In this document: piece after piece, positions 1 to 64,000 of the stretch | Layout: each line of letters opens with the position of its first letter | Position numbering within the stretch: the first letter of the stretch is position 1 | Origin: Bolinopsis microptera | Lineage: Eukaryota; Ctenophora; Tentaculata; Lobata; Bolinopsidae | NCBI RefSeq assembly: GCF_026151205.1 | Contig: NC_087073.1 | Coordinates: 10,578,636-10,642,635, forward strand | Direction: 5' to 3' | DNA: 64,000 bases | Notes under the pieces: model-generated | Told to the model about the DNA's origin: nothing | The model's database searches: none | What the model saw: only the letters and a program-made list of their open reading frames with translations | Program-made: the position numbers and the translations under genes

Positions 1-64
1 GAATGTGTGACTGTGTGACTGTGTGACTGTGCGATTGTGTGACTGTGTGACTGTGTTGTCTGAC

Positions 65-2636
65 CTGCAAGAACTAGCGCCCCCTGGGCATGAGAGAGTG
101 ACTTAGCAGACAGGACTCTTTGTACCATCATCTGATCAGCGCACCAGTACCACGTACTGGAAGGGAACTGCCCGAATATGAAACCCGGCCAGGGAATATC
201 GCCCTTCACCGGGTCGCGCAACATTACAAATGCGTCACTCCGCGGGTACCCACATTCAGTACCTGGGTAGGTTACATTCGGGATTGCTGCTCTGTACTGC
301 TCCTGAAGACCTGGTCAGAGTGTAATTAAGTCCTTATATGGGCATCACGTTATCATGTAAAGTTGTGTTTTGAATCAACAAATCAACAGAATAATAATAA
401 TTAATATGATAATTAATAATATATAAATAATATATAACACGTGATGCCCATTTAAGGACTTACCACTCCAGCCCCCAATCTTGACCATACTCTTTCCCGC
501 CACAATGGAAGCTCCAGCTAACATGATCACTGTTTGCAGTGTGTCAGTATAGATAACAGCTGTGGGAAAGTGGGTTATTAAATAGAATAGAATATCTTGA
601 TAGAGTCATACACACTGTTATGTTGGTACATTCACAACCTTTTTACCCAATGTATAATGTTACTATAGTAGTAGACACATACCAGTAAGTCCTCCACCAA
701 TAGTAGTAAGAGCAGTTAGCAGCAGTATCCCAACCACTGATACGTACAGGCTCCAGTCCAGTGCTCGTTCAATAAACAAGCCTCCAGAGTACAGATTTAC
801 ACTGAAGTAGTGTTCAAGTGCTAGTCGTAGAAGTAGTGTTACTGTTCATGTATTGTTATTGCTCTTCTTGCCAATTACAGGGTGATTCAAAAAGAATGTT
901 GGAATTTTAAATAGCTACAATTTTTGAGACAAATTAATTACTTTTTAAATCACCTTGTATTTCTCAATAGTGAATTGAAGTGTTCTGGGTGTGGCTTTGC
1001 TGTTCTTAAACTTTATTACGATTTGTACATTGTACAAGCAGTTGCATACAGCTAACATGCAAATTATATTTGAGGTGCTAAAACCTTATTTTAGTGAAAA
1101 TGTAGAGGAGAATGGAAAGGAAGGTGAGGTAGAGTTTGATCCTCTTTTTTCCTCCGAACCTCTTTTCCATATACTCTGGAAGTGTACTGACTCTGCTTGC
1201 TATGTAAACCTGATAAAGGTTGTTAACGTCATATTACTTGTTTGAAGATGTTTATCCTGAGTGTTTCACTAGGGTTACCTTATGTCGAGCAACTTAAATC
1301 GTGTCCAAACACAGTTCTACTCGTCTATTATTTACTGTTCAATCACGAGCAATCAACTTTCAAACTGCATTATCTAAGGCCCTGATTCATAAACAAAATA
1401 TTTTTAGACCTAATTAATTTCATCGTGGCTCGGCTATGCAGGCTTCGACCGATATGAAAACCCCCAAGATTTTCTTGCTGGATCCACCCCTGAATTGCAT
1501 CATTGTGAAATGTGAAATTGTAAGTCGCTGCTCAGCTTTAGCTAAAGTTTTACTTACCGGAATGAAGACATGTCCTAGAATTTGAAGGAGGATTGTAGCA
1601 TCAAGTTCAAACGCTCCTACACCCAGACCAGAGGCTGCCCCTGAGCCAACTAAACCAATGAAGTGTTCCGAGCCTATGTTACTTGCAAACACAGAGGCTC
1701 CCACTGAAATGAACTTACTTTAATAAACATATTTCACCTTATACATAATGTGTTAGTTTATCCCATATATTATTGTGCAATATATAACAAGGGCTTTAAC
1801 TTAAAATATAATGCAAGTAGCGTATTGCATACTTATAAATACAGGGATTCTTTCTATTTAATACAAGGCTAGTAGCTAAATAGTAAATACTCTATACATT
1901 TAGTAAATTTGTTCGTAGAGAGCAATGAATTTAACTTATCCCTATGTATTATATATTCCTCAAAGGCAAGATTATAAAAATATAGATCACGTTGCTACAT
2001 CTCTACTATAATTCAGAGAATTGTTTTTGTTGTACGACCGCCCACGTGCAAATCAGACGAGAAATAGGAAGTTTCGTAGTAACCATGGTTATGGTGTTGT
2101 ACATGCACGTGCAATGATTGTTTTAACGTCATTTTGTGGTAATTACGTTGTGTTCACTCATTCAGTATGAGATACATTTTAATCGGCTGTGTCTTCGGTT
2201 TCGATGGATATTTTTGATACAATAAAACTGCAACTTCCCTCCCTGTGACCACGGGCTTTCTAGTTCAATATAATATAATATACTGTTAACTGGTTACACA
2301 TGGCACTTGTTGTTCAGATAACAAGAATATTGATTATGTGTAGTAATAGATTAAGATAGTTGTCACCTGGAATGAAAGTCATGAATCGTCCAGCTAGGAA
2401 GTATCCTTTAACACTGCCTCGTTTAGAAACCCACATGGCATACAGACCCACTCCGATAACTGAAACCATACTGTCAGGACTGTGTGTATTTTACACGTGA
2501 TGCCCATATAAGGACTTATCACCAGGTTATTGTAAAGGAGCATTAAATATTTGAAATAGACTACAGTTATCTAACACTCACCTAGAATGAAATAAGCCGC
2601 CACCGCAAACACGTCCCATCCGTTTAGAGTTGCCAT
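65..2636 (-). CDS. SLC5 family sodium/solute symporter (SGLT-like), N-terminal two-thirds, 7 exons, open at left edge
   Basis: Seven minus-strand exons keep phase: 2636-2582, 2459-2367, 1703-1558, 1209-1085, 801-683, 559-464 and 310-65. Translation starts [18 protein letters not shown] and runs into [19 protein letters not shown], then [58 protein letters not shown] and [17 protein letters not shown]. These are landmark segments of the SLC5/SSF fold: TM1 end, the GASLFASNIGS-type unwound TM, the RFGG loop and the AVIYTDTLQ helix. The family couples Na+ to uptake of sugars, myo-inositol, vitamins or iodide across the plasma membrane. The sugar-contact helices after the last exon lie outside the window, so the substrate is not assignable. 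The start ATG fits the family's short N-terminus. The segment is intact so far, with no frameshift or stop. Family identity is very confident; exon ends are by GT-AG and phase only. Confidence 0.93.
329..460. mobile_element. 132-bp TIR element with TA flanks filling an SLC5 intron (introner-like)
   Basis: The SLC5 intron 311-463 is almost entirely an inverted-repeat element. The end near 460 reads on the minus strand AAGTCCTTAAATGGGCATCA; the opposite end is its reverse complement with one mismatch. TA dinucleotides flank both ends (327-328, 461-462). The centre is AT-rich. The insertion edge plus the flanking G makes the donor GTAAGT. A solo TIR lies at about 2494-2519. Confidence 0.7.
2494..2519. 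repeat. Solo TIR copy of the 329-460 element
   Basis: CACGTGATGCCCATATAAGG followed by ACTTA matches the terminal repeat of the element in SLC5 intron 6. It sits inside SLC5 intron 1 (2460-2581). No opposing arm is visible nearby, so this is a remnant or a half element. Confidence 0.6.
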
Positions 2637-3985
2637 TGCCCAGTAATGATGGGTGACAAGTGGTACAAGTAGTTCGTACAGCTACCTTCTAATGGTCGGG
2701 TTGTTTGAGCAAGGTAACAAATATATGTAGATTGTAGAGTGGGCACATGACTCTGATAACAGTACTGTAAAACTACAAATTTAGTTAAAAGAAGCAGCAA
2801 GTGATACTAGCAGTAGTATTAGTAGCAGGTGATAGAATGCCCAAGAACTGAAAGCACTGAATTTTAGGGTTCAGCAACAGTTTAATGAGATGAGGAACCC
2901 GATATTTGCTTTACAGCCTCCCCACAACCTCTCATGAGCAAATCAAACAATTGTTACAACAAACACAGAGCAAAGATTTTAAAGGAGGGTCCGGTGGGTG
3001 GCTTAAAGGAGCACATTCCTCTCCAGATCCTAATTACTGATGAAGAGACGTGTGTGCTAGAAATAAAAGAAGGGGAAGCCTTCAATCACAGCTGGAATTT
3101 CAGCCGGTTCTGTAAAATACAGGTCAGGTTCCGATATCAATTCAAACGAAGGCAACTAGACTAGAAATGAAACTGTTGGAGATTCTTAGGAGCAATTATC
3201 ACCCCTAATAGGATTAAAAGTGCGGTTTCAAAGCATTATGTGAGACTATCGTACATTAGGAAAGTCTGGAGTTATCCCAGTTACATAACGTGTAAATTTA
3301 AATATGGCACTTTAAACAAAGTTTCAAAACGTGAGTGTTTTTACTGATTAGGAGCTGTATATTATCATAATATTATGGTATTACATTAATTTCAAATTAA
3401 AATATCATCACTTAGTACATACTCTCGTTTCTGGTGAGTATTATTTATGGTAATGGTATATCCTAATTTCACCAATGGGATTTGCAGAATTATACGGTCC
3501 ACCGGCTTATCTAGATTTTAGATAAGCCGGTGGACCGTATAATTCTAGAACCGCTTCATTAAAAAGTTAAAAGTAATCAGATTTAATGTGTAAGCAGTGA
3601 TCCGCTCACGGGTTGCATTTCTATTGAAGTTATGATATCGCAGTTCCAATAGAATTTAAAAGAAAACAAGTGTTTACCAGATGAAAAGCTCGAATTATGT
3701 AAAATAATTGTTCCAGAAAATTCTAACCTCTTTTGAAATTTGATGTGAATAAAATACACACAGTTGATAAAATTGAGTACAATTGTTTTAATTATATTGA
3801 GTAGGACATGACACGGAGCATTATTAGACACCAGAGAAAGCCACTTTAGGAGGATTAGGTATTATCTACCTTTTTAAAAGTGTGTGTTCTGGTACCTATA
3901 ATAGAGCATGAGCGTGTCACTGCGTAGACTTTGTCCCACCTATAAATGTATAACACACATATTTACAAGTCCGGGTGTATTTCAG
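2637..3985. other. Interval between SLC5 start and first recognised PIGU exon; no gene supported
   Basis: This should hold the shared upstream region of the two divergent genes and, if PIGU is complete, its N-terminal exons. I found no frame resembling the PIGU N-terminus. Open frames at 2934-3164 (plus) and 3583-3831 (minus) have no recognisable content. The only distinct structure is the perfect palindrome at 3486-3546. Confidence 0.5.
3486..3546. repeat. Perfect 28-bp inverted repeat with 5-nt loop
   Basis: The arms 3486-3513 and 3519-3546 are exact reverse complements, beginning AGAATTATACGGTCCACCGG, around the loop GATTT. Matching stops immediately outside. It is likely a small palindromic element or cruciform-forming site in the interval upstream of PIGU. 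Confidence 0.9.
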
Positions 3986-6900
3986 TCGACCCAGTGTACC
4001 ACGAACCTGCTGTATGCTGTAATGCTGTACGGAGTGAGTATTAACAGCGTGGTGCTAGTGTCTGTAGTCACTGCTCTGGCCAGCTACTCCACTCTCTTCC
4101 CTGTCATGGTCCTCGTTCCTATCTTCCTGCATCACAGGAACAAGGCTCTCACCGGTCAGTAACAGTTTACAGTAAGCAAACTGTAGGCGGACTAGTTTCT
4201 CAGTTAAAGTATTGAAAAGTATTTACCAATTCCCTAACTTTATAACTTTATAAATTCAATAACGACTGTATTCAATTTTATAGCTTCGGGGGTTAGCGTG
4301 CAGTAGTACTCGAAGAAAAGAACTGTTTGATCTATCTCATTTATTTCCTCTCTGCTGCACTAATCTCTATCTCTCTCAGGAATAGTGACGTTTGTAGTAA
4401 GCTTCTCCCTGCTGCACTACACTTCCTATCTAGTTTGCGGAGGTAACTGGAGCTACGTACAGTCTGTGTACGGGTTTATCCTCACAGTTCCCGACTACAC
4501 ACCTAATATTGGGGCTGCTTGGTATTTCTTCTCTGAGATGTTCTCTCATTTCACCGTCCTCTTCCTCTCTGTTTATCAGGTCAGGATAAAAGAAAATCTC
4601 CGCTACAAGCCAAACTAGGCAAAATCGCAGCATATTCGCGGTCAGTTGAAAGTGGAAGTATCCCACCTTTTGAAGAACTAGAAACAATATTGACTTAGGT
4701 ACAGAAAGTAATCTAGTTATGCAGTCTAGGATACAAGGATACAAGGATACAAGGATACAAGGATACAAGGATACAAAAGTGATAATTACTTTATTGAGTA
4801 CACAATAGTTGTAATTCTGAAATAATTTAAGTTACACAATTCTAATTATTTACAAGTGTGTAGGGATAATTTAGAAATGTTATATAATGCTAGTTTTAGA
4901 AAAATAGATAAATCGAGTTTGTATGGTTCAATCTTATTTTAAGGTCCTATAGCATTATGCACTTGCCAGTATTTGAGTGGAAATCTGGGCTCTTATAATA
5001 GGCTGTATGATTTTCGTTCACAGAGAGAATTGAATGGATTGCTCTTGCTGTGGCAGTGAGTGTGGTAGGATCTAGAGTTTTGTTGGAGAGCAAACCGACT
5101 AGGTCAGTAATGTTTAGGGGATGGAAATTGAATTTTTCCCTAACTGAGGAGTAGAGCAAACAGTCAATCAATACGTGACTTTCGTCCTCAATCTATCAGT
5201 CTATGATCACTAAACATAAAATATCATTAATATCAGGACGCAACTGTGAACTGAACCACTAAACCAATGTAATAGAACACCAAAAGCGACTTCACACCTG
5301 ATGAGCAATTTATTGATACTTTAGGCTCTCCTCCCCAATTATGTTATTACGCAAGCAGTTGAACCCAATCTTCAGTCCATTAAACAATTATCGGGATTAA
5401 CTCAACCTTCAAGGAAATATTTTGAGACCTACCCTGGTATATATACAACTTTTGTTGATAGTGAGTGTCTCAGTAAGGCAATCCGCAATTGCCTTCTGAG
5501 ATACAACGTGAACGACCCGCCAGGAATTCCTGGAGGGCTTGCTAGTCGACTCGCCAAGTCGTGCTAGCAAAACATAATACAGCGGGAAACGTAATACAGC
5601 GGTGGACGTGTAAACTGTATAAATATCAAACCAAACAAACAAGGAGAGAATTCTCTCCACCACTTTTATGCTGGTTCAGGCATGGCTCCAGCTCAAAATC
5701 TTTGGGTGGGTGCAGCTTGGCGCGTGGTGCGGGGGGGGGGGGGGGGGGGGGGGTTAAGCCCCTGGAAGATTTTGGAATTTTACCCTCCTTTAAACGTATT
5801 TCAATATCTCTCAGAACAGTCTCAATTGAGTAGAAGTCAGAAGAAAGTAATCAAACAAATTAACAGATTTATTTAACGTAATTTATATAAAGGTCAGAGG
5901 ATACTTTGATAGACGTTATTATTCAAATATTATTCATAACTAAGTAATGACTTGTGAGCAGGGGTGTAGGAATGATTTTCTTCATGGGGGGTCAGTTACC
6001 ATCAGTTACCATCAGTTACCATCATATCTTGATGGAATGGTCCTTAGACCGGTTCATAAAAACAAAATGTCCTTGAATAATTAGGAGTTTGTTCTTATCT
6101 GTTGATCCTTAGGTTCCAACTCTTCCATCTTCAGTCTACTCCTGCCACACCCATATTTCATGGGTTTTTAATACAGGTAAAATATTATCTAGAATCGGCT
6201 TTTTTAGTATGAAGGAGTAATGTTAACTGTTTAAGATTCGTTATTCAAATATTAATGTCACGAAGGCATTTCGTTTAATGTGGGTTAAGTTCTGATTAAC
6301 CCACATTAAACGATTAACCCACAGTATCTTTCTGAAAGATACTGATTTTTTAAATAAGAATCAAAATTATATATAATTTTGATTCTTATTCAAAAAATCA
6401 GTATATATTATATATAATAGCAAGCAATATAATATATAACACAACATAAAAACACAGCTGTTTAAAGAGCTTCTTCAGATCCTCCTTAGTCTTTAGAGAG
6501 TACTGTCTGCAGTGGGATTCCACAACGAGCATCAGCTATTAATACGACGCTTCACTTCTGTGCGAATCGTTTGGATATTTCTTTAGTAGTGCCTCTGGAA
6601 CCACAGGGGCGTTTGGGAGTGTACTCCTCCTCCTGAAGGCTGATGTCCAGCTGAGAATCGTCGGACGACATAGAGCCATAAAAAAATCCAAGGGCGTGGT
6701 TCTTAACATCATCAGAACTTAAAACCGACATTAAACGAAATGCCTTCATGAAATTTATATTTGAATAACGAATCTTAAACAGCTAACATTACTCCTTCAT
6801 ACTAAAAAAGCCGATTCTAGATATTTTACCTGTTACATAAGAAACCCATAAAATATGGGCGTGACCGGAGTAGACCGAAGATGGAAGAGTTGGAACTTGA

Positions 6901-7975
6901 AATTTTGTGTGTGGTTTTTGAACCTAAGGATCAACAGATAAGAACATACTCCTAATTATTCTCCTAAATTTGTCCTTAATGACGTACAGTTAAAGTTTGA
7001 TTGGTTCTTTCACAAATGAGGTTGGGATTTTTTGTACTTTAATGCTCGATTATAGAACATTTTATTTAAATATCAGTTTATTATTTAGACATTTTACAAT
7101 TTAACTATCACTCAGTTGAACCTGCTGCTCTACTCGCTGCCCCTGTCCCTCAAGTTCCCTAACTCTCCTCCTCTCGTCATCTTCTCACTTCTCATGGTTC
7201 TCGCTCTCTTCAAGCCTTACACTTGTGTTGGAGATTACGTGGTCCCCTTCGCCATGCTGCCTCTTTGGTTACATCTCTTCAAATACCTCCAACAGTTTTA
7301 CGTTGTTGCTGTTGCTACTGTGGTTAGTTCTCTATATTTACATTGCTTCTACACTTCATTATCACAATTCATTATTTTATTCCTAGATAAAAGTAATGTT
7401 ATTGAGACTTGGAGCGGCCATAAACCTCCTGTTTTGTTTCAGGTGCTGACTCTGCTGTGGCCTGTGTTGTGGTATCTGTGGGTGCACTGCCTCAACGCTA
7501 ACAGTAACTTCTACTTTGCTATTACTCTCGCCTTCGTCCTATTCCAAAGCTTCCTTCTCTCAGGTAGTTATATATCTAAATTCTAACCGCTATTTTACTT
7601 TCAGGCTGATATCTCGTTAAAACCGTTATTTCACTTATAACATTTATTTTACTCATAACTTTACTGTTGTAGTTTTTTCTCTGTCTTGGAGACGGTGATC
7701 TAACTACCGTTCGGTGGAATTCAACTTTGTAAAATGTCTAAATTTCATCACCCTTGATATTTTTATAATCTTTATTGATAAGAGTCAACAGACGGGAATC
7801 ACGGAATAATTATTAGTGTAAAAAGTTTTAAATGTTAGCATTTGACCGATAAACTGTAGTTAATTACCTTCTCTCAGATATTCTGTACGCAAAGATGAGA
7901 CGAGATTATGCTCTAAAGAATGGGATAGAGACGAAGAAGATAGATGGTCAAGATACAGTCGTTACTCTTAACTAA
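3986..7975 (+). CDS. PIGU: GPI transamidase subunit PIGU, C-terminal ~235 residues, 5 exons; N-terminus not found
   Basis: Exons 3986-4154, 4380-4579, 7116-7322, 7443-7563 and 7878-7975 join in phase to the stop TAA at 7973-7975. Hallmarks are VYGFILTVPDYTPNIGAAWY with FFSEMFSHF (human VYGFILSVPDLTPNIG), LFKPYTCVGDYVVPFAMLPL (SYPTVGDVALYMAFFPVW), WPVLWYLWVHCLNANSNFYF and a final DILYAKMRRDYAL. PIGU is a multi-pass ER membrane subunit of GPI transamidase, which attaches GPI anchors to proteins. Human PIGU is about 435 residues; the segment here starts near residue 185 (STQCTTNLL aligned to STCAINNTL). The preceding interval to the SLC5 gene shows no N-terminal exon, so the gene is 5'-truncated, rearranged, or has exons I could not recognise. 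A 2.5-kb intron (4580-7115) carries repeats. Family identity is very confident; completeness is doubtful. Confidence 0.9.
4729..4777. repeat. 8-bp tandem repeat (GGATACAA), ~6 copies
   Basis: GGATACAA is repeated head to tail in the large PIGU intron. It creates a short spurious open frame on the minus strand. Confidence 0.9.
4960..5171 (-). other. Possible orphan exon or protein fragment in PIGU intron
   Basis: On the minus strand an open segment follows an acceptor-like CTCCTCAG. It encodes LNITDLVGLLSNKTLDPTTL then ATARAIHSILSVNENHT, which looks protein-like, with sequons and amphipathic spacing reminiscent of GAIN-type ectodomain fragments. No good donor, start or neighbouring exon was found. 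It may be a gene relic or chance. Confidence 0.2.
5731..5753. repeat. Run of 23 G
   Basis: Homopolymer G inside the PIGU intron. Its length is likely unstable and prone to assembly error. The open frames across it are artefacts rich in glycine. Confidence 0.95.
6065..6990. mobile_element. Foldback element with ~200-bp inverted arms
   Basis: The left arm (about 6069-6270) and right arm (about 6720-6990) are imperfect reverse complements over some 200 bp. Shared blocks include GTTCTTATCTGTTGATCCTT, TTCCAACTCTTCCATCTTC and CTTTTTTAGTATGAAGGAGT. The centre holds a chain of hairpins (6272-6402) and a 65-codon minus-strand frame (6552-6749) of unknown nature. No transposase is visible. This fits a non-autonomous foldback or MITE insertion in the PIGU intron. 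Confidence 0.75.
6272..6402. repeat. Three consecutive hairpins inside the foldback element
   Basis: Hairpin 1: 17-bp arms 6272-6288 and 6296-6312. Hairpin 2: 10-bp arms 6322-6331 and 6335-6344. Hairpin 3: an almost loop-free 62-bp palindrome 6341-6402 with one mismatch per arm. The series resembles repeated palindrome formation by template switching. Confidence 0.85.
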
Positions 7976-8626
7976 CCATTATATTATATTACTTTAGTCT
8001 TATTAGTATAACATTTCAATAAATTAGAATAGTGGTAGTGTAGAGGATTAAATCATTTATCTCGTTATATTAATATTATGTTGAATAAATTGGACTCTGA
8101 GATTACAGAAAATTGATGAAATTATCTTTAAAGCTTTAAATTGCATTTGAATTGGAATACCAATCAGTATTTTTCAATCTCAGAGCCACTTTATCTGTGT
8201 TATTTTAGTTTATCGTTTTGTTTACCTGCTGTTATTGTTATATTAATTAGAATACACTTGTAGGGAAATACATCACCAGACTTTGTTCTTAGAGTCCACT
8301 TAATAATAGTTTAGATTTTGAATTTTTTCGGCTTGTTAACCTTGTGTTTGTAACATTTATTTTGGTTATCTAAGTTTTGCTAATATCAGTATGATGCTGT
8401 TTTTCATTGCGCCAATTAATAACTGAACTTAACACAGTATTCTCGAAATTTGTGCTCGTGTAAAAAATTACAAATGAAAGGTTCCTTTTTGATGAGAAGT
8501 TTTTCTTTGATTAGTGAATGACAGAAATTACACTATTCACTGACAAAAGTTAATTGGATATTTTCCCTGACTGCTCCAATGTTGAACTAAATCTAGATAT
8601 CATCTACTATATGGCTCAGCTCTCTA
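7976..8626. other. 3' flanks of PIGU and the convergent secreted-protein gene
   Basis: The two genes converge here. An AATAAA at 8018-8023, 43 bp after the PIGU stop, is the likely PIGU polyadenylation signal. The remainder is AT-rich with no supported gene. Confidence 0.5.
8018..8023 (+). terminator. PIGU polyadenylation signal
   Basis: Canonical AATAAA about 43 nt downstream of the PIGU stop codon on the same strand. Confidence 0.6.
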
Positions 8627-9391
8627 TCAGATATCATCTTTTCCCTCTATCCTGGCCTCGAACCAGTTCTCTAGGTCTCTAAATTTCCTGCAACAAGTAA
8701 ATTGTGAGAATAGTATTTTAGATGCTAGGTTCTGAAGAGGCTGAGTTGTGGATATTACAGATCGAGTTAAACATGCTTAGTATAGTATAGGATCTACTAT
8801 TTATATATAATATGTAGTATAATATAGGTGCTGCAAGGTTACATGATAATGGTTGTGCAACTTTCGAGCTCTAAGTAAAAGTAGTAAGTAGTAGTTATTG
8901 GTAGTGACTAACCCCAGAACCTCACACTCCCTTGGTTCCTTGATGCACACATAGTTAATAACAGAGTCCCTGATAGCATTTAGAGCAGGGTAATCCCTTG
9001 AGGGGACCTGTTCACCGATTAAAAGAAGTTCCTTTATGATTTCATCATGACCAACATCTTCAGATCCTAGGAATGTTCTAGCTCTGTTACAAACCCCATG
9101 GTTGTCATGGTTACCATCGCAGTTAACTCCCATCAGCTCCAGCGCCTCTATCAGGTTTACAGCTGTCCAGGCTCTGCAGTCGTCTTGTTGGCGGTCACAC
9201 TCGTAGTGTGTAATCTGCAGGAAGATGTTGTAGAGAAGATTGACTGCATCTGCTGATCCTACAAAGGAGTTTACTAAGGATTCAGCCAGTTCTTTCTCTA
9301 TTGCTTCGTCGTTGTGTGCTGTCACGTGACCCAGAAGGAGAAGTGCTAGTAGCATATTCCGCATATTCCGCATATTCCGCATTTTCCACAT
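8627..9391 (-). CDS. Small secreted six-cysteine protein, unknown family, 2 exons
   Basis: Exon 1 (9391-8913) and exon 2 (8687-8627, stop TGA 8629-8627) join in phase 2 across a GTTAGT...GCAG intron to give about 179 residues. It opens MWKMRNMRNMRNMLLALLLL, a signal peptide whose start is extended by a tandem 9-bp repeat encoding MRN. Any of four in-frame ATGs could start it; the one before LLALLLLGHVTA gives the most typical signal peptide. The mature part is acidic and helical-looking. It has six cysteines in three close pairs (CDRQQDDC, CDGNHDNHGVC, CIKEPREC), suggesting disulphide-closed loops between helices, and ends KFRDLENWFEARIEGKDDI. It is presumably extracellular. I do not recognise a family and assign no activity. 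Confidence 0.72.
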
Positions 9392-11120
9392 ATTCTTATC
9401 TAGAGTTATCTAGAGGTGTCAGTTTGGTATTAACTGGGATATCAACATTAGTTACCCAATCATTAAAACAAAGAAGGGTATCAGCTCCCATTAAGATGTG
9501 AAAATATTCGCAAACTATTTCTTATTTTATTGTAAAACAACAGATACAAATGGAGATAAGGTATGTTGCGCAATTTCACTCAAGCCACACTCAAACGGTG
9601 CCCTCAAAACATATGAACAAGTTCAATAAAAGTGGACTATAACAGTATGGTAGTAATACAGTGGTGTAGAAGTCCCGCCATGTTGCAATTATGCAGAGTG
9701 GATATCAAATATCAGTGCAATCCTGTGAGGTATGGTAAACATTTGTTTTTCTTGAAAAGCCAACACGAAGGTTGACGTTTGCGTCAAATCTCCTATTGTG
9801 TCAGAAACACCTGGATTACTCTGCCAACAGGCAACGTAATACGCAACTGATTAAGGAAGGTTAAAAAACACTAAAAGTGTTAGCAAAACTACAGATGCGC
9901 AGAAATGTTTCATTGCTCGAGAGGATTTAGTTGATAGGAGTAAACAAATTTGAATCGCCAAGTCGAAGTAATTTACAACTAAGAAAACTGTGAGATGAGT
10001 TTTCTTTCTAGGCGGGGATTCAGCCGTTTTTTTGAGTCAGTACGTAACAGCTGCATAACAATAGTCCTCGCTCGTTCAATTATCTGGAAGTTTATTTATC
10101 GTCAGTCTTGCACCGAGGGCTGAATTTGAGGAGCTAACCAATTGTTTAATCTTCCAGCTCTCAAACTTTTGAAGTTTAGACTGTCCCTCATTACATCGGA
10201 ACCAATATAATGGATATGTTTCTTTTGTGCACAATACCGGGCCCCTTTTGAACCTGGCTCACGTCCGTTATGTGAACACATGCCGAGAGCTCGAACACTT
10301 CTTAATATTATACTTCATAATACACAGCTACTTACTAAACTGTCACGTGAAGTGTGAACCCTATCCAGGTTCTTGATTGTCTGGCTGTTAGGATGGCTAG
10401 AATATGGATCACATCACAAATGGCACGTCACTGATTGGGCCATGTGATGTGATACCTGCGGGAGCCTGAATGAGAGGTTCTTAGTATAGTTGTCGGTCAC
10501 CGGTGAAAAGGCTTATTAAACGATTAAGCAACCTTACGAGATCAGTTCACATCATGCAATATATAAGGAATAACTATTATCAGACTGCATCAATAATTTC
10601 TATCATCAACTCCTTCTTGAACAACAAAAACTATGGTCTCAGAGAAAACGAAACGGATGAACTCAGCCCTACCCTGCTAGTCGTAACTAATTGCATCCAT
10701 GATACCATACATACCATTTAATTTCATAACATATGCGGTCATATGATCTGGTAGCCAATCAGCTATTCACGAACAGGGGTCGGGCTATTTGGATACTGCC
10801 AAACATGAAACATGACAGATAATGATACCATGGTACTGCTTTAAAAAGTGTGGATGTAGTAGTAGTAGTAGTGGATGATATTAATTGTAATGGTAGGCAG
10901 GTAGGGTATTGGATATTAAGAGGCAGTGAAACTAGCGGTCTGCAATGAATTTAGACTTGCCACCGATTAATAAATTTAGATATTATAATAATTCATTATT
11001 AACTTAACAGATTTTGTAACTGCCTTGTCGGACAAAACATTACTGTAGTCTGTAATCTTTCTGTTTCAGGTCATGTACTAATACATGTGTCTACCCAGTT
11101 TGGATAATAATTAACTGAAG
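9392..11120. other. Intergenic region upstream of secreted protein and serpin; no gene supported
   Basis: These two genes are divergent, so this 1.7 kb should contain both promoters. An acceptor-like TCTGTTTCAG at about 11060-11069 may end a 5'-UTR intron of the serpin. An imperfect inverted repeat around ATCACATCACA and TGTGATGTGAT lies near 10410-10452. The frame 10503-10721 has no support. Confidence 0.4.
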
Positions 11121-12320
11121 ATGACAGCAACGTATCTTCTTTTGACTACAGTTGTCTTTAGTATGGCTCTAAAAGCTTGTGCTGCTAGAAAGTTGGCTGT
11201 AGCAGGTCCCATCAATACATTTGGGTTAAAGCTCCTGTCACACAGTCCCCCTGGTGAGAACGTGATGATATCTCCTTACTCCATATGTACTGCTGTGGCA
11301 ATGCTGAATGCTGGTGCTGCTGGAACCACTAAAGCTCAGATTGACAAAGCATTTGGTTGGGGTGATATAGACCGCTTGTCAGGGCAGTACAGGAAGTTGT
11401 TAAGTTCTGTGGGCTCCAGTGGAGAATTCAACCTCAGCTCCAGCAACAGGTTGTATGTGGATAAAGAGTTCCACCCTCTACAGAGCTATACTAACACTCT
11501 TTCTGGTGACTTTGGAGCAGATTTGGAGAGAGTGGACTTCAGTTCAGGTGACAACTCCGACACAGTTCAACAAGTCAACTCCTGGGTTGAAAGTCAGACT
11601 AACGGCAAAATCGACAAGATGTTTAAAGAAATAGATCCGCAAACTAGAGCTATTCTCATCAACACCATATACTTCAACGCCCAATGGCAGATACCTTTTA
11701 CTAAAACAGTGAAAAGGGCTTTCTACACAGATGAAAGTCACCACACCATGGTGGATACCATGACAGTGAGTGCGGTGTTCGGTTACTATAGAAGTGAGGA
11801 TGTAGAGGTTGTTAAACTGCCCTACCTTGCCGGCAAGTCAGATATCAGCATGATAATAATAAAACCTGCAGCTAGAGGTGGCCTAGCAGCTCTCGAGAAA
11901 AAGATCATCAAGAAACGGTTTTCTAAAATCAATAAGTGGATAAAAAAGGTTAACGAAGTCTATTCATACACCATCGCGCTTTCAATGCCAAAGTTTGAGT
12001 TCGGGTCTAAATTTGACAACTTGAAAGAAATTCTCAAAGAAAACTTTGGTGTGAAAGATGTTTTTAATGTTGGTAAAGCGGATTTAAGCGGAATTGACGG
12101 AAGTAGAAATTTGTTCGTGTCCTCGGTTATTCATCAGTCTTTTATCTCTGTTGATGAGAAGAGAACGGAAGCAGCGGCAGCAACATCCGTACAAGTCCGA
12201 TTCAGGAGCGGACCTAGAAGAGTTAATATTGATCACCCCTTTATGTTTCTGATATACGATCAGAAGAATAAAGTAGTTCTCTTTCTTGGTCGGATGTATA
12301 CCCCTGGTAATGCAGAATGA
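11121..12320 (+). CDS. Secreted serpin, likely inhibitory, predicted P1 Arg
   Basis: Single-exon 399-residue protein, the usual serpin length. A signal peptide (MTATYLLLTTVVFSMALKAC) is followed by the serpin fold: helix B region NVMISPYSICTAVAMLNAGA, strand s3A ILINTIYFNAQWQIPF (family FxxxWxxxF-like), and C-terminal HPFMFLIYDQKNKVVLFLGR. The reactive-centre loop VDEKRTEAAAATSVQVRFRS has the small-residue hinge (P12-P9 AAAA) needed for loop insertion. Counting from the hinge places P1-P1' at Arg-Ser, and the spacing to the following V and HPF matches inhibitory serpins. P15, usually Gly, is Arg. It therefore probably traps a trypsin-like serine protease outside the cell. No ER-retention signal is seen at the C-terminus (PGNAE). 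Function as inhibitor is inferred. Confidence 0.95.
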   Translation: MTATYLLLTTVVFSMALKACAARKLAVAGPINTFGLKLLSHSPPGENVMISPYSICTAVAMLNAGAAGTTKAQIDKAFGWGDIDRLSGQYRKLLSSVGSSGEFNLSSSNRLYVDKEFHPLQSYTNTLSGDFGADLERVDFSSGDNSDTVQQVNSWVESQTNGKIDKMFKEIDPQTRAILINTIYFNAQWQIPFTKTVKRAFYTDESHHTMVDTMTVSAVFGYYRSEDVEVVKLPYLAGKSDISMIIIKPAARGGLAALEKKIIKKRFSKINKWIKKVNEVYSYTIALSMPKFEFGSKFDNLKEILKENFGVKDVFNVGKADLSGIDGSRNLFVSSVIHQSFISVDEKRTEAAAATSVQVRFRSGPRRVNIDHPFMFLIYDQKNKVVLFLGRMYTPGNAE

Positions 12321-13281
12321 TCTTGGTACTGGAAACGAAACGTATTAGGAATGATCATGGAACAACAAATTATAAAATTGTGGTGTGGTGGGCTTTAAAA
12401 AAAAGAAACAAACAAACACGTAAATTGCAATTTCTCTGCTCAGTGAAGTTTTTCTGGTACAGTAAATTTTCTCTATAATAATTTTAATGACGAGTTTAAA
12501 CTTCGGATTTCCCGTTCAAAATTTTATCTCTATTTTTGTATATTATCAATTAAAAATTTGGGCAATTCGATAATCTGTCGGTGGTCACTTAACGCACGGT
12601 TAGCTCACGGTTAACGCACACTTAACACATCGACAGATTACCGAATTGCCAAAATTTGTGTGTTAAAATTCTTTGTTTTTAATTTTGACAAGAATGATTA
12701 TAATAATATTATAATGACTTAGATATCCCCCTTCCCCCCATCTATCCAAGTCTAATTGATTAAAAATTTTTGATTTTTCCAGAACTATGTTAAACCGCTT
12801 TTTATGTTTGCTGATTTACAAAATATAATGGATATAAGATTTAAATTATTATCGAAGAATTTATTTTATATTTTACAGATTATCATAAAATCGTACAATT
12901 TCATATCATTCATTTTAATTAATTGTTCATCTGTTTCACTTCTTTTAAAGAAAATTTACCCGATGAGGATACAATATGGAGTAATTGGTGGTATTAGAAT
13001 CGATAAACAATCGCCAAATCGGTCAGCTTAGAATTAAACGATTTTAAATTTTTAAGTTTTTCAAGATTCAGATATGTTCAAAATAAATTACACTCCTTAC
13101 AGCTATGTCAAGACAATAGCAAAACTTTAGTTGGTAGTCGGACAAATGATAGCTTGAATACAATTACCACCTTGCAAGCTGAGTAGCCCAACAGAAGAGC
13201 TGAGAGGCTGGCAAGAGACCTAAAGAACTCCCCATCAACCAGTGAAACCTATAACCCCTACCCCACTAACAGACTATAATA
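12321..13281. other. Serpin 3' flank and hobbit upstream region
   Basis: AT-rich DNA with no supported gene. It contains the hairpin at 12554-12657. The hobbit start lies at 13282; no TATA or other promoter element can be claimed. Confidence 0.4.
12554..12657. repeat. Imperfect 27-bp inverted repeat around short direct repeats
   Basis: Arms 12554-12580 and 12631-12657 share GGCAATTCG(A/G)TAATCTGTCG in opposite orientation. The loop contains repeats of TTAACGCAC and GGTTA-type words. It is probably a short palindromic element. Confidence 0.7.
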
Positions 13282-16200
13282 ATGCACCTGTACCTGAGCG
13301 TCTTGCTTCATCTGGCGGTCGCTGTCTTCTCTCTCGCTTGTCTTTCTAGGTATATCATTACTAACTATCATAAGCATGATAAGTGCTACGGACAATTCAA
13401 CAGGTTTCTTTCGGGAGAAATAAAGGAATCAATTTGATGAGGAAAAAATGATTAAGACAAAATATATTTCCTCACCAAACTCCCCCTCTTCAGGCTGGTG
13501 GGAGTGTTGTTAAGCTGGTTCCTGAGCGCAGTCACAAAACACCGTATACAGATAGGACACGTGACCTTGTTATCAGTTCACGACATCAAGGTAGAGACCC
13601 GGGACAATGGCATTAAACTCAGAGTCAGTCATGTCTCCATTGTCTCCAAGCTCTTCTCTAATTCCATGTAGGTATTTCCGAGGATTATGATTGTTTTTAT
13701 ATTGTTAACTGCCCTTAAGCCCTTTTTATAGTTTTAATGGGCTGCCCCAAATATCTTCTTAAAATTATTAAATAACACTTAACATTACCAAGTTATAGTT
13801 TTATTTGTCTCGGTCCTAAATCCCTCGAATTAATAAATTCTCCTTTAACTCTTTAACCCTTTAACCCCTGTTATAAATGACATAGATTTGGATAATACAC
13901 ATTTTACAAAGTCACTTCATTAAATCATATTCTAGAAATCCCCCCGTACCCCTGGGACTGGTAACCACTTAGTTACCACCTAGTTACCACCTAGTTACCA
14001 CCTAGTTACCACCTAGTTACCACCTAGTTACCACCTAGTTACCACCTAGTTACCACCTAGTTACCACCTAGTTACCACCTAGTTACCACCTAGTTACCAC
14101 CTAGTTACCACCTAGTTACCACCTAGTTACCACCTAGTTACCACCTAGTTACCACCTAGTTACCGCCTAGTAACCACCTAGTTACCACCTAGTTACCACC
14201 TAGTAACCACCTAGTTACCACCTAGTAACCACCTACTTACCACTTAGTTACCACCTAGTAACCACCTAGTTACCACCTAGTTACCACCTAGTTACCACCT
14301 AGTTACCACATAGTTACCACCTAGTAACCACCTAGTTACCACCTAGTTACCACCTAGTTACCACTTAGTTACCACCTAGTAACCACCTAGTTACCACCTA
14401 GTTACCACCTAGTTACCACCTCGTACCCTCAGGAGGTGGGTGGGACTGTTTGTAGGCCAGGTTGATGTAAAACTACCTGAATTAGGAGCACTTCTCGCAC
14501 GGAGAAAGAAACAGACCTTATCAGTTACAACTGCTTCCTCCGACAAGAAACCTTTCAGAATGCCTCCTTTTATCGTTTACCTAATTCAGGTAATGTTAGA
14601 AATGTAACCACGGTAACGTAACCATGGTTATGTTAGAAATTTAAACATGCATGACTTTATCTTGTTCCAAATATAGAAATGTGTATTTTTTAAGCAAGGA
14701 CTGGTTTGGATTTCTAATCAGTATAAATTAACAAGATGTATGTATAGTAGAAGTTTTCGGGTTTGTTATTAAACTATCGAAGATAACATAAATATTGTCG
14801 TGTTAACACAAGATTTGCCGTTCATTACAATGTTATGTGTCAAAATACAAGGAATTTCAAGGTTTTATCTCAAGTATCTTCTTAAACTGACATAATATTT
14901 CAGAGAGTACACTTTAGTGTGGAGAGTATCACATTACAGGCAAAAGATAGATCACTCAGTGTGGCCGTATCGCTTTCAACTGGGGTTAATCTGGTTTCTT
15001 TTCCTGATAAGGACAACAAGTAATGTGCTTGTTTATTAATTTTATTATTGATGGTCATGGTAGTCATATGTTTTAAATTACATTTAACATATCAGTAAAA
15101 CATCTGGAAGACATTTTTAATAAATACTTTAAAGTTTCCAATTCTGGACTCGTAACCATGAGTGGAAATGATCAAATTTTTGCGGGAGTGCTCACGTTAT
15201 ATCCTTCCCTTTCAGATTCGTATCATCACATTTAGCTATGGACCATATAGAGATAATACTGAAAGAAGACAAAACGACTTACTTAAACACTTCGTTTGGA
15301 GTTAAACTGGACCTTTTATTTTCGTATTACTTTGAATCGGTGGGTTTACCTTATGTAGTAGAAATACTGTAACACTTTCTGTTGTACTTACTGAGTCTTC
15401 TTACACACTTTGCCGTGATAATGGTTAACAAGTGATCATTACCCGTACTAGGGAGTCTTGTAAAAACACTTGGTGAGATGCTATACATTTGTTCACGCTC
15501 AAATAGAAAACAATTAGGAACAAAAAGTAAAGCAACAATATTTCAGATAGAGACTATAAAAGTATCAGTGGATATGCTATCTGTAATGGCTTATGAGGGG
15601 ATACTAGATGTGATAAAACAGTTCAATCTCCGGAACAAATCGCCCTCCAATTCTATTGGTATTAAACTAATTACAACACTACAAATCTATTACATTTATT
15701 GAGAATTATGTAATGTAACGCGATGGAAGTATTTTAAGCGGGCATATCCTGTCCAAACCCAGGATACATGACATAAAGAATTTGGTTTAACTTGCTTGTA
15801 TGAAAAGCATTTTCCACCACTTTATAACGTGTCGTACCGTGCCCCGATATAATCCTTAAACCTTCATAACCGTTATTTTGTCCCTTTTTGTCCACCCTAC
15901 TTTTTGTCCGTTTTAAAAATAAAGGGTACCGAACGGACAAAAACGGACACAAAACATGAGCCCCCCCCTTTTATTAGGTGAACTTATCCCCAGTGTAGTG
16001 CTCTATTCTAAATGCCGGTCTAGGGTAAATAGAACTAATGTACCACTCAACCTTCAGAGACGGTAACAAAACAGAAGATCTCTATTTTCAAGAAGATATC
16101 CAGGATACTGCCCCTGGTTGCTAAAGACCGCAGTTTAAGGATACAGAACGTGTCGTGCAGTGTGTCAGATGTAGAGGAAACTAGGTCAGTGAGAATGTCC

Positions 16201-19200
16201 ATATAAATAGTACACCAACACAGCAACAAGGGACATAATTGAATGTTTTTATAGTGCAGGAAACTCAGGGCACCTCCATTATTACCCGTTATATTCTCCT
16301 CAGGAACATGAGTTTTAAGATAGAGAGTATGACAGAAGAAGGAGCACACAGCACATCAGACGCACTCATCGAGAACTTGTCTCTTAGCAACGCTAAAGTT
16401 TACATCAACAACACAGACTTCTTGTCTATTGGCTCTATTAAATTATCTCCTTTCAAGGTTTGTTAACACGTGTCGATGTGTTCGTAGTTTAAACAGATGT
16501 TCGAACTGCTGATAAGAAGGTGAAAAAAACAAACATCTTGAACACTAGATATATTTTGTTGCGTCCATCCACCCTAATAATAACTCTAAATAGCACAGCC
16601 TTACATAATCAACAGATAATCGTCTCACTGTAGCAATCAGTAAATACAATAACGATATAAATGAACGTTATAATCATAAAATTACTCATTATGCTAATAA
16701 TAATATAATCACATAATCCCTAATTACCTAATCATTATGTTCACTCTCCAGGTTACTGGATTAAATAAGAGAGAAGTGACAGTTAACGTATCAGCTCATA
16801 TTGATATGCCCTCTATTCAATGGTTCAACACTGAGTTAGTTTCCTGGGTTACCTCTATCCCTGTATCTACTGCACCTAGAGAACAAGGTAGGGTTGGTTG
16901 GGGCTGTTGTTTTCTTGTAGAAGCTTAACCTTGGGTTTTTATCTCAATGTCCATGTTTGTTAATGCGATAAAATCCTTTTTGCCCAGGTATCCCCAAAGA
17001 ATCAGACTCTATTGATGCTCCTACCCTATCTATAACAAGCATTACAAGACTTACTAACCTATCTGTCAAGATGTTTGAAGACAGCAAGTCCGTCAGGAAG
17101 CTGATCACCCTTACCCTCCCTTCTCTAGACTTTCATCACAGGTATAAAGGTTTCTTCTTTATGCGAACGTGTTGTGGAACGTTGAAACATGAAGTTCTCC
17201 ATTTTAGTTTAATAATGGATATTGAATTGTTTCTATTATTTTCATACAGCCTATTATTTCAGTAAATCGTATGACAAGTTGAGTGTTGGGATTGCTTGCA
17301 AAGGTTTGTTACTCCAGCTACCAATACCACTGAAGATAAAGAAGAGGTTGAGAGACAGGTTACCCGCTATTCAGGAGAACCATTTGTGGGGGCAAGTGCT
17401 GGACTTTAAATCTCTTACAGTCAAGGTTAGTAAATAGTAGTAGTAGTTAGTAATAGTACAGTCAAGGTATTCACTGCAAAATAAGATAGCTACTCAGCAC
17501 ATTGACATTTGACGCTATTGTACTATTTGTTGACTGTTTTGGAGGTGAAATGGCTCAAGTTAAGTAAGAATTTTAGCGATTCTTACGTCAGAGATGTTAG
17601 CAGTAAGTTAGCACGAATAGTAGTACAGTATTACCTAACAACACCAATATGCAATGCTCTAAAGTCTAAATATATTCCCTTACCAGGTCCAAAAATACAA
17701 AGAAACTATAAAGGTTGATGTTGATATGCAGAACTCGGTAATGGAGTGGAACTATCATTTCTCAAACCTAATCATGGAGCTAATGCCACAGTTTATTATA
17801 ATGTTGCCTGTTCTTTCTACAGTCAAGACTCCTTCAGCTGCTACTACTCCATCTAAACCACGAGCCATTGGTGAGCAATGTGAATTTCATATTTTTGGTT
17901 TCACCACTATCAGTCAGGTTCAGAAATTAATTAAGATTGTGATTTCGTTTGATCATTAGAGGGCTTGATGTACGACATTAAGTCATTGCAATATTCTTTC
18001 AGATATCGACTGTAACATAGTCAGATTGAACGTGTTCCTTCTGTCAAATGAACCAGGTAAGTGTTATTAGTGTTATGAAGCCTGGTCAAGCTCATATGTT
18101 ATATCATGGCTGATTGCCAACTTCAGAGAATGTCCAGCCGTCTGCCAGTCACACTGCAATATGAATATTGCGTAACGCGCGCAGCTTCGCAAGTGTTGCG
18201 GGATGCAGCTTTCATAGCGAGCCACACGGACAAATTAATATTTTGTTCTTAATTTACGTACAACCCGCACGCAATTTGTTGCGTGGACTTATGATATGTA
18301 AATAAACTAATGATATGCAAATAATCTTGCTTTTCGAAGCAACATCATCATTGTCACACAGTCGTCACTGACGGCTTTTAATGTGTTGGTTACACTCATC
18401 TGTTGATAAACGGCAATAAAGATGGGCCATAGCACGACGAAGTCTTCGATTATTTTACATATTATTGTCTTTATAATTCAAATTCCAAATACTTTCAAAA
18501 ATATTTCAAATATTTTAGAAGATCTTGCATTTTTTCTTATCTCAGGAGAAGTTTGCTCTCTGCTTCACATCAACAAATTGAATCTGGACAAAAGGGGTAT
18601 AAGAAGTAATCTGTCCGTTGAGAACCTTTACCTTCACACAATGGAGCGATTACCTGAGGTATTTGAGAGCAGCTCATCATTCCATTTTACTTTTCTGCAG
18701 ATTATAAACGCACGGTTTATTAACATTCCAAGTACTGTTCAAAAGGCAGGCAAACAGAAAATCACGAACAGTTTAGTCTTTAAAAAAATCCTTTATCACC
18801 TTACACAGTGGGTGTCCCATGTAAAGCAACCTAATACACAACCTCCCCAGATCTACCTGTGTAACATAGAGTTAGAGGAGAGCGACACAATGCTCTACCT
18901 AGCTAAAGCCTCCGTAACACGTGACTTGAGCGGAGTATGTGGGGATGTGAGCAGTGTGGCGGTCAGCTGGGAACCTACCCAACACAGAGTGTTGGAGAGT
19001 TGTGTCAACAAGACTAAGGGGTCCATCATTTGCATCAGAGGTGAGAACTGGTATGCAGTGTAGTTAGATGACAGTATATTTATATTCAATGATATTGAGA
19101 AAGGCATTACTCGACACTAAGGCCTTATTGTGATATTAATATAATTGTGATATTCTTCACTTTCTCAGATTTGTTGATGTACCAGCGCCCAACTCAGCCC

Positions 19201-21894
19201 AGTGCTCCCTCTACAAGTCCCTCGGTTCCTATCAACAAGATCGTAGTCAATGTTACCAGAACTTCTCTCAACTTTATAACTTCCCCATCTAACCAGTAAG
19301 TGACAAAACAAGTCACTATAGTTACACGTTACCATAGTTACAAGTTACCATAGTAACAAGTTACCATAGTAACAAGTTACCATAGTAACAAGTTACAAGT
19401 TACCATAGTTACAAGTTACCATAGTTACAAGTTACCATAGTTACAAGTAACCATAGTTACAAGTTACCATAGTTACAAGTTACCATAGTTACAAGTTACC
19501 ACAGTTACAAGTTATCATAGTAACAAGTTACCATATTTACAAGTTACCATAGTAACAAGTTACCATAGTAACCACCTTCCTAGTGATGGAAGCCTTGGCG
19601 CTGTTCAATAATCACTTTGGTTTGCTGTTTTGCACTTTTTATAAAGGCACATTAAAATTAAGATCACTTGCAGGATATCGATAGAACTGACTCCGTTTGA
19701 ACTGAAGGTGGTGGACAGCGGAGTAAAGTTGAGGGTCAGTGACAATGTTACTGTTATTATGGACGGGCATCAGATCCTCTACATCACAGTAAGTAACACA
19801 AAACATTCCAAAACTGTATATTATTTTGTTACTATTTACTTACTTAGGAGACTTAGGAGATATTCGTAGATTCCTCTACTGGGTCATTGAATAGTTCGAC
19901 GGCCTTTGCAGCATCGCTGGTGCCTTATTCATACTCCAGTCCAGCAAAGAATTCCCATTCAAAATGAAAATATTTTATACGAATTAATCATGTGGCTCAT
20001 TGTTGTAGAGTAACATCCAGATAGTTGTAGATCACAAATCGGGACACGGTCTGTAAAAATCCTATCCGACCTTGTACACACTGAGGTGAACTACCCTGAA
20101 CCACCCTGAACCACCCCACACTTGAACCACCCTAATACACACAGAATGAAAACACTTTCGCCTCCTCAGGATGTTGGGTTAGAGCACGTGGTTCAGGAGA
20201 AAGAGCTGCTTGAAGTTAGAGAGTGCTACCCAGAGTTCGCTTCAACTAACCGAGCATGGTACGAAACTTTGTTAACTTAACTAATTGTATTATTACTTAT
20301 GTAAATTGCTAACAGAAATAGCCAACTGAACTGATACCAGCTTAGGCTACCTCTTTTATCTGATCGTATATATTTGATTCGAAATTATCGGAGATGGTGT
20401 CCTGATCACATGGGTAATACGTGGAGTTTAGGATAAATTGCCGATAAACAATGAATTTTCCACTGACCTCAAGTGGCCTCAGCTTATAAACCCCTCAAAC
20501 CACAGGTACTTCCACTGCCGGGAGTTCAAAGTGTTTCTGCCCCACAACTACGGCAGAAACCCCACAAATAGCAACCACCCAACTCTGGCTCTGGCTATTG
20601 ACGAGGCTCAGAACTGTTTTAAAATGTTGAAGGCTCTGCACAGGTGGGTGACTATTTGTTTAATTAATATTAACTCTGTGACGTCACGTGGCGTTGTGTG
20701 ACGTCACGTGTCGTTGTGTGACGTCACGTGGCGTTGTGTGACGTCACGTGGTGTTGAAGGCTCTGCACAGGTGGGGGACTATTTGTTTAAGTAATGTTAT
20801 TTATAGATTATTTATTTGCATGTTTTGTATCGCTCTGATACAGTGAATATTCATATTACTAACCCTATCATGTTTACCTATTTTTACTTTGTTGATACCT
20901 TACTCGGGATTATTATAACCGGGATAAAGTGGTGGGTTTTGGAAGATTCCGCCATATTTTTCCCGGTCAAAAATTTTACCAGTCATAAAAAAACCCGCCG
21001 ACTCAGATTATGGGGTTCCAAGGGGGTGGTGATCATCATATTTTCTTTGAAGTCTCATATGTGCTAGAGAAGACTTTTGAAGCAGTGGATGGAGGGCTGT
21101 AACTTAATTGGCGGTTGCTACCATAATTTCGTTATAAAAATCACAATTTGGTTATAGAAATCAGATTTCAGGGTGGACCGTGATTCTCACTTTTCTTGCC
21201 CATGAAGTGAGTAAACTGTGCCACTATTTCATGGTCCACGGTGGATTGATTACTGGAGCAGTTGAAGATGCAAAGCCAAGACGTTCCCCAATACCAAGCG
21301 GTGGGCAGGAAATTAAGCTCCGGCTGACCTTCAGAGCAGTAGCCCCATTAGCGGACAAAATGAAAGTCTTGTTAAGACAACAATACAACTTCGAATTTGA
21401 CGGTCAGTGCAGCAGGGGGATATCAATAATGATAATGGAGGGGACATCAGCGATAATGAGAATGAGAATACGCTTTAATGAAGATTTGACTTATTATTGC
21501 TATAGATTTATTTTCCTTTAAATACTAGACGTGTCTTTTTTTCTATTTCTGAGTAATATCAGTAACTGTAAATTGAAATAACTAACAGAAATTTCGGTTG
21601 AAAATTTGTTGACCTCTGAAAAAAAACTTGAAAGGTCGGCCACCGGTAAATACATGACCGGGATAATTTGGCGGGTTTTGGGAAATTCCGCCATATTTTT
21701 CCCGGTTATTAATTTTCCCAGTCATAAATTAACCCGCTATAATATTCCCGAGTAAGGTAAATAACAAGTAAGTTGGGTAATATGGGCCCACTTTCTACTA
21801 ACCCAGTTACTGATATCTCACCAGGGTACCAAGACTTGCTAGTGACGGTGAACCACTGTACGCTGACTGTAAAGTGGAGATCAAACAATTCCTG
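13282..21894 (+). CDS. BLTP2: Hobbit/KIAA0100 bridge-like lipid transfer protein, exons 1-19 (N-terminal part)
   Basis: Exons: 13282-13349, 13494-13667, 14433-14589, 14904-15019, 15216-15339, 15547-15658, 16058-16184, 16304-16457, 16752-16887, 16988-17141, 17263-17425, 17687-17870, 18003-18056, 18546-19040, 19169-19295, 19674-19788, 20170-20258, 20506-20643 and 21825-21894. All junctions are GT-AG and phase-consistent. The start MHLYLSVLLHLAVAVFSLAC is an N-terminal membrane anchor. It is followed by KHRIQIGHVTLLSVHDIKVE, matching the KIAA0100/hobbit opening (membrane helix then the first beta-groove repeats). Later segments keep the alternating beta pattern of RBG proteins, e.g. YFHCREFKVFLPHNYG and IDEAQNCFKMLKALHR. 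BLTP2 proteins form a long hydrophobic groove moving lipids at ER-plasma membrane contacts. The exon at 18546 may contain a 42-nt in-frame intron (18659-18700). The next exon is 22 kb away at 44112. Confidence 0.9.
13961..14420. repeat. 12-bp minisatellite GTTACCACCTAG, ~38 copies
   Basis: Near-perfect head-to-tail array filling most of hobbit intron 2 and ending 12 bp before the acceptor at 14432. Every unit carries a CCTAG that resembles a weak 3' splice site. Variants GTAACC and CACTTAG recur toward the distal end. Confidence 0.97.
19316..19574. repeat. 16-bp minisatellite GTTACCATAGTTACAA and variants
   Basis: Array beginning about 20 bp after the donor of the exon ending at 19295. The 16-mer also forms the first third of the 48-bp array at 23.9-25.1 kb and, with one change, the short array at 22.62 kb. 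Confidence 0.95.
20679..20750. promoter_or_regulatory. Four 20-bp repeats each with TGACGTCACGTG (CRE fused to E-box)
   Basis: TGACGTCACGTG occurs at 20679, 20699, 20719 and 20739. Each is a palindromic CRE (TGACGTCA) overlapping a CACGTG E-box. The array sits just inside a hobbit intron, between the real 5' splice site and its duplicated copy at 20754-20794. It could be a CREB/ATF-responsive intronic element or simply a repeat that happens to include these words. Confidence 0.5.
20754..20794 (+). repeat. Duplicated copy of an exon end plus its 5' splice site
   Basis: TTGAAGGCTCTGCACAG followed by GTGGG repeats 20627-20667, including the last 17 bp of hobbit exon 18 and its donor, with only three or four differences in 41 bp. 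It offers a second donor at 20771. Confidence 0.9.
20898..21757 (+). mobile_element. 860-bp TIR transposon-like element, copy 1, TA target duplication
   Basis: Ends CCTTACTCGGGATTATTATA and its inverted counterpart, flanked by TA at 20896-20897 and 21758-21759. Subterminal regions are also inverted (CCGCCATATTTTTCCCGGT). A central open frame of 113 codons (21180-21521, first codon GTG; first ATG 21231) is shared with copy 2. The frame is not a recognised transposase. TA duplication is typical of Tc1/mariner-type mobilisation. The element lies in a hobbit intron. Confidence 0.85.
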
Positions 21895-22135
21895 GTGAGT
21901 TTGATATTGTTAAAACTTAGTTTAATAAGTTTATAAGTTTTGTAAGTCTCTTGACATATAACTGTGTAGTGTCTACTCATCATTGTGAAGGTATTTCTGG
22001 TAGTAAACCCTTCTAATCGTGTCAATTCGTTTCATCAAGGCATGATTCAAAGAGTAAAACAGATTTTTCTTCCAAATTAATATTTTGATGTTTAACAGAA
22101 TAACAGAGTTTCGTCTGAGTTTGTTCGGAGAATTT

Positions 22136-22275
22136 AAAACATTATTATACATTATACATTATACATTATACATTATACATTATATATTACACATTACACA
22201 TTATACATTATACACTATACATTATACACTATACATTATATACTATACATTATATACTATACATTATACATTGAC
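22136..22275. repeat. AT-rich satellite of ATTATACATT words
   Basis: Irregular tandem array of TTATACA-type units at the start of the 22-kb hobbit intron. The plus-strand open frame through it is an artefact. Confidence 0.9.
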
Positions 22276-22618
22276 AACTGACAATTTACAATTGCCCTCA
22301 AACAATTATGAGGCATCATCAGACTTAAGAATATCATGATTTGTTTTATCAACTAATAATCACAATTACGTTACATCAAATCAAATAACATACAATAATT
22401 AAACTCAAAGTAAATCAAGATAAAGCAAAAAGTCCTTAATAATCAAATAAAGTGGGCAGGCTGTAATTTTAACTTGATGCAGCTGTCATCAGATATCATC
22501 TCTCTTAGAGCAGTATCTGCTATTTTGAAGCTGAAAAAGGCAGTTTGGTGAATAGTCTTAGCTAATGTACAAGTTTATGATTTTTAGAACTCTCAAACAA
22601 AGAATTGGGCTAATCAAC

Positions 22619-22668
22619 AAGTTACCAAAGTTACAAGTTACCAAAGTTACAAGTTACCATAGTAACAG
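22619..22668. repeat. Short GTTACCAAAGTTACAA array touching the DEG/ENaC stop codon
   Basis: About three units directly follow (on the minus strand) the channel gene's stop codon at 22670-22672, so they begin its 3' UTR. Confidence 0.85.
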
Positions 22669-22669
22669 G

Positions 22670-25600
22670 TTACTTAACATTGGCCCACACGTGGATGCGT
22701 CTAGCACAGTAATCTATCAGTTCGCCCAGAGTAGCTACGTTAGCTCCAATAAACAGCCCCAGATTACCCCCCACATCTCCCAGTAAGTTCATGGTAGTGT
22801 AAGCAGGAACTTTCTGCACGTTCTCTATAGCCAGCGTCTCAAAGTACACGTGCAGCCTGATAAAGTTCTCTCTCAGGTCAGATACTGTATTGTAATCCTC
22901 GTTGAGTCCCAGTAGCTTGGTAGCCGCGTTAAGTGGGGGGTACTGCGCGCGCGACAACTTGTACTCGTAGTACGTGTCCGTACACGGGTCAATACACCAG
23001 CAGCCCTTAATCCTATCCTCGTAGAAACCCTGGTGGATTCGCTTTATCACCTTGACAGTGCAGTCGTGGTGTGTGAACAAGCTGCAGATGGTGATGTTCT
23101 CCAGAGGCATGTGACTCTGTTTACATTTGCATTCCTCGTCCAGGATCTGGGCGTGGCATTCCAGCTGACACGCTACCTGGGTGTTTGGATCGTAATAAAA
23201 CTAAACTGGTAGTTTTAATTAAATACATAATAATATTATATATGAATAATATTATATATATGAATAATGTGAATAATAAACTTTACCACGGAGTAAGTGG
23301 TGTTGTTCATGAGAGGACGGGAGGTACAGTTAAAATAGGGTTGTCCCAGGTTGTTTATACGGAGTGTCCGTGTGCTGATGTACGCTTCACTTCCTGGAGG
23401 GATTGCTAGACCGTATTCCTTGATCAGCGGGGGCTCCTTGTAGTGGTGCAACATCACTTTTATTCCTGTTAATGTTGTGATTTACGATTTGTTTTTAACA
23501 CTTTATTTAAACAAATTATTTAGGAAATCCCTTTAGCGATGCTTTGTTTCAACGAAGAATACAATTCATGGTTGCTCAGCATCACACAACCCAGGTTACC
23601 ATAGTTATTCAGCACTTACCCGCACTCTCCTGGGTATCAGCGTATTCTGACTGGTTGATGTTAATTATAAAAGTGGCCCCGAAATCATTTCCGGTCCTCT
23701 TGACAGTCTTGGTGCCATCAGCGTTGAAAGTGTAGCAGACCCCCAGCTCAGTCCGTCTCTCCGTGATATGCTCTCTGATATCCACCTCCCCATCTGTCAA
23801 TTCCTCCTCGTCAAATATAACTTGCTTGAACATGTCATATATACCGTGTTTACCCGACTTCTCCAAATCCAGAATTAGCAGCTGTTTGGCTGTTCTGTTG
23901 TCTGCCTCTGTTATAGGCCTGGTGGAGGGTTACCATAGTTACAAGACCTGGTGGGGGTTACAGTTACAATGAACAGGTTACCATAGTTACAAGACCTGGT
24001 GGGGGTTACAGTTACAATAAACAGGTTACCATAGTTACAAGACCTGGTGGGGGTTACAGTTACAATAAACAGGTTACCATAGTTAAAGACCTGGTGGGGG
24101 TTACAGTTACAATAAACAGGTAACCATAGTTACAAGACCTGGTGGGGGTTACAGTTACAATAAACAGGTTACCATAGTTACAGGACCTGGTGGGGGTTAC
24201 AGTTACAATAAACAGGTAACCATAGTTACAAGACCTGGTGGGGGTTACAGTTACAATAAACAGGTAACCATAGTTACAAGACCTGGTGGGGGTTACAGTT
24301 ACAATAAACAGGTAACCATAGTTACAAGACCTGGTGGGGGTTACAGTTACAATAAACAGGTTACCATAGTTACAAGACCTGGTGGGGGTTACAGTTACAA
24401 TAAACAGGTTACCATAGTTACAAGACCTGGTGGGGGTTACAGTTACAATAAATAGGTAACCATAGTTACAAGACCTGGTGGGGGGTAACAGTTACAATAA
24501 ACAGGTTACCATAGTTACAAGACCTGGTGGGGGGTTACAGTTACAATAAACAGGTAATCATCGTTACAAGACCTGGTGGGGGTTACAGTTACAATAAACA
24601 GGTAACCATAGTTACAAGACCTGGTGGGGGTTACAGTTACAATAAACAGGTTACCATAGTTACAAGACCTGGTGGAGGGTTACAGTTACAATAAACAGGT
24701 TACCATAGTTACAAGACCTGGTGGGGGTTACAGTTACAATAAACAGGTTACCATAGTTACAAGACCTGGTGGGGGTTACAGTTACAATAAACAGGTTACC
24801 ATAGTTACAAGACCTGGTGGGGGTTACAGTTACAATAAACAGGTTACCATAGTTACAAGACCTGGTGGGGGTTACAGTTACAATAAACAGGTTACCATAG
24901 TTACAGGACCTGGTGGGGGTTACAGTTACAATAAACAGGTAACCATAGTTACAAGACCTGGTGGGGGTTACAGTTACAATAAACAGGTTACCATAGTTAC
25001 AAGACCTGGTGGGGGTTACAGTTACAATAAACAGGTTACCATAGTTACAAGACCTGTTGGGGGTTACAGTTACAATAAACAGGTTACCATAGTTACAAGA
25101 CCTGGTGGGGTTTACAGTAACAATAAACAGGTTACCATAGTTACAAGACCTGGTGAGGGGGGGGGGGGGGGGGGGGAGGTGACAGTTTCTATTGGCGAGG
25201 CAGTTGGTGGTGTAAATGCGGTGATTTTAAAATTTTAAACTTTTTTAACCACATTTATATTCACAGCATAAAAAAGTAATATAAATACTAACAAGCCGAG
25301 TTCATCAAGAACGTCCGGCCCCCAGACCCTCGCAATCTCGTACTTCTTTACCACTAGATTCTCCGACTGGTTCAACCAACTCTTCCTGGAACAGTTAAAT
25401 TATTAGATCACCCATTCAACTCATCAGTCAATACTTGAATAATTGGCTCTCTGTGTAAAATTAAAATTCTGTTTTGAGGTACGAAATTGTGTTTTGATAC
25501 GATTCATGAATTGCAACCTATAATATTATCTTCATGTAACCTATATATAACTCCTCATACCTGTATTTGTTAAGATTGCAGATAGTGATGGCTGGCATGG

Positions 25601-28053
25601 TGAGTTTACCCCCTATGTTATATGTAAAACTCAGCTGTGAGGAGGTATCAAACGCGAAGTATTGGGTAAATGCAGCGTGGATGTTTGACAAGGCGTACCT
25701 GAAATAAAGTAAATTGTTGGAAACAATTCAGAAGTAAGTTATAAATAGTAATCTTTCTTCGCTCTTTATGAGTGGGTCGATCATATAGTTTGATAGTTGG
25801 TGACGAAGTGAGAGTCTTAGTTTAAGCTAATTACAACACTACAAATCTATTACATTTATTGAGCTATGTAAGTTATTGTAACGTCCTGTCTATGACAAAG
25901 GCGTGTTGTCGAAACATCGACAACTAATTGCTTTGAAACACCGAGTAGAGACTCTTACTTCGTCACCAACTATCAAACTATAAGTTATAAATAAGTTAGA
26001 AAAAGTTAAAAATAAATAAGTTATAAATAAGTTATAAATGAGTTATAAATAAGTTAAAAATAAGTCTCACCCGCAGCAAATTACCCAGAACACAAACCAA
26101 AGAACTCTTCTGAAAGGAGGACTGTCCTCTTCAAATATAAACCTGTCAATTAGATACTTAACTACCTTACTCGGGAATATTATAGCGGGTTAATTTATGA
26201 CTGGGAAAATTAATAACCGGGAAAAATATGGCGGAATTTCCCAAAACCCGCCAAATTATCCCGGTCATGTATTTACCGGTGGCCGACCTTTCAAGTTTTT
26301 TTTCAGAGGTCAACAAATTTTCAACCGAAATTTCTGTTTTTGTTACTTGTTAAAGAAGTTATTTCAATTTACAGTTACTGATATTACTCAGAAATAGAAA
26401 AAAAGACACGTCTAGTATTTAAAGGAAAATAAATCTATAGCAATAATAAGTCAAATCTTCATTAAAGCGTATTCTCATTCTCATTATCGCTGATGTCCCC
26501 TCCATTATCATTATTGATATCCCCCTGCTGCACTGACCGTCAAATTCGAAGTTGTATTGTTGTCTTAACAAGACTTTCATTTTGTCCGCTAATGGGGCTA
26601 CTGCTCTGAAGGTCAGCCGGAGCTTAATTTCCTGTCCACCGCTTGGTATTGGGGAACGTCTTGGCTTTGCATCTTCAACTGCTCCAGTAATCAATCCACC
26701 GTGGACCATGAAATAGTGGCACAGTTTACTCACTTCATGGGCAAGAAAAGTGAGAATCACGGTCCACCCTGAAATCTGATTTCTATAACCAAATTGTGAT
26801 TTTTATAACGAAATTATGGTAGCAACCGCCAATTAAGTTACAGCCCTCCATCCACTGCTTCAAAAGTCTTCTCTAGCACATATGAGACTTCAAAGAAAAT
26901 ATGATGATCACCACCCCCTTGGAACCCCATAATCTGAGTCGGCGGGTTTTTTTATGACTGGTAAAATTTTTGACCGGGAAAAATATGGCGGAATCTTCCA
27001 AAACCCACCACTTTATCCCGGTTATAATAATCCCGAGTAAGGTAGATAGTTGGATACTAGATAGTTGGATACTAGATAGTTGGATACTAGATAGTTGTAT
27101 ACTAGATAGTTGGATACTAGATAGTTGGATACTAGATAGTTGGATACTAGATAGTTGGATACTAGATAGTTGGATACTAGATAGTTGGATGTGTGAATTA
27201 GTTGGAGAATAGAAAATGCGTCTTTTTGTTTCCAAACGTCTCGGCTAGTTTGTGAATGTATTATCACAGATGAGCAACTATTTCACGACCAGTACCCGTA
27301 CAAGCAAGGTACAAGGACCATGGTACTTTGTACCTGTTTAGTGTTTACCTGATAAAGCTAGCTGTGATGGCTTGCATGAAGTCACTAAAGGACTCTACAA
27401 CTGGTTTAGGCGTCTTCTTCAGTTCCTCCGGGTTCAATGTAAGCGTGCTTGGTTCCGCCGTATCACTACCTATCTCACAGTAATTCTCTGCGTTTGTACT
27501 TTCTTGCAATGTTAGTTACGTGATAAAGTAGCTAACTAGCATGCTTGTGAACCACCCTAATGCTCACTCGTTGTGGGTATGACCACAAGTGAGTCCTACA
27601 ATTTAGCAAACTTGTTTTATATTCAACAAACTCCGCCAACTCACCTTTAGCAGCAGCAGCAGCTCGTGCAGCTCTCACAAGATCGTAGTCCTTGTTCTCC
27701 CTGTACTCCTGAAGTGCAGCCCTCTTGCTCTCCTGAAACCCACTCTGGCGGTGTCTCTGACAGAAACTCTGCCCACGTGCAGTGTAATCCCGCGCGGCGC
27801 CCATCTGATCTCGTAACGACACATATCGGGGGATCTCGTCTTGCCAGCTATCCCCACCACAATACCCGGACCCGGGCCGGAATATAACGCTATTGAAGCC
27901 GTAAGAAGGGTCTTGGGAGGGGTGGTAGTAGTGGTCATGGTAACGTGACACGTGCTCGGGACACGTGCTCCGTGACACGTGCTGCGGTGCAGGGCGGCGC
28001 TCGTGGGGCAGGAGCACTGACCCTATAGTGTGGGGCGAGCTTGCACTTTCCAT
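22670..28053 (-). CDS. DEG/ENaC (ASIC-like) sodium channel subunit, 8 exons, nested antisense in hobbit intron
   Basis: Exons 28053-27645, 27487-27349, 26142-26071, 25698-25561, 25385-25293, 23918-23620, 23465-23287 and 23176-22670 join in phase to about 608 residues. In order: a long cytoplasmic N-terminus ending AAAAAK; pre-M1 SFSDFMQAITASFI; M1 RRVLWFVFWVICCG; the post-M1 family motif LTMPAITICNLNKYR; finger/palm LGVCYTFNADGTK and FIININQSEY; GLAIPPGSEAYISTR; a cysteine-rich ACQLECHAQILDEECKCK; and M2 LLGDVGGNLGLFIGANVATL followed by GELIDY. These channels are trimeric, amiloride-type Na+ channels gated by protons, peptides or force; the gating stimulus here is unknown. The filter triplet is Gly-Ala-Asn where the family has Gly-x-Ser. 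A transposon ends 22 bp upstream of the M1 exon, and a 48-bp array fills the intron before exon 6. Confidence 0.93.
23929..25150. repeat. 48-bp minisatellite, ~25 copies, carrying splice-acceptor copies
   Basis: The unit begins GGTTACCATAGTTACAAGAC and continues CTGGTGGGGGTTACAGTTAC plus AATAAACA. It fills the DEG/ENaC intron before exon 6 and ends about 10 bp from the acceptor. Because 48 is divisible by three, a spurious 188-codon repeat frame appears on the plus strand (24672-25238). Read on the minus strand each unit contains AACCCCCACCAG, nearly identical to the real acceptor. Confidence 0.97.
25157..25176. repeat. Run of 20 G at the array edge
   Basis: Homopolymer flanking the 48-bp array, likely derived from expansion of the GGTGGGGG segment of the unit. 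Confidence 0.9.
26165..27042 (-). mobile_element. 878-bp TIR transposon-like element, copy 2 (inverted relative to copy 1)
   Basis: Same termini (CCTTACTCGG) and TA flanks (26163-26164, 27043-27044) as copy 1 at 20898-21757, in the opposite orientation. The central frame (26760-26419) gives the same 113-codon product, with one silent difference seen. It inserted in the DEG/ENaC intron before the M1 exon, leaving about 22 bp to that exon. A 15-bp minisatellite starts at its other end. Confidence 0.87.
27044..27193. repeat. 15-bp minisatellite GATAGTTGGATACTA, ~10 copies
   Basis: Head-to-tail array abutting the transposon's outer TA. Open frames through it on either strand (runs of LVSNY or SWILD) are artefacts. 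Confidence 0.96.
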
Positions 28054-30320
28054 AGCCCTTATCTGTGTACGGAACGATCTTTGTTTAAATTAAAGCAAAT
28101 GCCTGGAAATTGTTAACTGCCTTTTCAATAGAAGTTGAATCTTAATACTCTCAAAGATCGATAGAATGATTAAAGAGCGTTTTCTTAACTCGACAAAAAC
28201 TGAAAGCAAACAAAGATAAACGGTCCATGTGTGCACGATCCAACTGCTAGCACTAAACTTAGATCTCCTTACTAAACCAGTTGTTAAAGGTTTGGCATTC
28301 TTCTATTTAGGACTGATGGGCTTCTGATTATTTAATTGTTTACGTTTTGACCAGTCATTTCGTTTACAATTATCGGTCAACATGCACTATTTGTCACTGG
28401 TGAAATACCTGCCAAGTGTTCCGGAGACACACAATTAGCACATCTTTGGTATCGGACATGATCAAACTGATGTACTTCACATTTATTTCTACGCAATTAG
28501 ATGTTATTAAAGTGATGAGTCAGACTTTAAACATGGACAATTATACTTCTGCAATTGTTTTACTACCGGGGCCAGGGTGAGGGGTGAGGGGGAGGCGGTG
28601 TTGTATGTAGTATGTACTCTTATCAACCTATCCGGCCTTCAGCCGGATTTCACTGTAGCAGTTAAAACGGTTCCAAAGTACGATCATGCGCTTAGTCGAA
28701 GCCCGCATCAGCCTGAAAAAATATGATCAAACATCACCAGTGAGGATAGGGGCCATCTACTTAGGACGTCCGCCAAAATCGCAGATTTTTAGACCACCCC
28801 CTCCTCCTGTCCGGGTGTGTCCGAATTTTCAAAACCACCCCCCTCCCTATTTGCCGGACGAAATAAATGGGACTTTTTAAAAAATTCTGCCAAAATTTCC
28901 GGACGTCCGAATTTTCAGAAACCACCCCCTCCTCCTGTCCGGATTTGTTCAAAATTCCAAAACCACCCCCCTCCCTATTTGCCGGACGTCCTAAGTAGAT
29001 GGCTCCATAAGGAAACACTGTTAAAGAAACACCCGCTGACTCGAAAACCCTGGTGCACATTTTACAGTTTTATAAGGAAAAAATTATTTAAAACTATCTG
29101 GATGTAGGCTATCTAGATTCTAGACTGTTTATTAGATTATATATTGATGATCATGTAAAACTAATTATTACTGGAATGGGTGACTGTTGAGACTTGAGGT
29201 GGAACACCACTTATATAGCACATAATGTAATTTTCTTGCTGCAGTTTGGGCTAGTCAGGGCTAGTTAACTACAGTGAAACCACTTGCGGAGCTGTTTCTT
29301 TGATTGTGTCGGAATAGTTTTTTTACGATAATAACTCTTTCGTACTCATAGTTAATTATTGAGCTTTTTAGTAGTAGACTATTTTGTATTTTATATTTTA
29401 TTACTGGATTAGACACTTACATTTTACATGAGTGATGAGTCTAGTTATACATTACTTTTTCATATGTTATTGATCTGAGGTGTGGCATTGCCAGATCCCA
29501 GTTCAATTTTTAACGGAGTTTTATATTAACAGGAAACGATGTAACAGAGTCAACATATTTTAATGTTGCCATGGGGTGGCAAGTCCCCATACATCGTAGT
29601 CCGATAGTTTCACTGCGTCCTAATCAGGCCGGGATTTAAAAAACAGAATTTCTATCTTTTTAATCCAATTTAACTTCAAATTCATTTTTTATTACTTTAA
29701 ATTTATATCTTATTACTTAGACAAATGAAACGACTGTTAAGAATCGAACTAATCGAATTGAAATCGATACTCGAAGGATTGATTAGATTTCCGAAGATGT
29801 AGTTAGTACTTATTAGATTGGTCACTGGGCCCTTTATACGAAGGTTGCTTAAAATGTTCCATTTCAACGTAGAAATATCGTGAAAATCCCGGTCCCGGCC
29901 GGGATTTCAAATTTATCCCGGTCCCGGCCGGGACAAAATTCCGATCCCGGTCGACCCCTGGTCCTAATATTATAAAATGACATTCATTATTATACTAACA
30001 AAATAGGTAACAGAAATGTGTATTATTATCATAATCATACATTATTAAAAAAAGTCTATTTAAATGAATATTGTTCCTGGAATTCAATTGTATTATTTGA
30101 TTGTGTATAATGTATTATTTACTGAAATTTCTCATTTCTTAATTTGTCCAATATACTATATAATATGCATCCGCTGAAAAATGATCGTATAAAAAAATTT
30201 ATAATACTAAAATAATAGTCAAATTATGAGTGATTTACGGCACTCCTGAATCATGATAATTATTACTGACTTCCAGTTCCCCCTGATTGTATTTATTTAA
30301 TTAACCAGCACACTTTTCAG
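28054..30320. other. DEG/ENaC upstream region and zinc-finger cluster left flank
   Basis: No gene is supported. It contains the 258-bp MITE at 28751-29008 and copies of a GC-rich CCCGGTCCCGGCCGGGA palindromic word near 29890-29950. These also occur in the zinc-finger units. The channel's promoter should lie just above 28053. Confidence 0.4.
28751..29008. mobile_element. MITE-like element with 24-bp TIRs and internal duplication
   Basis: The left end GCCATCTACTTAGGACGTCC is mirrored at the right end as GGACGTCCTAAGTAGATGG. Between them, a roughly 80-bp block (CCACCCCCTCCTCCTGTCCG ... CTCCCTATTTGCCGGACG) occurs twice in direct orientation. Open frames across it are proline-rich artefacts. Confidence 0.8.
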
Positions 30321-31262
30321 ATGTCATGTTGTCACATAAAAAGCGAAGTGAAAACCGAAGAAGAGGATTTGATAAGCAAAACTGAAGGTTTTCTGTGTCC
30401 AGCATGTGGTGAACAACTTTTGAACGAGAAGTATTTCATTGAACATCTCAGGGAACGCCATTATAAACCTGATCTGCAAGTACAAGATGAGGAACACAGT
30501 TTGTTACGTGAATTTACTGGAGGTTCTGTTCATAACAATGGTCATATTACAGAACAAGATGGTTGTTGTGTTCAAAATAAATGTGACTTTAAATCAGAAG
30601 TAAAAACTGAGCAGAGTGAATTTAATGAAGAGGCTGGAGGCTTTCTCTGCTCAGTTTGTGGGGAACATTATGCGGAGGAGGCCAGTTTTATTGAGCATAT
30701 CAAGGATCACGTTAATACTTCAGGCAAACGAAAAAGACCAAGATGTGACGAATTTCAAAGTGATCGGGATAATAGTAGCGAAGTAGCTAATCTGGACTAT
30801 TCTACCATATATCAGAAGAATCCCAATTCTCAAGAAAGTGAAAACCTGTTGAAATGTCCTGATTGTTCGTATACAACAGCTCGTAAATCAAACCTCAGAG
30901 TACATATGAAGACTCACTCGGGAGAGAAACCATATAAATGTCCAGATTGTTCGTATGCAGCAGCTTTGAAATCACATCTCAAAGTACATATGGTGATTCA
31001 CTCGGGAGAGAGACCATATAAATGTCCAGATTGTTCGTATGAAGCAGTTCGGAAATCAGATCTCAAAGTACATATGAAGATTCACTCCGGTGAGAAACCA
31101 TTTATATGTCCAGATTGTTCGTATGCAGCAGTTCGGAGATCAGAGCTCAAAGTACATGTGATGACTCACTCCGGTGAGAAACCATATAAATGTCCAGATT
31201 GTTCCTATGCAGCAGCTCAGAAATCAATCCTCAAAGTACATATGAAGACTCACTCGGGATAG
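30321..31262 (+). CDS. C2H2 zinc-finger protein, cluster member 1 (2 N-terminal + 5 tandem fingers)
   Basis: A 313-codon frame starts at the ATG immediately after TTTTCAG, a conserved acceptor in all members, so a 5' exon is probably spliced on. The N-terminus has two modules, each a KSEVKTE block followed by a divergent C2H2 finger (CPACGEQLLNEKYFIEHLRE; CSVCGEHYAEEASFIEHIKD). A charged spacer with KRKRPR (likely NLS) follows, then five CPDCSY-type fingers (C-x2-C-x12-H-x3-H) joined by HSGEKPYK linkers. It ends THSG at a TAG. It is probably a nuclear DNA-binding regulator; target unknown. Nested in the hobbit intron on the same strand. Confidence 0.88.
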   Translation: MSCCHIKSEVKTEEEDLISKTEGFLCPACGEQLLNEKYFIEHLRERHYKPDLQVQDEEHSLLREFTGGSVHNNGHITEQDGCCVQNKCDFKSEVKTEQSEFNEEAGGFLCSVCGEHYAEEASFIEHIKDHVNTSGKRKRPRCDEFQSDRDNSSEVANLDYSTIYQKNPNSQESENLLKCPDCSYTTARKSNLRVHMKTHSGEKPYKCPDCSYAAALKSHLKVHMVIHSGERPYKCPDCSYEAVRKSDLKVHMKIHSGEKPFICPDCSYAAVRRSELKVHVMTHSGEKPYKCPDCSYAAAQKSILKVHMKTHSG

Positions 31263-31935
31263 AAATAATTCAACTGTTCAGATTGTTCTTTTAAAGCAGC
31301 CCAGAATTCAAATCTACTAAAACCGCAGAAAATGCATGCTTGCCAGACACGAGAGAACTCATACCGGCCAAAAACTATTCAAATTTTTGGAATGATCATT
31401 ATATTAAAAATTGCACCAAAAGTGTATTTTTTGAACATTAGAAGACTTGTACCGGCAAAAAACTGTACAACTACTGTTCCGTGTGTTCATTATGCTCTCC
31501 TTGCTGGAGTTATCTAGTCAAAGAACACATATTCCGGCGAGAAAACTCTGCCCTGATGCTGTAACAACACTAACTAACTAGACATATGGGAACTCGATAA
31601 TAATTAGCAGACTGAGAAATTGTACTTCTGTTATAAGTTCTTTGCGATATATTTGTCTTAATCGTATTATACCTTATCTTGTTTGATTAATAATGAATAT
31701 TTAAATCGACCAGCTTCTATTAGGGATCTAGAGGCACATATTAGGTGCGATGGGTGCGGGATCGCACAATTTACCGTTTTCTGCACATTTCCGCATAATT
31801 TATTGTTTTCCGCACATTTTGTAATTTTCTGCATATTTCCGCATAATCTAGCATTTTCCGCGTAATTTTGCATAATTTTGAAATTTTTGCGTTAAGATTT
31901 TCGAGTGTAAAAACCAAAATATGTTAAAAGTCGGG

Positions 31936-32275
31936 CCCTTTTAGGACCGTGACTCAGGCCCTTTCGGGACCCTGACCCAGGCTCTTTCGGGACCGTGACC
32001 CAGGCCCTTTTGGAACTCATACCTAGGCCACGTGACCCAGTTACCACTTGACCCAGGCCCTTTCGGGACCCTGACCCAGGCCCTTTCGGGACCGTGACCC
32101 AGGCCCTTTTGGAACTCATGCCTAGGCCATGTGACCCGGTTACCACGTGACCCAGGCCCTTTCGGGACCGTGACCCAGGCCCTTTCGGGACCGTTACCCA
32201 GGCCCTTTCGGGACCGTGACCCAGGCCCTTTCGGGACCGTGACCCAGGCCCTTTCGGGACCGTGACCCAGGCCGT
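31936..32275. repeat. 23-bp minisatellite GGGACCGTGACCCAGGCCCTTTC
   Basis: Head-to-tail copies with interspersed longer variants carrying GGAACTCAT(A/G)CCTAGGCCA. It lies in the spacer between zinc-finger members 1 and 2. The minus-strand frame 31892-32146 is an artefact. Confidence 0.9.
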
Positions 32276-32374
32276 TATGGAACCCTCGTCGTTACCATAC
32301 TTCGATTATAGTGTATCAGTTATCATTCGTAACTTTACCACATCATCTGATTACTCTATATCACATCACAACGT

Positions 32375-32627
32375 CATGGACCGTTTCCTAAAGAAACGAA
32401 CAGCTACAGACAGTGACCCATCATCAAGCTCACCACACAAGAAACAGAAGATACCTGCATCAGCAAAACAAGGGGATATCTCAGCAGCTTGGCGAGCTCA
32501 AGAGTTTGGTTCACATTTTTACGAATCTGGGGGGAAACTGTTCTGTAAGCCCTGCAATACAGCTGTGGACCACGCTCGGAAATTAGTCATCCTCAAAAAA
32601 AAGAACTACACCCTCAGTAACACATAA
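32375..32627 (+). pseudogene. Fragment of a CGGBP1/hAT-like transposon protein
   Basis: The frame from MDRFLKKRTATDSDPSSSSP through FGSHFYESGGKLFCKPCNTA and VDHARK resembles the N-terminal zinc-finger region of hAT-derived CGGBP1-like proteins (KLFCKPCN...DHxRK). A shift in the A-run after VDHARK breaks the frame, and nothing similar follows. Family assignment is from memory. Confidence 0.55.
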
Positions 32628-32895
32628 ACAGACCTAAATTTGATAAGAGCGGCGGTTATACGTTTAGAATTTCCAAAGTCCTTGAGAAAATGCAAAAGAA
32701 AACCGCACAATTCCCGCACAAATTCCGAAAAAATCGCCGCACATTTGCCGCATAATTGGTAAAAATTTACCGCACCTTACCGCACATTTTAATGATGTTG
32801 CATTCTGGAAATTATCTGATTTACTATATGCATCTGTTGAAACCTGATCATATAAAACTAAAATAATAGTCAAATTATGAGTGATACACGCAGTG

Positions 32896-33725
32896 ATCGA
32901 CCGGGATCCCGGCCCCGGCCCCGGATACGGCCGGGATTTGTGTTTTTTCCCCGGCCCCGGCAAAATAATTTTCAAAATCCCGGCCCCGGCCAGAGGCCCC
33001 CAATCCCGGCCCCGGCCCCGGCTGATTTTGTCAATTTTTGCCGGGATTTCTCGTATTTTCTGCCTCAATTTAAACCGATAGATTATCAGAATTTATCTTG
33101 ATTTTTAGACTAAAATTAAACACAAAATTTTCGGTAACATGAGATCGAGTGAAAAATATAAATACAAGGACTTGACATCATTCCAGTTTGATATTCAGAA
33201 AATTTCAACTTTGAATTTACAAATAATGTAAAATATTAATGTTGATTAAAAAAGTTCCAGGTTGATTAAAAAGTTCGAGTAAAGTCATGTGTTCGTGTAC
33301 CGTTTTCTTTCATATAACTAGTACAAACGTCAAACAATTCAGTTCAGGAGCAAAAAACAGTAGAGAGTGAGGCCGACTCAATGCAGATGATGATGATAGT
33401 CATCAGATCACAGATGATTACTCGTTTAAAGGAGTAGGAGGATATTTGGCAGTGAAATAACGCCAACTCATAGCAGTAATGTAAACAGCGTTTGGTGTAA
33501 TTATACTTAAACATTGTGTAGTGGCCTTATACGTTGACCTTGAAGCTAGCTCACATTGATACGAGTTTCCGGAAACTTTCAAAAATTTTCAAAATTAGAT
33601 TAAAAAAATCCCGGCCCCGGCATATTTTAGCCAATCCCGGCCCCGGCCCCGGCCTTGGCAACATTTCAAAATCCCGGTTAATCCCGGCCCCGGCTGATTC
33701 AACTTGGTCCCGGCCCCGGTCGATC
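32896..33725. repeat. Clusters of CCCGGCCCCGG palindromic words
   Basis: Dense GC islands at 32896-33030 and 33605-33725, in otherwise AT-rich DNA, share ATCCCGGCCCCGGCC and variants with a site near 29890. Proline/arginine frames through them are artefacts. They may be ends of a dispersed element. Confidence 0.6.
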
Positions 33726-33817
33726 CCTGGATACACGTCACTCCTGAATCATGATAATTATTACTGACTTCCAGTTCCCCTGAATGTATTTATTTAATTG
33801 ATCAGAACACTTTTCAG

Positions 33818-35188
33818 ATGTCATATTGTCACATAAAAAGCGAAGTGAAGACCGAAGAAGAGGATTTGATAAGCAAAACTGGAGGTTTCCTGTGTCCAGC
33901 ATGTGGTGAACAACTTTTGAACGAGAATAATTTCCTTGAACATATCAGGGAACGCCATTATAAACCTGATCTGCAAGTACAAGATGAGGAACATAGCTTG
34001 TTACGTGAATTTACTGGAGGTTCTGTTCATAACAATGGTCATGTTACAGAACAAGATGGTTGTTGTGTTCAAAATATATGTGACTTTAAATCAGAAGTAA
34101 AAACTGAGCAGAGTGAATTTAATGAAGAGGCTGGAGGCTTTCTCTGCTCAGTTTGTGGGGAACATTATGCGGAGGAGGCCAGTTTTATTGAGCATATCAA
34201 GGATCACGTTAATACTTCAGGCAAACGAAAAAGACCAAAATGTGATGAATTTCAAAGTGATCGGGATAATAGTAGCGAAGTAGCTAAACCGGACTATTCT
34301 ACCATCTATCAGAAGAATCCCAATTCTCAAGAAAGTGAAAACCTGTTGAAATGTCCTGATTGTTCGTATAGCACAGCTAGTCAATCAAACCTCAGAGTAC
34401 ATATGAAGACTCACTCAGGAGAGAAACCATATAAATGTCCAGATTGTTCGTATGCAACAGCTCAGAAATCACATCTCAAAGTACATATGGTGACTCACTC
34501 GGGTGAGAAACCATATAAATGTCCAGATTGTTCGTATGCAGCAGTTTGGAAATCACATCTCAAAGTACATATGGTGATTCACTCGGGAGAGAAACCATAT
34601 AAATGTCTAGATTGTTCGTATGCAGCAGCTTTAAAATCAAACCTCAGAGTACATAATATGAAGACTCACTCCGGAGAGAAACCATATAAATGTCCAGATT
34701 GTTCCTATGCAGCAGCTCAGAAATCAATCCTCAAAGTACATATGATCACTCACTCCGGAGAGAAACCATATAAATGTCCAGATTGTTCCTATGCAGCAGC
34801 TCTAAAATCAACCCTCAGAGGACATATGAAGACTCACTCCGGAGAAAAACCATATAAATGTCCAGAATGTTCGTATGCAGCAGCTCGGAAATCACATCTC
34901 AAAGTACATATGGTGACTCACTCCGGAGAGAAACCATATAAATGTCCAGATTGTTCGTATGCAGCAGTTTGGAAATCACATCTCAAAGTACATATGGTGA
35001 TTCACTCGGGAGAGAAACCATATAAATGTCCAGATTGTTCGTATGCAGCAGCTTTAAAATCAAACGTCAGAGTACATATGAAGACTCACTCCGGAGAGAA
35101 ACCATATAAATGTCCAGATTGTTCCTATGCAGCAGCTCAGAAATCAATCCTCAAAGTACATATGAAGACTCACTCGGGAGAGAAATAA
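33818..35188 (+). CDS. C2H2 zinc-finger protein, cluster member 2 (2 + 10 fingers)
   Basis: A 456-codon intact frame with the same N-terminus as member 1 (MSYCHIKSEVKTEEEDL) and ten tandem CPDCSY fingers. One finger has an H-x4-H spacing (RVHNMKTH). A block of fingers (W-S-H, L-S-N, Q-S-I helices) is repeated within the gene, showing internal duplication. It ends SGEK then TAA, which replaces the Pro codon of the GEKP linker; a decayed finger follows. The start lies directly after TTTTCAG. Probable nuclear DNA-binding protein. Confidence 0.9.
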   Translation: MSYCHIKSEVKTEEEDLISKTGGFLCPACGEQLLNENNFLEHIRERHYKPDLQVQDEEHSLLREFTGGSVHNNGHVTEQDGCCVQNICDFKSEVKTEQSEFNEEAGGFLCSVCGEHYAEEASFIEHIKDHVNTSGKRKRPKCDEFQSDRDNSSEVAKPDYSTIYQKNPNSQESENLLKCPDCSYSTASQSNLRVHMKTHSGEKPYKCPDCSYATAQKSHLKVHMVTHSGEKPYKCPDCSYAAVWKSHLKVHMVIHSGEKPYKCLDCSYAAALKSNLRVHNMKTHSGEKPYKCPDCSYAAAQKSILKVHMITHSGEKPYKCPDCSYAAALKSTLRGHMKTHSGEKPYKCPECSYAAARKSHLKVHMVTHSGEKPYKCPDCSYAAVWKSHLKVHMVIHSGEKPYKCPDCSYAAALKSNVRVHMKTHSGEKPYKCPDCSYAAAQKSILKVHMKTHSGEK

Positions 35189-35651
35189 TTCAACTGTTCA
35201 GATTGTTCTTTAAAGCAGCCCAGAATTCAAATCTACTAAAACCGCAGAAAATGCATGCTTACCAGACACGAGATAACTCATACCGGCCAAAAACTATTCA
35301 AATTTTTGGAATGATCATTATATTATGAAATTGCACCAAAAGTGTATTTTTGAACATTAGAAGACTTGTACCGGCGAAAAACCGTACAACAACTGTTCCG
35401 TGTGTTCATTCTGCTTTCCTTGCTGGAGTAATCTAGTCAGAGAACACATATTCCGGCGAGAAAACTCTGCCCTGATGCTGTAACAACACTAACTAACTAG
35501 ACATATGGGAACTCAATAATAATCAGCAGACTGAGAAGTTGTACTTCTGTTTTAAGTTCTTTGCGATATATTTGTGTTAATCGTATTATACCTTATCTTG
35601 AATGTAAAATCCGGATTGGAGTATCGTTGATGATTGGAGTATCGTTGATGA

Positions 35652-35712
35652 CAGAATACATTACAACAATGCAACTTATCAATGATGAGTTGCATTGTTG
35701 TAATGTATTCTG
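35652..35712. repeat. Perfect 24-bp inverted repeat, 13-nt loop
   Basis: Arms 35652-35675 (CAGAATACATTACAACAATG...) and 35689-35712 are exact reverse complements. The right arm runs into the P-element start. Confidence 0.9.
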
Positions 35713-35895
35713 TGTAAAATTATCTTTATCCCGGTTACTGCGACAAGTAACAAATGCTCTTATTAGGGAAAGGAGTTTACTCGACGTTTAAATGTAACTA
35801 CATCGTATTCATGATCTAAAAACAAGTGTTAAAAATTCAAAACGTTAAACAAAAAATTTTTAAATAAGTTTATGTACACAAATTTTGCCTCAGAT
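35704..35895. mobile_element. P element (palindromic MITE), half copy
   Basis: Left arm and loop of the near-palindrome seen intact at 40924-41264 (TATTCTGTGTAAAATTATCT ... GGAGTTTACTCGACG ... CAAATTTTGCCTCAGATATA). The right arm is missing. Confidence 0.75.
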
Positions 35896-36277
35896 ATATG
35901 TTTACACTTATCTTGAATGATTAATAATGAATATCAAAATCGACCAGCTTCTATTAGGGATCTTATATAAACTTATATTAAATATTGTCATGTCTTTATT
36001 TGGTTTATAACTCTCAGTTGTGGGGCATATACTCGGTCTGTTTTTTGTTGAAGATGAAGTTCAATTTAGCAATACTGATGAATTTTGCTTTCTGGAAATT
36101 ATCTTATTTACTATATGAAATATGCATCTGTTGAAACTTGATCTTATAAAACATTGTATAAATCTGAAATAATAATAAAATTATGAGTGATATACGGCAC
36201 TCCTGAATCATGATAATTATTACTGACTTCCAGTTCCCCCTGAATGTATTTATTTAATTAACCAGAACACTTTTCAG

Positions 36278-36318
36278 ATGTCATGTTGTCGCATAAAAAG
36301 CGAAGTGAAGACCGAAGA
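36278..36318 (+). pseudogene. Truncated stub of a sixth zinc-finger gene
   Basis: The conserved upstream flank and TTTTCAG precede an ATG and about 13 codons (MSCC, IKSEVKTE-like with H to R), then the sequence jumps to GCTTCTATTAGGGATC of the spacer. This looks like a copy lost by recombination between tandem units. Confidence 0.8.
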
Positions 36319-36631
36319 GCTTCTATTAGGGATCTTATATAAACTTATATTAAATATTGTCATGTCTTTATTTGGTTTATAACCTTCAGTTGTGGGGCAT
36401 ATACCCGTTCTGTTTTTTGTTGAAGATTAAATTCAATTAAGCAATATTGATAAAATTTTGCATTCTGGAAATTATCTAATTTACTATATGCATCTGTTGA
36501 AACCTGATCATATAAAACTAAAATAATAGTCAAATTTTGAGTGATACACGGCACTCTTGAATCATGATAATTATTACTGAGTTCCAGTTCCCCCTGAATG
36601 TATTTATTTAATTAACCAGAACACTTTTCAG

Positions 36632-37821
36632 ATGTCATGTTGTCACATAAAAAGCGAAGTGAAGACCGAAGAAGAGGATTTGAGAAGCAAAACTGAAGGT
36701 TTTCTGTGTCCAGCATGTGGTGAACAACTTTTAAACGAGAAGTATTTCATTGAACATATCAGGGAACGCCATTATAAACCTGATCTGCAAGTACAAGATG
36801 AGGAACACAGTTTGTTACGTGAATTTACTGGAGGTTCTGTTCATAACAATGGTCATGTTACAGAACAAGATGGTTGTTGTGTTCAAAATAAATGTGACTT
36901 TAAATCAGAAGTAAAAACTGAGCAAAGTGAATTCAATGGAGAGGCTGCAGGCTTTCTCTGCTCAGTTTGTGGGAACATTATGCTGAGGAGGCCATTTTTA
37001 TTGAGCATATCAAGGATCACGTTAATACTTCTGGCAAACGAAAAATACCAAGATGTGATGAATTTCAAAGTGATCGGGATAATAGTAACGAAGTAGCTGA
37101 ACCGGACTATTCTACCACCTATCAGAAGAATCCCAATTCTCAAGAAATTGAAAAACTGTTGAATTGTCCTGATTGTTCGTATAGTACAGCTCGTAAATCA
37201 AACTTCAAAAGGCATATAGTTATTCACTCCGGAGAGAAACCATATAAATGTCCAGATTGTTCCTTTGCAGCAGCTTTGAAATCACATCTCAAAGTACATA
37301 TGGTGACTCATTCGGGTGAGAAACCATATAAATGTCCAGATTGTTCGTATGCAGCAGTTCGGAAATCATATCTCAAAATACATATGATCACTCACTCCGG
37401 AGAGAAACCATATAAATGTCCAGATTGTTCCTATGCAGCAGCTCTGAAATCAACCCTCAGAGCACATATGAAGACTCACTCCGGAGAGAAACCATATAAA
37501 TGTCCAGAATGTTCGTATACAACAGCTCGTAAATCAGACCTCAGAGTACATATGATGACTCACTCCGGAGAGAAACCATTTAAATGTCCAGATTGTTCGT
37601 ATGCAGCAGCTCAGAAATCAACCCTCATAGTACATATGAGGACTCACTCGGGAGAAAAACCATATAAATGTCCGGATTGTTCGTATGCAGCAGCTCTGAA
37701 ATCAAACCTCAAAGTACACATGAGTACTCACTCGGGAGAGAAACCATATAAATGTCCAGATTGTTCGTATGCAGCAGTTTCGAAATCAAACCTCAAAGTA
37801 CATATGAAAAGTCACTCCTAA
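36632..37821 (+). pseudogene. C2H2 zinc-finger member 3, broken by a 1-bp deletion
   Basis: The first frame (36632-37096) has the usual N-terminus. The second finger then changes frame because GTTTGTGGGGAACAT of the other members is GTTTGTGGGAACAT here (about 36966-36974). The remaining spacer and eight fingers are open in the other frame (to 37821). Both halves are otherwise well preserved, so the lesion is recent, a sequencing error, or the downstream half is used from another start. Its last finger ends MKSHS at TAA, one finger earlier than the fossil. Confidence 0.8.
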
Positions 37822-39395
37822 GAGAAATAATTCCACTGATCAGATTGTTCTTTTAAAGCAGCCCAGATTTCAAATGTACTATAACCCCAGAAGATGCATG
37901 CTAGCCAAACGCAAGAGAACTCATACTGACCAAAAACTATACAATTTTTCGGAATGATCATAATATTATAATAATGTACTAAAAGTGCATTTATTTGTAC
38001 ATCAGAAGACTTGTACCGGTGGAAAACCGTACAACTGTTCCGTGTGTTCATTCGGCGAGAAAACTCTTCCCTGATGCTGTAACAACACCAACTAACTTGA
38101 CATATTATGGGAACTCAATAATAATTAGCAGACTGAGAAGTTGTACTTCTGTTTTCAGTTCTTTGCGATATATTTGTCTTAATCGTATTATACCTTATCT
38201 TGAATGTAAAATCTGTATTGGAGTATTGTTTATGAGTCGCATTGTTGTAATGTATTCTGTGTAAAATTATCTCTATCCCGGTTACTGCGACAAGTAAAAA
38301 ATGTTCTTATTAGGGAAAGGAGTTTACTCGACGATTCAATGTAACTTCATCGTATTCATGATCTAAAAACAAGTGTTAACAAGAATTTCGCCGCGGTTAA
38401 ACCACGCACGATCAATTTTCCCTACCATGTACTTGTACCATTAATTCTTTTGCGTGAAACGTGTGACTGGAAAAAAGTGCACCATATTTACATACTATGT
38501 TGTTTATAAATGAGTGGGATTCGTGCATGGTAAAAATTGACGATTTATTTGACCAATGCAGCGCCGCGCATCAACAATAAATGTATCCAGAAAATTGCGG
38601 AAAATAACTTTGCGAAGGAGGAATTTCGCTGTAATTAATTAACACATGGCTAGCGTCGCGTGCAGCATAACAGACTCTTCCTATACACATAATTATAGGG
38701 GAATGGTCTATATTTCAAAGGAGCAGACTTTTGTCATCATCGCAGGTCCATCGGGCCACCTCATATATCCAAACCCGATTACTTATTCCCTACGATCATT
38801 TTGCCTTCGGCAAGAGTAGGGAAAAAAATTCAAAACGTATAGAAATATATCTGAGGCAAAATTTGTGTACATTAATTTATTTTCAAAAAAATTTTTTTTA
38901 CGTTTTGAATTTTTAAAATTTGTTTTTAGATCATGAATACGATGTAGTTACATTGAAACGTCGAGTAAACTCCTTTCCCTAATAAGAGCATTGTTACTTT
39001 TCGTAGTAACCGGGATACAGATAATTTTACACAGAATACACTTATCTTGAATGATTAATAATGAATGATAAAATCGACCAGCTTCTATTAGGGATCTTAT
39101 ATAAACTTATATTAAATATTGTCATGTCTTTATTTGGTTTATAACCTTCAGTTGTGGGGCATATACCCGTTCTGTTTTTTGTTGAAGATTAAATTCAATT
39201 AAGCAATATTGATAAAATTTTGCATTCTGAAAATTGTCTAATTTACTATATATGCATCTGTTGAAACCTAATCATATAAAACTAAAATAATAATAAAATA
39301 ATGAGTGATATACGGCACTCCTGAATCATTATAATTATTACTGACTTCCAGTTCCCCCTGAATGTATTTATTTAATTAACCAGAACACTTTTCAG
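37822..39395. other. Spacer between members 3 and 4
   Basis: Contains the fossil-finger tail and a P element (38253-39038) with a 446-bp unrelated insertion. No gene is supported; the frame 38731-38916 is not credible. Confidence 0.5.
38253..39038. mobile_element. P element interrupted by a ~446-bp insertion
   Basis: Left arm 38253-38378 and right portion from about 38825 match the intact copy at 40924-41264. Between them lies unrelated DNA (38379-38824) beginning CAAGAATTTCGCCGCGG, a nested insertion that is itself unidentified. Confidence 0.7.
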
Positions 39396-40355
39396 ATGTC
39401 ATGTTGTCACATAAAAAGCGAAGTGAAGACCGAAGAAGAGGATTTGATAAGCAAAACTGGAGGTTTTCTGTGTCCAGCATGTGGTGAACAACTTTTAAAC
39501 GAGAAGTATTTCCTTGAACATATCAGGGAACGCCATTATAAACCTGATCTGCAAGTACAAGATGAGGAACATAGCTTGTTACGTGAATTTACTGAAGGTT
39601 CTGTTCATAACAATGGTCATGTTCCAGAACAAGATGGTTGTTGTGTTCGAAATAAATGTGACTTTAAATCAGAAGTAAAAACTGAGCAGAGTGAATTTAA
39701 TGAAGAGGCTGGAGGCTTTCTCTGCTCAGTTTGTGGGGAACATTATGCGGAGGAGGCCAGTTTTATTGAGCATATCAAGGATCACGTTAATACTTCAGGC
39801 AAACGAAAAAGACCAAGATGTGATGAATTTCAAAGTGATCGGGATAATAGTAGCGAAGTAGCTAATCTGGACTATTCTACCATATATCAGAAGAATCCCA
39901 ATTCTCAAGAAAGTGAAAACCTGTTGAAATGTCCTGATTGTTCGTATACAACAGCTCGTAAATCAAACCTCAGAGTACATATGAAGACTCACTCCGGAGA
40001 GAAACCATATAAATGTCCAGATTGTTCGTATGCAGCAGCTCTGAAATCACATCTCAAAGTACATATGGTGACTCACTCGGGTGAGAAACCATATAAATGT
40101 CCCAATTGTTCATATGCAGCAGTTTGGAAATCACATCTCGAAGTACATAATATGGTGATTCACTCGGGAGAGAGACCATATAAATGTCCAGATTATTCGT
40201 ATGAAGCAGCTCGGAAATCAGATCTCAAAGTACATTTGAAGATTCGCTCCGGAGAGAAACCATTTATATGTCCAGATTGTTCGTATGCAGCAGCTCGGAA
40301 ATCGACTCTTAGACTTCATATGAAGACTCACTCCGGAGAAAAACTATATAAATGA
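39396..40355 (+). pseudogene. C2H2 zinc-finger member 4, nonsense-truncated with a decayed finger
   Basis: The 319-codon frame has the standard N-terminus and five fingers. The fourth is dead (CPDYSY, Cys to Tyr; final His to Arg in KIRSG). The frame ends where the next finger's TGT-CCA reads TGATCA, giving a stop, although finger-coding sequence continues after it to about 40453. The product may still be made, but the gene looks to be decaying. Confidence 0.78.
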
Positions 40356-41638
40356 TCAGATTGTTCGTATGCAGCAGTTCGGAGATCAGAGCTCAAAGTA
40401 CATGTGATGACTCACTCCGGTGAGAAAGTACATATGAAGACTCACTCGGGATAGAAATAATTCAACTGTTCAGATTGTTCTTTTAAAGCAGCCCAGAATT
40501 CAAATCTACTAAAACCGCAGAAAATGCATGCTTGCCAGACACGAGAGAACTCATACCGGCCAAAAACTATTCAAATTTTTGGAATGATCATTATATTATG
40601 AAATTGCACCAAAAGTGTATTTTTTGAACATTAGAAGACTTGTACCGGCAAAAAACTGTACAACTACTGTTCCGTGTGTTCATTATGCTCTCCTTGCTGG
40701 AGTTATCTAGTCAGAGAAACATATTCCGGCGAGAAAACTCTGCCCTGATGCTGTAACAACACTAACTAACTAGACATATGGGAACTCAATAATAATTAGC
40801 AGACTGAGAAGTTGTACTTCTGTTTTAAATTCTTTGCGATATGTTTGTCTTAATCGTACTATACCTTATCTTGAATGTAAAATCTGGATTGGAGTATTGC
40901 TCATGAGTTGCATTGTTGTAATGTATTCTGTGTAAAATTATCTTTATCCCGGTTACTGTGACAAGTAAAAAATGCTCTTATTAGGGAAAGGAGTTTACTC
41001 GACGTTTCAATGTAACTACATCGTATTCATGATTTAAAAACAAGTGTTATAAATTCAAAACGTAAAAAACATATATCTGAGGCAAAATTTGTGTACATAA
41101 ATTTATTTTTTAAAAAATGTTTTTTACGTTTTGAATTTTTAACACTTGTTTTTAGATCATGAATACGATGTAGTTACATTTAAAAGTCGAGTAAACTCCT
41201 TTACCTAATAAGAGCATTTTTACTTGTAGCAGTAACCGGGATAAAGATAATTTTACACAGAATACACTTATCTTGAATGATTAATAATGAATGATAAAAT
41301 CGACCAGCTTCTATTAGGGATCTTATATAAACTTATATTAAATATTGTCATGTCTTTATTTGGTTTATAACCTTCAGTTGTGGGGCATATACTCGGTCTG
41401 TTTTTTGTTGAAGATGAAGTTCAATTTAGCAATACTGATAAAATTTCGCTTTCTGGAAATTATCTTATTCACTATATGAAATATGCATCTGTTGACACTT
41501 GATCTTATAAAACATTGTATAAATCTGAAATAATAATAAAATAATGAGTGATATACGGCACTCTTGAATCATTATAATTATTACTGACTTCCAGTTCCCC
41601 CTGAATGTATTTATTTAATTAACCAAAACTCTTTTCAG
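40356..41638. other. Spacer between members 4 and 5
   Basis: Remnant finger codons (40356-40453), the fossil terminal finger, then an intact P element (40924-41264) and the conserved upstream flank of member 5. No gene is supported. Confidence 0.5.
40924..41264. mobile_element. P element, intact 341-bp near-palindrome
   Basis: Arms of about 150 bp mirror each other. The left starts TATTCTGTGTAAAATTATCT and the right ends AGATAATTTTACACAGAATA. A short loop contains ATATCTGAGGCAAAATTTGT. A copy or part-copy sits in three successive zinc-finger spacers, so it is part of the duplicated unit. Confidence 0.85.
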
Positions 41639-43612
41639 ATGTCATATTGCAATTGTCACATAAAAAGCGAAGTGAAGACCGAAGAAGAGGATTTAATAAG
41701 CAAAACTGGAGGTTTCCTGTGTCCAGCATGTGGTGAACAACTTTTGAACGAGAATAATTTCCTTGAACATATCAGGGAACGCCATTATAAACCTGATCTG
41801 CAAGTACAAGATGAGGAACATAGCTTGTTACGTGAATTTACTGGAGGTTCTGTTCCTAACAATGGTCATGTTACAGAAGAAGATGGTTGTTGTGTTCGAA
41901 ATAAATGTGACTTTAAATCAGAAGTAAAAACTGAGCAGAGTGAATTTAATGAAGAGGCTGGAGGCTTTCTCTGCTCAGTTTGTGGGGAACATTATGCGGA
42001 TGAGGCTAGTTTTATTGAGCATATCAAGGATCACGTAAATACGTCTTGCAAACAAAAAAGACCAAGATGCAATGTAATTGAAAGTTTTAGTGGTTATAGT
42101 AGCGAAGTAGCTAAACCGGACTATTCTACCATCTATCAGAAGAATCCCAATTCTCAAGAAAGTGAAAACCTGTTGAAATGTCCCGATTGTTCGTATACAA
42201 CAGCTCGTAAATCAAAATTCAAAAGGCATATAGATATTCACTCCGGTGAGAAACCATATAAATGTTCAGATTGTTCGTATGCAGCAGCTCGGAATTCAGA
42301 TCTTAAAGTACATATAATGAAGATTCACTCGGGAGAGAAACAATTTATATGTTCAGATTGTTCGTATGCAACAGCTCGGAAATCAAACCTCAGAGTACAT
42401 ATGAAGACTCACTTCGGAGAGAAACCATATAAATGTCCAGATTGTTTGTATGCAGTAGTTTTGAAATCAGAGCTCAAAGTACATATGATGACTCACTCCG
42501 GTGAGAAACCATTTATATGTCCAGAATGTTCGTATGCAGCAGCTCGGAAATCAAACCTCAAATTTCATATAATGAGGACTCACTCCGGTGAGAAACCATT
42601 CAAATGTTCAGATTGTTCGTATGCAGCAGTTCGGAGATCAGATCTCAAAGTACATATGATGACTCACTCCGGACAGAAACCGAATAAATGTTCAGATTGT
42701 TCGTATGCAGCAGTTCGGAGATCAGATCTGAAAGTACATATGGTGACTCACTCCAGAGAGAAACCATATAAATGTCCAGAGTGTTCGTATGCAACAGCTC
42801 TGAAATCAAACCTCAGAGTACATCTGAAGACTCACTCCGGTGAGAAACCATTTAAATGTCCAGATTGTTCGTATGCAGCAGTTCGGAGATCAGATCTGAA
42901 AGTACATATGATGACTCACTCCGGACAGAAACCGAATAAATGTTCAGATTGTTCGTATGCAGTAGTTTGGAAATCAGAGCTCAAAGTACATATGATGACT
43001 CACTCCGGTGAGAAACCATTTATATGTCCAGAATGTTCGTATGCAGCAGCTCGGAAATCAAACCTCAAATTTCATATAATGAGGACTCACTCCGGTGAGA
43101 AACCATTCAAATGTTCAGATTGTTCGTATGCAGCAGTTCGGAGATCAGATCTCAAAGTACATATGATGACTCACTCCGGACAGAAACCGAATAAATGTTC
43201 AGATTGTTCGTATGCAGTAGTTTGGAAATCAGAGCTCAAAGTACATATGATGACTCACTCCGGTGAGAAACCATTTATATGTCCAGAATGTTCGTATGCA
43301 GCAGCTCGGAAATCAAACCTCAAATTTCATATAATGAGGACTCACTCCGGTGAGAAACCATTTAAATGTCCAGATTGTTCGTATGCAGCAGTTCGGAAAT
43401 CAGATCTCAAAGTACATATGATGACTCACTCCGGAGAGAAACCATTTAAATGTCCAGATTGTTCGTATGCAGCAGCTCTGAAATCAACTCTTCGGAATCA
43501 TCTGAAGACTCACTCTGGTGAGAAACCATTTAAATGTCCATATTGTTCGTATGCAGCAGCTCGGAAATCAAGTCTACTAAAACACCAGAAAATTCATGCT
43601 AGAGGAATCTAA
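41639..43612 (+). CDS. C2H2 zinc-finger protein, cluster member 5 (2 + 17 fingers), largest and intact
   Basis: A 657-codon frame. The N-terminus (MSYCNCHIKSEVKTEEEDL) is that of the cluster, with one small insertion; two N-terminal fingers follow, then 17 tandem fingers. A three-finger block (RKSNLKFHIMRTH, RRSDLKVHMMTH, WKSELKVHMMTH) occurs in near-identical copies, about 255 bp each, and the H-x4-H finger travels with it. The final finger (CPYCSYAAARKSSLLKHQKI) is intact here, unlike in its siblings, making this the most complete member. Likely a sequence-specific DNA-binding nuclear protein. Confidence 0.92.
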   Translation: MSYCNCHIKSEVKTEEEDLISKTGGFLCPACGEQLLNENNFLEHIRERHYKPDLQVQDEEHSLLREFTGGSVPNNGHVTEEDGCCVRNKCDFKSEVKTEQSEFNEEAGGFLCSVCGEHYADEASFIEHIKDHVNTSCKQKRPRCNVIESFSGYSSEVAKPDYSTIYQKNPNSQESENLLKCPDCSYTTARKSKFKRHIDIHSGEKPYKCSDCSYAAARNSDLKVHIMKIHSGEKQFICSDCSYATARKSNLRVHMKTHFGEKPYKCPDCLYAVVLKSELKVHMMTHSGEKPFICPECSYAAARKSNLKFHIMRTHSGEKPFKCSDCSYAAVRRSDLKVHMMTHSGQKPNKCSDCSYAAVRRSDLKVHMVTHSREKPYKCPECSYATALKSNLRVHLKTHSGEKPFKCPDCSYAAVRRSDLKVHMMTHSGQKPNKCSDCSYAVVWKSELKVHMMTHSGEKPFICPECSYAAARKSNLKFHIMRTHSGEKPFKCSDCSYAAVRRSDLKVHMMTHSGQKPNKCSDCSYAVVWKSELKVHMMTHSGEKPFICPECSYAAARKSNLKFHIMRTHSGEKPFKCPDCSYAAVRKSDLKVHMMTHSGEKPFKCPDCSYAAALKSTLRNHLKTHSGEKPFKCPYCSYAAARKSSLLKHQKIHARGI

Positions 43613-44111
43613 CCCTACTATACAGTATACACGAGAGAACTATACAAGTTTTCGCAGTAGAACTATACAAGTTTTCGCAGTAATCGTGACATATCTGCCA
43701 GCGTTTATTAGGGATCTTATATTAACTAATGTTTATATATGTCAACATATCTGTATCCTGGTGTTTTGCTGAAGATTAAGTTCAAATTAGCAATACGGAT
43801 AACATTTTCATTCTATAAATTCAATGACAAGTAGTTTCATTTCTTAATCAACTTTCACCTCTTCAAGCTGTATAACTTACCCGAAAAACTTAAATGTTGC
43901 GTTGATGTAATCTGTAACATATTACTAACTACAATATGTACAGTTTGATTGTATACACATGCACATAACCATGGATAACATATTACCAAAATTAGGATAA
44001 TAAGCTCTGTTAATTTGCAGGTGGAGTTATATACCTGAGTAGTAACTATGGTAACTAAGTGGTAACTAGGTGGTAACTTAGTAACTAGGTGGTAACTAAG
44101 TTAATTTGCAG
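43613..44111. other. Right flank of the zinc-finger cluster and end of the 22-kb hobbit intron
   Basis: No gene. The last 100 bp contain a duplicated acceptor (44011-44027 and 44100-44111) separated by a GGTGGTAACTAA array. Confidence 0.6.
44036..44101. repeat. GGTAACTA(A/G)(G)T array, inverted kin of the 12-bp minisatellite
   Basis: About five units of (T)GGTAACTAGG between two copies of TTAATTTGCAGGTGGAGTT. The reverse complement contains GTTACCACCTAG, the unit of the array at 13961-14420. Confidence 0.85.
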
Positions 44112-45381
44112 GTGGAGTTTGAGGACTACGAGTTCGACCAGAAGATCTCACAGAACTACCTGATAATGCAGGCTGCTTGCAGGGAGATAGAGAGTAGTAT
44201 GGGAAACTTTGAGAGACAGGGATCTGATACTCCTGAGCCGGAGAACCAGCAACTTAACTGTAAGTTAGTTTGGGGGGGGGATCTGAGGGGGGGGGGGCAA
44301 CTTTGAGAGACAGGGATTGGGGGAGGGGATCTGCGTTGTAACTTAAATGTACCGGAGGGGGTTCTTGACACCTATATACATATGATACGATAGTTTGAAG
44401 TAACAGAAGCTTTGAAAAACATGTGTTAATCGTATTCAAACCAAATGTAAATCAGAAATATAGCTAAAATCACACATGTGTCCATCAACTAGCCTCTAAC
44501 TAATGTATAATTTAACTTTACAGTATCTGAACTTGCTGACAACTCCTTCACAACTAGTTCAAGTTTCTGGGAGACTTACTACGACTTCCAGCGGTTTTAC
44601 AAGGTACCTATAGCAGTTAAACCTTTTAGTGTACCTCAAACTTGGCTACCTTTAGTAATGCCCTTGGTTGTTCTTAGTTACCCTTAGTAACCCTTAGTAA
44701 TACCTTTAGTTACCTTAATTACTTAGTTACCCTTAGTTACCCTTAGTAATGCCCTTAGTTATACCTTTAGTTACCCTTAATTACTTAGTTACCCTTAGTT
44801 ACCCTTAGCAATACCTTTAGTTACCCTTAATTACTTAGTTACCCTTACCGTAACTCTCCCAGGAGCAGGCAGAGAAGACTCCAGAAGAAGCAGTGAAGCT
44901 AGCAACCCTCTTAGTAACAGAAGTGCGTATGTGTGTCTGTGCTGATGAGAGTCTGAACGGGCATGACAACGTAGTGGACATGATTAACAGGCTGGATGAC
45001 GGGACTGAGGTTCCACCTGATCTCAGGTCAGTCAGAAAATGGGCACTAAGTATTGAGCATCGATCTTTAACTAATTAACTAAATGTATAATTACAGGGTT
45101 TAATTAACAAGTTAACTGATATTGAACTAATTAACTAATTGTATAATTACCGGGTTTAATTAACTAGTGAATCGATCTTTAACTAATTAACTAATTGTAA
45201 AATTACTGGGTTTAATTAACAAGTTAACTGGTATTGAACTAATTAACTAATTGTATAATTACCGGGTTCAGGTTCACCACCCTCTGGGGACGAGCTGTGT
45301 CCGGTACCTGGACCACCTTTTCCCTACAACTCCGCAACTTCAGCACTGAACTGATACGAATCAACAACGGAGCTATCAGGG
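44112..45381 (+). CDS. BLTP2: Hobbit/KIAA0100 exons 20-23
   Basis: Exons 44112-44259, 44524-44603, 44863-45026 and 45272-45381 continue the 19-exon segment ending at 21894 in phase 0. They encode VEFEDYEFDQKISQNYLIMQ (KIAA0100: FEVKLHDNYELM), a helical linker, FWETYYDFQRFYK, EEAVKLATLLVTEVRMCVCA and FTTLWGRAVSGTWTTFSLQL. They correspond to the middle of the protein, before the GFWDK-like region. The three introns here are short, and two are built of tandem repeats that run into the acceptor. The next exon lies 16.5 kb downstream (61844). Similarity is from memory of the human protein. Confidence 0.9.
44640..44850. repeat. TTACCCTTAG(T/TAA) array
   Basis: Irregular tandem array occupying hobbit intron 21 and running to about 12 bp from the acceptor at 44862. 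Each unit ends in a pyrimidine stretch plus TAG. Confidence 0.9.
45068..45271. repeat. 56-bp repeat, 3.6 copies; last copy forms the splice acceptor
   Basis: Units start at about 45069, 45125, 45181 and 45237 with AACTAATTAACTAA. The fourth is cut short at ACCGGGTTCAG, the acceptor of hobbit exon 23. The equivalent point in copy 1 reads ATTACAGGGTTT, also acceptor-like. Confidence 0.93.
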
Positions 45382-47238
45382 GTTAGTCTTACCCTACTTT
45401 TAAAAGGGGATTTTCGATATAATAGTTGTCCAACAAACTAGGACCAGTGACCGAACTTTTGAGGGGTCCCGATCCCAACCGCCCACTGGTGCCCGCGGTG
45501 CTGCTATGCCCATATTTGGTCCCTTTTTTGCTCAATGATGCCAAATCATCTCAACATGCCCAAATCCCAGATTTAGGTGCTCCACTTACAGTGGTCTCCT
45601 GACCTCGATTTGCTTGAATCTCAAAAATGGTATTTTGTCGAGCTGAACATCCTGCATCCTTTGAACATCTTCGATTTGCTTCAATCTCAACAAGAATTGC
45701 GCCGGTTAGCAGACGCTAGATTTCCATCAACCGTAGTGATTGCCATGCCTTTTAAAATTTAAAATTAAAATTAACGATAGTTTCATGTTGGTCAAAATGT
45801 TAAATAATGGTTCTTTATTCACCATTCTTGGGGCGCTACGGAACACAAAATGGAGGGGTTGTCAATTAGTCAAATTTAAAAAGTTAAATGACCGGACACC
45901 GTAGCGCCTGCGTCTGTGTGGTGATATGCAGTTAAAAGTCATGAAATACGTAGTAGGTAACCGTAATGCAACTCATGATAACAGTTATGGTCCATTTCGT
46001 ATAACAAATCAAGCTCTCGCAACAAAACGAGAAGTTAGTACGTTGTACTGCATCATGATCAATGATCAAGTAAAGAAAAGCGTGAGCTACAGGCTACTCA
46101 ACACGTCATGTAATGTATAAAATCCGGGAAATCGCTTGTTATCTAAATCAATTGGCGCCGCGCGCAATCGAAAGTGTAATTCGATCAATCGTAAAATCGT
46201 GCAAACGTATGCGGAGGGTAACCATGGCGACTAAACCATAACTGCTCTGCGCGCGGAGAATATGCATTAAAATAACGTATGCGGAGGGTTATGCATGTTT
46301 TGCTTTGTGACACCACGAAAAACTTAGCTACCTACTATACCCATTCTCAATTCCTTCCACTTCTATACATCTTATGCCTTTTTAAAGAAAAAGACAGTTG
46401 ATGTAAAAAATGGCGAGCTGGAGGCCTGTCTTAAAGGTTCTAGTTCGACGTATCAGAGCTTCTTCAGCTAATGGATATGAGTGTGTCATCTTTAGAGGCA
46501 CTAATTTTACAGTGTATCATGTATGTGTCTTTTCGTGTCATCATTTTTTGTTTTGTCTTCATTCGTTTATTCTTTTTGACTGTATAATTTTTAATTAGTT
46601 ATCTTATAGAACTAGTTCACTTCACTCGCGGACAGTCCTTGTTTCATCCCTAGCTCACACTTTCATTACGACTTTGGTCGCCTACCACATGTCTCTACTT
46701 TACTTCTTTGGCTTAATTTTCTTAAGTGTGATCTCTTTCAATTTACCTCGAGGAGACTTTGCTATTTATGTTGTAATTTAAGTAGTCTCGTTTTCAAATA
46801 GTCTCGTTTTCAAGTAATCTCGTTTTCAAGTAGTCTCGTTTTTAAGTAGTCTCGTTTTCAAGTAGTCTCGTTTTCAAGTAGTCTCGTTTTCAAGTAGTCT
46901 CGTTTTTAAGTAGTCTCGTTTTCTATTTGCCTGTCAATATTATGCAAAATCAGTCCTTGCCTACATCAATCTAAGCATACTATAACTATTTCTTCTCATC
47001 ACACCTTATTATGCGTATCACTTAATTAAAAAATTTTTCAGTTCTTTCTGAACAATCAAGTCATTATAAAGCACCACACTCTGTGACTATAAGGACCTTC
47101 ACCCTGCAACATGACTATTACACCTCATCACTCGTTAAATATTTAAATTAAATCGTTTGAGATTTTGAATCGATAATTAACCCTAATTATCTTCGCTCGT
47201 GCTTCCACTTAATTAAAGGCACGTTACTCCATGTTCTA
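45382..47238. other. Left part of the 16.5-kb hobbit intron; no gene supported
   Basis: Mixed unique AT-rich DNA. The frames at 45577, 45926 and 46410 are not recognisable proteins. It contains the 16-bp array at 46779-46922. Confidence 0.4.
46779..46922. repeat. 16-bp minisatellite GTAGTCTCGTTTTCAA, 9 copies
   Basis: Head-to-tail copies with single-base variants (AATAGTC, AATCTCG, GTTTTTAAG). Confidence 0.95.
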
Positions 47239-48558
47239 CTATTCTAGCTCCTCATGGAAGTGAGTAATCTCTAAACTAAGGTTCAGTTTACTATTTGTCC
47301 ACTTCTTCTCTGCCAAAGACCTGTTTCCCTGCACTTTGCTTTTAACACCATCATTCATCCTCCATGATATTCCAACTCCAGGTCCAAGTATTTTTTTATT
47401 GAAATCTTTCAAATCAGTCAATTACATACAAGTTTACACAATGAATTAGTTAAATATAATATTGTCCTCTAAGCATGGATTGTCAAAGTTGAAATTGTCT
47501 CGGACAAAATGTATGTAACCAAAGGACCTGAGGGTCACCAAAACACAGATATTGAGTGCAAATGCAGCTCCTGCACAAGCATGGGCCCTTATAAAATTGT
47601 AATAAGTTACTTTAAACAAAATCACACACCCATTCAATAAATTCATAAAATATTGTGCTGTGAGATGAAATTGAGAAATATGTGAATGCAGACAGCAAGA
47701 ATAGATAATCTTGAATAAACTATTTTACGGATTTGTTTCTATTGAATAGTCAAGTTCAGAGTCCGAATCCACCGGGATAATTTTCCCCCACATGTAAGTG
47801 GAAAGTTTACTTTTAAAATCAGTGATACTCTCTATCTCACGGATATCTAGAGGAATGTGATTCCACTTAGTGTGGGTCCTATAGAAGAAATTCTTGGCAA
47901 AAGCGTTGGAGCTAGCTCGAGGTGAGATAGAGCTTACAAAACATAGAGAGTCCATGTGACTATTTCTGAGCCTTGAGTGGCCTTGAAATGGTTGCAAATA
48001 TGAGGGTAAAGTGACAGGTATATGTTGCTTCACAATTTTAAAGAAGAAGATGAGATCCAAGAAGTCAAAGCGGTCTTCAATCGGCATAATCTTCAGCTGT
48101 CTGCATTTTTGAATGTATGTGGATGGTGGATAACTCATATACTCCTCGTGAAGAATCCACTTAATAGCACGCTTTTGGAGGCCCTCCAGCTTGCTTATCT
48201 GGGATTTTGCGACTGGTCTCCATATAACCGAGCAATGCTCAAAAAGGCTCCTCACTAAAGTGAGATACAGTACTCTACGACGATTTACGTCTTGGACAAA
48301 ATAACAATTTCTTCTCGCCATGCCTAATTTTTGGTTTGCCTTAGAAAGGACCTTGGAGCACTGATCTTTCCAATCGAGATTTGATGTCACAATTACACCC
48401 AGATCCTTTTCATGATCAACATAGTCAAGTGTGATTCTTCCCATGGAGTATACAAAGTTAAAGAGTGGTAGGACACTAAGGAGGGAAACTGTTTCGGATA
48501 TCCTATAGGGAAGTATAGTTTGACTTTTATGCCGCACTACATATATTAGCCCATGCAC
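47239..48558 (-). mobile_element. 5'-truncated non-LTR retrotransposon (LINE) with C-terminal ORF2 fragment
   Basis: The minus-strand frame 48558-47725 (277 codons) contains DLGVIVTSNLDWKDQCSKVL, LVRSLFEHCSVIWRPVAKSQ and LEGLQKRAIKWIL. This is the region that follows the reverse-transcriptase domain in CR1/jockey-like LINEs found across animals. The catalytic RT core and endonuclease are absent, so the copy is 5'-truncated and cannot move itself. Downstream to 47239 is the presumed 3' UTR; the same tail recurs at 51693-51790. It lies antisense in the hobbit intron. Confidence 0.85.
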
Positions 48559-49016
48559 CGTAGAAGATCAGTGTTCCAGCCTCCAGAACGGTAATAATAA
48601 TGATAACACCTGCCACACAAGTCACAAGGGTTACCCAACAGTACGGGGCCACTGCACACTTTCACATAGAAGAGCGTGCTCTACCAAGCCTGTTAGTCAC
48701 CTGTAAGCTATAAGGGGACGAGTAACACGAGCCCTTCACCGCACCGCACCACGTCCTCATTTACTCAGGTTTATAGATTGCTAATGATTAGTTCACCTGT
48801 TACATTGCTTCAGCTGATAGCCTCTTATACGGATACATCTTTTACAACTACAATGTTAGTGTGCAGTTTCCACTTACTTTCAACGAGTATCTCCATTTCA
48901 ACATAGTTTAATCAAATCTTATTTGTTTTGCACATCATACAATTATTGATATTAATGAAAAGGTTTTGGATTTTGATTGTCGAATTTCCCCTTTCAATAT
49001 ATTCCCTTCTAGAGCA
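48559..49016. other. Upstream flank of the first GALNT-like copy
   Basis: No gene. CTTCTAGAGCAATG precedes the start, paralleled by TTCCTAGAGCAATG before the second copy. Confidence 0.4.
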
Positions 49017-50773
49017 ATGAGACTGCTGAGAAGGAGATGTGTTATCCGACCTATCCTCTACTACACTGGTATAGCTCTGCTGTTATGTGCGGGAATATTC
49101 TACAGCTTCACTGCTTCTGAGGAGGGTAATATGTACTGGACAACAGGGGTTTGGTCTCAAAATAGAAGTGAAACTATCATCAATCAGACCGAGACTTTGG
49201 TGACTCGAAGCAGCGATGTTTTGATTCCTAATACGAAACCAAGATTATATTTTGAAACAGATGCCTCATATAGAGAACGCTTAGAACTGGAATCAAACAT
49301 CCAGTACAGTGCTATGTTCAAGAAACTGGATAAGCCCTATTTTGATACAAGAGAGGGGTACAATGAAAGTTATGTGGACTCTCTACCTCTGCTTCGGAAT
49401 ATTCCAGACTACAGACCTCCTGGTTGTGAGAACATCACCTACCCCACCAGCAACACCACTGTCTCCGTCCTCCTAAACTATCACAACGAGGTCCTCTCTC
49501 TTCTGCTCCGCTCTATCTACACCATCCTAGCTGCTATTCCTCCGCATAACTTATGTGAGCTGATATTGGTGGACGATGCCAGTAATTTCACTTCTTATCC
49601 GGACCTGGAGAGGTTGGAGCCCCTTGTTTCTCAGTTTACTGTCACAGTCAGGTATTTCAGGTTTGAAACTAACAGGGGACTGATTTATTCAAGGGTTTTT
49701 GCAGCTAAGAAGGCTAGGGGTGAGACTTTACTTGTTCTGGATAGTCACGTTGAGATGAGGAAGGGATTTCTGGAGCCGCTGCTGCAGATCTCTGACAGAA
49801 ATTACCGAGCTATTATTGCTCCCGTGTTTGATTTCATCGAGACCTTCAAGATGATCCACTGGAATTACGATGGTCATGGTCTTGGATATGACGCATATCT
49901 CAACTGGGTATGGGTCGTCAATGTAACAACTGGAACAGAACCCTTGGAAGATGCCTGGTATATTAGGTGGAGCGTTTCTAATGACTAAGCGGCGTATGGA
50001 GGAGATAGATTATTTCGGAAAAGGTCTGGTCGGATGGGGAGGTGAGAATATAGATATTTCTCTTAAGAATCTGATGTGTGGTGGGGAAATCTGGGGAGTT
50101 CCTTGTTCCAGGTGCCTTCACTTTGCTGCTTCTAGGAAACCTCAGTTCCACGGTGATCGTGTGCGCGCATCTGAGACTAACAATGAAGTTACAGTCGCTA
50201 AATCTTATTTAGATGATCATCAGTTTGAGGAGTTTTTGAAGGGTAGACCTGGATATAAGGAGGATCTCGCCGATAAGAGGGCTGTTGCAGAGAATCAGAA
50301 ACTGTTACAAGACTTGAAATGTGATAGAGATTGGGAGTGGGTGAGGGATCATTTGATGGATCCTGTTATAGAGAGCTTTCTCCTCTAAAAGCCAGATCGC
50401 TGTAGGGTTGATGTTTGGTGAGCAGTGTATCAAAGTTGAGGGTGAAGATGTTTTTAAACTTCACTCCTGCGACAGTTCTCAGCCGTTTGTTAACCAGTTG
50501 AGGCTATCTAAAAGGTTTGAATTCCGGTGGGGTAAGCAGAAGTGTTTTGACATCGGCTGGACTCCTCCCAGATTAGCATCCTGTCACCGTCAAGAAGGGC
50601 ATCAGAAGTTCCATTATTCTATCCTTACTAAACAATTGTCTAACAAGGCTCAAGATTCTTGTCTTACGTTCAATCCTGAGGACTCAACATTAGCCTTTAA
50701 AAAATGCGCTCAAAACAGTCCTGATCAAAAACTTTATTTTAAAACGATCTACCACCCAGATTTGATACCGTAG
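49017..50773 (+). pseudogene. GALNT-like glycosyltransferase copy 1, broken by two 1-bp insertions
   Basis: Co-linear with and nearly identical to the intact copy at 52562-54316. An extra C in ACAGAACCCTTGG (about 49943) shifts the frame inside the catalytic domain before the WGGEN motif. A second extra base in GAGAGCTTTCTCC (about 50376) shifts it again before the lectin-like part. Open segments are therefore 49017-49988, about 49950-50388 and 50408-50773. The product from the first frame would lack part of the catalytic domain. Close identity to copy 2 implies recent loss, or assembly error. Confidence 0.88.
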
Positions 50774-51692
50774 TGAAATATACTGGTTTATATATACAGC
50801 GATCAGGCTATCTATTATATTCCATAACTGCTTTCACTGATCAATTCCTCCATTTCACAATGTTCTAGGTCAATTAATAATGATGATCTCCCGATTTCGA
50901 TAAACAATGTTTCATTTTTCATCTCGTGTTGTAGTTACCTGTAAAAAACGACGAAGGGGGTGATCATGATAAAATCAACACAGAAGATGGTGAAATTGTT
51001 AACCCCTCCAGGTGATGAGGGTAATTGTCGAGGTGCTGATTAAACGGGCCGTATATTATTCACTTTGATCGCTCATTCTTCTATAACCTCACCTATGACA
51101 TAACACCCTTTGTTTTCTTAACTGTTACCAAACTATCAGCATCTGCCTCCTATGCGAGGGAAGTAGACTAGTTTAATACAGGGTTACCCTTATATTTTTA
51201 CTGTTAACATTGGCCTCGTCAAAGCACGCATCTCCATGTAGATTAGGGAGGAAGATTTCTGTTCAGTATTATACGTATTCATCCTTTGAGTTAGACGTCT
51301 TTGGAGTTTGATTAGTTGGAAATTTTTTCTTATATTTGAGTCTATGCAAATGGTATTATTTGACAAATTATCTCCTTTTCACTTATTGTTCATTGTGGTC
51401 ACGCATCAAATCAATGGTGAATTGTGATAACACCACCAGGTTTATATGGCCCACTCGGAATATGAAAGGAAATTGTGTAAAGAAGTTAATACTCTATTAT
51501 AGGGTTGCGTGTGGGCAGTCACCCTTCGGCAACTCAGTAGTCAGTATGCACTGTTCCTATAGGGAACCCTCAACCCATCTCTAAAATACAAAACACAACA
51601 ATATCTACTTACGTTCCCATGATGTGGGAACGATATGATATGTTCAACACAGATACACAAACTAATCATACTATTTACTACTACTTCTACTA

Positions 51693-51790
51693 CTATTCTA
51701 GCTCCTCATGGAACTAAAAGTAGTCTCTAAATTGAGGGTCAATTTACTATTTGTCCACTTATTCTCTGCCAAAGACCTGTTTCCCTGCAT
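51693..51790 (-). mobile_element. LINE 3'-tail remnant
   Basis: CTATTCTAGCTCCTCATGGA and CCAAAGACCTGTTTCCCTGC match 47239-47335, the 3' region of the truncated LINE, in the same orientation. Confidence 0.75.
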
Positions 51791-52180
51791 CTGTATAATT
51801 GGGCACTTACTCCCTTCCCCGATTCCTTTGTTTGTTGTTTCTCTCTTCCCCGGTTCTATCTTCTGTTAGTTTTAACCAACTGATGTACTTATATGAGTAG
51901 CGTTGTTCAATTAGTATCATATTAATTGTGCATTTACTGCAATTAATATGAACGATGTTCCTTGTATAATTGGGTCCTTACTCCCTTCCCCGATTCCTTT
52001 GTTTGTTGTTTCTCTCTTCCCCGGTTCTATCTTCTGTTAGTTTTAACCAACTGATGTACTTATATGAGTAGCGTTGTTCAATTAGTATTATATTAATTGT
52101 GCATTCACTGCAATTAATATGAACGATGTTCCTTGTATAATTGGGAACTTACTCCCTTCCCCGATTCCTTTGTTTGCCGT
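51790..52180. repeat. ~175-bp tandem repeat, 2.2 copies
   Basis: TGTATAATTGGG(C/T)(A/C)CTTACTCCC to AATATGAACGATGTTCCT is repeated at 51790, 51965 and, partially, 52136. Confidence 0.9.
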
Positions 52181-52561
52181 TTCTCTGGCTACAAGACAAC
52201 TTCACCCAATTTGTACTTTTCCTTAACTGGGTAGCTTGGGAGATTAATTATAAACCCAATCAGTTTACCTAGTTAACTTTGCAACGACAACTTCACCCAA
52301 TCATCACTAGAAATTTAGAGATCACTTAAAAATTAGACAGGTTTCCAAATGCAGCTTTAGCAGCTTTAGCTGTGGAGTCAAAACAGAGACAATGTTTCAT
52401 TAATGTAAATTTTAAAAGGTTATTTTAATAATACTAAATTATTTATTAACAATATTAATATAATATCCTTTTAAAATTTAAATTAATGCTACATTGTCTA
52501 ATATATATATATATTAGCCCATGTACTTTTCCCCCCTGTGACTGCAATAGTTCCTAGAGCA

Positions 52562-54316
52562 ATGAGACTGCTGAGAAGGAGATGTATTACCAGACCTATC
52601 CTCTACTACACTGGTATAGTTCTGCTGTTATGTGCGGGAATACTCTACAGCTTCACTGCTTCTGAGGAGGGTATTATTTACTGGACAACAGGGTTTTGCT
52701 CTCAAAATAGAAGTGAAACTATCATCAATCAGACCGAGACTTTGGTGACTCGAAGCAGCGATGTTTTGATTCCCAATACGAAACCAAGATTATATTTTGA
52801 AACAGATGCCTCATATAGAGAACGCTTAGAACTGGAATCAAACATCCAGTACAGTGCTATGTTCAAGAAACTGGATAAGCCCTATTTTGATACAAGAGAG
52901 GGGTACAATGAAAGTTATGTGGACTCTCTACCCCTGCTTCGGAATATTCCAGACTACAGACCCCCTGGGTGTGATAACATCACCTACCCCACCAGCAACA
53001 CCACTGTCTCCGTCATCCTGAACTATCACAACGAGGTCCTCTCTCTTCTGCTTCGCTCTATCTACACCATCCTAGCTGCTATTCCTCCGCATAACTTATG
53101 TGAGCTGATATTGGTGGACGATGCCAGTAATTTCACTTCTTATCCGGACCTGGAGAGGTTGGAGCCCCTTGTTTCTCAGTTTACTGTCACAGTCAGGCAT
53201 TTCAGGTTTGAAACTAACAGGGGACTGATTTATTCAAGGGTTTTTGCAGCTAAGAAGGCTAGGGGTGAGACTTTACTTGTTCTGGATAGTCACGTTGAGA
53301 TGAGGAAGGGATTTCTGGAGCCGCTGCTGCAGATCTCAGACAGAAATTACCGGGCTATTGTTGCTCCCGTGTTTGATTTCATCGAGACCTTCAAGATGAT
53401 CCACTGGAATTACGATGGTCATGGTCTTGGATATGACGCATATCTCAACTGGGTATGGGTCGTCAATGTAACAACTGGAACAGAACCTTGGAAGATGCCT
53501 GGTATATTAGGTGGAGCGTTTCTAATGACTAAGCGGCGTATGGAGGAGATAGATTATTTCGGAAAAGGTCTGGTCGGATGGGGAGGTGAGAATATAGATA
53601 TTTCTCTTAAGAATCTGATGTGTGGTGGGGAAATCTGGGGAGTTCCTTGTTCCAGGTGCCTTCACTTTGCTGCTTCTAGGAAACCTCAGTTCCACGGAGA
53701 TCGTGTGCGCGCATCTGAGACTAACAATGAAGTTACAGTTGCTAAATCCTATCTAGATGATCATCAGTTTGAGGAGTTTTTGAAGGGTAGACCTGGATAT
53801 AAGGAGGATCTCGCCGATAAGAGGGCTGTTGCAGAAAATCAGAAACTGTTACAAGACTTGAAATGTGATAGAGATTGGGAGTGGGTGAGGGATCACTTAA
53901 TGGATCCTGTTATAGAGAGTTTCTCCTCTAAAAGCCAGATCGCTGTAGGGATGATGTTTGGTGAGCAGTGTATCAAGGTTGAGGGTGAAGATGTTTTTAA
54001 ACTTCACTCCTGCGACAGTTCTCAGCCGTTTGTTAACCAGTTGAGGCTATCTAAAAGGTTTGAATTCCGGTGGGGTAAGCAGAAGTGTTTTGACATCGGC
54101 TGGACTCCTCCCAGATTAGCATCCTGTCACCGTCAAGAAGGGCATCAGAAGTTCCATTATTCTATCCTTACTAAACAATTGTCTAACAAGGCTCAAGATT
54201 CTTGTCTTACGTTCAATCCTGAGGACTCAACGTTAGCTTTTAAAAAATGCGCTAAAAACAGTCCTAATCAAAAACTTTATTTTAAAACGATCTTCCACTC
54301 AGATTTGATACCATAG
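52562..54316 (+). CDS. Polypeptide N-acetylgalactosaminyltransferase-like protein (GT27), intronless, intact
   Basis: 584 residues from MRLLRRRCITRP, the start shared with the broken copy; an in-frame ATG 24 bp upstream is copy-specific. It is a type II Golgi topology protein: short basic tail, membrane helix ILYYTGIVLLLCAGILYSFT, then a lumenal stem with several sequons. Catalytic motifs: SVILNYHNEVLSLLLRSI (family FHNE..StLLR), LILVDDAS, VLDSHVEMRKGFLEPLL with the metal-binding DxH near residue 242, and LVGWGGENIDISLKNLMCGG followed by PCSRCLH. A divergent C-terminal ricin-like lectin region with spaced cysteines follows (about 455-580). The family transfers GalNAc from UDP-GalNAc to Ser/Thr of mucin-type glycoproteins. 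The usual PCSRVGHxxR is PCSRCLHFAA, so donor-loop contacts differ. The absence of introns suggests origin by retroposition. Donor specificity is not shown. Confidence 0.9.
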   Translation: MRLLRRRCITRPILYYTGIVLLLCAGILYSFTASEEGIIYWTTGFCSQNRSETIINQTETLVTRSSDVLIPNTKPRLYFETDASYRERLELESNIQYSAMFKKLDKPYFDTREGYNESYVDSLPLLRNIPDYRPPGCDNITYPTSNTTVSVILNYHNEVLSLLLRSIYTILAAIPPHNLCELILVDDASNFTSYPDLERLEPLVSQFTVTVRHFRFETNRGLIYSRVFAAKKARGETLLVLDSHVEMRKGFLEPLLQISDRNYRAIVAPVFDFIETFKMIHWNYDGHGLGYDAYLNWVWVVNVTTGTEPWKMPGILGGAFLMTKRRMEEIDYFGKGLVGWGGENIDISLKNLMCGGEIWGVPCSRCLHFAASRKPQFHGDRVRASETNNEVTVAKSYLDDHQFEEFLKGRPGYKEDLADKRAVAENQKLLQDLKCDRDWEWVRDHLMDPVIESFSSKSQIAVGMMFGEQCIKVEGEDVFKLHSCDSSQPFVNQLRLSKRFEFRWGKQKCFDIGWTPPRLASCHRQEGHQKFHYSILTKQLSNKAQDSCLTFNPEDSTLAFKKCAKNSPNQKLYFKTIFHSDLIP

Positions 54317-54684
54317 TGAAATATATTGGCTTTATATACAGCAATCAGGTTAATTATTTCACAAACAGTTCAGTTGAGTTGACCGATAATTTTTTTGCTT
54401 CAGATCTTCCATCAAAATTACTTCCTTCTTTCAATTTGATGTAAAATGATTTCAAACTAATGAGCATGAATCAGTCCTTTAACTTTCCAAAATACACAGT
54501 TTTTTCTCTCAAATCTTAGTCTTATGCAAGTCCCCATCTTAAATAGCGATATTTGGTTATGTATAGAACAGTGCATTTAAGGCAGTGACTCAACCGGGAA
54601 ATGATGTAAAATAACTTTGCGAATATTACTATGGAAACTTAATGAGCGAGAGCACGTTTCCTTGATTTTTGTAGTGGATTTGTA

Positions 54685-55165
54685 GTGCTTTTCACCCCTG
54701 TAGTGCTTTTATGTTCCGGGGTAGGTGGGACATGTTTTAGTTTAAAAATGGGTTCTGCCTGTCCCAAACCATCATAAAAATCAAGTTTCGACCTCTCAAC
54801 CCACTCGGGCCACTCCCAGGGGCCACGCCCATCCCAAAATGACCGAAATCCAGCTAAATCCAGACTTTAAAATCTTTACCCCTGTAGTGCTTTTATGTTC
54901 CGGGGTAGGTGGGACATGTTTTAGTTTAAAAATGGGTTCTGCCTGTCCCAAACCATCATAAAAATCAAGTTTCGACCTCTCAACCCACTCGGGCCACTCC
55001 CAGGGGCCACGCCCATCCCAAAATGACCGAAATCCAGCTAAATCCAGACTTTAAAATCTTTACCCCTGTAGTGCTTTTATGTTCCGGGGTAGGTGGGACA
55101 TGTTTTAGTTTAAAAATGGGTTCTGCGTGTCCCAAACCATCATAAAAATCAAGTTTCGACCTCTC
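54685..55165 (-). repeat. ~184-bp satellite, reverse-oriented copies
   Basis: Two to three copies of the unit found at 56.4-61.2 kb but in the opposite orientation (TGTTCCGGGGTAGGTGGGAC ... TTTGGGATGGGCGTGG reversed). They head the satellite block just after the intact GALNT. Confidence 0.93.
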
Positions 55166-55239
55166 AACCCACTCACATCCACAATATTTCACAACCTCTC
55201 AACCCACTCACATCCACAACCTTCCGAATGTAGGTACGG

Positions 55240-55875
55240 ACTTTAAAAAACCGAAAAATATATTTTCGGCTCAGAATGATCAGGGTAGCATGAAACATGA
55301 ACAAAAGTAGTTTCCAGAAAAACTTTTTAAAATTTTGACTTAGAAAATTTTCGGTCCGAGTTATTCTCGATACGTACCTCTAAAAGCAGAGCTACCGCTT
55401 CCGAGCTCGTATTGCGAAGGGGAGGCCTGCCTTCCGAGATCGCATTACAAAGGGGACCCTCGAGTCCAAAATCGTATATCGAACTTCGAAAACCGAAAAA
55501 AATATTTTTGGCTCAGAATGATCAGGGTAGCATGAAACATGAACAAAAGTAGTTTCCAGAAAAACTTTGAAAAATTTTGACTCATAAAATTTTCGGTTCG
55601 AGTCATTCTCGATACGTACCTCTGAAAGCAGAGCTCCCGCTTCCGAGCTCGTATTGCGAACGGGAGGCCTGCCTTCCGAGATCGCATTACAAAGGGGACC
55701 CTCGAGTCCAAAATCGTATATCGAACTTCGAAAACCGAAAAAAATATTTTTGGCTCAGAATGATCAGGATAGCATGAAACATGAACAAAAGTAGTTTCCA
55801 GAAAAACTTTGAAAAATTTTGACTTAGAAAATTTTAAGTCCGAGTCATTCTCGATACGTACCTCTGAAAGACTAC
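55240..55875. repeat. ~242-bp tandem repeat, 2.6 copies
   Basis: Copies begin near 55243, 55489 and 55731 with AAAACCGAAAAAAATATTTT and include GCTCAGAATGATCAGG and GAGTCATTCTCGATACGTAC. They lie between the two satellite arms. Confidence 0.92.
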
Positions 55876-56380
55876 GCCCATATAATATTAAATCACCTAT
55901 ATTGTTCTTTCCGGACATGCTAGACGCCCATTTATTTCAGATTACTGCAGATAATTAATTGTTGCATCTGATCTGAAAAATTGAGCCCAAACGTATTTGA
56001 AATGACGAAGTTATCAAGCATTTAATGTATCTCGTTAACAAAATTGATAGGGTGATTATGTGATAGGTCACCTTAATTGGGTTCCCGTGCAATTTGACGG
56101 GGCCATCTAATCACCTGAACAGGTAATCGAATCACCTGATCACACGTAATGGATAAACTCGTCATGCCTCGTATCTCGGTCATCTGAGAAGCTACAACCC
56201 TCATTTTTTCAGATCAAACGTAATTTGAATGGCCAAATACGATCCTATAAAATTTGGCTCGATCTGATTATCAAAACTATCAAATAAATGCGATCATGAA
56301 CCTTCATAAAAAAAACGAAAATGAATATTCTTGAAAAAATGAAAATGAATCTATTCCTCAAATGAGTGCTGATAGTAAGT
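55876..56380. other. Unique spacer between the two satellite orientations
   Basis: AT-rich DNA with no recognised gene. ATTAGGTCACC/GATCACCTG-like words recur but are not organised. Confidence 0.4.
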
Positions 56381-56384
56381 CATA

Positions 56385-59300
56385 CCAAAAAGAATACCCC
56401 GGAACATAAATCCCTTCCAGGTGTAAAGATTCTCATTCTGTCTGGATTTGATTTTACCCCGGAACATAAAACCTGGATTTCAGTAATTTTGGGATGGGCG
56501 TGGCCCCTGGGAGTGGCCTGAGTGGGTTGAGAGGTCGAAACTTGATTTTTATGATGGTTTGGGACAGGCAGAACCCATTTTAAACTAAAACATGTCCCAC
56601 CTACCCCGGAACATAAAAGCACTACAGGGGTAAAGATTTTAAAGTCTGGATTTAGCTGGATTTCGGTCATTTTGGGATGGGCGTGGCCCCTGGGAGTGGC
56701 CCAAGTGGGTTGAGAGGTCGAAACTGGATTTTTATGATGGTTTGGGACAGGCAGAACCCATTTTTAAACTAAAACATGTCCCACCTACCCCGGAACATAA
56801 AAGCACTACAGGGGTAAAGATTTTAAAGTCTGGATTTAGCTGGATTTCGGTCATTTTGGGATGGGTGTGGCCCCTGGGAGTGGCCCGAGTGGGTTGAGAG
56901 GTCAAAACTTGATTTTTAAGTTGGTTTGGGACAGGCAGAACCCATTTTTAAACTAAAACATGTCCCACCTACCCCGGAACATAAAAGCACTACAGGGGTA
57001 AAGATTTTAAAGTCTGGATTTTAGCTGGATTTCGGTCATTTTGGGATGGGCGTGGCCCCTGGGAGTGGCCCGAGTGGGTTGAGAGGTCGAAACTTGATTT
57101 TTTCCTTTTCACCCTTTTGAAAAAAGGCAATAGTGAAAGGTTACGAATGGACGTTTTTGCAGAAAAACGTGGATTTTGGGGATTGCAGTAGGTGGGTCAA
57201 ATATATGTCGTGTTCCTTACTTACTTACTTCCGTTCGTTACCATGTAAACTTGCCGCGCGCACGCGCGCGAGGATTGCTTGCGGAGATGTGGTGTATAGC
57301 TAGTCTGTGGTCAATGAATGCGCTGCGCACGAGCGTATTTTAATGTATACTAGTAATGTATAATATTTTGTAATAAGCCCAACTTGAACGTGGCACGAGT
57401 AGTGTACTGATGGTTCAATATTATTATTATAAGGTGAGCTGATTAGAGCTTATATTAATAGTTATAGTGAAATGGAAATCTAGCGTCCGCCAAAACGGGC
57501 GCAATTCTTGTTATGACTTTATGATGGTTTGGGACAGGCAGAACCCATTTTAAAACTAAAACATGTCCCACCTACCCCGGAACATAAAAGCACTACAGGG
57601 GTAAAGATTTTAAAGTCTGGATTTAGCTGGATTTCGGTCATTTTGGGATGGGTGTGGCCCCTGGGAGTGGCCCGAGTGGGTTGAGAGGTCAAAACTTGAT
57701 TTTTAAGTTGGTTTGGGACAGGCAGAACCCATTTTTAAACTAAAACATGTCCCACCTACCCCGGAACATAAAAGCACTACAGGGGTAAAGATTTTAAAGT
57801 CTGGATTTAGCTGGATTTCGGTCATTTTGGGATGGGTGTGGCCCCTGGGAGTGGCCCGAGTGGGTTGAGAAGTCAAAACTTGATTTTTAAGTTGGTTTGG
57901 GACAGGCAGAACCCATTTTTAAACTAAAACATGTCCCACCTACCCCGGAACATAAAAGCACTACAGGGGTAAAGATTTTAAAGTCTGGATTTTAGCTGGA
58001 TTTCGGTCATTTTGGGATGGGCGTGGCCCCTGGGAGTGGCCCGAGTGGGTTGAGAGGTCGAAACTTGATTTTTTCCTTTTCACCCTTTTGAAAAAAGGCA
58101 ATAGTGAAAGGTTACGAATGGACGTTTTTGCAGAAAAACGTGGATTTTGGGGATTGCAGTAGGTGGGTCAAATATATGTCGTGTTCCTTACTTACTTACT
58201 TCCGTTCGTTACCATGTAAACTTGCCGCGCGCACGCGCGCGAGGATTGCTTGCGGAGATGTGGTGTATAGCTAGTCTGTGGTCAATGAATGCGCTGCGCA
58301 CGAGCGTATTTTAATGTATACTAGTAATGTATAATATTTTGTAATAAGCCCAACTTGAACGTGGCACGAGTAGTGTACTGATGGTTCAATATTATTATTA
58401 TAAGGTGAGCTGATTAGAGCTTATATTAATAGTTATAGTGAAATGGAAATCTAGCGTCCGCCAAAACGGGCGCAATTCTTGTTATGACTTTATGATGGTT
58501 TGGGACAGGCAGAACCCATTTTAAAACTAAAACATGTCCCACCTACCCCGGAACATAAAAGCACTACAGGGGTAAAGATTTTAAAGTCTGGATTTAGCTG
58601 GATTTCGGTCATTTTGGGATGGGCGTGGCCCCTGGGAGTGGCCCGAGCGGGTTGAGAGGTCGAAACTTGATTTTTATGATGGTTTGGGACAGGCAGAACC
58701 CATTTTAAAACTAAAACATGTCCCACCTACCCCGGAACATAAAAGCACTACAGGGGTAAAGATTTTAAAGTCTGGATTTTAGCCGGATTTCGGTAATTTT
58801 GGGATGGGCGTGGCCCCTGGGAGTGGCCCGAGTGGGTTGAGAGGTCGAAACTTGATTTTTATGATGGTTTGGGACAGGTAGAACCCATTTTTAATCTAAA
58901 ACATGTCCCACCTACCCCGGAACATAAAAGCACTACAGGGGTAAAGATTTTAAAGTCTGGATTTAGCTGGATTTCGGTCATTTTGGGATGGGCGTGGCCC
59001 CTGGGAGTGGCCCGAGCGGGTTGAGAGGTCGAAACTTGATTTTTATGATGGTTTGGGACAGGCAGAACCCATTTTTAAACTAAAACATGTCCCACCTACC
59101 CCGGAACATAAAAGCACTACAGGGGTAAAGATTTTAAAGTCTGGATTTAGCTGGATTTCGGTCATTTTGGTATGGGCGTGGCCCCTGGGAGTGGCCCGAG
59201 TGGGTTGAGAGGTCGAAACTTGATTTTTATGATGGTTTGGGACAGGCAGAACCCATTTTTAAACTAAAACATGTCCCACCTACCCCGGAACATAAAAGCA

Positions 59301-61215
59301 CTACAGGGGTAAAGATTTTAAAGTCTGGATTTAGCTGGATTTCGGTCATTTTGGGATGGGCGTGGCCCCTGGGAGTGGCCCGAGTGGGTTGAGAGGTCGA
59401 AACTAGATTGTTATGATGGTTTGGGAGAGGCAGAACCCATTTTAAAACTAAAACATGTCCCACCTACCCCGGAACATAAAAGCACTACAGGGGTAAAGAT
59501 TTTAAAGTCTGGATTTTAGCCGGATTTCGGTAATTTTGGGATGGGCGTGGCCCCTGGGAGTGGCCCGAGTGGGTTGAGAGGTCGGATCTTGATTTTTATG
59601 ATGGTTTGGGACAGGCAGAACCCATTTTTAAACTAAAACATGTCCCACCTACCCCGGAACATAAAAGCACTACAGGGGTAAAGATTTTAAAGTCTGGATT
59701 TAGCTGGATTTCGGTCATTTTGGGATGGGCGTGGCCCCTGGGAGTGGCCCGAGTGGGTTGAGAGGTCGAAACTTGATTTTTATGATGGTTTGGGACAGGT
59801 AGAACCCATTTTTAATCTAAAACATGTCCCACCTGTACCTACCCCGGAACATAAAAGCACTACTGGGGTAAAGATTTTAAAGTCTGGATTTAAGCCGGAT
59901 TTCGGTAATTTTGGGATGGGCGTGGCCCCTGGGAGTGGCCCGAGTAGGTTGAGAGGTCGAAACTTGATTTCTATGATGGTTTGGGACAGGCAGAACCCAT
60001 TTTTAAACTAAAACATGTCCCACCTACCCCGGAATATAAAATCACTACAGGGGTAAAGATTTTAAAGTCTGGATTTTAGCTAGATTTCGGTCATTTTGGG
60101 ATGGGCGTGGCCCCTGGGAGTGGCCCGAGTGGGTTGAGAGTTCGAAACTTGATTTTTATGATGGTTTGGGACAGGCAGAACCCATTTTTAAACTAAAACA
60201 TGTCCCACCTACCCCGGAATATAAAAGCACTACAGGGGTAAAGATTTTAAAGTCTGGATTTTAGCTGGATTTCGGTCATTTTGGGATGGGCGTGGCCCCT
60301 GGGAGTGGCCCGAGTGGGTTGAGAGGTCGAAACTTGATTTTTATGATGGTTTGGGACAGGCAGAACCCATTTTTAAAGTAAAACATGTCCCACCTACCCC
60401 GGAACATAAAAGCACTACTGGGGTAAAGATTTTAAAGTCTGGATTTAGCTGGATTTCGGTCATTTTGGGATGGGTTTGGCCCCTGCGAGTGGCCCGAGTG
60501 GGTTGAGAGGTCGAAACTTGATTTTTATGATGGTTTGGGACAGGTAGAACCCATTTTTAATCTAAAACATGTCCCACCTACCCCGGAACATAAAAGCACT
60601 ACAGGGGTAAAGATTTTAAAGTCTGGATTTTAGCCGGATTTCGGTAATTTTGGGATGGGCGTGGCCCCTGGGAGTGGCCCGAGTGGGTTGAGAGGTCGAA
60701 TCTTGATTTTTATGATGGTTTGGGACAGGCAGAACCCATTTAAAAACTAAAACATGTCCCACCTACCCCGGAACATAAAAGCACTACAGGGGTAAAGATT
60801 TTAAAGTCTGGATTTAGCTGGATTTCGGTCATTTTGGGATGGGCGTGGCCCCTGGGAGTGGCCCGAGTGGGTTGAGAGGTCGAAACTTCATTTTTAGGAT
60901 GGTTTGGGACAGGTAGAACCCATTTTTAATCTAAAACATGTCCCACCTACCCCGGAACATAAAAGCACTACAGGGGTAAAGATTTTAAAGTCTGGATTTT
61001 AGCCGGATTTCGGTAATTTTGGGATGGGCGTGGCCCCTGGGAGTGGCCTGAGTGGGTTGAGAGGTCGAATCTTGATTTTTATGATGGTTTGGGACAGGCA
61101 GAACCCATTTAAAAACTAAAACATGTCCCACCTACCCTGGAACATAAAAGCACTACAGGGGTAAAGATTCTCGATCTGGATTTTACCAGGATTTCAGTCA
61201 TTTTGGGATTGGCCA
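56385..61215 (+). repeat. ~184-bp satellite, about 20+ forward copies with divergent edge copies
   Basis: The unit reads GGAACATAAAAGCACTACAG ... GGATTTCGGTCATTTTGGGA ... CCCGAGTGGGTTGAGAGGTC ... AAACATGTCCCACCTACCCC. The spacing between GGAACATA words is 183-184 bp (e.g. 59287 to 59471). Two copies carry a 415-bp insertion. Divergence rises at 56385-56460 and 61160-61400, the array edges. The short frames reading MGHVLVLKWVLPVPNHH and similar are artefacts. The array lies wholly within the 16.5-kb hobbit intron. Confidence 0.95.
57103..58488. repeat. 415-bp insertion in satellite, duplicated as ~971-bp higher-order unit
   Basis: The same non-satellite block (starting CCTTTTCACCCTTTTGAAAA, containing GCCGCGCGCACGCGCGCGAG, ending GGGCGCAATTCTTGTTATGA) occurs at about 57103-57517 and 58074-58488, with the intervening satellite units also matching. 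One insertion was therefore amplified together with its neighbours. Confidence 0.9.
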
Positions 61216-61843
61216 ACTCTGTGAGTGGCTTGAGTGGTTCAAGAGCTTAAAACTTGGTCTTTGTGATCGTTAGGGATATGTAATACCTATTTAACCACCA
61301 AACATATTTCAAATACTCAGCGACACAAATCCCCTTCAGGGCCCAGGGGTAAAGATTCTCATTCTGGATTTTTAGGGATTTGTCACAGATTTTTAGCTAT
61401 TTGGGATGGGCGGCCTGAGTGGGGTGGATGTGTTACTTAGATTTTCATATCTTATAAGTGTCTTTAAAAGTATAAGTACGAGCAGTTTATTGAGACTTCT
61501 GACTTATACCGTCGTACTACGACTCTACGACTTGTAGATTCTACAATGATAAATATTGTAAAGTACGTGCGGCGCGCAAAATCCACTACAAAATCCACTA
61601 CAAAATTCAGGGAAACGTCTTCTGTAATGAGCAACGTCAGGAACGACGCGTACACTAGCTTCAATATTTGCGCGCAGGGACTGATCGACTGATGCGGATT
61701 CGCTCGCTACCCTGGTATAACATGAAATTATATCGATATCTAACCCTCGATATTAACTTTTTGAGGCCTCGTCTCAAAAGCCATGAATCGGATAAAATCC
61801 TCGGTAAGATACATTGAGACATATTTTATATTCCATTTTTCAG
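61216..61843. other. Degenerate satellite edge and end of the 16.5-kb hobbit intron
   Basis: Weakly satellite-like to about 61410, then unique DNA to the acceptor TTTTTCAG at 61843. No gene. Confidence 0.5.
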
Positions 61844-64000
61844 GTATTATTTGTGGAGCGGAAGCGGTGTCACCCAACCATGCAATCAGAAAAACCAGGG
61901 TCATGCTCAGAAAACCGTGGAAGAATTTCGAACTTGCACGAGGAATGAACGCTCTGAAATATTTCTACGACTTAACTTTAGGTAAAATAATGTGCATAAT
62001 TTCAAGAAACGTGAATATATTATGTTCATAGATCTGCTGCGGTGTTATTACGTACAAAATTTTGTAGCATTACCGCGTTATGATTTAGCATCAGATCTCC
62101 TTACACTCACTCCTTACACTGACTCCTTACACTTACACTCCCTCCTTACTCCTTATCCCACTAGATGCGCAAGAGATGGAGATGTCATGGGGTCCTTGTC
62201 TGGAGCCGTCCTACCAGTTCTTTGGACAGTGTATTGATAAAATAACAAAGGTATACAACTTTCATCTACTATTCAGCGCGCAAGAACAATTTTATTGGAT
62301 AAACTTTGAATTATTAAGAAGAGCGTGTGCGACCGATTTTAGATGTGTAATTAGTAATAATTGATAAGTATTGAATATTGTTCTCACCCCACAGAAATCC
62401 CGAGACCCGTCCCCACTGCTGCCCTTCTGGGACAAAGCTAGAAACCTACTTAGAGGCAGTTTTGAGCTGCGATCACAAGTGTTTGTTATGAAGGCGCTGA
62501 GTGAACGTGAACCACTGAACAACTCCGAGTACCTCTCCCTCTGTTCAACTGGTTACAACTTCAAGTGGACCAATGGTTAGTGATCTTCTTACCTTGATTT
62601 TAGTTCACAAATTGAGATATAAAACGTTTCTGAAGCACAGATTTATATATAAAAAGCTTTTCGATCTCCTTGGTTTGACCACTGACCAAACATAACTGTT
62701 TAATGTTTATAATGAAACGTGAATTTGAATGCCCCCAATTGAATTGGTTGGTTTAGAAGATTTCTTTGATCTTAAAGCTGGTTCCTTTAGAATTATAATA
62801 ACTAAACTAACAGTTAATTGTTTTGAATGACACCTCAACTTGTCACAAGAGCACCTTTATTTAAACTGTTTAATATATGTCGTCTGATTAAACGATTATT
62901 TCAATAAAGTGTCTGATTCTGTGACAGATAATTAAATTTCATTGCCTCTGGGTAAAGCACCTTATATACTATAATACATACTGCAAAGACTGGCATAATG
63001 AATAAAGAGTCTCAAAAATGTTGTAAATTTGAACATGTGGCATTTTCGTAATCCTTCATAGATAAGAGAATGTCCAAAAATTCAATCTTAAAAATTCTTA
63101 AAGTTAAACCTAAACCTGTTGCAGGTCAGTTAACATTTGACGGTGACACGGTGATAAAGAACAACTCTGAAAGTAAATACGGGGAATGTAAGATCGTGAC
63201 CTTACCTCGGCTCTTGTTCAGTGTGGGAATGTTCTGGAGAACTCCCAACAACATGCCCAACGACCATTGGTCCTGTGTTCCGTACGACCCCAAGTTTGTT
63301 AAGACACAAGAGGAACCCTGGGACTCCTTTAAGAACTTCAGATCAAAGCATTTAGATCTGGATGTGTCTATGAAGTTTGCTAAAACAGAGGGAGATTCAG
63401 AACCTTATCCCAAGGTGAACTTGTACAGTAATACTCTGAAATGGCTGGACACGTGGGCGTCTGTAGTGGTCGGTACTGTCTCCAGGCCTGTCTTCAAAGG
63501 GTCACTCTGGAAGAATCTCAAACCTCCTAAGAAAAAACTTACCCGTCACTACCGTAAAATTCATTTTGAGACAGATTTCGACATGGCAGAAGTAGAGATC
63601 TGGTCGTCTTACAGAAAGAGAGCAGGAGCTAAGATCACGGTTCAGTCAGGAGAGCTGTCCATGACTCACAAGCTGACCCTGGTCCCCTGGCCTCCTCTAG
63701 AGATAGTGGATGGAGATGGGAACATCCAGTACGTGACATTGTCCAGGAGACCCCGAACAGTGTGGAGTACAGAGAAGTGTAAGGCTCACTTCCATGATAT
63801 TCAGGGTACGCTGATGGGAAGTCTGGACAGCATGGAAGAGAACGCGTATGATAGGGACCCCAACCAGCGCTCCCCCGAACATTTCCTCTTCTCTGTTAAC
63901 GAGGTGGAGTACAGACAGAGGGGGGAGATGTCTCTTAGCACAGAGTCCCTCAACAGCACTAACTCAAGGGACAGCAAACTCTACACGCACTGGATTGTCA
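61844..64000 (+). CDS. BLTP2: Hobbit/KIAA0100 exons 24-27, open at right edge
   Basis: Exons 61844-61981, 62165-62250, 62395-62575 and 63125 to beyond 64000 continue in phase from 45381. They encode ELARGMNALKYFYDLTL (KIAA0100: VERNMPPLKFYHDF), EMSWGPCLEPSYQFFGQCID (VVWGPCWDPAWTLIGQCVD), SPLLPFWDKARNLLRGSFEL (PPLPWWDKSRLLFHGDW), the segment LYSNTLKWLDTWASVVVGTV, and KGSLWKNLKPPKKKLTRHYR ([20 protein letters not shown]). This is the GFWDK-type conserved region of the FMP27/SABRE/hobbit family and is the strongest evidence for the gene's identity. At least 292 codons of the last exon are open to the window end. About 1510 codons of the gene are in the window; the human protein is about 2235 residues. 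Confidence 0.95.

Follow-up and report, generated by a model that had tools for sequence, protein, structure and literature searches.

The window analysed here, a stretch of 64,000 nucleotides from Bolinopsis microptera contig NC_087073.1, contains exons assigned to a BLTP2/Hobbit-like gene on the plus strand and an ASC (DEG/ENaC) exon on the minus strand, and six exons in the window adjoin tandem arrays. Four of the six are backed by homology, to Hobbit/BLTP2 for the exons at 44863, 45272 and 62165, and to the ASC channels for the exon at 23609..23918 (minus), which lies downstream of its array (Pfam ASC, 2.5e-9 for 23612-23917). Using exon joins chosen to keep the reading frame open, a peptide over exons 44112, 44524, 44863 and 45272 matched Pfam Hobbit at 1.9e-6, starting at the first residue of exon 44863 and crossing the 45272 junction, with the acceptor junction at 44863 outside the span of the match; a second peptide over 61844, 62165/6 and 62396 matched Hobbit 1161-1294 at 1.6e-30, with both junctions crossed. 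For the exons at 14433 and 44112 the support consists of an open frame and splice signals. The former, 14433..14591 (plus; the end is approximate, 14589 according to the gene finder), is on these grounds a putative exon of the BLTP2/Hobbit-like gene, and gave no significant Pfam match alone and none within a 516-aa joined peptide, while the latter has an alternative AG at 44099-44100, favoured by the gene finder. An Rfam search of the window returned no matches at gathering scores.

All six arrays were recovered with Tandem Repeats Finder (TRF), and the gaps from array end to plausible acceptor are 11, 10, 15, 3, 9 and 9 bp for the exons at 14433, 44112, 44863, 45272, 62165 and 23918, respectively. 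Ahead of exon 14433 lies an 11-bp array of ACCACCTAGTT in 41.6 copies (13964..14421, plus). A CTTAGTTACC-type array (44647..44847, plus) and a 56/112-bp array (45059..45268, plus) occupy most of the introns 44606-44862 and 45027-45271, and a 48-bp array of 25.6 copies (23928..25160, minus) fills most of intron 25292-23919 of the ASC gene. The 62165 case is a weak, pyrimidine-rich CTCCTTACACTCA repeat of 59 bp (62097..62155, plus; TRF score 72) that in effect amounts to an extended pyrimidine tract. As a counter-example, a 16-bp ACAAGTTACCATAGTT array (19308..19569, plus) sits mid-intron, with the acceptor 104 bp away. The first-pass annotation had also pointed to acceptor-like words inside the units, and these are indeed present, CCACCAGGT for instance occurring 24 times across the approximately 25.6 copies of the ASC array.

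Six array ends within 15 bp of an acceptor compare with 1.08 expected (P 7e-6 for the window, a post hoc value as the cases were chosen for this feature), and none of the eight hand-entered window arrays ends within 15 bp of a donor. The calculation combines these eight arrays in hand-entered introns with an approximate treatment of 14 more, and two arrays are assigned to the long intron 20644-44111, itself inferred. The excess speaks against the view that arrays and splice sites are unconnected, near-full introns in a repeat-rich genome forcing nearby ends and the striking cases having been picked. On the other hand, arrays make up 78-86% of the introns 44606-44862 and 45027-45271, where the chance of an array ending within 15 bp of the acceptor is 0.28-0.44, in line with such a view.

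Outside the window, TRF arrays cover 13.4% of 250 kb. The splice sites are predictions throughout, and a gene-finder survey of 63 predicted introns allowed splice sites inside arrays. In these 63, arrays stand beside the 3' site in 7 introns, beside the 5' site in 8 and beside both in 3. Coverage at 25-40 nt is 13% on the 3' side and 12% on the 5' side; it is 9% mid-intron and, on both sides, about 11-13% at a distance of 15-60 nt from the intron end, figures that do not support the suggestion that arrays are tolerated only at acceptors. Of the arrays outside the window, 40 lie in predicted introns, and their ends fall within 20 bp of a 3' site in 3 cases and of a 5' site in 4, with 1.55 expected of each; the 5' excess (p 0.03) comes entirely from one gene, L009. 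A motif count over 66.4 Mb gave 34 loci on the acceptor side against 30 on the donor side (p 0.71), with low power and a control that is not neutral, since it also fits donor-side exon ends CAG|GT and compares the acceptor with the donor side rather than with chance. At that low power and with that imperfect control, the count suggests the lack of acceptor enrichment that the first-pass annotation had itself named as the outcome against its claim. The six arrays ending at acceptors and their non-random placement hold for the window, post hoc; their generality is not confirmed by these counts, and a 3' rule for array placement is not supported. As a separate observation, a lean towards the acceptor, in the sense originally proposed, is seen in the 77 introns that include the window (7 acceptor ends within 20 bp against 2.9 expected, p 0.008; 4 donor ends against 2.9), in coverage at 60-120 nt among the 63 introns (16-18% on the 3' side, 11-12% on the 5' side) and in the 11-bp family described below.

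Several arrays are associated with copies of the splice boundary itself. At exon 44112, 19 bp comprising the acceptor and the start of the exon, TTAATTTGCAG|GTGGAGTT, recur upstream of the array (44010..44028, plus), the downstream copy of this direct repeat (44101..44119, plus) being the presumed acceptor and the AGTAGTAACTAGTGGTAACTA array (44038..44101, plus; TRF) lying between the two. At the exon end 20643, the donor boundary AAGGCTCTGCACAG|GTGGG (20630..20648, plus) is part of an aligned 43-bp direct repeat whose second copy (20757..20775, plus) follows a 20-bp-unit array (20677..20756, plus; TRF). In the ASC gene the units repeat CCACCAG|G, the unit CCACCAG|GTCTTGTAAC resembling the acceptor CCACCAG|GCCTATAAC at 15 of 20 positions (null 0.007). 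Growth by duplication of the polypyrimidine/AG region, another proposal of the annotation, therefore finds backing at 44112 and 23918, two of the six. A comparison of each junction with its own array yielded no copy at 14433, 44863, 45272 or 62165, and for the array at 13964-14421 no flanking direct repeat exceeded the maximum of the shuffles either. Because no copy crosses their boundaries, these four are kept out of the class of mirage minisatellites, which is defined by a repeat unit, or a copy beside the array, that extends across an exon-intron boundary. The same comparison gave none in the five junctions of L009 and L033, so 9 of the 11 tested acceptor cases (6 in the window and 5 in these two loci) are without a boundary copy, and local duplication of each pyrimidine tract fails as a general origin.

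At predicted boundaries, a mirage configuration was found at 44112, 23918, 20643, L004, L005, L008 and L009. The predicted sites with boundary copies include donors (20643, L009, L004 and L005) as well as acceptors (44112, 23918, L004 and L005), and the process is therefore not acceptor-specific. In L009, laminin-like by translation, introns are array-filled up to both ends, and a boundary copy is present at a predicted donor; an automated search of 53 introns from outside the window, in which no boundary copy rose above the null, missed it because this donor had been misplaced. L004 carries its donor-side piece twice and its acceptor piece twice, and L005 its acceptor piece twice and its donor-side piece eleven times. 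L008 has five copies of AG|GTAAACATGT, and joining the first to the last leaves a single copy, in frame. L004, L005 and L008 are located at C4:6.29-6.31 Mb, and L006 at C2:977 kb. In L006, a predicted intron of 480 bp has the 12-bp AGGTTAGCTAAA at both ends, with the frame open across the junction; such an AG|GT repeat at both intron ends is, as far as sequence can tell, a signature of intron gain.

Aggregated, these findings lead us to favor, at slightly below even odds (about 0.48), a scenario in which short-unit minisatellites expand inside introns up to the sequence needed for splicing, a subset being mirages with a duplicated boundary. Short-unit minisatellites abound in the genome, and many have a GTTAC/GTAAC core in common. 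In this scenario, genic arrays in introns would grow until reaching sequence required for splicing, so that in short introns they would end within a few bases of one splice site or of both. In the mirage subset, a short tandem duplication of about 12-56 bp across a splice boundary, often AG|GT, would place one boundary copy on either side of the minisatellite; the intact boundary beside the exon would be kept, preserving the coding sequence while the array turns intronic, and a duplicated exonic piece with AG|GT may yield an extra intron. The arrays, their spacing, the donor and acceptor boundary copies and the open frame through the predicted L006 junction can be read from the DNA itself; the duplications would presumably arise by staggered-break repair or slippage and be neutral, with splicing proceeding as predicted.

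The absence of any link between arrays and splice sites, with proximity a passive consequence of crowded introns, is an unlikely account, but it carries the most weight among the alternatives. It agrees with the even use of the 3' and 5' sides in the 63 introns and in the motif loci, with the near-equal ends outside the window, and with an intergenic-looking array in L010, away from any predicted exon, that is nonetheless flanked by an exact 33-bp repeat, which shows that duplications of this sort are not confined to splice sites. Against it, apart from the window excess and the 5' excess outside the window (the latter all L009), the copies at 44112, 20643, 23918 and elsewhere require an event that spans the boundary.

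Arrays of GTTACC abound, with 23,115 triplets counted where the reversed pattern gave 179, and the 11-bp unit found ahead of exon 14433, searched at a minimum of 75% identity, was examined in 34 arrays, 10 of the 37 family arrays sought having been left out of the flank set. The exons that this one unit adjoins are unrelated to one another (AMP-binding, dynein heavy chain, zinc finger, Hobbit-like), and most arrays have therefore probably not grown from their own polypyrimidine tract. BLAST among the 68 array flanks matched 19 ends to another array, which we read as duplicated loci, within-locus overlaps and common short repeats. The arrays are thus not pieces of a larger common element, the non-array flanks being mostly non-homologous save for a few duplicated loci. 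Flanking direct repeats above all 200 shuffles occur in 9 of the 34 family arrays; among isolated arrays that lie far from predicted exons, 2 of 34 have them (Fisher 0.045, with end positions set by different rules in the two groups). In the family these repeats measure 12-56 bp, and in 7 of the 9 cases no more than 7 bp separates either copy from the array. Five of the nine belong to one 17-kb locus, and once loci are collapsed the family figure becomes 5 of 26, to be set beside the same 2 of 34 (p 0.22); including far arrays with a neighbouring array gives 5 of 53 as the control (p 0.07), and among isolated arrays in the sampled loci, repeats flank 2 of 9 near predicted exons and 2 of 34 far from them (p 0.19).

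Recurrence of one unit beside unrelated exons, non-homologous flanks, close-set direct repeats, the exact repeat around the array in L010 and the predicted L006 intron would all suit dispersal, in which pieces of array insert at staggered breaks with target duplications and, on AG|GT, become introns. Conversely, strong flanking repeats are missing in 25 of the 34 family arrays, the duplications vary in length, unlike those of a transposase, the units might be convergent, and the boundary copies within the L005 and L008 arrays show ordinary local tandem growth. We consider dispersal improbable, and equally so its fullest form, in which the GTTACC minisatellite would be an introner, its pieces would insert at staggered breaks with duplication of 12-56 bp, those whose duplicated segment contains AG|GT would turn into new spliceosomal introns, and intron birth would be frequent and recent in the lineage.

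As to the acceptor side of the 11-bp family, 22 of its 68 ends are at acceptors and 11 at donors (p 0.08; about 6.3 of each at random positions), or 9 and 4 at a stricter threshold (p 0.27), and of 32 oriented calls, 24 have the C-rich strand as sense (p 0.007), a bias that stands at 10 of 13 under the stricter threshold (p 0.09). Branch-point donation by GTAAC/GTTAC units was also considered and rejected, the words being no more frequent than expected at -42 to -10 of 63 array-free acceptors (1 vs 3.2 and 4 vs 5.3). A 3'-specific process or selection that sets arrays at acceptors, for example by units supplying a branch point or pyrimidine tract, appears very improbable: the window, the 77 introns, the family ends and the strand bias lean its way, but the 63 introns and the motif count show no asymmetry at their low power, the branch-point words are not enriched, and the strand bias could arise just as well if decoy donors are avoided.

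The proposed expansion of intronic minisatellites, with mirages as a subset, matters as the sources of new introns are seldom observed at work. If arrays and boundary copies are common in a genome, recent intron births and boundary remodelling could be counted there, dated from how far the copies have diverged and compared from one haplotype to another, and it could be tested how splicing chooses the correct AG among dozens of decoys.

The ctenophore Hormiphora has a similar TRF share (13%) and, as here, nested intronic genes; arrays at splice sites are not discussed in the available portion of its description (PMC8527503), and among the matches listed from the open-licence literature we recognised no paper on arrays at ctenophore splice sites. 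In the model of Rogers, an intron is gained through tandem duplication of an exon segment containing AGGT, as in the potato RdRp gene (PMC4974935, in part). Congruent with this model, the AGGT of the duplicated segment is predicted to serve as donor and acceptor at L006, with AG|GTTAGCTAAA at both ends, and at L008, with AG|GTAAACATG, coding being restored by splicing; unlike in that case, a minisatellite lies between the copies, and L006 and L008 are gain candidates only. The same source reports fission yeast genes with multiple tandem AGGT copies and an intron across several exon copies, which resembles the intron predicted across several copies in L008, although the portion available does not mention a minisatellite in between (PMC4974935). 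In amphioxus, mirage minisatellites of Adh3 and the globins BflGb6 and BflGb9 are tandem repeats that run across intron-exon boundaries at the 5' end as well as the 3' end; many of their units contain AG/GT, and they have been proposed as a route to new introns (PMC3087553, in part). Judged against that partial account, the Bolinopsis arrays differ in placing short units (8-48 bp) between the boundary copies, in the recurrence of one unit beside unrelated exons, and in the 9 of 11 tested boundary-adjacent arrays without a boundary copy, but a subset of them shares with the amphioxus mirages the copies of splice boundaries, at donors and acceptors alike.

All six tandem arrays that the first-pass annotation had placed directly before 3' splice sites exist, each ending 3-15 bp before a plausible acceptor, namely those of the exons at 14433, 44112, 44863, 45272 and 62165 (plus strand) and 23918 (minus strand). 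Homology by Pfam backs four of the six downstream exons, on peptides whose exon joins were picked so that the frame continues; the Hobbit match at 44863 begins with the exon itself, leaving the acceptor junction uncovered. The accompanying claim of non-random placement also held in a post hoc test on hand-entered introns, with six arrays within 15 bp of an acceptor against 1.08 expected, and with no donor approached to within 15 bp by any of the eight arrays entered.

The arrays lie within the span of a BLTP2/Hobbit-like gene on the plus strand, with an apparent extent of ~13.4 to >62.6 kb of the window, in a genome of 264.65 Mb and 232 contigs, at least eleven of which measure 15-26 Mb; Bolinopsis microptera has 13 chromosomes. 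Pfam matches to the Hobbit profile lie at 44.9-45.4 kb (profile positions 1069-1156) and at 61.8-62.6 kb (1161-1294), while the part before 21 kb, whose 516-aa joined peptide is without Pfam match, is assigned to the gene by its position and open frame alone. Between the Hobbit-like exons lies a minus-strand ASC (DEG/ENaC) channel gene recognized by Pfam, bracketed by a near-perfect inverted repeat (20896-21764 / 26158-27044; 688 nt at 100% and 181 nt at 99%) that looks like a recent duplication or a mobile element pair. Zinc-finger and GalNAc-transferase-like genes, named from translations alone, are found there as well. The zinc-finger ORFs, in a row at 30270-43612 with 84-bp coding repeats, are apparently nested tandem gene copies. 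The GalNAc-transferase-like copy at 52502-54316 forms a single 604-aa frame, whereas that at 48912-50773 is broken over several frames, which could point to a pseudogene or to a misassembly. Upstream of exon 61844, large blocks of a 184-bp repeat occupy 54694-61213, the units suggesting that both orientations occur.

The proposal that arrays arise by duplication of the polypyrimidine/AG region survives in part. Acceptor 44112 has a 19-bp copy on the upstream side of its array, and the ASC array before 23918 contains CCACCAGGT 24 times, close to that gene's own acceptor CCACCAG/GC; however, comparing each junction with its own array recovered no boundary copy for the other four window acceptors or for five acceptor cases in two loci sampled elsewhere (L009 and L033). 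Donors carry such copies too, at 20643 (an aligned 43-bp copy on the far side of an 80-bp array) and in L009. Further sampled loci hold repeated boundary pieces with GTTACC blocks in between: two copies each of predicted donor and acceptor pieces in L004, eleven donor and two acceptor pieces in L005, and AG/GTAAACATGT x5 in L008. The predicted 480-bp intron of L006 consists largely of array; it carries AGGTTAGCTAAA at each end, and the frame stays open across it. The array at L008 2758-3235 and the second array of L006 start right at the predicted donor, as though the 5' splice site had seeded them, examples being G/GTTAGTAATACTTAG followed by (TTAGTAACAC)n, and CCAG/GTTAGTAACCAGGTAACC. An automated copy scan of 77 predicted introns rose above null at window 20643, at the 44112 site and at 36619, and nowhere outside the window; the copy at 36619 reflects the duplicated zinc-finger genes.

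A preference for acceptors was assessed in two sets of predicted introns. With a small gene finder trained on 250 kb of grid-sampled genome plus the window, array ends fell within 20 bp of acceptors seven times against 2.9 expected (p 0.008; 77 introns and 58 arrays, window included) and of donors four times against the same expectation. When splice sites were permitted inside arrays, the 63 introns kept had arrays in the adjoining 30 bp at seven acceptors and eight donors. Outside the window, the first set gave three acceptor and four donor ends (1.55 expected each), all four donor ends coming from L009, a laminin-like gene, named from translation, whose introns are filled by arrays up to both ends. 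In the 63 introns, the first 15 nt had more array coverage beside the 5' site than beside the 3' site (8-10% against 3-6%); the two sides were similar at 15-60 nt (about 11-13%), and at 60-120 nt the 3' side had more (16-18% against 11-12%). Mid-intron coverage was 9%.

Motif counts showed no clear excess at acceptors over donors. GTTACC triplets at 7-21 bp spacing number 23,115 (reversed pattern, 179), and GTTACC doublets that precede the acceptor-like word YYNCAGG or its reverse complement give 316 and 1008 matches, both inflated, the latter more so, by arrays containing the word. Among the first 100 places of each, clustering by place over the 66.4 Mb common to both leaves 34 and 30 loci (p 0.71). 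Since YYNCAGG fits exon ends at donors too, the comparison sets acceptor side against donor side, the former not being clearly favoured, and either side against chance falls outside it.

A single 11-bp unit adjoining unrelated exons speaks against arrays growing independently out of each local pyrimidine tract. The flanks of 34 arrays resembling ACCACCTAGTT (68 ends) were scored with thresholds set from random positions; the p-values from this scoring are optimistic, since the arrays are partly duplicates (three duplicated locus pairs, and nine arrays that share one locus). Acceptor-exons were called at 22 ends and donor-exons at 11 at the 10% threshold (~6.3 each expected; asymmetry p 0.08), and at nine and four at 5% (~3.3 each; p 0.27). 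Of 32 oriented calls, 24 had the C-rich strand as sense (p 0.007), as did 10 of 13 at the stricter threshold (p 0.09). Adjoining exons with Pfam support encode a dynein heavy chain (L042) and a zinc finger (L065), and an AMP-binding exon in L035 (0.00013) lies under the curated cut-off. A glutaredoxin-like exon in L005 (C4:6.30 Mb; Pfam 0.0016, under cut-off) sits within a 17-kb cluster rich in these arrays.

Flanking direct repeats accompany 9 of the 34 family arrays in a shuffle test, and in seven of these the repeats lie no more than 7 bp from the array on either side. For arrays remote from predicted exons, the fraction was 2/34 for isolated arrays (p 0.045 against the family) and 5/53 for all arrays (p 0.07); with one rich locus collapsed, it was 5/26 in the family against 2/34 (p 0.22). 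Flanking duplication may be a feature of array birth in general, as an exact 33-bp direct repeat brackets the 8-bp array at L010 9192-9373, a locus lacking exon predictions.

The most economical account, as read from sequence, would be that minisatellite arrays are plentiful in this genome and grow inside introns until they reach splicing signals, some of them originating along with a short duplication across a splice boundary. The latter, at the predicted splice sites here, would match the mirages of amphioxus, minisatellites spanning exon-intron boundaries (PMC3087553), whose describers also proposed intron gain from boundary copies. PMC4974935 takes up the Rogers model of intron gain via a duplicated AGGT segment. 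Apparent novelties in this genome are that one unit recurs next to unrelated exons, that arrays are abundant, and that candidate new introns consist mostly of array.
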